36,703 nt of DNA from a virus, in the IMG/VR virus record IMGVR_UViG_3300025601_000056, positions 1 to 36,703 of that record. The stretch is one strand, 5' to 3'. The translations under genes were made by a program, and so were the position numbers. Shown piece after piece: positions 1 through 36,703 of the stretch (position 1 is its first letter; each line of letters opens with the position of its first letter). The notes beneath the pieces are model-generated. The model was given only the letters and a program-made list of their open reading frames with translations. It had not been told where the DNA came from and searched no databases.

Positions 1-108
1 AAGGGTTGCAATATGTTTGGCATGACACAGAGCGATACCACCGATGTGGTGTTTACAGGCACAGTCTCTGAGTTGGTTGCATTTTGTACTGAGAAGGAAA
101 CAGCATGA
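1..108 (+). CDS. 3' end of a small protein, cut by the window start
   Basis: Frame 1 is open from the first base and ends in TGA at 106-108, giving 35 residues that end in FCTEKETA. The stop overlaps the ATG of the next gene (ATGA), the stop/start coupling seen throughout this early region. Too little is present to name a function, and the true start lies outside the window or at the internal ATG at 13. Confidence 0.5.
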   Translation, partial: KGCNMFGMTQSDTTDVVFTGTVSELVAFCTEKETA

Positions 109-317
109 AAGTCACAGTACAAACCCTGCTCACACAAACACTTGAAGTGCCAGAAGGTTGGGATCGATACGATGTATTCGGCTTCCTAGCAGAGAACCAA
201 AGTTTCCGCACAGCCTTCCAAGGTGTTAGCAACGAAGATCAAACAGCCCGCATCACTGATGTGAGTGTAGTTGAAGAAAACGTAACAGAATTGGGCGAGG
301 TGGCATACGATGACTAA
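105..317 (+). CDS. Small hypothetical early protein (70 aa)
   Basis: The ATG follows an AAGGAAA ribosome-binding site and overlaps the preceding stop. The product is acidic, with the run SVVEENVTELGEVAYDD at its C-terminus and no membrane segment or recognised motif. Its end overlaps the next ATG by 8 nt, so it belongs to a coupled chain of at least four tiny genes running to 647. Function is unknown; small early proteins of T4-like phages are often host-takeover factors, but nothing here shows that directly. Confidence 0.7.
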   Translation: MKVTVQTLLTQTLEVPEGWDRYDVFGFLAENQSFRTAFQGVSNEDQTARITDVSVVEENVTELGEVAYDD

Positions 318-471
318 ACAGCAACTCCTAGCCCTTGTGCTTGAGCAGATCAAAGAAGATGTACTCAATGGCGACTTGACTGCTATTGAAGAACTGATCC
401 GCAGCCTATCTGAAGAGCGTTTAGTTAGTTTCTTACACGACCAAGCATTTGAGGAGACAGCAGAATCATGA
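310..471 (+). CDS. Small hypothetical acidic protein (53 aa)
   Basis: This 53-codon frame starts at an ATG inside the end of the previous gene and stops at a TGA that overlaps the next ATG (ATGA). The sequence begins MTKQQLLALVLEQIKEDVL and looks like two or three amphipathic helices rich in Glu and Leu. No family was recognised. Support comes from the coupling at both ends and a plausible helical protein composition. Confidence 0.65.
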   Translation: MTKQQLLALVLEQIKEDVLNGDLTAIEELIRSLSEERLVSFLHDQAFEETAES

Positions 472-647
472 GTAAATTAGCAGAACTAGCCTACGACATT
501 GAGCAATTGTATATTGAGGGCTTCGGTGCCAAGACCATTGCAGTCATGTTAGAGTGTCCAATTGAAATTGTATTCGATTGGATTGAAGGAAATAATGTGG
601 CTGATTTGCAACAAGAAGAAGAACACTATATGCCAGATTTTGGTTGA
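468..647 (+). CDS. Small HTH-like protein (59 aa)
   Basis: The product begins MSKLAELAYDIEQLYIEGF and continues GAKTIAVMLECPIEIVFDWI. The pattern of a helix, then AKTIAVML, a short turn, and PIEIVFDWIE is that expected of a helix-turn-helix DNA-binding unit of the kind that recognises short sites (residues about 8-40). I recall similar short proteins in aquatic T4-like phages, but this was not checked by search. It starts by ATGA overlap with the preceding gene. Its TGA stop (645-647) lies inside the TTGACA -35 box of the next promoter, so coding and regulatory sequence share bases. A role in early or middle transcription control is inference. Confidence 0.75.
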   Translation: MSKLAELAYDIEQLYIEGFGAKTIAVMLECPIEIVFDWIEGNNVADLQQEEEHYMPDFG

Positions 648-672
648 CAAGGTCTTCAAAAGAGAGTATAAT
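644..672 (+). promoter_or_regulatory. Early sigma70-type promoter 1
   Basis: TTGACA at 644-649, a 17-nt spacer, and TATAAT at 667-672. It drives the gene starting at 733 with a leader of about 50 nt. The -35 contains the stop codon of the preceding gene. Confidence 0.85.
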
Positions 673-732
673 TAATACATGAACAGCAATAGTGCTGTTC
701 ATACTTTACACACAGAGAGAAAAGGAAATATT

Positions 733-1086
733 ATGTCTATTTTTGCATATGCTGGCGTGAGCCGCTTGAATGGTTCAATGAAGGTTCGTTTCGCCAACGA
801 TCAAATGCGTGTCAAGATCCTTCAAAAGAATGATCACAAAGACATCGACATTGTTCAACTAAAAACCCCTATGAGCAAAGAAGATGCCGTTACTTACCTG
901 TTGAGCATCGACTTTGACAACGGTAATGCTGAAGTACGTGCCGCATTGGAAGATGCACAAGGCAAACGTGCTACTAAATCACCCAAAGCCACAACGGCTC
1001 CTACTATGGAGAAGATCAAAGCCAAAGTCAAAGCGGCAAAGGCACCTGTAGTAGACACTTCTGATATGGAAGACGCTCCGTTCTAA
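733..1086 (+). CDS. Hypothetical early protein with SSB-like acidic C-terminal tip (117 aa)
   Basis: The start at 733 was preferred to an in-frame ATG at 679 because AAAGGAAA lies just upstream of 733 and 679 falls about where transcription should start. The N-terminal 75 residues (MSIFAYAGVSRLNGSMKVRF onward) look like a compact beta-rich domain. A Lys/Ala/Thr-rich linker follows, and the protein ends in SDMEDAPF. An acidic tail ending in Pro-Phe is the known signature of bacterial SSB C-terminal tips, which bind many repair proteins. Whether this tail mimics SSB is inference; the body was not recognised as an OB fold. It is the first gene behind promoter 1. Confidence 0.75.
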   Translation: MSIFAYAGVSRLNGSMKVRFANDQMRVKILQKNDHKDIDIVQLKTPMSKEDAVTYLLSIDFDNGNAEVRAALEDAQGKRATKSPKATTAPTMEKIKAKVKAAKAPVVDTSDMEDAPF

Positions 1087-1145
1087 ATAACCCCTGCCGT
1101 GTGCGTAGAGGCAATGTCAATAAGACCTCTTCGATAAAGAATAAA

Positions 1146-1322
1146 ATGAAGATTACAGCATTAGTTCTATTTGTATTGTTCGTCCTTGTTGCAGGACCAT
1201 TCCTAATTATCTGGAGTGTCAATACATTGTTCCCAGCATTGGTAATTCCCTATACAATCCAAACGTGGTTTGCAATTATGATCCTTGCAGGCGTGTTTAA
1301 AACAAAAGTAGATAATAAATGA
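1146..1322 (+). CDS. Small two-helix membrane protein (58 aa)
   Basis: A start at ATG 1146 gives an N-terminal hydrophobic segment (about residues 4-22, ALVLFVLFVLVAGPFLIIW) and a second one (about 28-50, ALVIPYTIQTWFAIMILAGV), followed by a Lys-rich tail. A GTG start at 1101 would add a polar extension that would spoil the membrane start, so it was not used. No strong ribosome-binding site is visible. It probably sits in the host inner membrane. Function is unknown. It lies on the promoter 1 transcript and overlaps the next small frame by ATGA. Confidence 0.65.
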   Translation: MKITALVLFVLFVLVAGPFLIIWSVNTLFPALVIPYTIQTWFAIMILAGVFKTKVDNK

Positions 1323-1390
1323 ACTTAGATTTTACCGAACTCGAACAAGTTGTACGCAATTGGGCAAATTCGCCGTTGACAACTGATTAG
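1319..1390 (+). CDS. Possible micro-protein (23 aa)
   Basis: A short frame beginning MNLDFTELEQVVRNWANS starts by ATGA overlap with the membrane protein and ends at TAG 1388-1390. Its last codons contain the TTGACA -35 box of promoter 2. The stop/start overlap is the only real support, so it could be chance. Confidence 0.35.
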   Translation: MNLDFTELEQVVRNWANSPLTTD

Positions 1391-1404
1391 TATCCTTGTA
1401 CAAT
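1376..1404 (+). promoter_or_regulatory. Early sigma70-type promoter 2
   Basis: TTGACA at 1376-1381, a 17-nt spacer, and TACAAT at 1399-1404, upstream of the HTH gene at 1449. It lacks the TGn extended -10 seen in most other early promoters here. Confidence 0.75.
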
Positions 1405-1448
1405 AGTTATTAACTGCACAGCAGTGTAATTTAAAAGGAAACAGAAAG

Positions 1449-1718
1449 ATGAAAATGATTAGCAAAGAAACCAAAGACTTTAAACTATTCTCAGCAATGT
1501 ACGCTGGTGAGAAACTATCACCAGCAGAAGCGAGCAAGCGATTTGGCATTAAGAATATGAGTGCTTCAGTAAGTCGCATTCGCCAGAATGGTTATGCAGT
1601 CTATGCCAAAAGCCGTGTTGCAGGTAATGGTGTAAAGGTAACTGAGTATGAAATTGGCACTCCATCACGCAAGTTGGTTGCCGCAGGTTACAAGGCTCTT
1701 GCTCTCGGCCTTGCATAA
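1449..1718 (+). CDS. Winged-HTH-like DNA-binding protein (89 aa)
   Basis: Residues about 10-65 contain a helix (FKLFSAMYAG), the segment EKLSPAEASKRFGIKNMSAS resembling a helix-turn-helix, and SVSRIRQNGYAVYA as recognition helix and wing, then a short strand VKVTEYEIG. This is the layout of small winged-helix proteins. The start has AAAAGGAAACAG just upstream. The protein is basic, as expected for DNA binding. It has its own promoter and is followed by a structured non-coding stretch. A repressor or transcription-modifier role is inference from the fold pattern. Confidence 0.8.
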   Translation: MKMISKETKDFKLFSAMYAGEKLSPAEASKRFGIKNMSASVSRIRQNGYAVYAKSRVAGNGVKVTEYEIGTPSRKLVAAGYKALALGLA

Positions 1719-1740
1719 AAACTGAGAGCCGCTCCTAAGC

Positions 1741-1799
1741 CCTGGGGGTAGTGTCCCAGGCAACCCCCGAACCCTGCCTGCTGTGAAGTACGCAGGGTT
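1741..1799 (+). other. Structured intergenic RNA region with competing hairpins
   Basis: Three pairings are visible: CCTGGG (1741-1746) with CCCAGG (1755-1760); alternatively GGGGG (1744-1748) with CCCCC (1764-1768), which excludes the first; and AACCCTGC (1770-1777) with GCAGGGTT (1792-1799). The last is followed by CACCTTTTCCCC, a weak T-run, so it may act as a terminator for the HTH gene. It is not a tRNA: no T-loop consensus or acceptor stem fits. The mutually exclusive pairs could form an attenuator-like switch. Confidence 0.5.
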
Positions 1800-1817
1800 C
1801 ACCTTTTCCCCTACTAG

Positions 1818-1846
1818 TTGACAGGGTATTCGATCTTTGTTATAAT
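1818..1846 (+). promoter_or_regulatory. Early sigma70-type promoter 3 (extended -10)
   Basis: TTGACA at 1818-1823, a 17-nt spacer, and TGTTATAAT ending at 1846. It drives the small gene at 1868 and begins just after the structured stretch. Confidence 0.88.
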
Positions 1847-1867
1847 ACATACACAACGGAGAAAAGC

Positions 1868-2008
1868 ATGCAGTACACACTGATCAAACCCAATGGCACT
1901 GAGATTAAGTTTTGCATACGAGCAGCCGCTGATCTATATCAAACAATATACGGCGGTCGTGTTGTAGGAAAGCCACAGTTGATTTTGGTTGACAAGTTGG
2001 CTGCTTGA
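1868..2008 (+). CDS. Small hypothetical protein (46 aa)
   Basis: The frame starts at ATG 1868 after GGAGAAAAGC and ends at TGA 2006-2008. It encodes MQYTLIKPNGTEIKFCIRAA followed by ADLYQTIYGGRVVGKPQLIL, a compact alternation of strands and one helix. No family was recognised. Its 3' part contains the -35 box of the next promoter. The perfect promoter and ribosome-binding site ahead of it argue that it is real. Confidence 0.7.
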   Translation: MQYTLIKPNGTEIKFCIRAAADLYQTIYGGRVVGKPQLILVDKLAA

Positions 2009-2017
2009 CAGTATAAT
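1989..2017 (+). promoter_or_regulatory. Early sigma70-type promoter 4
   Basis: TTGACA at 1989-1994 lies inside the preceding coding region, then a 17-nt spacer and TATAAT at 2012-2017. A second TTGACA at 2005-2010 is too close to the -10 to serve as a -35. Confidence 0.82.
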
Positions 2018-2047
2018 ACATACATAAACAGCAACAAGGAGTAGAAG

Positions 2048-2131
2048 ATGCAAGCACTAATTAATCTAGCAGTAGTAATGATGCCCGTGATCATAATGGG
2101 CGTGGCAATGATTGTAAAGGGAGAATTTTAA
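2048..2131 (+). CDS. Single-helix membrane micro-protein (27 aa)
   Basis: The frame encodes MQALINLAVVMMPVIIMGVA followed by MIVKGEF: one transmembrane helix of about 20 residues with a short charged tail. AAGGAG at 2036-2041 gives a strong ribosome-binding site, promoter 4 lies directly upstream, and the stop overlaps the next start (TAATG). These make a real gene likely despite the length. Tiny membrane proteins of this type can act on host membrane enzymes, but no target can be read from sequence. Confidence 0.65.
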   Translation: MQALINLAVVMMPVIIMGVAMIVKGEF

Positions 2132-2373
2132 TGTTCGATCAAGTTACTGAAGTTGAGTTTGAGGGTCAAAAGTTCGATCAGTTCCACGGTAGTCCGTTTG
2201 ATCGTGGCAGTGCTGATTCATACTACAGCCGCCCAGAGGAACCACATTGGTACCCAAACGGTACAGGCAACTTGCCCAAGATTACCGGCGAAGAGATGAC
2301 CCTTGCCCAGATGCGTGCCTACTACGCAGGCTACCGTTGGAACGAGCAGGGCGGCGACAAGAAGCAATGGTAA
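2131..2373 (+). CDS. Hypothetical early protein rich in aromatic residues (80 aa)
   Basis: The product contains SPFDRGSADSYYSRPEEPHW then YPNGTGNLPKITGEEMTLAQ and ends YAGYRWNEQGGDKKQW. This Gly/Tyr/Trp-rich composition with FDRGSADSYY and HWYPNG patches is, to my recollection, a conserved small protein family in many phages, with no known function. It starts by TAATG overlap behind the micro-membrane gene and has AAGGGAG as ribosome-binding site. Confidence 0.8.
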   Translation: MFDQVTEVEFEGQKFDQFHGSPFDRGSADSYYSRPEEPHWYPNGTGNLPKITGEEMTLAQMRAYYAGYRWNEQGGDKKQW

Positions 2374-2401
2374 CTGTGGCTAATTTGCAACAACCCTACG
2401 G

Positions 2402-2430
2402 TTGACAGGGTTTTTGTTTATTGTTATAAT
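2402..2430 (+). promoter_or_regulatory. Early sigma70-type promoter 5 (extended -10)
   Basis: TTGACA at 2402-2407, a 17-nt spacer, and TGTTATAAT ending at 2430. It drives the gene at 2464. Confidence 0.88.
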
Positions 2431-2463
2431 ACATACATCAACAACGCAATAGGAGCACACTAA

Positions 2464-2817
2464 ATGATCACAGTAGACACTATCAAAGCCGCTGTACGTG
2501 AAGCACAAGAAGCAGCCTACGAAGCAGCCGACAACTACTTCAAAACTCGATTAGGTGGCGTTGATCAATACGCTTGTGGATTTGCTTGGGTCAACATCTA
2601 TAAGCATGAGGGCAAGGCGATCAAAGGTTCGACCAAGATAGGCCGTGCAATGAAAGCCGCAGGTATCAGACAGAACTACACCAAAGCATTCCAGATCTGG
2701 AACCCAAGTGGCTACGGTTGCCAGAACGTGGACACACTAGAAGCAGGTGCACGAGCAGCCGCTGATGTGTTTAAGAAGTACGGATTTGAAGCCTACGCTG
2801 GATCACGTTTAGATTAA
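2464..2817 (+). CDS. Conserved hypothetical early protein (117 aa)
   Basis: The protein has an Ala-rich helical start (IKAAVREAQEAAYEAADNYF), a central CGFAWVNIYKHEGKAIKG segment and an IWNPSGYGCQN segment, and ends YGFEAYAGSRLD. It resembles a conserved family of unknown function that I recall from T4-like cyanophages; this was not checked by search. There is no signal peptide or membrane segment. It is monocistronic behind promoter 5 and has AATAGGAG ahead of the start. Confidence 0.8.
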   Translation: MITVDTIKAAVREAQEAAYEAADNYFKTRLGGVDQYACGFAWVNIYKHEGKAIKGSTKIGRAMKAAGIRQNYTKAFQIWNPSGYGCQNVDTLEAGARAAADVFKKYGFEAYAGSRLD

Positions 2818-2824
2818 AAAACAC

Positions 2825-2853
2825 TTGACAGGGCTCCGGCCCTGTGTTATAAT
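2825..2853 (+). promoter_or_regulatory. Early sigma70-type promoter 6 with inverted repeat over -35 and spacer
   Basis: TTGACA at 2825-2830, a 17-nt spacer, and TGTTATAAT ending at 2853. ACAGGGC (2828-2834) and GCCCTGT (2839-2845) form a perfect 7-bp inverted repeat across the -35 and spacer, a position where a repressor dimer would block RNA polymerase. It drives the AAA+ ATPase gene. Confidence 0.85.
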
Positions 2854-2881
2854 ACATTTTTAAACGCAAAAGGAACACAAG

Positions 2882-3742
2882 ATGGCCAAAGCAAAAAGTA
2901 CCGCAGTTGCAACTGTATTAGAGTTTGATCAAGAGAAAATCCGTGCTAACGAAATGGCTGTGGCAAGAGAGTCTGATCAAGAGATCATTGAGCGCTTGCG
3001 TGAGCGCTTTGAGATCCTTACCGAGATGACCAAGGCAGTCAAGCAGGGCGATGTGCGAGCAATGATCGTCAGCGGTCCTCCAGGAGTAGGCAAGAGTTTC
3101 GGTGTTGAGCAGGTACTTGAGAAAGACGACCTATTCAATACATTGGGCAACCGCAAACCCAAGTACGAAATTGTCAAGGGTGCCATGTCAGCACTGGGTC
3201 TATATGCTAAACTGTACGAGTACAGCGATGAAAAGTCAGTACTGGTGTTTGACGACTGTGACTCAATCCTAATGGAAGACCTGAGCCTTAACATCCTCAA
3301 GGCAGCCTTGGACTCAAGCAAAAAGCGTTTCATCGCTTGGAACACTGACAGCCGCATGTTGCGCACAGAAGGCATCCCAGATCGCTTTGAGTTCAAGGGT
3401 GCCGCTATCTTTATCACTAACATTAAATTTGAACATGTCCGCTCTAAGAAACTTCGCGATCACCTGGATGCTTTGGAAAGCCGGTGCCACTACATCGATC
3501 TACAGATGGACACTGAGCGTGAAAAGATACTTCGCATCAAGCAGATTGTAAAGGACGGCATGCTGGACACATACGAGTTTGAAGCGGGTGCCAGTGATGA
3601 GATCATTGAGTTTGTGGTCAACAATGCCGCTCGCTTGCGTGAACTTAGCCTGCGTATGGTGCTGAAGATTGCGGACCTGCGCAAGAGTTTCCCCCGTAAC
3701 TGGACTGCAATGGCCAAGACCACATGTATGAAGCGAGTATGA
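2882..3742 (+). CDS. AAA+ family ATPase (286 aa)
   Basis: The AAA+ core is clear: Walker A GPPGVGKS at residues about 65-72, Walker B VLVFDDCDSIL at about 120-130, and a sensor-1-like AIFITN ending at Asn180. The first 50 residues are a charged helical N-terminal region, and the last 60 (NNAARLRELSLRMVLKIADL) are a helical lid. The length fits a minimal single-domain AAA+ protein. ATPases of this kind remodel protein or nucleoprotein complexes; the substrate is not evident. It is not the clamp loader gp44, since it lacks a sliding-clamp context and the RFC SRC box. It heads a three-gene transcript with coupled starts (ATGA at 3739). Confidence 0.9.
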   Translation: MAKAKSTAVATVLEFDQEKIRANEMAVARESDQEIIERLRERFEILTEMTKAVKQGDVRAMIVSGPPGVGKSFGVEQVLEKDDLFNTLGNRKPKYEIVKGAMSALGLYAKLYEYSDEKSVLVFDDCDSILMEDLSLNILKAALDSSKKRFIAWNTDSRMLRTEGIPDRFEFKGAAIFITNIKFEHVRSKKLRDHLDALESRCHYIDLQMDTEREKILRIKQIVKDGMLDTYEFEAGASDEIIEFVVNNAARLRELSLRMVLKIADLRKSFPRNWTAMAKTTCMKRV

Positions 3743-3984
3743 TACAACGACTAGCCCTGTACCTAGCACTAGGGCTGGTACTGACTCTATCGAACGTTAC
3801 CCTAACCAATTGGGAGTTCTGGGCAGTACTGGCGCTGTTCTGGGCAAGCGAGCGCACGGCCAAGGCACAGCAACATGAGCAGAGTTATGTAGAAGGCATA
3901 CTGATGTTCATAGACTTAGACACACAACAACAACAAGACCTGGTCAAGACCATACGACAAGTAGAGAACAAGTACAATGACTAA
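3739..3984 (+). CDS. Small membrane protein downstream of the AAA+ ATPase (81 aa)
   Basis: Start 3739 overlaps the ATPase stop (ATGA) and was preferred to the in-frame ATG at 3724. Residues about 5-38 (LALYLALGLVLTLSNVTLTN then WEFWAVLALFWASE) form one long or two short membrane segments, followed by a soluble Gln-rich helix (TQQQQDLVKTIRQVENKYND). It may anchor a complex at the membrane. The link to the ATPase is inferred from coupling only. Confidence 0.7.
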   Translation: MIQRLALYLALGLVLTLSNVTLTNWEFWAVLALFWASERTAKAQQHEQSYVEGILMFIDLDTQQQQDLVKTIRQVENKYND

Positions 3985-4234
3985 TACCGTATACAACAAA
4001 GAGTGCCAGTACCTAGGAGCACAGGCCAAGCCCTGCGGCTGCACCAGCGTGGCTCACAAGAGTTACTGTGCAGAGCATGTGTGGTTAGTCTACAAGGAAG
4101 GCAGCAACATCTTACGCAAGAAGGACACTAAGCGATACAGCCAACTGCAGATCATTGTGGACGACTTTAATGCTGTACTAGAAGAACTGGAAGCAGAAGG
4201 GTGGACAGTTGAGTGGGATGGTAGTGTGCAATAA
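3977..4234 (+). CDS. Cys/His-rich putative zinc-binding protein (85 aa)
   Basis: The N-terminal half has CQYLGAQAKPCGCTSVAHKS followed by YCAEHVWLVYKEGSN: four Cys and two His spaced as in a small zinc-binding fold. The C-terminal half is one acidic helix (LQIIVDDFNAVLEELEAEGW). I recall similar proteins in aquatic T4-like phages, with function unknown. The start overlaps the preceding gene by 8 nt. It closes the ATPase transcript, and promoter 7 follows 9 nt after its stop. Confidence 0.75.
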   Translation: MTNTVYNKECQYLGAQAKPCGCTSVAHKSYCAEHVWLVYKEGSNILRKKDTKRYSQLQIIVDDFNAVLEELEAEGWTVEWDGSVQ

Positions 4235-4242
4235 CCCAGAGG

Positions 4243-4271
4243 TTGACAGGGTCTTTGTTTAGTGTTATAAT
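4243..4271 (+). promoter_or_regulatory. Early sigma70-type promoter 7 (extended -10)
   Basis: TTGACA at 4243-4248, a 17-nt spacer, and TGTTATAAT ending at 4271. The spacer is nearly identical to that of promoter 8. Confidence 0.88.
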
Positions 4272-4303
4272 ACACTCATAGACAGCAACACGCAGGAGTT
4301 ACT

Positions 4304-4495
4304 ATGTACGCAGTTCAAATCGATATGAAGACACGCCAAATTGCTCCGCAAGAGCATGTACTAGTGAGTGAGACTTACCGTTTGATCAACACGGACAATG
4401 GCTGGATTGGCAAGACAGAGTTTGCCACTGAGCAGGCTGCTCAGGACATGGCCAACGACTTGAACGAATTACTTGCTGAAATTACAGCAAGTTAG
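4304..4495 (+). CDS. Small hypothetical protein (63 aa)
   Basis: The gene starts after CAGGAGTTACT, a good ribosome-binding site. The product is MYAVQIDMKTRQIAPQEHVL onward: a three-stranded sheet pattern (YAVQID, YRLINTDNGW, GKTEFAT) and a C-terminal acidic helix (EQAAQDMANDLNELLAEI). This looks like a small alpha/beta domain; no named family was recognised. It is the only gene on its promoter. Confidence 0.75.
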   Translation: MYAVQIDMKTRQIAPQEHVLVSETYRLINTDNGWIGKTEFATEQAAQDMANDLNELLAEITAS

Positions 4496-4508
4496 AATAA
4501 CCCGCCAC

Positions 4509-4537
4509 TTGACAGGGACTTTGTTTAGTGTTATAAT
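4509..4537 (+). promoter_or_regulatory. Early sigma70-type promoter 8 (extended -10)
   Basis: TTGACA at 4509-4514, a 17-nt spacer, and TGTTATAAT ending at 4537. It drives the gene at 4578. Confidence 0.88.
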
Positions 4538-4577
4538 ACACACATGTTCAACAGCAGTAGAGAGAGAGTAACACAGC

Positions 4578-4829
4578 ATGCAAGCAAGCACATACAACAT
4601 AGAGTTTATTAACACTACTCCCGTAACAGCAAACTACAATGCACAAGTAGATGCACTACTAGCACAAGATGCAGATGCAGAGTTAGATGAGTTAACAGAG
4701 CAGTTTGTAAACGAGTATGCACTGCAAGATGCATCTGCAGACAACATCGGGGGACTAATTGTATATACACGTGAAGATACAGTTGTAGCAGTATATGATT
4801 ACGAAACATTCGTAGGCTGGGTAGTATAA
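4578..4829 (+). CDS. Small acidic hypothetical protein (83 aa)
   Basis: The product is strongly acidic in the middle (QDADAELDELTEQFVNEYAL) and ends in a strand-rich segment (GGLIVYTREDTVVAVYDYE then TFVGWVV). Acidic small phage proteins can mimic DNA or bind basic host proteins, but nothing here proves that. The ribosome-binding site (AGAGAGAG) is modest. It has its own promoter, and a long perfect inverted repeat follows 3 nt after its stop. Confidence 0.72.
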   Translation: MQASTYNIEFINTTPVTANYNAQVDALLAQDADAELDELTEQFVNEYALQDASADNIGGLIVYTREDTVVAVYDYETFVGWVV

Positions 4830-4832
4830 AGT

Positions 4833-4876
4833 ACTAGAGCAGTGTGTAGGGTCTTTACTAGACACACTGCTCTAGT
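4833..4876 (+). repeat. 15-bp perfect inverted repeat overlapping the -35 of promoter 9
   Basis: ACTAGAGCAGTGTGT (4833-4847) is the exact reverse complement of 4862-4876, with a 14-nt loop. There is no T-run after it, so it is not a plain intrinsic terminator. The right arm covers most of the -35-like TAGACA (4859-4864) and spacer of promoter 9. It may be an operator or an RNA processing hairpin. Confidence 0.85.
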
Positions 4877-4888
4877 GTATGTTATAAT
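4859..4888 (+). promoter_or_regulatory. Early sigma70-type promoter 9 (weak -35, extended -10)
   Basis: TAGACA at 4859-4864, an 18-nt spacer, and TGTTATAAT ending at 4888. It differs from the other early promoters in its weaker -35, which is embedded in an inverted repeat, so it is probably regulated. Confidence 0.72.
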
Positions 4889-4927
4889 ACATACACAGCA
4901 ACACACACACTAGAGAGCACACACACT

Positions 4928-5248
4928 ATGCAAGCACATACACTTGAGACTACTGCTACACAATACAAGTTTGCAGCAATGCAAAACGCTCGCATGCGCA
5001 ACTATGCTAATGCTTCATTGTATACAGATGCTGTTAAGATACGTGCAGAGCGCATTAAGTTATTGCTTGAGATGCTGTACAGTGCAACTAACGTATACAT
5101 TAACTATCGCAAGACTAAAATTGCAATTAAAGTAGCAGATGCACAAATTAAAGATCGCAAGCAATTACGTGCAATAGAAGCAGAATGGGCTGCAAATGGC
5201 ATTACTAAAACAATTAGCGCACAAGGCGTTATATATAGTTTTAAATAA
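4928..5248 (+). CDS. Basic helical hypothetical protein (106 aa)
   Basis: The protein is Arg/Lys-rich and almost wholly helical: FAAMQNARMRNYANASLYTD, then a long helix with KIRAERIKLLLEMLYSATNV and KIAIKVADAQIKDRKQLRAI. A coiled coil or nucleic-acid-binding helix bundle is likely. The leader is rich in ACAC repeats and has only a weak ribosome-binding site. It is the last early gene before the gene-free region. No family was recognised. Confidence 0.7.
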   Translation: MQAHTLETTATQYKFAAMQNARMRNYANASLYTDAVKIRAERIKLLLEMLYSATNVYINYRKTKIAIKVADAQIKDRKQLRAIEAEWAANGITKTISAQGVIYSFK

Positions 5249-5727
5249 TTAAATCTTTCTCAGCATCGTGGGGGGTGGGGGGTGGGGCACTAGTACTACT
5301 AAAGTACTAGCGCTAGCAGCAGCGCAATCAAATTCTCCCCCAAAGTTCCCTCTAAAGTTCCTAATATCCCCACCCCAGTTAGATGTAATCACCAGGGGCC
5401 GAGATCTCTGGACCCACTTTAATTTGCGCACAAAATTTTTAAGCCACTATATAGACCTCTCTCTAAAAACTTCGTTGGATTACTGTTTTCAACTTTTGAA
5501 ATTTTTTTTACAATTTTTTTTACTCGCTATATACTCCTCGGGCTGTTGCACTGTGATAATTACTGCTATAACCATTCTTATACCATGCTACGCCGTTTAC
5601 TACGTCCTTTCCGTTATCCCACTATATACACATCTAGAGAACACTATATAGTCACTGTTGCTGCTCACCGTGTGCTGGCCGTTGCACTAGTGTGTTCTTC
5701 TACGGGACTGTTATTAGGCTTACTGTT
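5249..5727 (+). other. Gene-free region between early and accessory modules
   Basis: No convincing gene is seen; the long frame here begins at an unsupported non-ATG start and has low-complexity translation. The stretch holds three G-runs (5270-5287), a matching C-rich tract CCCCACCCC (about 5370-5378), an 8-bp inverted repeat CTAGTACT/AGTACTAG (about 5289-5309), long T-runs near 5498-5520, and four CTATATA elements (about 5447, 5527, 5621, 5643). Possible roles are a replication or recombination origin, a transcription barrier at the module border, or a regulatory array. Sequence alone does not decide. Confidence 0.6.
5270..5287 (+). repeat. G-tract cluster (possible G-quadruplex)
   Basis: Three runs of 6, 6 and 4 G are separated by single T residues. 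Because a run of six G can supply two G-triplets, four triplets are available for an intramolecular quadruplex with very short loops. The tract could instead pair with C-runs at about 5334 and 5370. Confidence 0.7.
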
Positions 5728-6228
5728 ATGATCCATTTGTTAGCATGGCCCGTACTGCCCGTTGAACTACAGTCAATACATACTCGCATACAGTCTAATC
5801 AGCATCTACTCACTAATCAGGATGGATACACTGCTGATGCACGTTATGCGGGTTTATGGTCATGGCCAGAACAGTCATTGGACGCTGAACGGGTCAGTAG
5901 CAGTATCAACTACAGTCTACATCCCAGTCAGTTGCATCTACAGTGGGTTAAGCCGCCGGGAATAGGATTTCATCAGGATCGTATTCGACGTTACCGTGCT
6001 GTTTGTTCACTTACACAGGATTATCCTACTGTATTCAAACAAGGCGGTAAGGCCTACAGGTTTGTCATTCCGCAGTACCATTGGGCATTGTTTGACCACA
6101 CTGTGCCGCATGCTGTACTGGGCCTGCGGGAGGATAGGTGGGCAGTATGTATAGATTTTAGTTCGTTATATGAGCAGTTTACCGATCTAATCGCTGGCGC
6201 TACCGCTGGGTCGCTTCGCTCTATTTGA
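5728..6228 (+). CDS. Putative 2OG-Fe(II) dioxygenase, Asp/Asn hydroxylase-like (166 aa)
   Basis: The motif order fits the 2-oxoglutarate/Fe(II) cupin fold: H82-Q-D84 as the HxD iron ligands, distal H128 in FDHTVPHAV, and R137 in EDRWAVCIDF as the candidate 2OG-binding arginine. The segment FDHTVPHAV resembles aspartyl/asparaginyl beta-hydroxylases and related prolyl hydroxylases. ATG 5728 was chosen over a GTG 36 nt upstream. The N-terminal 75 residues are unassigned. By eye the gene is more GC-rich than the fibre gene, which suggests separate acquisition. It faces the radical SAM gene tail to tail and lies close to the collagen-like fibre, a plausible protein substrate. Biosynthetic or nucleotide targets remain possible. 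Confidence 0.7.
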   Translation: MIHLLAWPVLPVELQSIHTRIQSNQHLLTNQDGYTADARYAGLWSWPEQSLDAERVSSSINYSLHPSQLHLQWVKPPGIGFHQDRIRRYRAVCSLTQDYPTVFKQGGKAYRFVIPQYHWALFDHTVPHAVLGLREDRWAVCIDFSSLYEQFTDLIAGATAGSLRSI

Positions 6229-6243
6229 CAGGAAGTGCCGCCG

Positions 6244-7200
6244 CTATTTCACTGGCTGTATGCGCCACACTGCCGCAGACTGTTTGCGTTTAGGTATGGA
6301 TATGTCAGTAAGGCATTGGCATTCTGTGTAGCCGCAGATCACTGGCTTGACCACTTGCTTGTAGCCGTCTCGAATCCATCCTGAGTAGCCGCCTTGTTCG
6401 CAGTTGGCTCTACGGTAACTGCCGTCGAACTGTACAAATGCGGATTTTAGTCCTATGTCGCACTCCCAGCGACCGAAGTTGTTTTCTCTGCGATTGATCA
6501 GTTCCACAGTCCAACTCTTGCCGGGAAATGCCGGTTCGCCCTGACGATCCAGAATGGCAAAGTTTCTGGGAACAATGGGGTCCACCCAAAGATTTCTATA
6601 CACAGCAGGATTGTCCAGGAACCAGCGTTGCTGCTGTTCAGTATAGGTGGGAGTTTGACCCGATCCCCAATCTACTATCATAGTGGGTATAACTGAGACG
6701 TCAGTTTCGTTCAACAGTTGATCGTAGATGATCATGCAGTGATCCCAGTAGTCGGGATCCATCATTAGATTCACCGTGACCTGTTTGACATACTGATTTG
6801 CTTGATTTGCTCGTTCGACCCAACCGTCGTCGTGAAACGCAGGATGATAACTGAGTCCTAGATTTTCTACATCTAGTCCGTCCCAGTATTCTGCCTTACG
6901 AACACCGTTGCTACTGACGCCAGCATAGTGTTTAGGGCTGGCAAATTTTTTAAGTAACTTTGGTAAAAAAGGACTTACTGTAGGCTCGCCCCCTGATATA
7001 ACCAAATGTATCATGGGGTGCTGTTCTAATATGCTGTCGATAAAGTATTCCGCTTCACTCCAGTCGTAGTGATGATTCTTGCCCTCGTGTAGATATTTTG
7101 GGCAATAGCGGCAATGATTTGTACAGATGTTGTTGATTATCCAAGTTAGATAAAAACGTTTGTAGTCACTTACTACTTGGTTGTATGGGCATGGTTGCAT
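6244..7200 (-). CDS. Radical SAM enzyme with SPASM/twitch-like C-terminal cysteines (318 aa)
   Basis: The radical SAM signature CxxxCxxC is C26-TNH-C30-RY-C33, and GGEP (70-73) is the conserved SAM-binding motif. A C-terminal set C247, C267, C289, C294 and C296 resembles an auxiliary Fe-S cluster domain of the SPASM/twitch type, which in known families modifies peptides or proteins (sulfatase maturation, RiPP maturation). No substrate peptide or partner was seen next to it. ATG 7200 has TAAATA exactly 5 nt upstream and no Shine-Dalgarno sequence. It lies between an oxygenase-like gene and a collagen-like fibre, which suggests a post-translational modification role; a nucleotide or cofactor substrate is an alternative. 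Confidence 0.88.
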   Translation of the reverse strand: MQPCPYNQVVSDYKRFYLTWIINNICTNHCRYCPKYLHEGKNHHYDWSEAEYFIDSILEQHPMIHLVISGGEPTVSPFLPKLLKKFASPKHYAGVSSNGVRKAEYWDGLDVENLGLSYHPAFHDDGWVERANQANQYVKQVTVNLMMDPDYWDHCMIIYDQLLNETDVSVIPTMIVDWGSGQTPTYTEQQQRWFLDNPAVYRNLWVDPIVPRNFAILDRQGEPAFPGKSWTVELINRRENNFGRWECDIGLKSAFVQFDGSYRRANCEQGGYSGWIRDGYKQVVKPVICGYTECQCLTDISIPKRKQSAAVWRIQPVK

Positions 7201-7205
7201 AGATC

Positions 7206-7211
7206 TATTTA
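7206..7211 (-). promoter_or_regulatory. Late-promoter core TAAATA 5 nt before the ATG
   Basis: On the - strand the sequence reads TAAATA-GATCT-ATG. This matches the core of the T4 late promoter TATAAATA. With T4 geometry, transcription would start at or next to the AUG of the radical SAM gene. Confidence 0.6.
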
Positions 7212-7227
7212 CTTAACCGATCTGGGC

Positions 7228-7233
7228 TAAATA
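7228..7233 (+). promoter_or_regulatory. Late-promoter-like core for the fibre gene
   Basis: GCTAAATA ends at 7233, giving a leader of about 28 nt before ATG 7267. The leader contains TAGGA shortly before the start. Confidence 0.45.
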
Positions 7234-7266
7234 GCGTATAGTGGAATCTACGTTCTAGGATTAGAA

Positions 7267-10200
7267 ATGACAAGCAATATCGACCCAACACAAATTAACC
7301 CAGAGTTTCCTGTATCAGGACAAAATAACAGTTCGCAGGGATTTAGAGACAATTTTCAAGGCACTGTACAAGGCCTAACTGCTGCCCGTGACGAAATTAC
7401 AGGGCTGCAACGTAATGCCACAGTAAAAGGCACTACCAGCACAACTAGAGTAGAAAACGCAGACGACTTTCAAAACTACATGGTAGGTGCAGAACTGCGT
7501 GAAGTACAACTAGCAGATTGGACACAACGCTTGTTCAATCATGGCCCGCAAAGCGGCACAGTTGCTCTAAGTTACTACGAAGCACCGATACATTATGTAG
7601 AAGCGTTTCCCAACGTTACCTTAGGATTAAAACAGTTTCCAGTAGACCAATATGCCACAATGCGTGTGTATGTTTCAGTTCCGTCTACTGCTACTGTTGT
7701 GACATTCAGCGATGTCAGCAGTATTACCAACGTGACTAGATTGGTAAACTTCAACAGCGTCAGCGGCGAAATGACGTTTGAGACCAGCGGCGTATTTGGT
7801 ATTGAAATTTCAAGCCGCACTGGTGTTGATTTTGAATTCTTTGACCTTGACCGTAGGAAAATTGATGCTAGTGTGCAAACAGTTAGTGCTGTGGGTATCA
7901 GCGGTAACTTCAACGATCTAAACAGTATTCCAACTGCAAGCGAATCCCTAAAAGGTATCATGCAAGTTGGAGACGGCTTATTGGTAAATGCCGGTGTTGT
8001 CAGTGTTGATACTGCCACAATACAGGTTGCGGTTTCTACAGCAACCACAGCATCAGTAGGTGTTATTCAAGTTGGAAATGGGTTGACTATTACTCCAGCA
8101 GGATTACTAAGTGCTAATCAGTATACTTTACCCACTGCTACAACTGCTACACTAGGCGGTGTTATTATCGGCGCTGGCCTTGCAGTAGATTCCACAGGAA
8201 CATTGAGTGTAGTAGACGGTATTACAGGTGCTACAGGTCTAATCGGTGCTACTGGTCCAACGGGTGCTACTGGAGTGCAGGGCCCAGACGGATTAGGTGT
8301 CGGAGTTTATTCAAACAGTTCTATTACAATTGGCACTGGTGCAAAAGTGTTTGTTTTAGAAAGTTTAGCCGTTTGGTCAATTGGACAGCGAGTTCGTGCT
8401 AAAAACTATGCCAGCGGTATTCCTGTTAACGAATGGTTAGAAGGACAAATTACTGCATATGACACTACTGGTTCTACAGTTACAGTATATGTTGACCGTA
8501 CACAGGGTACTGCTACAACATTAACAACTTGGTTTGTTAACGTAGCAGGCGAAGTTGGTTCAACTGGACCACAAGGCGCCACAGGCGGACCTGGTGCAAC
8601 AGGCAGCGGTGCTACTGGTGCTACTGGTGAAAGAGGACCGTTGGGTATTCAAGGATATCAAGGTGCTACTGGTGCAGGTGTACAAGGTACTACAGGTGCA
8701 ACTGGTCCTCAAGGCCCCATTGGCGGACCTGGATCAACCGGATCAACTGGTCCTGTAGGAGCAACTGGTTTAATTGGATCTACAGGTCCACAAGGAGAAA
8801 CAGGCGATCCAGGCGGAGCAACTGGTCCACAAGGCGCTACTGGTGCGGCTGGCGCCACAGGTCCTGCCGGACCAGATGGTGCTACTGGTGCAGGTTCAAC
8901 AGGTGCTACTGGTTTACCGGGTGCTACAGGTGCGCAAGGACCTGCAGGGAATGTTGGTGCTACAGGTGCAGGTGCTACTGGCGCTACGGGAGAAGCAGGA
9001 CCTGCAGGTGCAACAGGACTATATGTAACTAGTGCTACTATTAGTGGCACTAATCTAGTTATTATTTTAAATGATTCGACTGAAATTGATGCAGGCCCTG
9101 TTTCAGGTGCTACAGGAGCAGATGGTGGCATAGGTGCTACAGGAGCAGATGGTGGCATAGGTATCGACGGCGCTACTGGTGCTACTGGCCCACAAGGTGC
9201 AATTGGTGCTACTGGCAGTTACGGGTCAACAGGCGCCACTGGTCCACAAGGAGAAATAGGTGCCACCGGCGCAGACTCAATAGTTCCTGGCACAACTGGT
9301 GCTACTGGACCAGCAGGTTCCACAGGACCTAGTGGAGTTGGATCAACTGGTGCAGACGGTGCTACAGGCGCTACAGGTGTTCAAGGCGCAACTGGTCCTG
9401 CAGGCGCAACTGGCGCTGGCGCAACTGGTGCTATTGGCAATGATGGTGCCACTGGAGCACAAGGTGCCACAGGATTATACGTTACTACTGCTACTGTAAC
9501 CGGAACAAATTTGTTAATTACATTAAATGATAGTAGTGAAATTAATGCCGGTAATATTGTTGGTCCTACAGGCGCTACTGGTGCGCAAGGAAATCAAGGC
9601 AATGACGGAGCAACGGGTGTACAAGGTGCAACTGGCGAAGGCGCTACTGGTGCAACAGGTCCTACAGGTGCTACTGGGACAATCGGAGTTGATGGTGCAA
9701 CAGGTGCAACAGGACCTTCAGGTGCAACAGGTGCAGACTCTACGGTGCCAGGGTCTACTGGTGTACAAGGTGCAACAGGTCCAATAGGACCACTCGGACC
9801 AGAAGGTGCTACTGGTGCAACTGGTGCTACAGGAGAAACTGGCGCAACCGGTGTACAAGGTCCGCAAGGTATTGATGGAAGTGCTGCTGCCCAAGGTGCT
9901 ACAGGCGCCACTGGACTATATATTACAACTGCTTCAATAACAGGAACAGAATTGTTGTTAGTATTAAATGATGCTAGCGAAATTAACGTTGGATCAGTAA
10001 TTGGTGCTACTGGACTTACAGGCTCAGAAGGTGCAACTGGTGCTGGTGTACAAGGTACCACAGGTGCTACTGGTCCAACAGGTGCAACAGGTGCATTAGG
10101 AACTACAGGTGCTACTGGTCCGCAAGGTGCAACTGGACCTACAGGTGATTTAGGCGCAACCGGTGCTACTGGTCAGGGTGCTACAGGGGCGCAAGGAAAT

Positions 10201-11577
10201 CCGGGAGCAGAAGGTGCTACAGGCGCAACAGGTGCTACTGGACCTGCAGGTGCTACTGGAGTTGGCGCCACAGGTGCTACAGGTCCTCAAGGACAATATG
10301 TTACTACTGCCAGTGTTACAGGTACTACATTAATACTTACATTAAATGATAGTAGTACAGTAGTAGTTGATGGATCTATACAAGGTGCGACTGGGCCAAT
10401 TGGACCTAATGGTGGAAATGGCGGAACAGGCGCAACAGGCGCAACAGGTGCTGACGGAGCGACTGGTCCAATAGGCGCTACCGGCGTCGAAGGTCCAGTA
10501 GGTCCGACAGGTCCGGCACTACTTGCTTTTAGTAGTTCGACTAATACTGTTAGCACAGGAACTAAAACATTTACAGATTTATACGATGTTAACGGTACTC
10601 CAAATGTATCGGGATACACCGCAGGTATGCGAATTAGAGCAGGAGCAATTAATTCTCAACCATTTAGTTATATGGACGGACAAGTCGAAAGTGTAAATTT
10701 AGCCACTACGTCGTTGATTTTTATATCGGATTACGCTCAAGGAACGCTAGGACTTTCGAGTAGTTCTTGGGCAATTAGCATAGCAGGCGAAAACGGACTT
10801 ATAGGCCAGCCAGGTCTCGGGTATGTTCTTTGGGCATATGATAATCCTGTTAGTTTAGCAACTATAGGTTCTGATACTGAGGTACAGTTTGCCGTTGAAA
10901 GTGAAGAGCATGCATATACTACTGGGCAAAGAATAAGAGCAATTGTCAAAGAACGTGCATTTTTAAGTTACTTGGAAGGAACATTAGTTGCAAGAACAGG
11001 TACAGACTGGACCATATTAATTGACGAGTATTTTTTAAGTCCAGACGAAGATATTGTTACATTTAGCACTTGGACCTTTGCAGTTGCAGGCAGTAGACCT
11101 ACAAGTACTGCTACTCAATTATATTTGTCAGGTGTTACTATTGCAACAAATACTTTTAGTGGAACGCTAGTAGTTGCAGGTGGAGTAGGAATTGGAGAAA
11201 ATTTATTTGTTAAGAGTTTACAAGGCGTCGGAAACCGAGCAGTGTATTCAAGCCAAGAGGGCGAAGTTACTAATAGTTCCTCAGATGCAAATTTAAAAAC
11301 AAATGTACATCCGATTGATCAAGGACTTACTGCTACACTTGCATTAAATTCAATTAAGTTTAATTGGATAGATACTGAAAGATTTGGTTCACAGACTGAA
11401 ATCGGCTTTCTTGCACAACAAGTACAGCAAGTTGTTCCTGAAGTAGTCGGAACAAATAGTGACGGCACATTAAGTGTGGACTATCCAAAACTAACTGCGG
11501 TGTTAACAAAGTCTATTCAAGAACTGTCTGCTAAAGTTGAAGAATTAGAAGCAAGATTATCTGCCGCTGGTTTATGA
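7267..11577 (+). CDS. Collagen-like tail fibre/virion protein with S74 chaperone domain (1436 aa)
   Basis: The N-terminus ([20 protein letters not shown], then a coiled region) looks like a virion-attachment domain of aquatic T4-like phages. Residues about 320-1080 are mainly Gly-X-Y repeats dominated by GAT, GPQ and GPT, which should form a triple helix. Four related beta inserts of the pattern [10 protein letters not shown]...LNDSSEI interrupt it. A second module type occurs three times (from about 350, 1085 and 1200), with pattern GxRIRA...WxxxVAG. The C-terminus is a Peptidase_S74 intramolecular chaperone: SDANLKTN starts at S1339, the expected self-cleavage site, and a coiled coil ([20 protein letters not shown]) closes the trimer. 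It is probably a trimeric host-recognition fibre. It was not matched to T4 gp37 or gp12. Confidence 0.88.
8220..10520 (+). repeat. Degenerate tandem repeat encoding Gly-Ala-Thr collagen triplets
   Basis: The DNA repeats GGTGCTACTGGT-like units with many synonymous changes (GGCGCAACA, GGTGCTACA), keeping the protein repeat while lowering DNA identity. The array is broken by four copies of a beta insert at about 9019, 9474, 9913 and 10294. Confidence 0.9.
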
Positions 11578-11591
11578 AAATTTAATCAGGG

Positions 11592-11620
11592 TTGACATAG
11601 TGTTGTAAATATGCTACAAT
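11592..11620 (+). promoter_or_regulatory. Sigma70-type promoter for the glycosyltransferase pair
   Basis: TTGACA at 11592-11597, a 17-nt spacer, and TACAAT at 11615-11620. The expected start is near 11627, only a few bases before ATG 11631, so the mRNA would have almost no leader. It is of early type although it lies downstream of a structural gene. Confidence 0.8.
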
Positions 11621-11630
11621 TTACAACACT
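11599..11630 (+). repeat. 11-bp perfect inverted repeat (likely operator) over the -10
   Basis: AGTGTTGTAAA (11599-11609) and TTTACAACACT (11620-11630) are exact reverse complements with a 10-nt spacer that holds most of the -10. The repeat ends one base before the start codon. The spacing is about two helical turns centre to centre, as expected for a dimeric repressor. Confidence 0.82.
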
Positions 11631-12398
11631 ATGAACTCATTCTCACATTCAGGAACATTCGGCGATTTAATTTACTCCCTTGCTATGGTCAAGCACTTAG
11701 GTGGAGGAGATTTTTATTTGCGTCTTAACGATATGGATCGTATGGCACACCGTGTATTAGGTGCACCAAATGCTGGCGATCACAAGGGCGAGATGACCGA
11801 AGCCCAGTTCGAAGCACTCCGACCTTTAATAGAAAGTCTTCCTTATATCAACAGTTTTAAACCATACAACGGTGAAGAAATTACACACGACCTAGGCGAG
11901 TGTGGTTTTGAAATTGTTAAACAAAACGGTAACTACATGTATTCGTATGCTACCGGATTAGGTCTCGACTTTTATAAACATTATAAAGAATTCATGTATC
12001 AGCCTTGGTTAGAAATCAAAGACGCTATTCGTATTCCTGGTAAGCCAATTGTGGTCAATCGTGTTAATAGACACCTGTATGGATGTGATCCCGATGCTAA
12101 AGCATGGAAAGATTTCTTTAAAAAAGGACTGTCGGACATGGCAGTATATGTAGGGAAAGAAAGTGAACATGCATGGTTTGAGCAAAGCCTAGGTATTAAA
12201 ATTCAGCATTATAAAACTGAAAATATTTTAGAAGTTGCACAAGTGATTGCAGGCGCAGAACAATTTATAGGTAGTCAAAGCATGTGCCTAAGTATTGCAT
12301 TAGGCTTAGGAAAAACTACACTATGCGAATGCCGCAAAGATTTACCTTTACAAAGAAATGAATGTTATTTTATCAGACCCAATGTCCACTACTTCTAA
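11631..12398 (+). CDS. GT9-like (heptosyltransferase-type) glycosyltransferase, copy 1 (255 aa)
   Basis: The N-terminus FSHSGTFGDLIYSLAMVKHL matches the start of GT-B heptosyltransferase-like enzymes, where GD(L/V)xxSL binds the acceptor side. The C-terminal FIGSQSMCLSIALGLGK resembles the nucleotide-sugar-binding motif of GT9 (FIGxDSGxxHxAxxLGxP). At 255 aa it is shorter than the usual ~350. It is paralogous along its whole length to the next gene. There is no room for a Shine-Dalgarno sequence between the predicted transcription start and ATG. Likely roles are glycosylation of phage DNA, of virion proteins (perhaps the fibre) or of host surface sugars. Confidence 0.78.
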   Translation: MNSFSHSGTFGDLIYSLAMVKHLGGGDFYLRLNDMDRMAHRVLGAPNAGDHKGEMTEAQFEALRPLIESLPYINSFKPYNGEEITHDLGECGFEIVKQNGNYMYSYATGLGLDFYKHYKEFMYQPWLEIKDAIRIPGKPIVVNRVNRHLYGCDPDAKAWKDFFKKGLSDMAVYVGKESEHAWFEQSLGIKIQHYKTENILEVAQVIAGAEQFIGSQSMCLSIALGLGKTTLCECRKDLPLQRNECYFIRPNVHYF

Positions 12399-13179
12399 TC
12401 TATCTTTTACCCACTCAGGCACATTAGGTGATGTGCTTACTAGTTTATCCGTTGTTAAATTGTTAGGCGGCGGCGATTATTATCTTCGTCTTAACAACAT
12501 GGATAATGTTGTTAAACAGTACCTCGGCTGGCCTGGCGCTGGTATTCACAGCGGTCGTATGACACAACAAGACTTTGATATGTTAGAATCTTTAATGACT
12601 AGCCAAAGTTATATTAAAAATTTTCAAGTATGGCAAGGACAAGAAGTTACTAACGTATTTGAAGAACAATGTCTTCATCATCAAGCAAGTGGTATTTGGC
12701 CTAGGAACTTCAGTAATCAATATGCATCTAGCCAAGGTGTTGATATGGAGGCAAACTTTGAAGCACTTCAGCAACGTTCCTGGTTAGAGTGCAAAGACCC
12801 CATTCGCATTCCGGGACGCCCTATTGTTATTAGTCGTAATGAGAAATATTTAGACGGCGCACCTATCTTTAATCCGCAATGGAAAGAATGGATTGACATG
12901 GGGCTAGCAGATCAATGTGTGTTTGTAGGACACGAAGGCGAACACGCTTGGTTTGAAGATTTATACAAGTGTGAAGTCGATTACTATAACACAGAAGACC
13001 TGCTACACTTATCAAGAGTATTAGCAGGTTGTGATTTGTTTATAGGTAATCAAAGCATGCCAGGAACTATGGCAAGTATTTGTTTGGGCAAAACTAGTCG
13101 AATTGAATTGCGTAAGAACGAAACTTACAACAATAACGAATTTATATATCCTTACAGAATCAATATTTCTTATTTTTAA
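12382..13179 (+). CDS. GT9-like glycosyltransferase, copy 2 (265 aa)
   Basis: The motifs LSFTHSGTLGDVLTSLSVVK and FIGNQSMPGTMASICLGK align with those of the preceding gene, so the pair arose by tandem duplication and then diverged strongly. ATG 12382 was chosen because the N-terminus then best matches its paralogue; an in-frame ATG at 12358 would overlap more. The start overlaps the first gene by 17 nt and the stop overlaps the convergent hydrolase gene by 4 nt. The two enzymes may add successive sugars or act on different acceptors. Confidence 0.78.
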   Translation: MSTTSNLSFTHSGTLGDVLTSLSVVKLLGGGDYYLRLNNMDNVVKQYLGWPGAGIHSGRMTQQDFDMLESLMTSQSYIKNFQVWQGQEVTNVFEEQCLHHQASGIWPRNFSNQYASSQGVDMEANFEALQQRSWLECKDPIRIPGRPIVISRNEKYLDGAPIFNPQWKEWIDMGLADQCVFVGHEGEHAWFEDLYKCEVDYYNTEDLLHLSRVLAGCDLFIGNQSMPGTMASICLGKTSRIELRKNETYNNNEFIYPYRINISYF

Positions 13180-13982
13180 TTTTTCAATTGTTTTTCGAAA
13201 AATTCTTTTGTGCGCTTCTCAGCGTCCTGGGCTGCATTGGCATCGTACTTAACAATCCATCCATGTTTACTGACATGATTAAATCCCGGAGTATCAAAAC
13301 TGTGATGAACGCCGGGATAAATTTTTAAGTCGATATTCGGATTTTCATTGGCAAGATAATTGCACCAAGTTGGAGGTGTTCCGTTATCTAACCCTCCAAC
13401 TAAAATTAGAGTTGGAATTTTCGCTTTGGAGTGATCTGGCAGGCAGAATGGATAGTAAGCAACAGCCGCTGAAATATTTATATTTTGATACGCATCCCTA
13501 GGAGTTTCTAATTTAAATATGTAAAGATTTCCACCGTCCCCGGCCAAATTTAATGCTGCAATTGCTCCCATACTAAATCCAATTACACCAATTTTACCTT
13601 TATGCCAAGGTTGTTTCTTGACCCATTCCGCAGTTTTTAGTACATCCTCAAGTCTGTCATTATTGGTAACATTTACGAGACCACGCCTGCTGCAAGCCGT
13701 ATTGAATCCTCGACTTCGCAGACTATCTGGCTGTACGACATTGTAGCCCCAGTCATTTAATTTATTTTTCCAATCTAAATATGCGCCATCAAGCCCAGAG
13801 CAACCGTGTGCATATATCACTGTGGGACTCGGGTTTTCGAGGGCATATGTGTTTATGATTAATGATACTTCTTTGGGCTTTTGGGTTGGTAGCGGATTTA
13901 GTTGCTTATACCGAAGAGTATCGGTAGTAACACACCCGGCTAATGCAAATATTAAAACTAATAGTAAAAATACTCGTTTCAT
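13176..13982 (-). CDS. Lipoprotein alpha/beta hydrolase, dienelactone hydrolase-like (268 aa)
   Basis: A lipoprotein signal peptide is clear: KR, a hydrophobic core, then LAGC with Cys17 as the lipidation site. The hydrolase features are an oxyanion-type HGCSG (59-63), nucleophile elbow GFSMG with Ser137, acid D199 in LVGGLDNG, and base H226 or H227 in YPGVHHSFD. This is the triad order of dienelactone hydrolase-family esterases (the family classically uses Cys; Ser is found here). The product should be anchored in the host envelope facing the periplasm. In a phage this suggests envelope or surface-ester modification, perhaps superinfection exclusion or lysis aid. The start overlaps the nucleotidase stop (TAATG). 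Confidence 0.85.
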   Translation of the reverse strand: MKRVFLLLVLIFALAGCVTTDTLRYKQLNPLPTQKPKEVSLIINTYALENPSPTVIYAHGCSGLDGAYLDWKNKLNDWGYNVVQPDSLRSRGFNTACSRRGLVNVTNNDRLEDVLKTAEWVKKQPWHKGKIGVIGFSMGAIAALNLAGDGGNLYIFKLETPRDAYQNINISAAVAYYPFCLPDHSKAKIPTLILVGGLDNGTPPTWCNYLANENPNIDLKIYPGVHHSFDTPGFNHVSKHGWIVKYDANAAQDAEKRTKEFFEKQLKN

Positions 13983-14494
13983 TACTGTACCTTTCTTGCT
14001 TCTAAAAATAATTCCGCAACTTGATCAAGGGCTTTCTGATAGTCCTTGGTTACACGAACAGTAATGCCACCTACAGATTCCCATTGTTGGCAGTTATCAA
14101 TTCTATCGTCAACAAGAATATCACTTGACTTGCAGTGATTTTGTTTGTCTTCTGAGTAAGGTCCAAAGTGAACAGGAATGTCAGGATATCTCTCTTGTGC
14201 CCAAAGTACTTTATCCCAAAACGCCCAGTGTACATCGTTGTAATGAGGAATAGCAGTTAGGAATAATAGTTCATATCCTGCTTCATCTCTAAATTGACGA
14301 GCAAGATTAACCATGTCGTCTGCTTGTGGCATTTTTGGTAACTGTCGAAATATGCGTTGATTATTACGGATTTTTTCCCAATCACTAGGAGAGTACATAG
14401 CAGTAGGATCATCAAGCCTGTAACCGATAAAGTCTCCAACGCCTGCGTTCCAATCGGCTACTACACCGTCCATGTCTAAATAAATTGTATTCAT
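13982..14494 (-). CDS. HAD-family 5'(3')-deoxyribonucleotidase-like phosphatase (170 aa)
   Basis: HAD motif I is D7-M-D9-G-V-V, motif II is T80 in FLTAIP, a Lys near 117-122 fits motif III, and DD at 129-130 in ILVDDRIDN is motif IV. The size and the DMDGVVADW opening fit the C-type deoxyribonucleotidases (NT5C family) often carried by T4-like phages. The expected reaction is removal of phosphate from (deoxy)nucleoside monophosphates, which adjusts nucleotide pools. TATAAT lies 5 nt before the ATG. It is co-transcribed with the hydrolase. Confidence 0.85.
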   Translation of the reverse strand: MNTIYLDMDGVVADWNAGVGDFIGYRLDDPTAMYSPSDWEKIRNNQRIFRQLPKMPQADDMVNLARQFRDEAGYELLFLTAIPHYNDVHWAFWDKVLWAQERYPDIPVHFGPYSEDKQNHCKSSDILVDDRIDNCQQWESVGGITVRVTKDYQKALDQVAELFLEARKVQ

Positions 14495-14499
14495 GCTAT

Positions 14500-14505
14500 A
14501 TTATA
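14500..14505 (-). promoter_or_regulatory. TATAAT box 5 nt before the nucleotidase ATG
   Basis: On the - strand the sequence reads TATAAATG-T-TATAAT-ATAGC-ATG. The hexamer occupies the same place as the TAAATA core of other late genes but has a sigma70 -10 sequence. There is no clear -35. Confidence 0.4.
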
Positions 14506-14509
14506 ACAT

Positions 14510-15196
14510 TTATATACTCATTTGTCTATCGTGTAATTTACCAATCGCATCCATGAGTTTGCCTACTTGTCCGTCGTTACGCAGTGCTTTGAATACTAGA
14601 TTAGGGACACCAAATTCACCTGCTTGTGCAAGACCAGCCTTACGATACATTTTTAACATGTCTTTAATATTGCGACACATTTCTAAATTTCCCGTAGCAA
14701 TTGCACCGTCAATTGCTCGTTCCCAGATAGCAAATACTCGTTCTACTTCTGGTTTGTCATATTTGACTGCATCTTGAGTAGGACGATTAATCCATTCACC
14801 TTTGATAACAGAGTAACTGCTACTAACTGGAGGATGGTCTACATCTTCTACATATAGTTCAACAGGAACACCTGCAATATTAATATCATGTTGTTGTGCC
14901 CAGAGTTTGCGTTTTGCATCAAACAATTCGTCTACTGCAACGTCGCAGTTAACTTGACTGTAGGGAACAATTAGGTGTAGGTCTAAATCGCTATGTTTGG
15001 TATAGTTGTAATTAACTTGACTACCTGAAACTACTAAATTTAACAAAGTAACATCTAAATCTAAAAATGCATAAAATTCTTTTGCAATTTTTAATAGTGC
15101 AACTCTTACATTAGATCGTAAGTGATCGTCCTTCCATAATACAGGATTTAAGGTGCTGTGGATCTCGATAGGATCAGTATATTCAAACATGCTCAT
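14510..15196 (-). CDS. Pol-beta-fold nucleotidyltransferase (228 aa)
   Basis: The signature GS (58-59) followed by HSDLDLHL with D70, D72 and H74, and a third acidic residue E113 in GVPVELYVED, fit the nucleotidyltransferase superfamily (GSx(9-12)DxD). The C-terminal half is helical (ERVFAIWERAIDGAIATGNL and a basic helix). Substrate unknown: such proteins can modify RNA, proteins or small molecules. Start ATG 15196 was chosen; a TTG at 15226 would run through the late-promoter core. Similar genes occur in aquatic T4-like phages as far as I recall. Confidence 0.82.
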   Translation of the reverse strand: MSMFEYTDPIEIHSTLNPVLWKDDHLRSNVRVALLKIAKEFYAFLDLDVTLLNLVVSGSQVNYNYTKHSDLDLHLIVPYSQVNCDVAVDELFDAKRKLWAQQHDINIAGVPVELYVEDVDHPPVSSSYSVIKGEWINRPTQDAVKYDKPEVERVFAIWERAIDGAIATGNLEMCRNIKDMLKMYRKAGLAQAGEFGVPNLVFKALRNDGQVGKLMDAIGKLHDRQMSI

Positions 15197-15201
15197 ATCT
15201 T

Positions 15202-15207
15202 TATTTA
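15202..15207 (-). promoter_or_regulatory. Late-promoter core TAAATA 5 nt before the ATG
   Basis: The - strand reads AAATAAATA-AAGAT-ATG for the nucleotidyltransferase gene. It lies back to back with the core of the divergent AlgH-like gene within 20 bp. Confidence 0.6.
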
Positions 15208-15214
15208 TTTCCGG

Positions 15215-15220
15215 TAAATA
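15215..15220 (+). promoter_or_regulatory. Late-promoter core TAAATA 5 nt before the ATG
   Basis: The + strand reads GGTAAATA-TTTCA-ATG for the AlgH-like gene. No Shine-Dalgarno sequence is present. Confidence 0.6.
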
Positions 15221-15225
15221 TTTCA

Positions 15226-15786
15226 ATGATTGAAAAGAAAGACCTAACCGGACAAATTATTGCATCTCGCCCAAATAACGCAGATACTTATTTTTCCAAA
15301 TCTGTTATCATAGTAGGAAAACACAGTCCGACAGGATCGTGGGGTCTCGTAGTCAATAAACCTACCGAAAAAATTACATTAGATCATATAATGCGGCAAA
15401 CTGGAATACTTTCTAAAAAAGAAGATAAGGTCTATATAGGAGGTCCGGTAGACACTAATAGAGTATATATTGTACATACCTTAGATTGGACTGCACCTAC
15501 TACAATGCAAATTACCAAAGATATAGGTGTTACTACTGACATATCTATACTGGCCGCAATTGCAGGTAACGAAGGGCCTGCATTATTTAGAACATGCTTG
15601 GGTATATGCCAATGGGCACCTAAACAACTTGACGGAGAATATTTTGGTCAAGAGCCATGGAGTCCTGCCAATAGTTGGGTAGATGCTCCTGCTACAATAG
15701 AGGCAGTGTTTCATTTAAACGAAGAAGATCAATGGATACACGGAATTGATTATATTACCAAAAATAATATATCTAATTGGTTTTAG
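15226..15786 (+). CDS. AlgH/YqgE (UPF0301, DUF179) family protein (186 aa)
   Basis: The protein opens LTGQIIASRPNNADTYFSKS, then SVIIVGKHSPTGSWGLVVNK and a GGPVD...VYIVHT segment. These match the pattern of bacterial AlgH/YqgE proteins (short N-terminal strand, SVI...H...G.GLVxNxP, GGPV). The full family length of about 185 aa is kept. The biochemical role of the bacterial family is not settled. Here it is an isolated + strand gene inside a - strand block. Its stop overlaps the gp41 stop by 4 nt. The late-type core 5 nt before ATG suggests late expression. Confidence 0.85.
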   Translation: MIEKKDLTGQIIASRPNNADTYFSKSVIIVGKHSPTGSWGLVVNKPTEKITLDHIMRQTGILSKKEDKVYIGGPVDTNRVYIVHTLDWTAPTTMQITKDIGVTTDISILAAIAGNEGPALFRTCLGICQWAPKQLDGEYFGQEPWSPANSWVDAPATIEAVFHLNEEDQWIHGIDYITKNNISNWF

Positions 15787-17231
15787 TCTTTTTCGGGACT
15801 AAACGCATTTAACATATCTCTAGCATTTCTTGTAGGCATGCTCGATTTTGCAATCTTAGAAACTGGCATTCCTTTTGTAGGATCTATTTCGCCTGTTTCG
15901 GGATCTACGTTAGTACTAGTTACTAAACTTGTTTTCTTTAACCCGTCAATTAGCGCACTACTTGCTGCACTACGCTGACTTGCAAAACTTTGCTCTTCTG
16001 CTTCTTCACCTAGGTCATTAATGCGTAATGTATCAATGTTAAATTCCAAATCAACTTTTTGACCAACACCGCTTGATGACCGAGTTTTCATAAACTGAAT
16101 TTGATAGCGGCCTCGCTCACGCATTGCTCGGCTTGTAAAGATACCAATAACGTTGTCTGCTGTTTGAATCTTACTCAGGCCCCCGCTGATGTGACTGTGA
16201 TCAAATTCAACTTCCTCAACTGCTGAACGATTTAACTGTGCCGCAGTGACTACTACTGACTGCGTTTCCATAGCAAAGTTACGAAGTTCTTCTGATACAT
16301 ATTTGTCTTTAACAAACAGATCACTTGGACTGACTTTAACAGATAGCGGCATCATAAGGTCTAAGTAGTCTACTAAAATAATGTCAGGTTTTTTTCCTGT
16401 TTTAACCTGAAATTCTTTTAAATATGACCGCAAATCGTTACAATTCTTACCTGAAGGCATGTACTTTATCTGCATTCCACCGGCACGTCGACCTGTCATC
16501 TTAACCTTCATTTCTACATCATCAATGTTGCGGAAAATTTCTTTGGCTGCAATATCGGTAATCATCGAGTCAATCCGCATACTTACTAACTCTTCCGAAA
16601 GTTCGAATGTAAAGTAGACAACATTTAAACCGGCAAGTGAAAAGTTTACACCTAAGTTTGCTAAGAACAATGACTTGCCGCCACCTGACCCGGCAGCAAA
16701 AATATTAAGTTCGCCTCTTTTAAAACCACCGTATAACTTTCTATCAATGCTTGGCCAGCCAGTTGAAATCTGTCCATTATTGTCTTTCATTCGCAACAAT
16801 CGAGCACGAGGATCATCCCAGTAATCAGTTCCCATATCTCTGCTCAAACTAATTTGAATAGCGTCTTTAATCAGTTTCTCAACCGGATTGTACTCACCTT
16901 TTTCCAACATATCTGCTGATTTAAGAATCGCTCTCTCAAGGCCTTTATGCCTGCTAAAAGTTTCAAATTCATTTAGCAACCATTCATAGTTTTCCTTTGC
17001 AAGCGCAACAGATTCGAACGAATTACTAGTAGATGCATTAACAATGGTAACTTCTGGCATTACCTTGTAATCGTCAACATATTTGGTAATAAAGGTTGCC
17101 GCATCTTGATAACGCTTGTCAAAGTTTTCCGGATCGAAAATGTTTTGACAGCGTACAAAAGTTTCTGCATCTCCTAAAAACATTTCGAGATACAGTTTTT
17201 GCATCTCTGCATTATAGTTTGGTTTATTCAT
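15783..17231 (-). CDS. gp41: Replicative DNA helicase, T4 gp41-like (DnaB family, 482 aa)
   Basis: Walker A AAGSGGGKS at residues about 179-187, Walker B IILVDYLDL (D288), and an N-terminal helical region of about 150 residues give the DnaB-family layout of T4 gp41. The enzyme unwinds DNA 5'-3' on the lagging strand as a hexamer and works with the primase encoded directly upstream. The start overlaps the gp61 stop by 8 nt, so helicase and primase are translationally coupled. The C-terminus ends in an acidic, partly disordered tail. Confidence 0.93.
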   Translation of the reverse strand: MNKPNYNAEMQKLYLEMFLGDAETFVRCQNIFDPENFDKRYQDAATFITKYVDDYKVMPEVTIVNASTSNSFESVALAKENYEWLLNEFETFSRHKGLERAILKSADMLEKGEYNPVEKLIKDAIQISLSRDMGTDYWDDPRARLLRMKDNNGQISTGWPSIDRKLYGGFKRGELNIFAAGSGGGKSLFLANLGVNFSLAGLNVVYFTFELSEELVSMRIDSMITDIAAKEIFRNIDDVEMKVKMTGRRAGGMQIKYMPSGKNCNDLRSYLKEFQVKTGKKPDIILVDYLDLMMPLSVKVSPSDLFVKDKYVSEELRNFAMETQSVVVTAAQLNRSAVEEVEFDHSHISGGLSKIQTADNVIGIFTSRAMRERGRYQIQFMKTRSSSGVGQKVDLEFNIDTLRINDLGEEAEEQSFASQRSAASSALIDGLKKTSLVTSTNVDPETGEIDPTKGMPVSKIAKSSMPTRNARDMLNAFSPEKD

Positions 17232-18216
17232 CTAAGTTTTCTAGTTTTTTCTTTAGTAGTTGTATTTTTATCTTGTTCGTTTCTTTGTAGTTAATAATTG
17301 TAAGTAGTGTATATAGCCTACCATATTTCTTAACTGCATCGGCACAATCTTTTATATCTGATTCCCACGGCGGAATACTAACCGCCCATTCATTTTCTAA
17401 TGCCGCTGTTATTATTTTTGCCCCGGGTTTATCTCTGTCCGGTACTACAATAACTGTTTTACCCAACATTTTTATTCTTGCTATTTGTGTTGCATTAGGT
17501 TCGTTATGCATAATTGCCACTCCGTCTACTGCAATGGCATCAAACTGTCCTTCTACTACTAATACATATTCTCTATCATCTTGTTGCGGATCTACGTTGA
17601 ATACATATCCGGCCTGTGCATCAGTTAGGTATTTTGGTTTACCTTCAGTTATCTTTCTTCCAGTCCATCCTACTGTCTCTTGATTGCAGTAGAAGGGCAA
17701 AAGTAATCGATCTCTATAACCATTTTCTGGACTCCAATGCCAGTTGTACCAATCTAATTCCATACCTCGATTAACTATATAATCAGCACAGGCAATAACA
17801 TCCGAATTAGGATCTTCTTCTAACCATTCAATTATCGGCTTGCTATCTTTAGGAAGCAATCTTGGCTCTAGGTTAAAATTTATAACTGGGGTTTTTACTA
17901 CCTCTGCGTCTTCTTTAGATCGCAATGCCTCTAGATTTAATTTGGTTATTTCGTCATTGGCCATACCCATCCAACGAAACAGGTCTTTTGTATTCTTACT
18001 TAGTAGTCTGCCCGGGCTCCATCCTGCTTTAAAATTACAATTGAAGCAGTGATATTGAAATCCTTCTTCGTTAAAAAGAACCCCGCCACGTTTTCTAGTG
18101 TCTGTTTTTTCGCCTCTATTGTGACAGCAGACTGCATTAAAACTTGTCCAACCGCTAGGAGTAGCCTTTCTTTTACCAGGTAAGAAAGTTTGTACAGTTG
18201 ATTGTATGAGGTTCAT
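17224..18216 (-). CDS. gp61: DNA primase, T4 gp61-like (330 aa)
   Basis: The N-terminal zinc-ribbon has C30/C31-H32 and C57-x2-C60 (YHCFNCNFKAGW). The Toprim catalytic motifs are E222 in VVEGQFDAIAV and D260-R-D262 in VVPDRDKPG. This is the size and domain order of gp61-type primases, which make RNA primers with gp41. AAAATA, one mismatch from the late core, lies 5 nt before the ATG, and no Shine-Dalgarno sequence is visible. Confidence 0.92.
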   Translation of the reverse strand: MNLIQSTVQTFLPGKRKATPSGWTSFNAVCCHNRGEKTDTRKRGGVLFNEEGFQYHCFNCNFKAGWSPGRLLSKNTKDLFRWMGMANDEITKLNLEALRSKEDAEVVKTPVINFNLEPRLLPKDSKPIIEWLEEDPNSDVIACADYIVNRGMELDWYNWHWSPENGYRDRLLLPFYCNQETVGWTGRKITEGKPKYLTDAQAGYVFNVDPQQDDREYVLVVEGQFDAIAVDGVAIMHNEPNATQIARIKMLGKTVIVVPDRDKPGAKIITAALENEWAVSIPPWESDIKDCADAVKKYGRLYTLLTIINYKETNKIKIQLLKKKLENLDE

Positions 18217-18221
18217 GCATA

Positions 18222-18227
18222 TATTTT
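18222..18227 (-). promoter_or_regulatory. Degenerate late-type core AAAATA 5 nt before the primase ATG
   Basis: The - strand reads GTTAAAATA-TATGC-ATG. One mismatch to TAAATA at the same spacing as the exact matches elsewhere in the window. Confidence 0.4.
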
Positions 18228-19326
18228 AACTTCTATACAATACTTTGTCAACTTTTCCGTTTGGATAATATGCAGTTCCTGGAGTAGGATTTCCGGGCAA
18301 TTGTGGACTGTAATGATTATAAGTTCCGTCAGTATCCGGAATCCATTTTATTCTAACATCGCTCCAACTGCCAACAGCATTAGCATAATCGACTCCAGTA
18401 AATCCAGTATATGTTTTTGTTTCCAAAGTTACATAATTTCCAAACGAACCGGGACTATTATCTAGTGTTGCTTGAATTAGCACTGTGCCTGTAAAATTCT
18501 CAAGGTAAAGAGCGGCTGTTGTTGTTTGTGTTAGTTCTGGATATGCTCTTAAATTGCCTGTGTAAAATTCGTATAAATTAGTCTGCTCATTTGCAAATCT
18601 TTGAAAACTTACGACAGAACCACTCTCTTTTAATGTAGGATATAAATCGTGTGTTAAGTTTACCGTACCGTCTATTCCGTAGTAGGTATTCGAGTATGAT
18701 GGTAATTTGCCGCCGTCGCTGTCTGTTAGAGTAATGCCGTATTTGTAATATCCGCTTGATAAAGATCGGGTGTCGTTTTCGTTTAAAGTTAATAAGGCTA
18801 TGCCTCGAGTTGCTGTTGTGACACCGTCATCTAAAACTTCTAATTGTTTTTCTAAAACTAGTCGTTGTTCGTTAGCATTAAACATGCTGAATACAAAATT
18901 TTGATTGAATGCTATTGATGTACCCGAACTGATTGTAGTTAATATAGGTGATTGAAATTGCTCAGTATCTAGGTTGTAAACAGGATTTAGGTTGGCAATA
19001 ATAACGCTATCTGCATTTACAGAAGAAACATAAGTTCCCGGAAGCACATTATTACTGTTAACTGTCATTCCTGCAACAATGCCAGTTGTGCTATCTAAAA
19101 ATATTTCTGTGCTTGATGTTGAAATTTCCTGGGTAGTTGCGCCAGCGGCTTTGATTCTAACAGTTTTCTGGTCAGAATTTTTAACTTGAATTTGAACTTT
19201 ATTTTTAAGTCCTTTTTGTATTTTTAGTTCACGCTGGTACATTGTTCTATCTATCCTTGTATTATTGTCCACATCTAATTGCACTTGCATTAAATTGGAG
19301 TATAAATAAACTGGTAATTTTTGCAT
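18226..19326 (-). CDS. Probable virion structural protein, beta-rich (366 aa)
   Basis: The sequence is Thr/Ser/Asn/Tyr-rich and predicted all-beta, with SSTEIFLDSTTGIVAGMTVN as a structural-repeat-like strand pair. The segment LYLENFTGTVLIQATLDNSP up to SWSDVRIKWIP looks like a beta-sandwich (discoidin/CBM-like) seen in phage tail proteins. No catalytic motif was found. TAAATA lies 5 nt before the ATG, in line with late expression. A baseplate or tail-fibre location is the best guess. Confidence 0.68.
   Translation of the reverse strand: MQKLPVYLYSNLMQVQLDVDNNTRIDRTMYQRELKIQKGLKNKVQIQVKNSDQKTVRIKAAGATTQEISTSSTEIFLDSTTGIVAGMTVNSNNVLPGTYVSSVNADSVIIANLNPVYNLDTEQFQSPILTTISSGTSIAFNQNFVFSMFNANEQRLVLEKQLEVLDDGVTTATRGIALLTLNENDTRSLSSGYYKYGITLTDSDGGKLPSYSNTYYGIDGTVNLTHDLYPTLKESGSVVSFQRFANEQTNLYEFYTGNLRAYPELTQTTTAALYLENFTGTVLIQATLDNSPGSFGNYVTLETKTYTGFTGVDYANAVGSWSDVRIKWIPDTDGTYNHYSPQLPGNPTPGTAYYPNGKVDKVLYRS
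19301..19308 (+). promoter_or_regulatory. Full T4-type late promoter TATAAATA
   Basis: An exact TATAAATA on the + strand, inside the divergent structural gene, 34 nt before the ATG at 19343. It is the only full 8-mer match noted upstream of a gene. Confidence 0.6.
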
Positions 19327-19331
19327 ACATA

Positions 19332-19337
19332 TATTTA
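19332..19337 (-). promoter_or_regulatory. Late-promoter core TAAATA 5 nt before the ATG
   Basis: The - strand reads AAATAAATA-TATGT-ATG for the 366-aa structural gene. Confidence 0.6.
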
Positions 19338-19342
19338 TTTTA

Positions 19343-19726
19343 ATGACCAGTAAGGACGACTTTCAGAAAAACTTTCCGTTTATAACCGGTGTAAAAACAT
19401 CGGTTAACGAATATATCGGAATAGTAATCAACTACGACCTCAATGTTACCAGCATCTATAGTTATGCTGATATACGTTCTGAGGAAGAAAGAAAATTATT
19501 TCTAGAATTAGGAGAAACATGGTGGTGGGAATCCAATAGAAAAATTCCAATCAACATATTCTTAAAACAGGATATGATAGACTTTAGACCATATGTTAAA
19601 ACATTTAACAGTAAAGATGTTGAAATAATATTTGGACCAATTGTAAATTTAGGTGAAATTGCAGAAAAACGAGTTAAACGTAAAAGCATTCAACTGGTTA
19701 GAAACGTTAAGAAAAACCGTAACTAA
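19343..19726 (+). CDS. Conserved hypothetical basic protein (127 aa)
   Basis: The product contains NEYIGIVINYDLNVTSIYSY, LELGETWWWESNRKIPINIF and KDVEIIFGPIVNL, and ends with a strongly basic tail (KRVKRKSIQLVRNVKKNRN) that could bind nucleic acid. I recall similar proteins in T4-like phages next to replication genes, with no known role. It is a lone + strand gene with an exact TATAAATA upstream. Its last 20 nt overlap the 3' end of the convergent mini-DnaE gene. Confidence 0.75.
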   Translation: MTSKDDFQKNFPFITGVKTSVNEYIGIVINYDLNVTSIYSYADIRSEEERKLFLELGETWWWESNRKIPINIFLKQDMIDFRPYVKTFNSKDVEIIFGPIVNLGEIAEKRVKRKSIQLVRNVKKNRN

Positions 19727-20294
19727 TATTTTCACATAGTAAATTTAGTTGTACCACAATTACATGAGCATACGCAACAGCATGAGCCTTTTTAAAGAAA
19801 TAAGCATCTTCTGTTTTAACCCATATCTCATTTTCAATAGCATCGAAACCTTTTTCGTTGCATACTGGGATGAGATGTTTCTTACCAGGCCGGAGGAGAG
19901 CAAGAAACATGGCTAACTGCTCAATGCTACGAGGTTTAAGTTTAGCAATCATATTATGATATCCGTTAATGTGAAACATCTGATCGCATACCGCAGAATC
20001 TTCTAATAGATCCCATAGCGGTTCAATTTTTAACAACTGTTCAAGTTGTTCCTCGTTTTTTATTCCTTGATAAGCAGATACATTTAAAAAGTCTATTTTA
20101 AAATATCCTCTATCTTCTGCTTTCTTATACTCAATTGCAGATAGGCCAGTTAATGGATTATACGGAATAACGTGACAATATACGCCAGTGTTGTGCTTTT
20201 TAAAATCTCCGTTCTCGGCACGAGATGCAGTAATGTGAGTTAATTTATCTAATGCTAGTTGTCTATTAGCAAAGTCTAAGTCAATATCAGGCAA
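19707..20294 (-). CDS. Minimal DnaE (DNA polymerase III alpha)-like protein (195 aa)
   Basis: Four motifs occur in the DnaE order: PDIDLDF at the N-terminus (D5 and D7 match the catalytic pair of PD(F)D(I)DF), YFKIDFL with D68 (the third catalytic Asp, as in KFDFLGL), KLKPRSIEQLAMFLALLRPG (120-137), and FKKAHAVAYAHVIVVQ (167-182, matching KSHAAAYA). Full DnaE is over 1000 aa, so the PHP, tau-binding and DNA-binding domains are missing. The start is TTG 20294 after AGGGAGATAGGAA; no ATG lies before the first motif. It overlaps the upstream gene by 8 nt. It may be a polymerase accessory or a decoy/regulator, since T4-like phages normally replicate with the B-family gp43. Confidence 0.75.
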   Translation of the reverse strand: MPDIDLDFANRQLALDKLTHITASRAENGDFKKHNTGVYCHVIPYNPLTGLSAIEYKKAEDRGYFKIDFLNVSAYQGIKNEEQLEQLLKIEPLWDLLEDSAVCDQMFHINGYHNMIAKLKPRSIEQLAMFLALLRPGKKHLIPVCNEKGFDAIENEIWVKTEDAYFFKKAHAVAYAHVIVVQLNLLCENISYGFS

Positions 20295-20982
20295 TTCCTA
20301 TCTCCCTACATACTTCTTTAACCAATGCAACATCAGCAGGAGTTTCTTTAAATTTCTTTGACCAAAACCCAAAATCTAAAATTTTATCAACTATTTCCAA
20401 TTGTTCGTCGCTAAACTTTCTCAATAACTCAACGCCTTCTGAACAGTTAAGAATTAACCACGGTGAAAGTTTTCCATCTCGAATATGATATACTGCACGA
20501 TTAACACTTACATATCTAAAGTAATGTGTATACTCTGCATTTTGTTCTTCAGCCCATTCCATCATATATTGCAAACTACGTTGTACTGCACTTTCGGCAG
20601 GTTCTATTTTTACAAGATCCGCTAGATACTTGTCGTATAATTCATCTCGACACCAGTGATCTAATTTAACTCCGCTTTTAATCACCCAATCAATAAATCG
20701 TTCAGGGTATAACGGATTAACATTATTGATAAAACTGCCAAATTTTACAAATGCATTATAGTAACTGCTTTTACAAAAATCAGAATAAGACTTTTGTTTT
20801 TTGGCATTCTGTGTTAGTTGATAAAATCTGTTGTATGTAAAAAATCCTACCTGAACTCGCTTTTCTTCTTTCTGTAATACTCTACGTTTTTGCTCGCACA
20901 TGTGAGCAATTAGCGTTTTTTCTTTCATAAACGCCTTACCGCAATGTACACAGTTAAAAGGTTGTTCTTCTAGTTTAATCAC
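20287..20982 (-). CDS. Zinc-finger protein of the replication operon (231 aa)
   Basis: The N-terminus FNCVHCGKAFMKEKTLIAHM has C11, C14, H27 and C29, a C2HC finger. The rest is helical, with AESAVQRSLQYMMEWAEEQN and SPWLILNCSEGVELLRKFSD. The start is GTG 20982, which overlaps the preceding stop (GTGA); no ATG fits before the finger. I recall a conserved family of unknown role in aquatic T4-like phages. Its coupling to the mini-DnaE gene downstream suggests that the two proteins act together. Confidence 0.75.
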   Translation of the reverse strand: MIKLEEQPFNCVHCGKAFMKEKTLIAHMCEQKRRVLQKEEKRVQVGFFTYNRFYQLTQNAKKQKSYSDFCKSSYYNAFVKFGSFINNVNPLYPERFIDWVIKSGVKLDHWCRDELYDKYLADLVKIEPAESAVQRSLQYMMEWAEEQNAEYTHYFRYVSVNRAVYHIRDGKLSPWLILNCSEGVELLRKFSDEQLEIVDKILDFGFWSKKFKETPADVALVKEVCREIGIA

Positions 20983-21440
20983 TCGTAATCTTTCCGTTGC
21001 TTTTTGTCAAAACCCATTTTATCAAATAGTTCGTCTCGATCTTTTTTGTCCATCATAGATGCAAGTAATTTAATATCACTCATCTTCATAGCAGGATACA
21101 GTTCTTCTAACAATTTTTCAATTTTGTTTGCTTTTTCTTTCGTACCTGATTTAAGATATGTATATCGCAAAGACGTGCCGGTACCGCAACTTGCAAACAT
21201 TTTCCATAGCAACGGTTTATGACCTTTGCTTAGTTCCCAATGATTTTTGTTTACAAATTCGTTAACACGATCAATTGTAAATTCATAAGTTTCAGAATCA
21301 GACTGAGGATTGCCCACGAACCTCATTAGGAGATACGGACTAAATGCTTTCTTTTCTTCGTCAGTAAGGTTATTATAGAAATCATAATTTCTAGAATTTA
21401 CTGCTCTTAGTTCTTTGCCAATGTCTAATTTTGCTGCCAT
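20979..21440 (-). CDS. Conserved replication-operon protein, possibly clamp-loader subunit gp62-like (153 aa)
   Basis: The protein has KKAFSPYLLMRFVGN, a helical VNEFVNKNHWELSKGHKPLL, and a charged C-terminal helix pair ending DKMGFDKKQRKDYE. Its layout (conserved PYxLMR, then N-rich helix, then WxLSK) recalls the small clamp-loader subunit gp62 of marine T4-like phages, but no diagnostic motif confirms it. Gene 44 is not in the window. ATG 21440 overlaps the upstream stop (TAATG); a TTG at 21455 was rejected. Confidence 0.7.
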   Translation of the reverse strand: MAAKLDIGKELRAVNSRNYDFYNNLTDEEKKAFSPYLLMRFVGNPQSDSETYEFTIDRVNEFVNKNHWELSKGHKPLLWKMFASCGTGTSLRYTYLKSGTKEKANKIEKLLEELYPAMKMSDIKLLASMMDKKDRDELFDKMGFDKKQRKDYE

Positions 21441-21742
21441 TATACTGGATGCCAATCTAGTGGTTTAGGGTTGTCTTTACTGAGGTGATGTATAATTATA
21501 CACTGGTCTAATGCTTTTTGCAAGGTAACATTAGTCCGGGCTACTCTTCGAATTTCATTCCATAAATTCTTTTCTTTAATATCATCAAGTTTTGATCTAA
21601 TATGTTCAGGCGCCAGTAATTGGTCATCTGAACTCCAATCCCACCCTATGATTATTTTTTCAGTTGATGATAATTCCTGTGCGTATGTCACCCCATCAAT
21701 TTTTTCATAAGAATATGATGCACCTGGTGTAAGCCTGCTCAT
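21440..21742 (-). CDS. Hypothetical replication-operon protein (100 aa)
   Basis: Start ATG 21742 lies one base after the upstream stop; the longer frame from 21766 would need a TTG start. The product has a strand-rich first half (YSYEKIDGVTYAQELSSTEK, IIIGWDWSSDDQ) and a helical second half (NEIRRVARTNVTLQKALDQC). It was not recognised. Coupling with both neighbours places it in the replication and recombination module. Confidence 0.72.
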   Translation of the reverse strand: MSRLTPGASYSYEKIDGVTYAQELSSTEKIIIGWDWSSDDQLLAPEHIRSKLDDIKEKNLWNEIRRVARTNVTLQKALDQCIIIHHLSKDNPKPLDWHPV

Positions 21743-21743
21743 A

Positions 21744-22247
21744 TTACCAACACAGGCCGTAATCAACTAATTCACTTTGCCTACTAACTTCTTTTACAAA
21801 ATATGCACACACTGGTTTAGGATCATTGCTTAACGGAGTGCAAAGCAATTGACCTGGCTTCATTTTAGGAAAATACCATTTAACATCTTGATAGACATCA
21901 ACGATATCAACATCAAAAAATTCTGGTCTAAAACTACTTAAAGGATTAAATGTAAAAGTTCTAAAACCTCTATCATTTAAACTTGTCAGTGGAAGAATTT
22001 CCATTGAAGGGCCTTCAGGATCTCCTACAATAGTGCACCAATCAAGAGGCATATTAACTCTGTAGGGACCTATTTGTAATACTGCTGCCGGAGCAGTAAA
22101 ACTTTCTAAGAAAATTAACGGAATATAAAAATAATCAGGATTCGATGGATCACTATTGTCCATTACTGAAAATCTAAGGTCGTCTTCTATTTCATCTGGA
22201 AGGTCATTGAGGTGATAAATCTTATTATCAAGTGTTAATATTTGCAT
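21744..22247 (-). CDS. Conserved hypothetical replication-operon protein (167 aa)
   Basis: The sequence is mixed alpha/beta with an acidic N-terminus and conserved-looking patches PLDWCTIVGDPEGPSMEILP, FRTFTFNPLSSFRPEFFDVD and KWYFPKMKPGQLLCTPLS. No catalytic motif was recognised. I recall related proteins beside uvsW in aquatic T4-like phages. Start ATG overlaps the uvsW stop (TAATG). Confidence 0.75.
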   Translation of the reverse strand: MQILTLDNKIYHLNDLPDEIEDDLRFSVMDNSDPSNPDYFYIPLIFLESFTAPAAVLQIGPYRVNMPLDWCTIVGDPEGPSMEILPLTSLNDRGFRTFTFNPLSSFRPEFFDVDIVDVYQDVKWYFPKMKPGQLLCTPLSNDPKPVCAYFVKEVSRQSELVDYGLCW

Positions 22248-23704
22248 TAGTATTTTACCTTTTCTACTGTGAATGGATAATGTGCTTCTTTGTAGAAACG
22301 TTTTCTCTCTGTTAAATGTTTTTTAGCGTATTTGCTACTGGCAGTTAAATCCCAAATTTGCACGAAGTCTTTGTCTTCTGCTTTTCTAATACCTCGCCCA
22401 ATACTTTGTATAACTCGGACAAAGCTCTTTCCGGGCTCCAAAAGAACCAGATTAAAAATACGAGGGATATTAATACCCACAGCGGCCACACCATAAGTCG
22501 CCACAATAATCTTGTTAGTAGAAGTTTTAATTTCATCGTATTCTTCTTTTCTGTCTTTAGTTTTTACTTCGCCTGAAATAAACACACTGTCTGGAATCTC
22601 ATTTATTATAAACTTTCCTGACTCTATTCTGTCAACCAAAACGAGTGTATTTCCAGTTTCTGCAATACCTGACACTAGTTTACTAATCCACTCCATGCGT
22701 GTGCTATCAGTAACTAGGTATTTTAATTCGCCTGGATAACTTTCAAACTCTTTCCATTCCTGAGTTTGAATAATGTTAACATGGCATTGACTCAATACTC
22801 CTTTTTCCTGCAATTCGTACGCCGCTACTCGATGCACCACTTCGCCTAATGCAGACTTGATGTTTAGAAATTCAATGTCCTCTTTTGGTACGGTGCCGGT
22901 TAGGCCCCATCGGATAGGAGCATTGCTCATATTTTGAGTCAGTAACTTTTTAAGTACATCTGCTTTGGCCATGTGTACTTCGTCTACCATTACGGTACTC
23001 ACACCATCTAAAAATTCTGCCAAAGTCAGTAAGTCATTTTCGGTGGAGTTTTTTGATTTCTTATCTAAAATATTTAAACTTTGCCATGTGCAGATAGTAT
23101 GAGTTTTATTGAGGTCTTTTCTATCTCCGTAGTATACACCTACATCAAGTTGACAGTTAATAAAATCTTCTTCTGTCTGTTCAACAAGACTTTTGTTAGG
23201 TACAATTGTAATTGTACGACCGTATTTTTCCACAATTTTTGCCAATGTTGCAGTTATAATTGTCTTACCAAAACCTGTAGCAATTTCCTGAATGCATTGA
23301 GGATTCTCAAGGAACTTGTTAACAACTTCTACCTGGTCGTCACGTAGTCTAATCTTTTCTCCAGCAAATCGATGCCCTTCTGGCCATGTTTGATTTCCCC
23401 AAAAATCTTCTTCAACTTTTTCAAATTCTAACGGCGTGGATTTTCGGTAATCTTCAAGTGTAGGATCGTAACCCATGCGAACAAGTTCTTCAATTACCTC
23501 AGGTAATAGACTCATGTAGGTGGTACCGCCAAGTCCGAAGAAACTTGTGCAACCGTCCCACCTGCCTAATTTGTACGCAGGCAAGTATCTGGCTTTTTGA
23601 TCAAAATATTTGAATTTTTTAACCAACGCTTTACGAGTTTCAAGATCGAGATTTTCAATCTTTACGTTTACTTCGTCTTTGATTACAATTTTGCAAAAAC
23701 TCAA
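22247..23704 (-). CDS. uvsW: UvsW-like SF2 DNA helicase (485 aa)
   Basis: An N-terminal domain of about 100 residues ending KLGRWDG matches the UvsW N-domain (YxxGxWDG). Helicase motifs follow: ATGFGKT (142-148), DEVH (241-244), GLTGT (267-271), and QSIGRGIRK (motif VI). UvsW unwinds R-loops and branched recombination intermediates and moves T4 from origin-dependent to recombination-dependent replication. The start is TTG 23704, which overlaps the preceding stop (TTGA). The N-domain alignment supports this start, since the next Met is 63 residues further in. Confidence 0.93.
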   Translation of the reverse strand: MSFCKIVIKDEVNVKIENLDLETRKALVKKFKYFDQKARYLPAYKLGRWDGCTSFFGLGGTTYMSLLPEVIEELVRMGYDPTLEDYRKSTPLEFEKVEEDFWGNQTWPEGHRFAGEKIRLRDDQVEVVNKFLENPQCIQEIATGFGKTIITATLAKIVEKYGRTITIVPNKSLVEQTEEDFINCQLDVGVYYGDRKDLNKTHTICTWQSLNILDKKSKNSTENDLLTLAEFLDGVSTVMVDEVHMAKADVLKKLLTQNMSNAPIRWGLTGTVPKEDIEFLNIKSALGEVVHRVAAYELQEKGVLSQCHVNIIQTQEWKEFESYPGELKYLVTDSTRMEWISKLVSGIAETGNTLVLVDRIESGKFIINEIPDSVFISGEVKTKDRKEEYDEIKTSTNKIIVATYGVAAVGINIPRIFNLVLLEPGKSFVRVIQSIGRGIRKAEDKDFVQIWDLTASSKYAKKHLTERKRFYKEAHYPFTVEKVKY

Positions 23705-24894
23705 TTTAATTTTTCTTTCTTAGTAGGAGCGTATCTTATGACATTAGACATTGTATCAATGTAACTGTTGATACTATAGTGAGAACTCCATGTTGCACTC
23801 AAATTAACCACAAATTTGAATTGCAGGCCAGATTTTACTACAGGCTTTGGAAGTTTCTGACTAATGAAAACAACTTTTGTATTTTCGCTAATGGGATTGT
23901 TTAGTTTACACTCTTTCACAAGATCATTAAAGACTGAACCGTTTCCGTTATCTAGTCTAAACATCACAGAAATGTCTTTTTCTTCAAAATTTTGTGATTT
24001 TAACCAAAAATACCAGGTACGCAAACTCTGTAGTTCATCACCGCCCGGAACAACAATTAATGCAGGCAAATTGTATTTGAACAGGTCAGTAAACTGACCA
24101 ATGGCAAATTCTTCTGAGTCAAATTCTGTCACTTTCGTGTTAGTTTTTGTTAAAAACGATTCAAAAAGAGGCGAAAAATTTGCCTTTTGAACCATTTCTT
24201 CTACCTTTTCAGACCAGGTAGTAATTCCGTACATTCGTGCCAGCAACATGACATGTTTAAGGTCATTTACTTTAGGTTGTGGTACACTTGTGTGTACGTT
24301 TCTAAAAACAAACTGATCTTCAATCACATCCAGGCAAGGTACGTAATTGTCAATTTTCTCAAAAATTTCTGCGATCTTGTCGTAATGTTGTTTAAATGCC
24401 GGGTCAAGGATATATTGATCATTAACAATATTATGTTGTAGCCAAACAACTGAAGCCTCTTCTAAATCAAAATCCCAAGACTTGTTTTCTGAATTCCAAT
24501 TAACTCTGTGTCCAGCATACTCTGATTTATATTTCTTAATTTTTGCCACTAGACTATCGTTATAGGGAAATTTTACCTTGATGCACTTATCTTCAATTTC
24601 GATAGACGAAACAGGAATGTACGATTCTAACAACCGAGATTTGAACTCCGGATTGTCCAACGCCGGGATAACATCCTGGCCCAATGCTGCAATCAGTTGG
24701 CCTTTATATCGTTCACACAACTTGATAGAAACGTTTCTTTGCTTGAGAGTAAGACCGCGATGTTCGTCGCATGCCATAGAAAGGTTAGAAACAATACTGT
24801 GATCGAACGAACTGACTTTTACAGTGCCGTTTGAAAACATGTACTGGCCACCGTTGCCTAATCTACACATCAAATCTTCGATATAAAGTTTCAT
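23701..24894 (-). CDS. HARP-like domain protein, putative UvsW partner (397 aa)
   Basis: Residues about 105-155 read IKVKFPYNDSLVAKIKKYKS and later VNWNSENKSWDFDLEEA. This is the pattern of the HARP domain of annealing helicases such as SMARCAL1 (yn..lv..ik.....W....k.WdF). The C-terminal half alternates strands and helices (PALIVVPGGDELQSL, ENTKVVFISQKL, FKFVVNLSATW) like a RecA-like helicase core but has no Walker A or DExH motif, so it may be a degenerate helicase. Start and stop both overlap neighbours (uvsY, uvsW), suggesting a complex with UvsW. The HARP call is by eye and needs a profile search. Confidence 0.65.
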   Translation of the reverse strand: MKLYIEDLMCRLGNGGQYMFSNGTVKVSSFDHSIVSNLSMACDEHRGLTLKQRNVSIKLCERYKGQLIAALGQDVIPALDNPEFKSRLLESYIPVSSIEIEDKCIKVKFPYNDSLVAKIKKYKSEYAGHRVNWNSENKSWDFDLEEASVVWLQHNIVNDQYILDPAFKQHYDKIAEIFEKIDNYVPCLDVIEDQFVFRNVHTSVPQPKVNDLKHVMLLARMYGITTWSEKVEEMVQKANFSPLFESFLTKTNTKVTEFDSEEFAIGQFTDLFKYNLPALIVVPGGDELQSLRTWYFWLKSQNFEEKDISVMFRLDNGNGSVFNDLVKECKLNNPISENTKVVFISQKLPKPVVKSGLQFKFVVNLSATWSSHYSINSYIDTMSNVIRYAPTKKEKLN

Positions 24895-25346
24895 AACGAA
24901 ACGTCTTCCATTCCTGCTGTTCTTAATTTGATAATATTACTTATTTGCCACTGTTTGATATCTAGAGCCTTGATGATGCCAAGCCAATTATTTCGTAACA
25001 ATGCAAACTCGTTGATAATTTTTTCCATATCAACTACGTCTGCTTCACCGTCAACATATTTTTCAACATCTCTCGAACTCAATGCTCGTTGATAATTTTC
25101 GAGGTATTTTTTAAATGTCTTTGATCGCAATCTACGTAATTCAATGTTGAGGTATTCAAGGATACCTTCAATTTCTTGAAGTTCGTTAAATCGCTGTGCT
25201 ACAATGCCTGGCAAAGAAGCAGAGGCTTTTTCTATGTTACCATAAATCTTAGCCTCTTTCTTCGCATCTTCTAACTCAGAGTAATAATAATCAATACAAG
25301 CCGGTAAGTAAGCAATATCTTTACTTACTTTGCTGTACCAATTCAT
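24891..25346 (-). CDS. uvsY: UvsY-like recombination mediator (151 aa)
   Basis: The protein has ASLPGIVAQRFNELQEIEGI, LEYLNIELRRLRSKTFKKYL and SSRDVEKYVDGEADVVDMEK, which match my recollection of UvsY of aquatic T4-like phages closely. The size fits (T4 UvsY is 137 aa). UvsY loads UvsX onto ssDNA covered with gp32. All three partners lie in the same operon here. It is coupled to its neighbours by TAATG and ATGA overlaps. Confidence 0.88.
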   Translation of the reverse strand: MNWYSKVSKDIAYLPACIDYYYSELEDAKKEAKIYGNIEKASASLPGIVAQRFNELQEIEGILEYLNIELRRLRSKTFKKYLENYQRALSSRDVEKYVDGEADVVDMEKIINEFALLRNNWLGIIKALDIKQWQISNIIKLRTAGMEDVSL

Positions 25347-25594
25347 TAGTATTCCTCGTTATCTTCGTCTTCAAACTCTGGTTCTGGATCATCCCACTCT
25401 GCTGCTTGTGATACTACAGATCTGATAGCAACATCAAGTGCATTGTCATAACCGATATAACTTTCCAGTTCAGCAATTTCAATTTCGTGATTTAATAAAA
25501 AATCAACATATTGATGTGCAGCAGTTTCTTTATTTTTTTCTGGAATATATTCTTTAAATGTATCCCAAATTTCCATAGTTAAACTTTCATCCAT
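25346..25594 (-). CDS. Small acidic protein between uvsX and uvsY (82 aa)
   Basis: The protein is very acidic, with the C-terminus EWDDPEPEFEDEDNEEY and a helical body (ETAAHQYVDFLLNHEIEIAE). It is coupled to uvsX and uvsY on both sides by TAATG overlaps. The acidic tail could mimic ssDNA or contact gp32/UvsX, but this is inference. The gene seems to be a regular part of this gene order in related phages. Confidence 0.78.
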   Translation of the reverse strand: MDESLTMEIWDTFKEYIPEKNKETAAHQYVDFLLNHEIEIAELESYIGYDNALDVAIRSVVSQAAEWDDPEPEFEDEDNEEY

Positions 25595-26649
25595 TATACT
25601 TCTTCCTCAGTTACAGTTTTAGCAAGGACGGGCAAAGAATCTTCACTCCACTCGCCCATAATAATTTTAAGGTTGTCTTCAGTCCATCCTTTACGGAAGT
25701 AAGAATGAATTTCACCAGATACCTTACTTATATATTGTAACTTATTTCCTGATTTTGTCAAGACTCCCATCTTTTCAAACATGTCTAAAAGACCGCTTGT
25801 GGCCGCCATACCAGTCGAGTATGGAATCTTAACCTGCACACTTTCAAAAGGTTTTGCATATCGAGTTTTCATGATCTTGCAAGCAGATCGAATACCTAAA
25901 ACATCGCTTACTTTATTGCCGTCCTCGTCCTCTTTGAGTTTGAGTTTTTTCATAGCAACGACAATACTTGATGCATAAACAAAGCCTTGACCGCCAGAAA
26001 TTTTGTCATCTGGATCAAACATATCCTGTGACGCATAAGTGTGGTTAGTACACACCATGCCCACATTGTAAGAACCAAACATATTGACACAGTTACGAAC
26101 AAGTGATGTTAGTGCTTTAGGTTTACGGCCCATATCACCTTTCATTTCACCCGCTTGAAACTGATTAACATCAGTAGGAGTTAACAACATGCCTAGTGAA
26201 TCAATAACAAACAAAACTTTTGGACGCTCGTCCTCTGGCATTGTTTTGTACTCTTTCATAAACTCTGAAATAGTTTTTGCTACATCATCAATCATAGCTA
26301 TGTTCAACTTTAGGAGTTTTTCATCCGAAGTATTAACGCCTAAATCTTCTAGCCACTTTTGATCAAGTGCATTTTCACTGTCAATCAGTACAACATAAAT
26401 GTCTTGTTCTTGTGCTGCTTTAATAATGTTACCTGAGCAGATATATGACTTACCTGCACCAGATTCACCGGCAAACACAGTTACCTTACCCATCGGAACT
26501 CCGCGATGGAAGTCGCCGCTGATTAGATAGTTTAGAGCATAATTGCCAGTACTAATCCAATCAGTCGGGTCGTTGAAGCCAATACCTAAGCCGTCAATAG
26601 ACTTAGTAATTGACTTTCTAAATTTAGAAATATCAAATGCTTTTCCCAT
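25594..26649 (-). CDS. uvsX: UvsX recombinase (RecA/Rad51 family, 351 aa)
   Basis: Walker A GESGAGKS at 61-68, Walker B KVLFVIDSLGML (D150), and the DNA-binding loop region with GGQGFVYASSIVVAMKKLKL identify a UvsX/RecA recombinase of normal length. It forms filaments on ssDNA for strand exchange and recombination-dependent replication. ATG 26649 follows AGGAGATT. It lies 14 nt after gp32 and starts the chain of coupled genes. Confidence 0.95.
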   Translation of the reverse strand: MGKAFDISKFRKSITKSIDGLGIGFNDPTDWISTGNYALNYLISGDFHRGVPMGKVTVFAGESGAGKSYICSGNIIKAAQEQDIYVVLIDSENALDQKWLEDLGVNTSDEKLLKLNIAMIDDVAKTISEFMKEYKTMPEDERPKVLFVIDSLGMLLTPTDVNQFQAGEMKGDMGRKPKALTSLVRNCVNMFGSYNVGMVCTNHTYASQDMFDPDDKISGGQGFVYASSIVVAMKKLKLKEDEDGNKVSDVLGIRSACKIMKTRYAKPFESVQVKIPYSTGMAATSGLLDMFEKMGVLTKSGNKLQYISKVSGEIHSYFRKGWTEDNLKIIMGEWSEDSLPVLAKTVTEEEV

Positions 26650-26663
26650 TTTAATCTCCTAAA

Positions 26664-27677
26664 TTATTGCTGACGTGATTTAATACGTGCCAAGATGTCC
26701 TGTGCTCGTGAACTCGCATCGCTAGTTGCAGGCGCTGCTGCTGGTGCAATACTTGCCGCTGCTTCTGCGGCATCATCTTCCCAAGGTGCAGATGTAGTTT
26801 CTACTACAGGAGCAGATTCTACTTTTGCAACTGGAGTCGCTACTGCTTTTGGAGTAGGAGCAGATCCTGCATTAGCAGTATTACCGCCGTTAAATCCTGC
26901 TGGCTTGAAGTACTGACTCCAACGATCTGGATCGTATGCTTCGACGGCAACTGATGCTTCAAACATCTCTTTCATAACTTTGAGTTCAACTTCGCCAGGC
27001 TTCTTAGGCAAGAAATCTTTCAAATTAAACGTACCATATTGTTGGAGTGCTGCCTGTTCATCTTCACTCAAAGCACGTTCACGACGAGCCCATTGTGAGG
27101 TAGAGTAATCTGCATAACCGCCCTTGCTAGTTTTAACAATGCGAAAATCAACGCCACGCAAACTGTCTGTTGGCAATTCTTCCATGTCTGGATCCAATAA
27201 TGCGGCCTTGATGATATTAAAAATCTGACTGCCGATAATGAATCGACGAATTGGATTTTCGGGAGTCTTGCCATCTTCTTTGTGTTCGCTATTAGTAACA
27301 AACCCTTGGAACAAGTAAGAACGCTTCTTCCAGTACTTACGACCCATGTCTTCCAAGGACTTGTCCTTGAACCATGGGCGAACGTCTGTAAGAATAGGAC
27401 ATGTTTCGCCCCACATTTCCATACACGGAACTTGCACAGTTACGGGTTTAGAGTTTGTTTCACCCTTAATACCGGCGAATGGCAATTTGATCATTGCACG
27501 TTCAACCCAGAAAAAAGTGTTGTTTGGATCGGCATCGGGCAAGAAACGAACCGTTGCGGTTTGTCCTTCTGCGATGTTCCAATGGGGGTAAATTGCGTTG
27601 TCTCCACCTGCTGAGCCGCCGGTGTTTTGTTGAGATGATGCCTGAAGTTTTGCTCGAATTTCTGCTAAAGTTGCCAT
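26664..27677 (-). CDS. gp32: ssDNA-binding protein, T4 gp32-like (337 aa)
   Basis: The N-terminus MATLAEIRAKLQ fits the cooperativity domain. The core has TATVRFLPDADPNNTFFWVE, VQVPCMEMWGETCPI with C85 and C93 as candidate zinc ligands, KKRSYLFQGFV, and RRFIIGSQIFNIIKAAL, all typical of gp32. The C-terminus is a long Ala/Pro-rich linker with acidic WEDDAAEAA and a final basic segment. It coats ssDNA and organises the replisome. ATG 27677 follows AAGGAAAA. It has its own candidate promoter after a terminator. Confidence 0.93.
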   Translation of the reverse strand: MATLAEIRAKLQASSQQNTGGSAGGDNAIYPHWNIAEGQTATVRFLPDADPNNTFFWVERAMIKLPFAGIKGETNSKPVTVQVPCMEMWGETCPILTDVRPWFKDKSLEDMGRKYWKKRSYLFQGFVTNSEHKEDGKTPENPIRRFIIGSQIFNIIKAALLDPDMEELPTDSLRGVDFRIVKTSKGGYADYSTSQWARRERALSEDEQAALQQYGTFNLKDFLPKKPGEVELKVMKEMFEASVAVEAYDPDRWSQYFKPAGFNGGNTANAGSAPTPKAVATPVAKVESAPVVETTSAPWEDDAAEAAASIAPAAAPATSDASSRAQDILARIKSRQQ

Positions 27678-27697
27678 AATGATTTTCCTTAAAATGT

Positions 27698-27726
27698 TTT
27701 ATATTATGCCGCTTCTTTAAAGCCAA
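27698..27726 (-). promoter_or_regulatory. Candidate sigma70-type promoter of the gp32-uvsX operon
   Basis: On the - strand TTGGCT, 17 nt, TATAAA: 4/6 and 5/6 matches. It lies just downstream of the terminator and upstream of AAGGAAAA and the gp32 ATG. A middle-type promoter is also possible. Confidence 0.4.
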
Positions 27727-27735
27727 CTGACTAAA

Positions 27736-27771
27736 AAGAAAAACTGTGCATACATTAAGTATACACAGTTT
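27736..27771 (-). terminator. Hairpin terminator downstream of the 475-aa virion gene
   Basis: The arms AAACTGTGCATAC (27741-27753) and 27759-27771 pair with one mismatch around the loop ATTAA. On the - strand the hairpin is followed by TTTTTCTTTTT. A late-core-like ATAAATA (- strand) sits on its upstream edge at about 27771-27778. Confidence 0.75.
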
Positions 27772-27811
27772 TATTTATCGTTGCAACCTAATTGATTGCA
27801 AAAAATGATTT

Positions 27812-29236
27812 TTATTTTGCCAAGCCTGCTAACCGTTTGATTTCTTCAAATTGTTGAGCATCCATTTGTTGTTGCTCAAGTGCTTGTCCTTTTTGCGACA
27901 ACTGCCCAACAAACTGTTCTGCTACTGCTGCGGCGTGATCGCCGAACTGCTTTTTAATATGAGTAATAACTCCTGTTTCACCTTTTGGAAACTTGCCAGT
28001 AGAAGCATCGTAAAATGATTTTACCACTTCTGCTACTTCACGCATATTTGGTCTTTCTGGAGTAGGCTCTTTGTTTTCCATTCCTTCTTGTTCATCATAT
28101 GGTGCTTCGTCTACTACTTCACTATCCTCATCTTCGGCATCACGATCAGTAAGGTCGTCTGCCCAATTTTCAAATTGAGAAAACTCATCAACTTGTTGAA
28201 TTTCATCTTCTTCAGATTCTTGAACTTCTTCTACATGTGCAACATATGCTTCTAAATCAACTTCGCCTGTTTCTTGCATAATGCTGTGGATCAAAGGAAA
28301 ATACTGCGTCAAGTCTTCTTTAAAGTTTTTAACGGTAAATTTACTTTTGTAATCTTCCATTGTTGCTTGGTCCATTACAAATCCTTCATCATTAGCAGGA
28401 TTGATTGTTTCGACCCATTGTTGATAAAAACCTTGTTTTGAAATTCCTTCGACTGTTTTACGAAGATTGTTAAGTTTTAGTTGACTACGCTCTAAAATTT
28501 CATTTACTTCTTCGTTCATACCGTCATGATTTCCAACATGGCGTTTAAATGCAGTTAATTGGGCAATTTGTTCACTCATTCCAATTATTGAATTACCTAC
28601 ATCATCGTACGGTCGGCCACCATTTGCAACATGTCGTTGCATTGCTTTAGCACCTGCTAAATGCACAAACGGATATTTAAAACGTTCGCCTGCTTCATTT
28701 TCAATAAACAATGCATTGATATTTCTACTTCTTGCGCCTCGTTGATTTTCATCAACTGTTTTAGAGTGACGTACTCGAAGTAATGTATTTTCTAATTTAC
28801 GGAAACTGGTCTTTGGACCTCCATACATTCCGTTAGACTCATTCATATTATTTTCCTTTGTTCCATTTTGTGCTAGATATTGAAAATCATTTTTGTTAAG
28901 ATTGCCTTTGGCAATATCTCTAGTATCAAATCTTAACATTCTACGTTTGGCAAAAAATCTCATTTCTTTTAAAAAATCATACCACATACTCATAGAAATA
29001 GCATCTGCATCTTCTACAAGATCGTATCCGTAGAATATTTTTAGTGATCCTAATTCATTTAGAGAAACACTAACACGACCTAGATTATTACCTTCTACAG
29101 TAAAATCAAAGTCAAAGAATCTTGCGTCTTTAGGAGCGCTTGTCACTGCACCTGATTCGTCTCCCATCTCTAAATTAGAGAATCTACTACGAACTTTGTC
29201 AAAAACGTCTTGAGCAATTATTTCAATGATATTCAT
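27812..29236 (-). CDS. Probable virion/prohead-associated protein (474 aa)
   Basis: Start ATG 29236 was chosen (MNIIEIIAQDVFDKVRSRFS); the in-frame extension upstream runs through the late-promoter core and into gp17. The middle has YGGPKTSFRKLENTLLRVRH and FKYPFVHLAGAKAMQRHVAN. Then comes a very acidic stretch (VEEVQESEEDEIQQVDEFSQ, DAEDEDSEVVDE). It ends in a helix KGQALEQQQMDAQQFEEIKR followed by LAGLAK. I recall similar proteins next to gp17 in aquatic T4-like phages. The acidic tract and terminal LAG helix suggest an internal head or scaffold component. Function is not proven. Confidence 0.72.
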   Translation of the reverse strand: MNIIEIIAQDVFDKVRSRFSNLEMGDESGAVTSAPKDARFFDFDFTVEGNNLGRVSVSLNELGSLKIFYGYDLVEDADAISMSMWYDFLKEMRFFAKRRMLRFDTRDIAKGNLNKNDFQYLAQNGTKENNMNESNGMYGGPKTSFRKLENTLLRVRHSKTVDENQRGARSRNINALFIENEAGERFKYPFVHLAGAKAMQRHVANGGRPYDDVGNSIIGMSEQIAQLTAFKRHVGNHDGMNEEVNEILERSQLKLNNLRKTVEGISKQGFYQQWVETINPANDEGFVMDQATMEDYKSKFTVKNFKEDLTQYFPLIHSIMQETGEVDLEAYVAHVEEVQESEEDEIQQVDEFSQFENWADDLTDRDAEDEDSEVVDEAPYDEQEGMENKEPTPERPNMREVAEVVKSFYDASTGKFPKGETGVITHIKKQFGDHAAAVAEQFVGQLSQKGQALEQQQMDAQQFEEIKRLAGLAK

Positions 29237-29241
29237 AAGTC

Positions 29242-29247
29242 TATTTA
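29242..29247 (-). promoter_or_regulatory. Late-promoter core TAAATA 5 nt before the ATG
   Basis: The - strand reads GCATAAATA-GACTT-ATG for the 474-aa gene. The core lies in the 16-nt gap after the gp17 stop. Confidence 0.62.
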
Positions 29248-29252
29248 TGCGT

Positions 29253-30836
29253 TTAACTGATGTAAATAGGCAGCGGAAGGTCCATATCTTCCATTGCACG
29301 ATCTTCCATTATTTTGTCGTATACTGTTGTATCCCAATCTCCTAGCATAACCAACATTCTGGTTGACAATAACATAGCAGACACTAGGTCGTCTGTTTCG
29401 TTAGTTTTGCCTTCGAAACTAGCGCCTTTTGCCACATATGTTTTCATTTCGCTAATTAATGCTTTGCTGTGAACAGTAAGTTTGTCAGTTTCAATAAGTT
29501 GTTTAAACTTAGCACATGCAGATATTTTAGATACGTTAGTAGTGTTAAAACCTCTACGGAAACGCCTAACATGTCCTTTCTTAATAGGTTCGCTTAGGAA
29601 CATGCCCGGAACAGTATCTTCCCCCATCTCATTAATTGCAACAATCGCGGCTTCCCCAACTGCATTATTTTCTACAGAATAGTAAATTTGACCTAATGAT
29701 CTTCCGCTGCCACAATGTTGTTCAATGTATTTGCAAATATCTCGAAGTATCCTAACTTGCTGTTGAATGGGAGTAGTATTGTGGCTCCACTCTCCTACTT
29801 GTTCTAATGCAGGCAATTCGACAATTTGTATGGCGGCTGGGTCGCCACCTGTGCCTAAACTAGGATCTAGTGCAACCGTATAAATTGCTTGAGGATTAAT
29901 TTTTTTATACCAGCGGACTTGCCCCATTTTAACAACCGGCTCTTTGCCCTCCATAGTGGCTAATTTAAGGCTGTTAATTAGTGTTTCATCAAAGATAATA
30001 AATTCACATTCATGCTCTCGTCGAAATCTTTCTTCGCCTACTCGACTTTTTTCTTCATCTGCCCACTTTTTGTCTCTGTCAGGATGCTGGCTCCATACTG
30101 CTTTAAAAGGACTGAAACCGTTTTTACCTAACGCAGTGTCGTTCCCAAATTCGTCAAATCTCTTGTTGGCTTCTTTCCAAATGCTGGCAAATTGATCTTC
30201 GTCTGAGTTAGGAGTAGAAGTGATAATTGCCTTACCGCCAGTTGCAAGAGTAGGCGAAATTGAAGTCCAGAATTCTGTGGCTATGTTAGGTTCGACAAAC
30301 GCAAACTCATCGCAGTATAGTAACGATACAGACATACCTCGACCGGTAGTTTCTGTTGTAGTTTGTGCAACAATACGACTACCGTTGTCGAATTCAATAC
30401 TCTGTTTGTTATAACTTGTAACTCCTGCTCTAATCCAATCGGGACAAGTTTCGTATGCATATCGCAATCGTTGCATAATTTCTTGAGCACCTGTATATTT
30501 GTGCGCACTAATTAAAATAGTACTATCTGGAACAAACATTCCGTACCAAAGTAAGTATCCAACAGCAGTAGTAGTTTTGCCCATTTGGCGTCCTAACATA
30601 TTCACACTAAATCGGTGATCGTTATAACTTTGTAAAAGGTCATCTTGATAATCAAATGCTTGATATTGAATTTTACCTTTAGTAGGATGTTGAATATAAA
30701 AATAGTTTCTAAGAAAATGTGCAGCACCTGTTTTAGGGTCTTGACACTTTATTAAATTTGCAATATCATCCTCAGAAAATCTCTGGGTAATATGCGCTGA
30801 TTTAATCAGTTTGCTTTCTAAGTTTTTTGTAGCCAT
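29253..30836 (-). CDS. gp17: Terminase large subunit, T4 gp17-like (527 aa)
   Basis: The ATPase domain has Walker A GRQMGKTT (82-89), Walker B LLYCDEFAF (D176, E177) and the coupling motif STPN (207-210). The RNase H-like nuclease domain starts with VALDPSLGTGGDP (D324) and has later acidic residues in YYSVENNAVGEA and NETDDLVSAM. It cuts and pumps DNA into the prohead through the portal. TAAATA lies 5 nt before the ATG, and a terminator is just upstream. Confidence 0.96.
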   Translation of the reverse strand: MATKNLESKLIKSAHITQRFSEDDIANLIKCQDPKTGAAHFLRNYFYIQHPTKGKIQYQAFDYQDDLLQSYNDHRFSVNMLGRQMGKTTTAVGYLLWYGMFVPDSTILISAHKYTGAQEIMQRLRYAYETCPDWIRAGVTSYNKQSIEFDNGSRIVAQTTTETTGRGMSVSLLYCDEFAFVEPNIATEFWTSISPTLATGGKAIITSTPNSDEDQFASIWKEANKRFDEFGNDTALGKNGFSPFKAVWSQHPDRDKKWADEEKSRVGEERFRREHECEFIIFDETLINSLKLATMEGKEPVVKMGQVRWYKKINPQAIYTVALDPSLGTGGDPAAIQIVELPALEQVGEWSHNTTPIQQQVRILRDICKYIEQHCGSGRSLGQIYYSVENNAVGEAAIVAINEMGEDTVPGMFLSEPIKKGHVRRFRRGFNTTNVSKISACAKFKQLIETDKLTVHSKALISEMKTYVAKGASFEGKTNETDDLVSAMLLSTRMLVMLGDWDTTVYDKIMEDRAMEDMDLPLPIYIS

Positions 30837-30841
30837 GCTAT

Positions 30842-30847
30842 TATTTA
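30842..30847 (-). promoter_or_regulatory. Late-promoter core TAAATA 5 nt before the gp17 ATG
   Basis: The - strand reads TTAAATA-ATAGC-ATG. It starts 3 nt after the T-run of the preceding terminator. Confidence 0.65.
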
Positions 30848-30850
30848 ATG

Positions 30851-30878
30851 AAAAAAATAGGCTCCGAAGAGCCTATTT
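30851..30878 (-). terminator. Intrinsic terminator with UUCG tetraloop
   Basis: A perfect 10-bp stem AAATAGGCTC/GAGCCTATTT has the loop TTCG on the - strand, followed by seven T. It lies between the 368-aa gene and gp17, so the two are separate transcription units. Confidence 0.92.
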
Positions 30879-30893
30879 GGTTAAACCATTTTA

Positions 30894-32000
30894 TTAATCG
30901 TACTTGTTATACTTGGCTCTAATCGGTTCAAGGTCTTTACCTTTTTTACCAGCATCGGCTAATTCTTTCATGCCTTTTTTACCATACTTCATCATGCCTT
31001 TGGCTGCACGACTCATAGTCTTTTCGCCTTCTGCCATAAATGCTTTGTATTCGGCCATTAATCGATCTTCAACACTTTCACCCATTCTTTCTTCTTCATC
31101 CGTGGCGTTGGGCATTGGATTTGATGCACTACCGTATGGAGTTGTTTCTAAATCGGCTGATCGTACTTTGTTAATGATATTAGCAAAATCGTTTGGATTA
31201 TATCCTTTTGTTTTTTCTTCAGGGCTGTTTGCATAACTTTCAACATCAAACTTTTTGTCGCCAACTTTAAAATCATCCTCGCCACCGGCTTTTGCTTGTG
31301 CCAAAGCACCGCTAAATGCATTACCTTCTTCTTTTTTGTTCATGTTATCATCAGTTGATGTGACTTCTTTATCAGTAGTAGCCGTAACATCATCGTCTGT
31401 ACTTACTTTAACAGGCATGTCTGTTTTAATCTTAACTGGCTCACCAGTTTGTAATTTTTTCATCATGTCTGCTAATTCATCGCCGCCTGTATCGTCAATA
31501 GGTTCCATGCTATGATCTCCTATATCATGGTCGCCGTCTCCGTCACGATCTAACCCAACTGGATCAGCAGGCTCTTCCATGCCGCCCATTGGAGGTGTTA
31601 GGCTCGGCATTGGTGCGCCCATTCCAGGATACGCTGCTTGTGTAGGAATGCCGTCACTTTTTGCAAGATCCATAATGCCTCTAAACATACTAACAATTTC
31701 GTTAGCACTGCCTGCGCTCATATTAATAGTTGCAGGCATTTGCGGTACTGCAGGTGCCATAGGCATTCCCATACCGTATTCTGCAACAGTTGATTCATTT
31801 AATTGTCGAGTACCTGCTAGTGTTCGTAATCCTGCTAAATCAGGTTCTGAAATATTAGGCAGTCGAACGCCTTCAGAAACAATTTTTGGAGTTTCAGATA
31901 TTTCTGCTAAAGACTTGTCGGCCCTTAGAACTGGTTTTGCAATGTTTGGATTCTTTGCATCCAATTCTGCTAGTCTTTTTAATACGTTAATCATTTGCAT
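30894..32000 (-). CDS. Probable virion/prohead protein with an EF-hand-like loop (368 aa)
   Basis: The N-terminal helix (INVLKRLAELDAKNPN) is followed by LAGLRTLAGTRQLNES, then a Met/Pro/Gly-rich low-complexity region. Residues 151-162 read DRDGDGDHDIGD, matching the calcium-binding EF-hand loop pattern DxDxDGxxDxxD. An acidic disordered part and a basic C-terminus (MSRAAKGMMKYGKKGMKELA) close the protein. No T4 homologue was recognised. Its position between gp16 and gp17 genes suggests a head or packaging role. AAGGAAAA precedes the ATG. Confidence 0.68.
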   Translation of the reverse strand: MQMINVLKRLAELDAKNPNIAKPVLRADKSLAEISETPKIVSEGVRLPNISEPDLAGLRTLAGTRQLNESTVAEYGMGMPMAPAVPQMPATINMSAGSANEIVSMFRGIMDLAKSDGIPTQAAYPGMGAPMPSLTPPMGGMEEPADPVGLDRDGDGDHDIGDHSMEPIDDTGGDELADMMKKLQTGEPVKIKTDMPVKVSTDDDVTATTDKEVTSTDDNMNKKEEGNAFSGALAQAKAGGEDDFKVGDKKFDVESYANSPEEKTKGYNPNDFANIINKVRSADLETTPYGSASNPMPNATDEEERMGESVEDRLMAEYKAFMAEGEKTMSRAAKGMMKYGKKGMKELADAGKKGKDLEPIRAKYNKYD

Positions 32001-32011
32001 AATATTTTTCC

Positions 32012-32527
32012 TTATTCTCCTGAAGGGATTTGTTCCCCGCGAGCCTTGCGCTGCTGTTTTAATTCGTCACTAATTCCTTTTAAGAATTTAGTATTGTAGG
32101 CTTCACCGTAGTAATCGTCATGATTAGCATTAGTAGATTCTTTATATTCACTATCATCTAACAGAGCACCTTCTCTTTTTTCTACAGGTGTTTGGTATTC
32201 CTCACCCGGCTCTCCTGGATTTCTAACTACTAAACGCTGTGCGCTTATACCCATGTTAGAACTTATATATTCTGTTAGTTCTTGGGGAGTAGTTGGATAA
32301 CCTAACGACACTTCGTAAATATGCACTTCTTGATTTCTTAAAGTAGGAAAATCCAATGGAAGTTCTTGAATTGGTGTCTTACCTAATTTTTTAAATTCTG
32401 ATACACTAAACCGCTCAAGTAAGCCTTTTAACTTTGCCTCTGATGCAGTGTTGCATTCGTGTGCAACTTTAATTTTAAAGTTGTACTTTTTAACTGATTC
32501 TGTTAGATATTCTTTAAATGATCTCAT
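32012..32527 (-). CDS. Hypothetical protein with capsid-targeting-like N-terminus (171 aa)
   Basis: The N-terminus MRSFKEYLTESVKK resembles the capsid-targeting sequence of T4 internal head proteins (MKTYQEFI-type). The middle is an alpha/beta domain (QEVHIYEVSLGYPTTPQELT, EYISSNMGISAQRLVVRNPG), and the C-terminus is charged and probably disordered (KGISDELKQQRKARGEQIP). It may be an internal virion protein. It has a late-core match with a leader and TAGGAAC as ribosome-binding site. Confidence 0.7.
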   Translation of the reverse strand: MRSFKEYLTESVKKYNFKIKVAHECNTASEAKLKGLLERFSVSEFKKLGKTPIQELPLDFPTLRNQEVHIYEVSLGYPTTPQELTEYISSNMGISAQRLVVRNPGEPGEEYQTPVEKREGALLDDSEYKESTNANHDDYYGEAYNTKFLKGISDELKQQRKARGEQIPSGE

Positions 32528-32545
32528 GACGATGTTCCTATGCTG

Positions 32546-32551
32546 TATTTA
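32546..32551 (-). promoter_or_regulatory. Late-promoter core TAAATA with a leader
   Basis: The - strand reads GAAATAAATACAG, 18 nt before the ATG at 32527, leaving room for TAGGAAC as ribosome-binding site. It is the leadered kind of late promoter, and it overlaps the end of gp16. Confidence 0.55.
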
Positions 32552-33031
32552 TTTCAAGTTCTTTAATTTTTCAAGTAGACTATTACGATCCATAACAATC
32601 GCATCTTGAGCGTGAATTTCGGTCGGTGTTGTATCACCATTTTTCTTGTCAACTGCATATTTTTTAAGTTGCAGTTCGACCATTTTTAATTTTTTATCGA
32701 TTTTAGCAGATTTTGCGGCAATTGCTTGTCCTAACATGTTACCTGCTACTTCAAACATTCTAGATCCATAGCGTGCTTCGACATTCATACCTAAATCCAT
32801 TAGATCGTCATAGGCTTTTTCTGCTTTGTTAGCCAGTGCATCTAATTCAGAGTCACTTATATCTCCTAGCCCTTTAACTCTAGGCAACGCTGCTGATATT
32901 TTATCAAATTCTTCTAATTTTTCCTGTAAAGATAACACAGGAGGTTCAATCGGAGTTTGATCAGCAGACTCTACAGGATCTATTGTTTCAGATTCTAATA
33001 AATTAAAAAGTTCTTCTAATTTCTTGGTCAT
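32549..33031 (-). CDS. gp16: Terminase small subunit, T4 gp16-like (160 aa)
   Basis: The central segment RMFEVAGNMLGQAIAAKSAK followed by IDKKLKMVELQLKKYAVDKK matches the long coiled-coil core of gp16-type small terminases, with an acidic helical N-terminus and a short C-terminal tail. The size fits (T4 gp16 is 164 aa). It forms a ring that recognises DNA and regulates gp17. It is encoded near gp17 but separated from it by two virion-like genes. Confidence 0.85.
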   Translation of the reverse strand: MTKKLEELFNLLESETIDPVESADQTPIEPPVLSLQEKLEEFDKISAALPRVKGLGDISDSELDALANKAEKAYDDLMDLGMNVEARYGSRMFEVAGNMLGQAIAAKSAKIDKKLKMVELQLKKYAVDKKNGDTTPTEIHAQDAIVMDRNSLLEKLKNLK

Positions 33032-33039
33032 AATATTAC

Positions 33040-33480
33040 TTATCGTCTCTTATTCGGATTGTGAAAAATATCATTTTCGCTTACAACACGAAATTTCATT
33101 CCGTATCGTTTACACCAAGCATTTGCTGCTTCCCATTTTGCCATGTTTTTAACGTACTGTGCTTGATTCATTGGATTTTTGCCTACGGCTTCTTTAACAG
33201 TTTGATTAATTGGTTTTATTTCAATTAATTCTGCATGTTTTCGCTGATTTTTATCAAGATATACAATTAAAAAATCTGGAACATAGACAGTATTTCTTCC
33301 AGTTAACGGATCTCTGTAAGGTATTTTGACCCCTTCGCTTGCCCATTCTACTACTGAAGGATTGTTATCGCAGAACATCATAAAAGTAAGTTCCCAACTT
33401 GATCTATAGATTGGATCCGATGCCCCTCTATACTTTTCAGGGTTTTTAATTTGATATCTTCCTTTGGCAGTATTTCTCAT
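33040..33480 (-). CDS. gp4: Head-completion nuclease, T4 gp4-like (146 aa)
   Basis: The protein has RSSWE with E30, then VPDF with D69, then ELIEIKP with E87 and K89: the PD-(D/E)xK nuclease layout of the TnsA-like fold and T4 gp4 (150 aa). gp4 finishes filled heads before tail joining. Start ATG 33480 overlaps the preceding stop (TAATG). It sits in the packaging cluster just before gp16. Confidence 0.88.
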   Translation of the reverse strand: MRNTAKGRYQIKNPEKYRGASDPIYRSSWELTFMMFCDNNPSVVEWASEGVKIPYRDPLTGRNTVYVPDFLIVYLDKNQRKHAELIEIKPINQTVKEAVGKNPMNQAQYVKNMAKWEAANAWCKRYGMKFRVVSENDIFHNPNKRR

Positions 33481-33851
33481 TAAGGTAAAATATTTCTTCT
33501 AACATTATCGACAGGTGCCACTGCCTGTTTTGAACCTAAAAAACTTGATTTAAATCTATTAAAATTTAAAACTTCGGCTACGATTGTACTTAGTTCAGTT
33601 TCGTTTAATGTTTTCATTGATTCGATCAAGGACATAGGGTTATATTTTTCACGAGTCGCTTGAACCATTATAGTGAGTGCAATTACTTCTGCACTTTCTG
33701 TAGTAAAGTTTCTAGATTCTAAAAATCCTATCATAGCAGTTAATGTGTTTTGATTTAATTCAATCGGAACATCATTATAATATTGAAAACTTTTTAGTGT
33801 AGCGTCGCTAGAAGACCCTGATTTGTTAGGTGCTGGTAAATTATTATACAT
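33480..33851 (-). CDS. Probable small virion protein (123 aa)
   Basis: After a polar N-terminus the protein is helical (QNTLTAMIGFLESRNFTTES, AEVIALTIMVQATREKYNPM, SLIESMKTLNETELSTIVAE) and ends with a basic stretch. No catalytic motif was seen. It is coupled to both neighbours, a tail-tube-like gene and gp4, so a structural or assembly role is likely. I recall similar genes in this position in other aquatic T4-like phages. Confidence 0.72.
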   Translation of the reverse strand: MYNNLPAPNKSGSSSDATLKSFQYYNDVPIELNQNTLTAMIGFLESRNFTTESAEVIALTIMVQATREKYNPMSLIESMKTLNETELSTIVAEVLNFNRFKSSFLGSKQAVAPVDNVRRNILP

Positions 33852-35523
33852 AATATGAAGTTGTTGTATCTTTGCCGTTGTTGTATACTCTACTCGGTTC
33901 TGTATTTAAATCAGGATTGCCTCCTACATTATAATAATTGTCAGGACTAGTTCCTAAATCTACATTTTCTGCAGATAATTGATTATTAGGATTTTCTGTT
34001 GCTGATGCATCAACAATTGCAATGTCAATCGTGCTGATATTTTGATTAACTATAACTAAATTTTGCTGCAATTTTGCAGGATCTGTATAACCTACTGCGT
34101 CAAGTTGACTGTATAATTCATCAACTGTATCTTGGTCGCCTTCAGATGTTGCTGATTGAATTTTTGGCATTATTTGATTTTTAATAATTGTATTTTCTGC
34201 AATTTGATTTTCGATTTCAACTGCAATACTCTGTTGTTGAGATTTTATAGCAGTCAACGATACTGAGTCAGTAGGTAACGCACTAGCCACAACTGGCTTA
34301 TTCTGTGCTGGAATTATTTTTTTAATTACATTGCCTATACCGTTGCCTATACTCTTAATGCCGTTACTAATGTCGCCGGCAACTTTTCCTAATGTGCCGC
34401 CGAATTGACTTAGTCCGTTGTTTGCAAGACCTGCATTAGATACATTACTACCTCCCTGAGTGTTTTTAGGAATTGCTTTAGTTGGAGATTCTCCTGGCAA
34501 TGAGGAGAGTGCTACTCCGGCAGGACTTGACCCGCCTAATGCTGCTGGTAATTTTCCAGTTCGAGCAACATCATTTAACATACCTAACCCTTCTGATAAT
34601 ATGCTAGATTTTGATACATTCTTAAGATTGCCTAATAGGTTTGTTGCGCCTCTTGCTGTTTTCAAAAGTCCGAAAGGACTTGCATCTCCGGCGCCGCCAA
34701 GCACTTCCCCTATACCCGGAATAACCCCACCAGGCCCAAATAGACTGTTATTTCCGCTACCGAATACACTTAACGGCCCTGGAACTGTATCATAGTGTAT
34801 TTCTGCAAATCCTCCGGGATCACCTATTTTGACCTGCCCTGTAGCGTATATAACTGTTTCGTAAACTACTGACATTCTATTTTCCAAAAGTTTACTTTGT
34901 GTCTGATCCATTTTATCATGTTGCCAATCGCTAATTAATGGATTAATTAATTTATATGCCGTAAATTGTTTTCTATTAAGTTGATAAATTTCGATTGATG
35001 AAAAGAACGGTTTTGTTTGGCCGGCATTTAAACCATAAGAAGTTGTTTCACCTATAGAGTTATTGCTTTTTTTATATTTTGTGTCTCCGAAACTAGGAGG
35101 AGTAGTTAACCCATTAACATTCTGTCCGTCTTTGAAATAATAGTTAAAATATGCTTTCCATAGACTATTAGTTGTATTATTATGATCGTCATGAAATACT
35201 ATAGACACTGGCTGATAATCTATTTTTGTTTGTATTTGTGTTTTACGATTATATTGATTTACAGTTTCGGTGTTAATCTTAAATTTAGGAAGGTCAATGT
35301 TTTTTACTAACAACCCAACGTCTTGCCCGTTTTTAACTTTGAATTCAGTTACTATTTGGTTACCGTTTGATTCAATATTAAAAATAACATAATACATGAA
35401 TCCTTGTTTAGGAGCAAGGCGATAAAAGTCGTCAACGTACAATCGACTAGCGTGTGCGTAGTCTTTTAATTGTGTCGGTGAATCAAACACCTGCCCTAAA
35501 AAATTAGTAAATGCATTAGCCAT
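33844..35523 (-). CDS. Tail-tube-like/baseplate protein with long C-terminal extension (559 aa)
   Basis: The first 220 residues, with LYVDDFYRLAPKQGFMYYVI, KNIDLPKFKINTETVNQYNR and QPVSIVFHDDHNNTTNSLWK, resemble the tail-tube fold shared by gp19, gp48 and gp54. A Gly/Ser/Pro-rich linker (about 225-410) and a coiled-coil region (SVSLTAIKSQQQSIAVEIEN, IAENTIIKNQIM) follow. It may be a tube-initiator or tape-associated protein, as gp48/gp54 are, but it is longer than those (T4 about 320-365 aa). TAAATA lies 5 nt before the ATG. It is separated from gp19 by a terminator. Confidence 0.75.
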   Translation of the reverse strand: MANAFTNFLGQVFDSPTQLKDYAHASRLYVDDFYRLAPKQGFMYYVIFNIESNGNQIVTEFKVKNGQDVGLLVKNIDLPKFKINTETVNQYNRKTQIQTKIDYQPVSIVFHDDHNNTTNSLWKAYFNYYFKDGQNVNGLTTPPSFGDTKYKKSNNSIGETTSYGLNAGQTKPFFSSIEIYQLNRKQFTAYKLINPLISDWQHDKMDQTQSKLLENRMSVVYETVIYATGQVKIGDPGGFAEIHYDTVPGPLSVFGSGNNSLFGPGGVIPGIGEVLGGAGDASPFGLLKTARGATNLLGNLKNVSKSSILSEGLGMLNDVARTGKLPAALGGSSPAGVALSSLPGESPTKAIPKNTQGGSNVSNAGLANNGLSQFGGTLGKVAGDISNGIKSIGNGIGNVIKKIIPAQNKPVVASALPTDSVSLTAIKSQQQSIAVEIENQIAENTIIKNQIMPKIQSATSEGDQDTVDELYSQLDAVGYTDPAKLQQNLVIVNQNISTIDIAIVDASATENPNNQLSAENVDLGTSPDNYYNVGGNPDLNTEPSRVYNNGKDTTTSYYV

Positions 35524-35528
35524 ATTAT

Positions 35529-35534
35529 TATTTA
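35529..35534 (-). promoter_or_regulatory. Late-promoter core TAAATA 5 nt before the ATG
   Basis: The - strand reads GGCTAAATA-ATAAT-ATG for the 559-aa gene. It begins 6 nt after the terminator hairpin. Confidence 0.65.
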
Positions 35535-35540
35535 GCCGTA

Positions 35541-35567
35541 AAAAAGCACCCCTAAGGGGTGCTTTTT
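35541..35567 (-). terminator. Intrinsic terminator downstream of gp19
   Basis: A perfect 12-bp stem AAAAAGCACCCC/GGGGTGCTTTTT with a 3-nt loop. The arms carry A- and T-runs on either side, so it could work on both strands. On the - strand it ends the gp18-gp19 transcript. Confidence 0.93.
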
Positions 35568-35581
35568 ATTAGCGTTAGTTA

Positions 35582-36229
35582 TTAAACAGTGCCGGCGCCT
35601 GTTGCTAGAGAAGAAATAGTTCTTCCTATTGTGGCTCCTACGCCCAGTGGTGCTCCGCTTGCGCCAACTTGAATTGCGTTATCAAATTCGATAGTTAATG
35701 CAATTTCCATTGGTGCGCTTTCTGCATATGCTAATTCGTTGTAATTAACGTTTTGTAAATAACATCCGTAGCATTCCCATGTTTCTAAAACATTGGGTGC
35801 CCATCCGCCATCACCGTTACCGCCGTCTAACATTTCAATACGTGATAAGAACTTGTAGTCAGATCCAGAAGCAGCACTTGCTTGCTCGTAGAAATCAAAC
35901 TGTTTCTGTAGTTGTTCACCAACAAGTTTAGTCACATTACCGCCAACATCATCACGCACAGTGATATTCATTGGTTGCCATGTGTGCTTGCCAGCGTATT
36001 TAATTTGACTGTTGTACACATGGATTATTTGGTTCTCAAACTGCACCGACGGGCGAGCCGCTGTTACCACCTGCTTTGTTAATTCAGTTGTAGGTTTAGT
36101 TACACCAAAGTTCTCTAATGTAACTCTGAAGCGATACTTCAGTTTAGGCATTAGTAAACCCTGACTTGTGCTACTTTGACCACCGCCAGGTAACGGTACT
36201 CCCATTCTGCTTAAACTTCCAATTGCCAT
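35582..36229 (-). CDS. gp19: Tail tube protein, T4 gp19-like (215 aa)
   Basis: The protein reads LMPKLKYRFRVTLENFGVTK, then RPSVQFENQIIHVYNSQIKY and MNITVRDDVGGNVTKLVGEQ, and ends with NVNYNELAYAESAPMEIALT. This is the pattern of T4-type tube proteins of marine phages, with a C-terminal Gly/Ala-rich tail. It makes the rigid inner tube for DNA passage. Size is slightly above T4 gp19 (163 aa) and fits the longer aquatic version. AAGGAGC gives a strong ribosome-binding site. Confidence 0.9.
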   Translation of the reverse strand: MAIGSLSRMGVPLPGGGQSSTSQGLLMPKLKYRFRVTLENFGVTKPTTELTKQVVTAARPSVQFENQIIHVYNSQIKYAGKHTWQPMNITVRDDVGGNVTKLVGEQLQKQFDFYEQASAASGSDYKFLSRIEMLDGGNGDGGWAPNVLETWECYGCYLQNVNYNELAYAESAPMEIALTIEFDNAIQVGASGAPLGVGATIGRTISSLATGAGTV

Positions 36230-36250
36230 ATTATTGCTCCTTGTTCCTTA

Positions 36251-36256
36251 TATTTA
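36251..36256 (-). promoter_or_regulatory. Late-promoter core TAAATA with a leader (gp19)
   Basis: The - strand reads GGTAAATATAAGG, 21 nt before the gp19 ATG, with AAGGAGC in the leader. It is the leadered kind and lies between gp18 and gp19. Confidence 0.5.
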
Positions 36257-36260
36257 CCAA

Positions 36261-36703
36261 TTATAGTCCGGCTGCAATGTCGCCAGTATTTTTAATGCGC
36301 AATGGAATGTAAATAAATTCCACTGCCTTAACTGGTTCAATAGCAATGTCTAACCATAGTTCAGAACGGTCAACTCTTGTAGGTGTGTTGTTACTTTCGT
36401 CACATACTACCAAGAAGTCGTATAACGCTCTTTGTCCTACTAATTCTAATAGGAAACTTTCTGTTGCTTGTTTAATCTCGTTACGAGTAATTCTATCGTT
36501 AGGTTCAAACAAGAACGGCTTAACTAATAGGCTTAACTGTCTACGTAAATATGCTACTAAACGCACAACATTAATTCTATCTAATGCACTTGCATTTCTA
36601 GCACGAGTGTATTGACCAAAGTTAACTAGACCTGCGCCTGGAATAGTTGCAATCGGGTTAACTTTAACACTGGCCATTACATCACGTAAACTCTGTGGTA
36701 ATG
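36261..36703 (-). CDS. gp18: Tail sheath protein, T4 gp18-like, C-terminal part (cut by the window end)
   Basis: The frame stays open to the window end, so only the last 147 or so residues are present. They contain RINVVRLVAYLRRQLSLLVK, FEPNDRITRNEIKQATESFL, RALYDFLVVCDESNNTPTRV and IAIEPVKAVEFIYIPLRI, the hallmark C-terminal handshake domain of contractile sheaths (FEPND, TRxEI, VCDxSNNTP). Sheath subunits surround the gp19 tube encoded next. Confidence 0.93.
   Translation of the reverse strand, partial: LPQSLRDVMASVKVNPIATIPGAGLVNFGQYTRARNASALDRINVVRLVAYLRRQLSLLVKPFLFEPNDRITRNEIKQATESFLLELVGQRALYDFLVVCDESNNTPTRVDRSELWLDIAIEPVKAVEFIYIPLRIKNTGDIAAGL

Follow-up and report, generated by a model that had tools for sequence, protein, structure and literature searches.

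The hexamer TAAATA stands at a short, strongly preferred distance before the start codons of genes in this virus and its relatives, and it very probably serves as a T4-type late promoter that gives leaderless or near-leaderless mRNAs. We analyzed a window of 36,703 nt, the whole of IMG/VR virus record IMGVR_UViG_3300025601_000056, and 12 related contigs (13 contigs and 1,210 crude ORFs with the window). The observations concern the placement of the hexamer, the bimodality of its distance (d, the number of bases between TAAATA and ATG), a contrast in Shine-Dalgarno (SD) sequences, conservation, upstream terminators, and gp55-like genes in two relatives. We write “leaderless or near-leaderless”, the more cautious wording, because d = 4, 6, and 7 are also used, with d = 7 in 22 of the 54 distinct upstreams of homologues of gp17, the terminase large subunit.

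As originally predicted, TAAATA-N5-ATG occurs seven times in the window, at ATGs 7200, 15196, 19326, 29236, 30836, and 35523 on the minus strand and 15226 on the plus strand. In dinucleotide shuffles, which served as chance controls, the mean was 0.70 and the maximum 3, and 0 of 100 reached seven or more; the repeated N5 spacing is thus beyond chance, as had been claimed. When the count was restricted to ATGs no further than 40 codons into a crude ORF (the gene-start count, 200 shuffles), seven were found against a shuffle mean of 0.10 and a maximum of 1. In the window, TAAATA alone turns up less often than chance predicts (31 versus 44 expected), so the excess resides in its placement. One could suspect a coincidence of A/T-rich composition or an artefact of how starts were chosen, as the window is 60% A+T and TAAATA includes a stop codon that could mark ORF boundaries. 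This is refuted by the shuffles and by six control hexamers, among which a strong peak appeared only in the two that coincide with TAAATA at a one-base offset. Furthermore, the same method finds 0 at d = 5 at the ORF starts of T4, Syn9, and CBB, whose A+T is similar. We give this explanation virtually no weight.

Box spacing is kept among homologues while the sequence changes. Upstream of the 559-aa tail (tube-like) gene (33844-35523; box and ATG at 35521..35534, minus strand) the box lies at d = 5-7 in all 35 distinct homologue upstreams, 28 of them at d = 5; a PDB search with this gene returned nothing at E 0.01. The virion gene at 27812-29236, which follows gp17 after a short gap (29234..29247, minus strand), has d = 5-7 in 45 of 46 distinct upstreams. 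The gene at 18226-19326 (19324..19337, minus strand), assigned to a virion structural family by a weak match (E 6.5e-06), has d = 5-6 in seven of seven. For gp17 itself (29253-30836; 30834..30847, minus strand) the box lies at d = 4-7 in 43 of 54, and the 11 upstreams without it count against the leaderless reading. The AlgH-like gene (15226-15786, PF02622; 15215..15228, plus strand) has d = 5-6 in four of five distinct upstreams, and the gene at 14510-15196 (15194..15207, minus strand) has d = 6-7 in three of four. These two share a predicted back-to-back promoter pair, their ATGs separated by 29 bp. The latter had been named a nucleotidyltransferase, for which we found no support; it has no Pfam hit and a single PHROG (36119) of unknown function. 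Two homologues were found for the radical SAM gene (6244-7200, PF04055; 7198..7211, minus strand), one in G004 with d = 6 and one in G001 without TAAATA.

The original prediction had proposed comparing the spacing in relatives with shuffled sequence. At gene starts in the 12 related contigs there were 75 pairs at d = 5 against a shuffle mean of 2.6 and a maximum of 11. Across all 13 contigs the distance is bimodal, with 142 pairs at d = 4-7 (the close class), 23 at d = 8-16, and 68 at d = 17-24 (the far class). The close class comprises 17, 82, 16, and 27 pairs at d = 4, 5, 6, and 7, respectively; the spacing of the seven genes in the window is fixed, as predicted, but in relatives it is not perfectly so. 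This class covers 62 gene families, 37 of which include a d = 5 member. The core is strict: the best one-mismatch variant reaches 7 at d = 5 versus 82. With no restriction to gene starts and the reversed pattern as control, the count was 85 versus 28 for the 12 contigs pooled and 17 versus 14 for G001. The G001 count weighs against the leaderless reading.

The two classes differ in SD content, as had been foreseen. SD matches were found in 27 of 140 close-class genes, no excess over the 22.2 in shuffles, whereas the far class had 47 of 60 against 22.0. Both genes in the window that were said to have a more distant box and a purine-rich SD do so: gp19 (35582-36229), with TAAATA-N21-ATG and AAGGAG at 36227..36256 on the minus strand, and a 171-aa gene (32012-32527), with TAAATA-N18-ATG and AGGA at 32525..32551 on the minus strand. 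No gp19 homologue has the box at d = 4-7 (0 of 31 distinct upstreams). In eight of the 31, TAAATA lies at d = 10-15, inside the gap, and in the printed cases the SD follows at once. These sites weigh against our reading, but we take them as a probable stop codon plus SD. The 171-aa gene changes mode, with d = 5-7 in 29 of 37 distinct homologue upstreams and d = 18-29 in eight. By eye, the box of this gene in relatives overlaps the end of the preceding gene.

We propose that a gp55-like sigma factor reads TAAATA as the core element of a T4-type late promoter. With the box 4-7 bases before the ATG, transcription would start at the A of the AUG or no more than about 3 bases from it. A ribosome-binding site would not fit, and ribosomes would have to initiate on a leaderless or near-leaderless mRNA. 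In the far set, the same box about 17-24 bases upstream would give a leader of about 12-19 nt that carries the SD. Intermediate distances are rare, presumably because such a leader would exceed what leaderless initiation tolerates yet could not accommodate an SD, and changes in the stretch between box and ATG could switch a gene between the leaderless and leadered modes. Promoter use, the exact +1, late timing, and translation from a 5' AUG are what we infer here from sequence. The leaderless late class that had been suggested is supported as a leaderless or near-leaderless class but not as a purely late one, as extended -10 boxes likewise peak at d = 5-6.

Two near matches had been put forward as further members, and both are better read otherwise than as late boxes. 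The nucleotidase gene (13982-14494) carries TGTTATAAT-N5-ATG at 14492..14508 on the minus strand, an extended -10 (sigma70-type) box, and its layout is repeated in G004; its mRNA is probably leaderless. Upstream of gp61, AAAATA-N5-ATG (18214..18227, minus strand) was not counted as a promoter: AAAATA (18222-18227) shares bases with the stop codon of the preceding gene (TAA, 18226-18228), and none of the 10 homologues has TAAATA at d = 4-7. Another possibility is in-operon re-initiation after an upstream stop, TAAATA being a stop codon plus A/T-rich sequence. This fits gp61, with its TAA inside the near match, and it could also hold for the 171-aa gene in relatives. However, it is inapplicable to genes that follow a terminator or have a divergent upstream neighbor, and we regard it as highly improbable.

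Such genes are well represented in the close class. An upstream terminator was found in 24 of 140 (1.3 in shuffles), and the space from terminator to ATG was 17-22 nt in 23 of the 24. In the window, an intrinsic terminator hairpin lies 5' of the gp17 box (30854..30879, minus strand), leaving 17 nt to the ATG, and this terminator-then-box layout recurs before gp17 in seven of the 12 related contigs. A second hairpin lies 5' of the tail-gene box (35544..35564, minus strand), leaving 20 nt; it is absent from the sites listed by a consensus scan for terminators. A divergent upstream neighbor was present for 53 of 134 close-class genes versus 146 of 836 genes of neither class. It could be speculated that the box is an RNA signal (an A/U-rich translation enhancer or a regulator site) in a longer leader whose transcription start lies further upstream; the close-class distance to the ATG is nearly fixed, as it would be for such a signal. 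On the other hand, this is difficult to reconcile with the terminators just upstream, with the divergent neighbors (just 29 bp separate the ATGs at 15196 and 15226), with the same hexamer lying 17-24 bases up with an SD between, and with a base before the ATG that resembles a transcription start. We consider an RNA signal very unlikely.

The 8-base box of T4 late promoters begins at -13 (PMC2988020) and hence ends at -6, which would put +1 on the A of the ATG at d = 5. Six bases past the box, a purine is present in 78% of 93 sites from T4, Syn9, and P-SSM2; against our reading, purines do not clearly peak at the expected +1 in the clade's own far class (96 sites). The originally predicted start on or beside the A of the AUG fits the box position at d = 5. 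It fits less well at d = 4 and d = 7, where counting exactly 6 bases past the box would put +1 off that A. A pyrimidine precedes the ATG in 91% of the 82 d = 5 genes versus 49% of 547 ATG genes without a box. The d = 7 subclass has the consensus ACT before the ATG, and 85% of its 27 members carry the A at -3. Taken together, box position, terminators, and the pyrimidine-A step would imply a 5' end at the start codon. A short leader of 1-3 nt with SD-free initiation, the AUG not being strictly 5'-terminal, overlaps our preferred reading and concerns the exact +1. The ACT consensus suggests such a start 3 nt upstream, while the main peak at d = 5 and the pyrimidine-A step at the ATG point the other way; a short leader is possible but rather unlikely. 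Start codons were 82 ATG, 4 GTG, and 1 TTG at d = 5 and 68, 2, and 5 at d = 17-24. An AUG preference in the close class was not clearly seen, a point against our reading, and an AUG-only start does not discriminate.

A gp55-like sigma was identified in G001 and G003 (phrog_12791, phrog_234), both of which carry d = 5 genes; five other IMG/VR contigs, all shorter fragments and the window not among them, gave no match. The T4-type gp45 clamp family (phrog_223) matched in HTVC008M and not in G001-G003 or PA5oct; the lack of a match in G001-G003 weighs against our reading, although this family could miss a divergent clamp. bS21 matched in PA5oct, Atu_ph07, and HTVC008M and not in G001-G003, CBB, Syn9, or P-SSM2. 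Among nine phages searched, IF3 matched in Atu_ph07 and CBB and not in G001-G003, HTVC008M, PA5oct, Syn9, or P-SSM2. Since bS21 and IF3 are both missing from phages with and without the close class, we draw no conclusion from them. As for the host, four gp17 relatives lie in genome contigs binned as Betaproteobacteria, Rickettsiales (two), and Pelagibacter, placements that could reflect faulty binning. Across 61 genomes of the genus to which the Pelagibacter bin belongs, TGNTATAAT-N6-ATG was counted 111 times versus 36 reversed and TGNTATAAT-N12-ATG 64 versus 47, in counts not limited to gene starts. These counts are a weak hint.

If our reading is correct, leaderless initiation carries the terminase, tail, and other virion genes of a sizeable aquatic virus group, and it comes with a built-in comparison in which the same box in the same phage precedes homologous genes, some with a leader and some without. 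The leader lengths that are seldom used, together with the 171-aa gene and its change of mode, would be a natural experiment on the shortest leader that ribosomes accept. Start calling could likewise be guided by box spacing; in L277, for example, no box precedes the ATG closest to the homologous position, and the following in-frame ATG has one at d = 5. We tentatively suggest, as one possibility and not the likeliest, that open-water T4-type phages use one late promoter for two translation programmes (terminase, tail, and other virion genes leaderless, the others SD-led), that small indels flip the mode, and that host lineage, or phage factors such as bS21, adapt the ribosome of the infected cell so that it favors 5'-AUG initiation late.

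The close class is not a trait of all T4-type phages, an idea we rejected given the zero counts at d = 5 in T4, Syn9, and CBB. At ORF starts, PA5oct and Atu_ph07 have two each at d = 5 (shuffle means 1.4 and 1.2) and P-SSM2 has four (shuffle mean 0.66, maximum 4). Pelagibacter phage HTVC008M has a d = 5 class of 11 genes as a separate case, seen also in homologues of one of its genes. In Syn9, by its box positions, leaders would measure about 15-20 nt. Whole-record counts against the reversed pattern were 10/5 for T4, 15/12 for PA5oct, 15/9 for Atu_ph07, 14/4 for HTVC008M, 4/10 for CBB, 3/3 for Syn9, 6/6 for P-SSM2, 5/17 for RaK2, 3/2 for Phosso, and 3/3 for Vibrio phage 2.275.O.

T4 late promoters (gp55, gp33, gp45) resemble the present ones in the TAAATA core at -10 and, in two relatives, a gp55-like factor. 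They differ in that T4 boxes lie mostly about 28 bases before the ATG, with 0 at d = 4-7, and in that the T4 box in the -10 position is TATAAATA, whose leading TA is not conserved in this clade, a point against our reading, while the TAAATA core is kept. The related jumbo phages CBB and GAP32 have the predicted late motif ATAAATA (PMC5259590), the same core, yet CBB has 0 at d = 4-7. In the open-licence literature we found no paper on leaderless T4-type late mRNAs, judging by the accessible portions of the sources. PMC7403470 is among the related papers, PMC12753301 concerns other pelagiphages, and the accessible text of PMC9004378 has leaderless gene finding only as a reference. According to PMC5312081, AR9 leaders are 26-491 nt and phage transcripts are often leaderless. 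In Lactococcus cremoris, which has leaderless genes, leader lengths are likewise bimodal and values between 4 and 14 nt are absent (PMC10986495), a gap similar to ours; those are bacterial genes with measured RNA ends, whereas here the genes are putative phage late genes and the gap is deduced from box position. In phiYS40, a Thermus thermophilus phage, most middle and late mRNAs are leaderless (PMC3594737). That phage differs in its Thermus host, with shifts in IF2 and IF3 (PMC3594737), while the phages studied here have a T4-type late box and, in two relatives, a gp55-like sigma. Leaderless phage late mRNAs thus have a precedent in phiYS40.

TAAATA stands exactly five bases before an ATG seven times in the window, at each of the positions named in the original prediction: the radical SAM gene (ATG at 7200, −), the gene at 15196 (−), the AlgH-like gene (15226, +), the structural gene (19326, −), the virion gene (29236, −), gp17 (30836, −) and the tail gene (35523, −). 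Whole-window dinucleotide shuffles gave a mean of 0.70 and a maximum of 3; when the count is restricted to ATGs in the opening 40 codons of crude ORFs, the seven compare with a mean of 0.10 and a maximum of 1 (200 shuffles). TAAATA itself is rarer than expected (31 versus 44).

DNA and terminase comparison places the window, a linear IMG/VR record of 36.7 kb, with the jumbo T4-type phages. Among the best 60 of 2,509 records, terminase identity was highest for PA5oct and its kin (54%), followed by Atu_ph07 and Phosso (51 and 48%) and then Vibrio phage 2.275.O, GAP32 and CBB (about 42–43%). A gp17 scan yielded 300 confirmed relatives, the best 80 of which were retained as loci; L001 and L002 are near-identical to the window. 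The contigs behind 12 of the 80 were retrieved, one of them 353 kb long.

In the window and these 12 contigs (1,065,479 bases, 1,210 crude ORFs), all in-frame ATGs of the first 40 codons were paired with upstream TAAATA, so that no start was picked in advance. With d as the number of intervening bases, there were 3 pairs at d = 0–3, 17 at d = 4, 82 at d = 5, 16 at d = 6, 27 at d = 7, 23 at d = 8–16 and 68 at d = 17–24, on a background of about 3.3 per position. The 140 genes of the close class (d = 4–7) represent 62 families, 37 of which have a member at d = 5. The spacing had been expected to recur in relatives, and it does: the 12 contigs hold 75 pairs at d = 5, compared with a mean of 2.6 and a maximum of 11 in dinucleotide shuffles of the upstream stretches. 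One-mismatch variants of TAAATA reached at most 7 at d = 5. Four starts at d = 5 are GTG. Counted anywhere in the 12 contigs, at gene starts or not, the pattern occurs 85 times against 28 for a reversed control; in the largest contig, G001, the figures are only 17 and 14.

To follow single genes, we took homologues from 68 of the 80 loci plus the 12 contigs, which replaced the other 12 loci, and counted distinct 32-nt upstreams. The box lies at d = 5–7 in 35 of 35 upstreams of the tail gene and 45 of 46 of the virion gene, and at d = 4–7 in 43 of 54 of gp17. Corresponding counts are 7/7 for the structural gene, 4/5 for the AlgH-like gene, 3/4 for gene 15196, 1/2 for the radical SAM gene, 0/31 for gp19 (36229, −), 0/10 for gp61 (18216, −) and 0/3 for the nucleotidase (14494, −). 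Before gp17 the hairpin sequence varies and the layout hairpin-box-5-ATG is kept (79 of 80 loci viewed), with d = 7 instead in a marine clade. Eight of the 31 gp19 upstreams have TAAATA at d = 10–15, within the gap; in the cases displayed a Shine-Dalgarno (SD) sequence directly follows, and this TAAATA may be a stop codon ahead of the SD, not a promoter.

The absence of an SD from these genes, also predicted, was borne out for the close class: matches of four or more bases occur in 27 of 140 genes versus 22.2 in shuffles. In the far class (d = 17–24) they occur in 47 of 60 versus 22.0. The 171-aa gene (32527, −) has changed mode. It has d = 18 and AGGA in the window, and its homologues have d = 5–7 in 29 of 37 distinct upstreams and d = 18–29 in eight, most with a visible SD. 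The N-termini line up (MRSFKEYL, MKTFKEYL), and the box of closer relatives comes after an unchanged end of the preceding gene, which places the change between box and ATG.

Several observations support the box as the promoter. A terminator-like hairpin lies within 60 nt upstream of 24 of the 140 close-class genes (1.3 in shuffles), 17–22 nt from the ATG in 23 and 34 nt in the other. In the window, such a hairpin precedes both gp17 and the tail gene (35523); if it stops incoming upstream transcripts, the 5′ end of each gene's own mRNA would have to lie within the last ~20 bases. The upstream neighbor is divergent for 53 of 134 close-class genes, 11 of 54 far-class genes and 146 of 836 in neither class, and the 29 bp between the divergent ATGs 15196 and 15226 contain both boxes. 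A pyrimidine immediately precedes the ATG in 91% of 82 d = 5 pairs, 66% of 68 far-class pairs and 49% of 547 ATG genes lacking a box, an excess expected if transcription starts on the A. The start is not pinned to a single base: ahead of the ATG, genes at d = 7 carry ACT, with its A present at −3 in 85% of 27, and may start three bases upstream. The predicted +1 of the clade's far class showed no clear purine peak; T4, Syn9 and P-SSM2 pooled gave 78% purine there. Contigs G001 and G003 each carry a gene for a gp55-like late sigma (phrog_12791, E = 5e-85 and 6e-84), with no match in the five shorter contigs searched.

Two proposed near matches to the late box did not stand. That of gp61 shares bases with the upstream gene's stop codon, and that of the nucleotidase is TGTTATAAT-N5-ATG, an extended −10 promoter (14492–14508, −), a layout also seen in contig G004. 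Over the 13 contigs, TGNTATAAT occurs nine times at d = 5–6 and never at d = 7–17; by eye, some of these boxes immediately follow a hairpin (G001, G012). This placement indicates that leaderless starts are not limited to the late promoter, and sigma70-type genes may be leaderless as well. Elsewhere in the window, the 1436-aa product of 7267–11577 (+) contains collagen repeats and, at its C-terminus, an S74 (endosialidase chaperone) domain. At 19707–21766 (−), four consecutive ORFs each have TTG or GTG as their first start codon; one of the four matches a DNA polymerase family.

The arrangement is real and widely conserved, and is best explained by leaderless or near-leaderless mRNAs from T4-type late promoters. 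Late timing would follow from the box and the virion genes, and we infer translation from the 5′ AUG from N-terminal conservation and SD absence. The T4 late box begins at −13, so that +1 is six bases past it (PMC2988020); a T4-like start would give leaders of about 0–2 nt at d = 5–7 and about 12–19 nt in the far class.

By the same ORF-start method, T4, Syn9 and CBB had no case at d = 5, and in T4 the box instead peaks at d = 28. Atu_ph07 and PA5oct had two each (shuffle means 1.2 and 1.4), P-SSM2 four (mean 0.66, maximum 4) and HTVC008M 11 (mean 0.58, maximum 4), again with back-to-back boxes common to two divergent genes. One of these HTVC008M genes has homologues at 44 IMG/VR loci; of 35 examined, 32 had an ATG, with 22 distinct upstreams (d = 5 in 13, d = 6 in five, d = 28–31 in three, and L277). 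In L277, whose upstream recurs in L278, L280, L281 and L284, the ATG nearest the homologous start lacks a box and one two codons further on has d = 5; the start is likely misplaced in all five. By eye, the protein start of 33040–33480 (−), which has no close TAAATA box in the window, resembles that of HTVC008M gene 18943–19440. IF3-like genes occur in Atu_ph07 (NC_042013.1, 256–501) and CBB (NC_041878.1, 230744–231004). Neither phage shows an excess at d = 5, and IF3 had no match in the seven further records searched, some with that excess and some lacking it.

We found no report of leaderless T4-type late genes in the literature searched; leaderless phage mRNAs are known in kind from phiYS40 (PMC3594737). 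Implied leader lengths of about 3–11 nt show no excess over background in the present phages. The gap resembles that of Lactococcus cremoris, whose leaders, measured through RNA ends, include none between 4 and 14 nt (PMC10986495).

Follow-up and report, generated by a model that had tools for sequence, protein, structure and literature searches.

The 195-aa protein encoded on the minus strand of the window (the whole stretch of 36.7 kb that was analyzed) is quite probably the C-terminal half of a two-gene minimal C-family DNA polymerase, which is predicted to be active and would most likely serve in gap filling, repair or translesion synthesis. The two halves (hereafter C half and N half) are homologous to DnaE, are separated at a fixed split point, co-occur in the same phages, conserve their key residues and show synteny. 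The features of the window that are relevant here are the following:

19707–20294, minus strand: C half of the split minimal C-family DNA polymerase (PHROG 11778), 195 aa, TTG start; from the PHROG match, homologue conservation and hhalign
20280–20288, minus strand: codons D3-I4-D5 of PDIDLDF, equivalent to D401-x-D403 of Escherichia coli DnaE; from the alignment with homologues and with E. coli
20091–20093, minus strand: codon D68 (in KIDFL), equivalent to E. coli DnaE D555; from the alignment and hhalign
20287–20982, minus strand: 231-aa protein with an N-terminal zinc finger (PHROG 11058), overlapping the C half by 8 nt; from the PHROG match and the locus survey
19343–19726, plus strand: 127-aa convergent gene (PHROG 11637) just downstream of the C half, context; from the PHROG match
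17224–18216, minus strand: DNA primase in a T4 gp61-like position, context; from the same-strand replication neighborhood
15783–17231, minus strand: DnaB-like replicative helicase (gp41), context
22247–23704, minus strand: UvsW-type helicase, context; from position and synteny
25594–26649, minus strand: UvsX recombinase, context; 59–68% identical to UvsX of split-polymerase jumbo phages

The C-half ORF agrees with what an earlier note on this DNA had described, including its 195 aa, its TTG start and its 8-nt overlap (20287–20294) with the zinc-finger gene upstream. TTG is the sole possible start, because the reading frame opens just one codon earlier, and relatives have an ATG at this position (MPDIDLDF). 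The motifs noted before are also in place and in the order of DnaE: PDIDLDF at residues 2–8, KIDFL at 66–70, LALLRPG at 131–137 and KKAHAVAYA at 168–176.

Profile comparisons substantiated the homology to DnaE that had been claimed for this protein. The C half matched the profile of PHROG 11778, annotated as 'DNA polymerase', with E = 3.1e-63, and PHROG 405, a DNA polymerase family of 1190 positions, with E = 2.1e-7. Alignment of the C-half family to bacterial DnaE with hhalign gave P = 96.6% and E = 7e-10, pairing KKHNTGVY with E. coli GKHAGGVV (H511) and KIDFL with KFDFL (D555), and continuing to RPG. A search of the PDB with the C-half profile retrieved DnaE (5lew, E = 2.3e-4), and with the single C-half sequence it returned only noise, so that profiles were required. 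Judged by these profiles, the homology of the C half is far above chance level, and it covers the palm and fingers of the C-family catalytic core.

The motif PDFDVDF of E. coli DnaE occupies residues 400–406 and, therefore, the catalytic residues D401, D403 and D555 correspond to D3, D5 and D68 of the C half. The earlier note was thus right that the three catalytic aspartates are kept, and right about D68, but its D5 and D7 are displaced by one aspartate relative to D3 and D5; D7 is the third aspartate of the motif, equivalent to E. coli D405, and lies outside the catalytic three. Its proposed survey of relatives revealed no loss, since D3, D5, D7 and D68 are each present in 65 of 65 distinct homologues, in which H34, G37, K66, R135, P136, K138, H171 and Y175 are also invariant. 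The catalytic aspartates, K66, R135 and H171, together with GRGSS of the N half, are kept in phages and environmental sequences down to 34–47% identity. Pairwise pN/pS values of the C half were 0.22–0.35, and dN/dS was about 0.1 where dS was unsaturated, indicating purifying selection.

A search with PF07733, the Pfam model of the DnaE palm, found in all 11 isolate genomes examined, those of jumbo phages of about 285–490 kb, a second small gene of about 170–185 aa, located elsewhere in the genome. This N-half gene (PHROG 11127) carries GRGS and ends just short of the point in DnaE where the C half starts. In phage Phosso, the N half ends with GVGRGSSVASYVLFLIGIHRVNSITYELDFDEFLN followed directly by the stop codon, matching a 35-residue stretch of E. 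coli DnaE; after the equivalent stretch the E. coli protein continues as PERVSM-PDFDVDF, and the window protein and its homologues begin at PDIDLDF. The N half aligns to residues 322–393 of E. coli DnaE, and its profile alignment likewise reaches residue 393, with the C-half profile beginning at residue 399. One alignment extended over E. coli 209–393 and was considered as a remnant of the PHP domain, but it was unsupported by a broader alignment or by the first 100 aa of the N half, which, tested alone, had no PHP or DnaE homology. Searching viral contigs with a single N-half sequence gave no match, and searching with an N-half alignment retrieved more than 590 stretches. Among 80 environmental N-half loci the ORF stops 33–39 residues past the start of GRGS, with the residue count of locus L157 taken from an earlier chance GRG. 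None of these 80 loci reads into a C half (PDxDxDF), and an N-half extension was found upstream of none of the C halves. The GS motif (GRGS) of the pol-beta-like palm is hence absent from the chain of the C half and is present only when both halves are taken together. Since half of the palm, including GRGS, is encoded by the second gene, the C half is not a polymerase by itself and the earlier idea of a stand-alone tiny polymerase is right only in part. The statement that the protein lacks every other domain is correct for the 195-aa gene, but relatives encode the half of the palm that it lacks in a gene of its own.

Using tblastn, we found the C-half family in 63 phage records, including RaK2, 121Q, PBECO4, CBB, PA5oct, XacN1, Atu_ph07, SCTP-2, Vibrio 2.275.O and Phosso; a few partial records aside, these are jumbo genomes of about 284–490 kb, and the closest isolate homologue of the window C half is 47% identical. 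The N half was also matched in 59 of the 60 C-half records listed, the exception being a partial record of 109 kb. The N half also led to environmental contigs of 190 kb or more, nine of which contained both halves and five the N half only. For these five, which include contigs of 359 kb and 289 kb, loss of the C half was considered; neither UvsX nor the zinc-finger gene was detectable in any of them, however, so that the C segment is probably missing from the record. The same pattern of co-occurrence is seen in phage contigs binned into bacterial metagenome bins (MAGs), and clostridial matches in the genome scan proved to be ordinary full-length DnaE. Contigs with the gene content of jumbo phages (loci L291, L302, L300 and L297) were binned in MAGs labelled Neomarinimicrobiota, Methylophilaceae and Rickettsiales; from such contigs, the polymerase halves would be wrongly credited to the host.

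A 328-kb environmental contig (G009) shares the gene order of the window, with SSB, UvsX, UvsY, UvsW, the zinc-finger gene, the C half, the convergent gene and primase, and additionally carries an N half and a B-family polymerase. Given this synteny, the window most likely derives from the genome of a jumbo phage of the split-polymerase group; among UvsX proteins, that of the window is most similar to the ones of Phosso, XbC2 and Atu_ph07. The 36.7-kb fragment has no B-family polymerase on it, and its own N half was not found in 17 related contigs; the window and its near relatives, all under 85 kb, do not reach that gene. Elsewhere in the window, positions 7267–11577 encode a tail-fibre-like protein of 1436 aa that contains long collagen-like Gly-x-x repeats (GATG/GPQG) and whose end resembles an intramolecular chaperone; positions 11631–13179 contain a neighboring pair of overlapping genes (255 and 273 aa) resembling tandem paralogues, with FSHSGTFGD or FTHSGTLGD near their starts; and positions 6244–7200 encode a 318-aa protein with a CTNHCRYC motif that, by eye, is putatively radical-SAM-like.

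Single-chain AlphaFold2 models reached a pLDDT of 91 for the N half and of 74 overall for the C half, with about 90 in the fingers and about 55 in the palm part; such uncertainty would be expected if the palm were completed only on pairing with the N half. In Foldseek comparisons against the PDB, all of the top 16 matches of the N half and the top 11 of the C half were C-family polymerases, in line with the fold that the earlier note anticipated. The best probabilities were 1.00 (N half) and 0.95 (C half), and no E-value was below 0.001 (best 0.0084 and 0.054, respectively), so the fold argument is built on rank and probability together with the sequence profiles. Neither the length nor the alignment of the C half leaves room for the PHP domain, the thumb or the C-terminal clamp- and tau-binding regions. 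It lacks most of the piece between PDxDxDF and H511 that houses the thumb in E. coli DnaE. The spacing D403–D555 is 152 residues in E. coli versus 63 (D5–D68) in the C half. Additionally, the stretch R639–H760 is reduced from 121 to 36 residues. A polymerase with shortened fingers and no thumb may bind DNA weakly.

As the earlier note had remarked, a C-family palm is unexpected beside a B-family polymerase. A B-family gene is present in all 11 isolate genomes tested, and was found in seven large environmental contigs. These B-family polymerases retain SLYPS and mostly also YxDTD; the two motifs are divided over two ORFs in Atu_ph07, and YxDTD was not seen in the SCTP-2 enzyme. Their C-termini are mostly xxLFx-type tails, which resemble the clamp-binding motif of T4. 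A comparable tail was sought on the C halves and was absent except in PA5oct, which ends in DPFKLFS; a general clamp-binding tail on the C halves was thus rejected. In PA5oct (L281, 216500–223500), the B-family polymerase is divided into ORFs of 825 and 379 aa, and the same stretch contains another ORF of 565 aa, possibly a homing endonuclease insertion; the B-family polymerase of Atu_ph07 (L283, 210500–215500) is likewise in two ORFs (578 and 418 aa).

The C half sits in a cluster with UvsX, UvsW, primase and helicase, and the N half lies near the gp44 clamp loader. In 91 of 98 loci, the zinc-finger gene (PHROG 11058) lies at most 3.7 kb upstream of the C half; next to the C half of XacN1 or RAS14, however, it was not found, and it is therefore not an obligatory linked partner; the 231-aa protein, proposed before as a partner, is thus a common neighbor and not a required one. 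In 97 loci, the C half is followed downstream by the PHROG 11637 gene in opposite orientation, mostly with the two genes abutting or slightly overlapping.

We propose that the C half supplies the metal-binding strands of the palm (D3, D5 and D68) and a shortened fingers domain, while the N half, encoded tens to hundreds of kb away, would contribute the rest of the palm, including the GRGS loop for the dNTP triphosphate. By associating, the two would reconstitute a single palm with predicted catalytic competence, in an enzyme without PHP domain, thumb or C-terminal clamp/tau-binding region. Bulk replication would be done by the B-family polymerase with its T4-like clamp-binding tail, and the split enzyme would act as a distributive, non-clamp-tethered polymerase for gap filling, repair or translesion synthesis in recombination-dependent replication. 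The clamp-type tails of the B-family enzymes, their absence from the C halves other than that of PA5oct and the gene neighborhoods lead us to favor such a distributive enzyme, with repair or gap filling as its task and a replicase of the B family at its side.

The missing thumb, the shortened fingers, the lack of a clamp-binding tail and the presence of a B-family replicase would also suit a pair that keeps the palm fold as an inactive structural or regulatory factor, for instance an accessory of the B-family polymerase. We consider this unlikely, because an inactive factor would be expected to have lost some of the aspartates, K66, R135, H171 or the N-half GRGSS, which are invariant over the whole range of identities examined. 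From the linkage in 91 of 98 loci, it could also be imagined that the zinc-finger protein grips DNA in place of the thumb and the clamp-binding regions, as part of a multi-protein phage polymerase; the lineage of XacN1 and RAS14, whose C half has no such gene next to it, contradicts this reading, which seems improbable to us.

Much less can be said for the two proposals of the earlier note. That the 195-aa protein is on its own a tiny polymerase or nucleotidyltransferase would be in keeping with its three metal-binding aspartates and with its well-modeled fingers region; nevertheless, its palm is modeled poorly alone and the N half well, and in all of the complete relatives checked it is the N-half gene that contains the GRGS loop for dNTP binding, making this very improbable. 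A relic of DnaE, or a decoy for the host clamp or tau, is suggested by the mere fragment of DnaE that is left. Strong purifying selection on an invariant active site, and conservation across jumbo-phage genera, speak against a relic, and a decoy would lack the very regions of DnaE that bind clamp and tau; we give hardly any credence to either.

This kind of enzyme is already known, and priority belongs to Iyer et al. (2021, Viruses 13:63, PMC7824862), who described the split minimal Pol III alpha of group 2.2 jumbo phages. Theirs is the same family, with an NTP-binding N half and a Mg2+- and template-binding C half in distant genes and an accompanying B-family polymerase; the window differs in being a new environmental sequence from an uncultivated member, with the N half off the fragment. 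These authors also proposed the split enzyme as a model of ancestral Pol III, which our data neither support nor exclude. In the text of PMC7824862 that was searched there is no mention of the zinc-finger neighbor PHROG 11058, and among the open-licence papers searched we found no experimental work on the split polymerase.

Compared with E. coli DnaE, the split enzyme has PDxDxDF, KxDFL, RPG and KxHxxxYA in the same order and is alignable by profile, but it is devoid of PHP, thumb, OB, clamp- and tau-binding regions, and its catalytic core is spread over two genes. The B-family polymerase T4 gp43 has a homologue in the split-polymerase phages, presumably their replicase, but is unrelated in fold and motifs to the split enzyme and bears a C-terminal clamp-binding tail that is mostly missing from the C halves.

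An active pair would be, to our knowledge, the smallest C-family polymerase, with about 370 aa in two chains versus 1160 in E. coli. It would then test whether palm and fingers alone are sufficient for a polymerase of this family, and would raise the question of why these phages retain a second, unrelated polymerase beside their B-family replicase.
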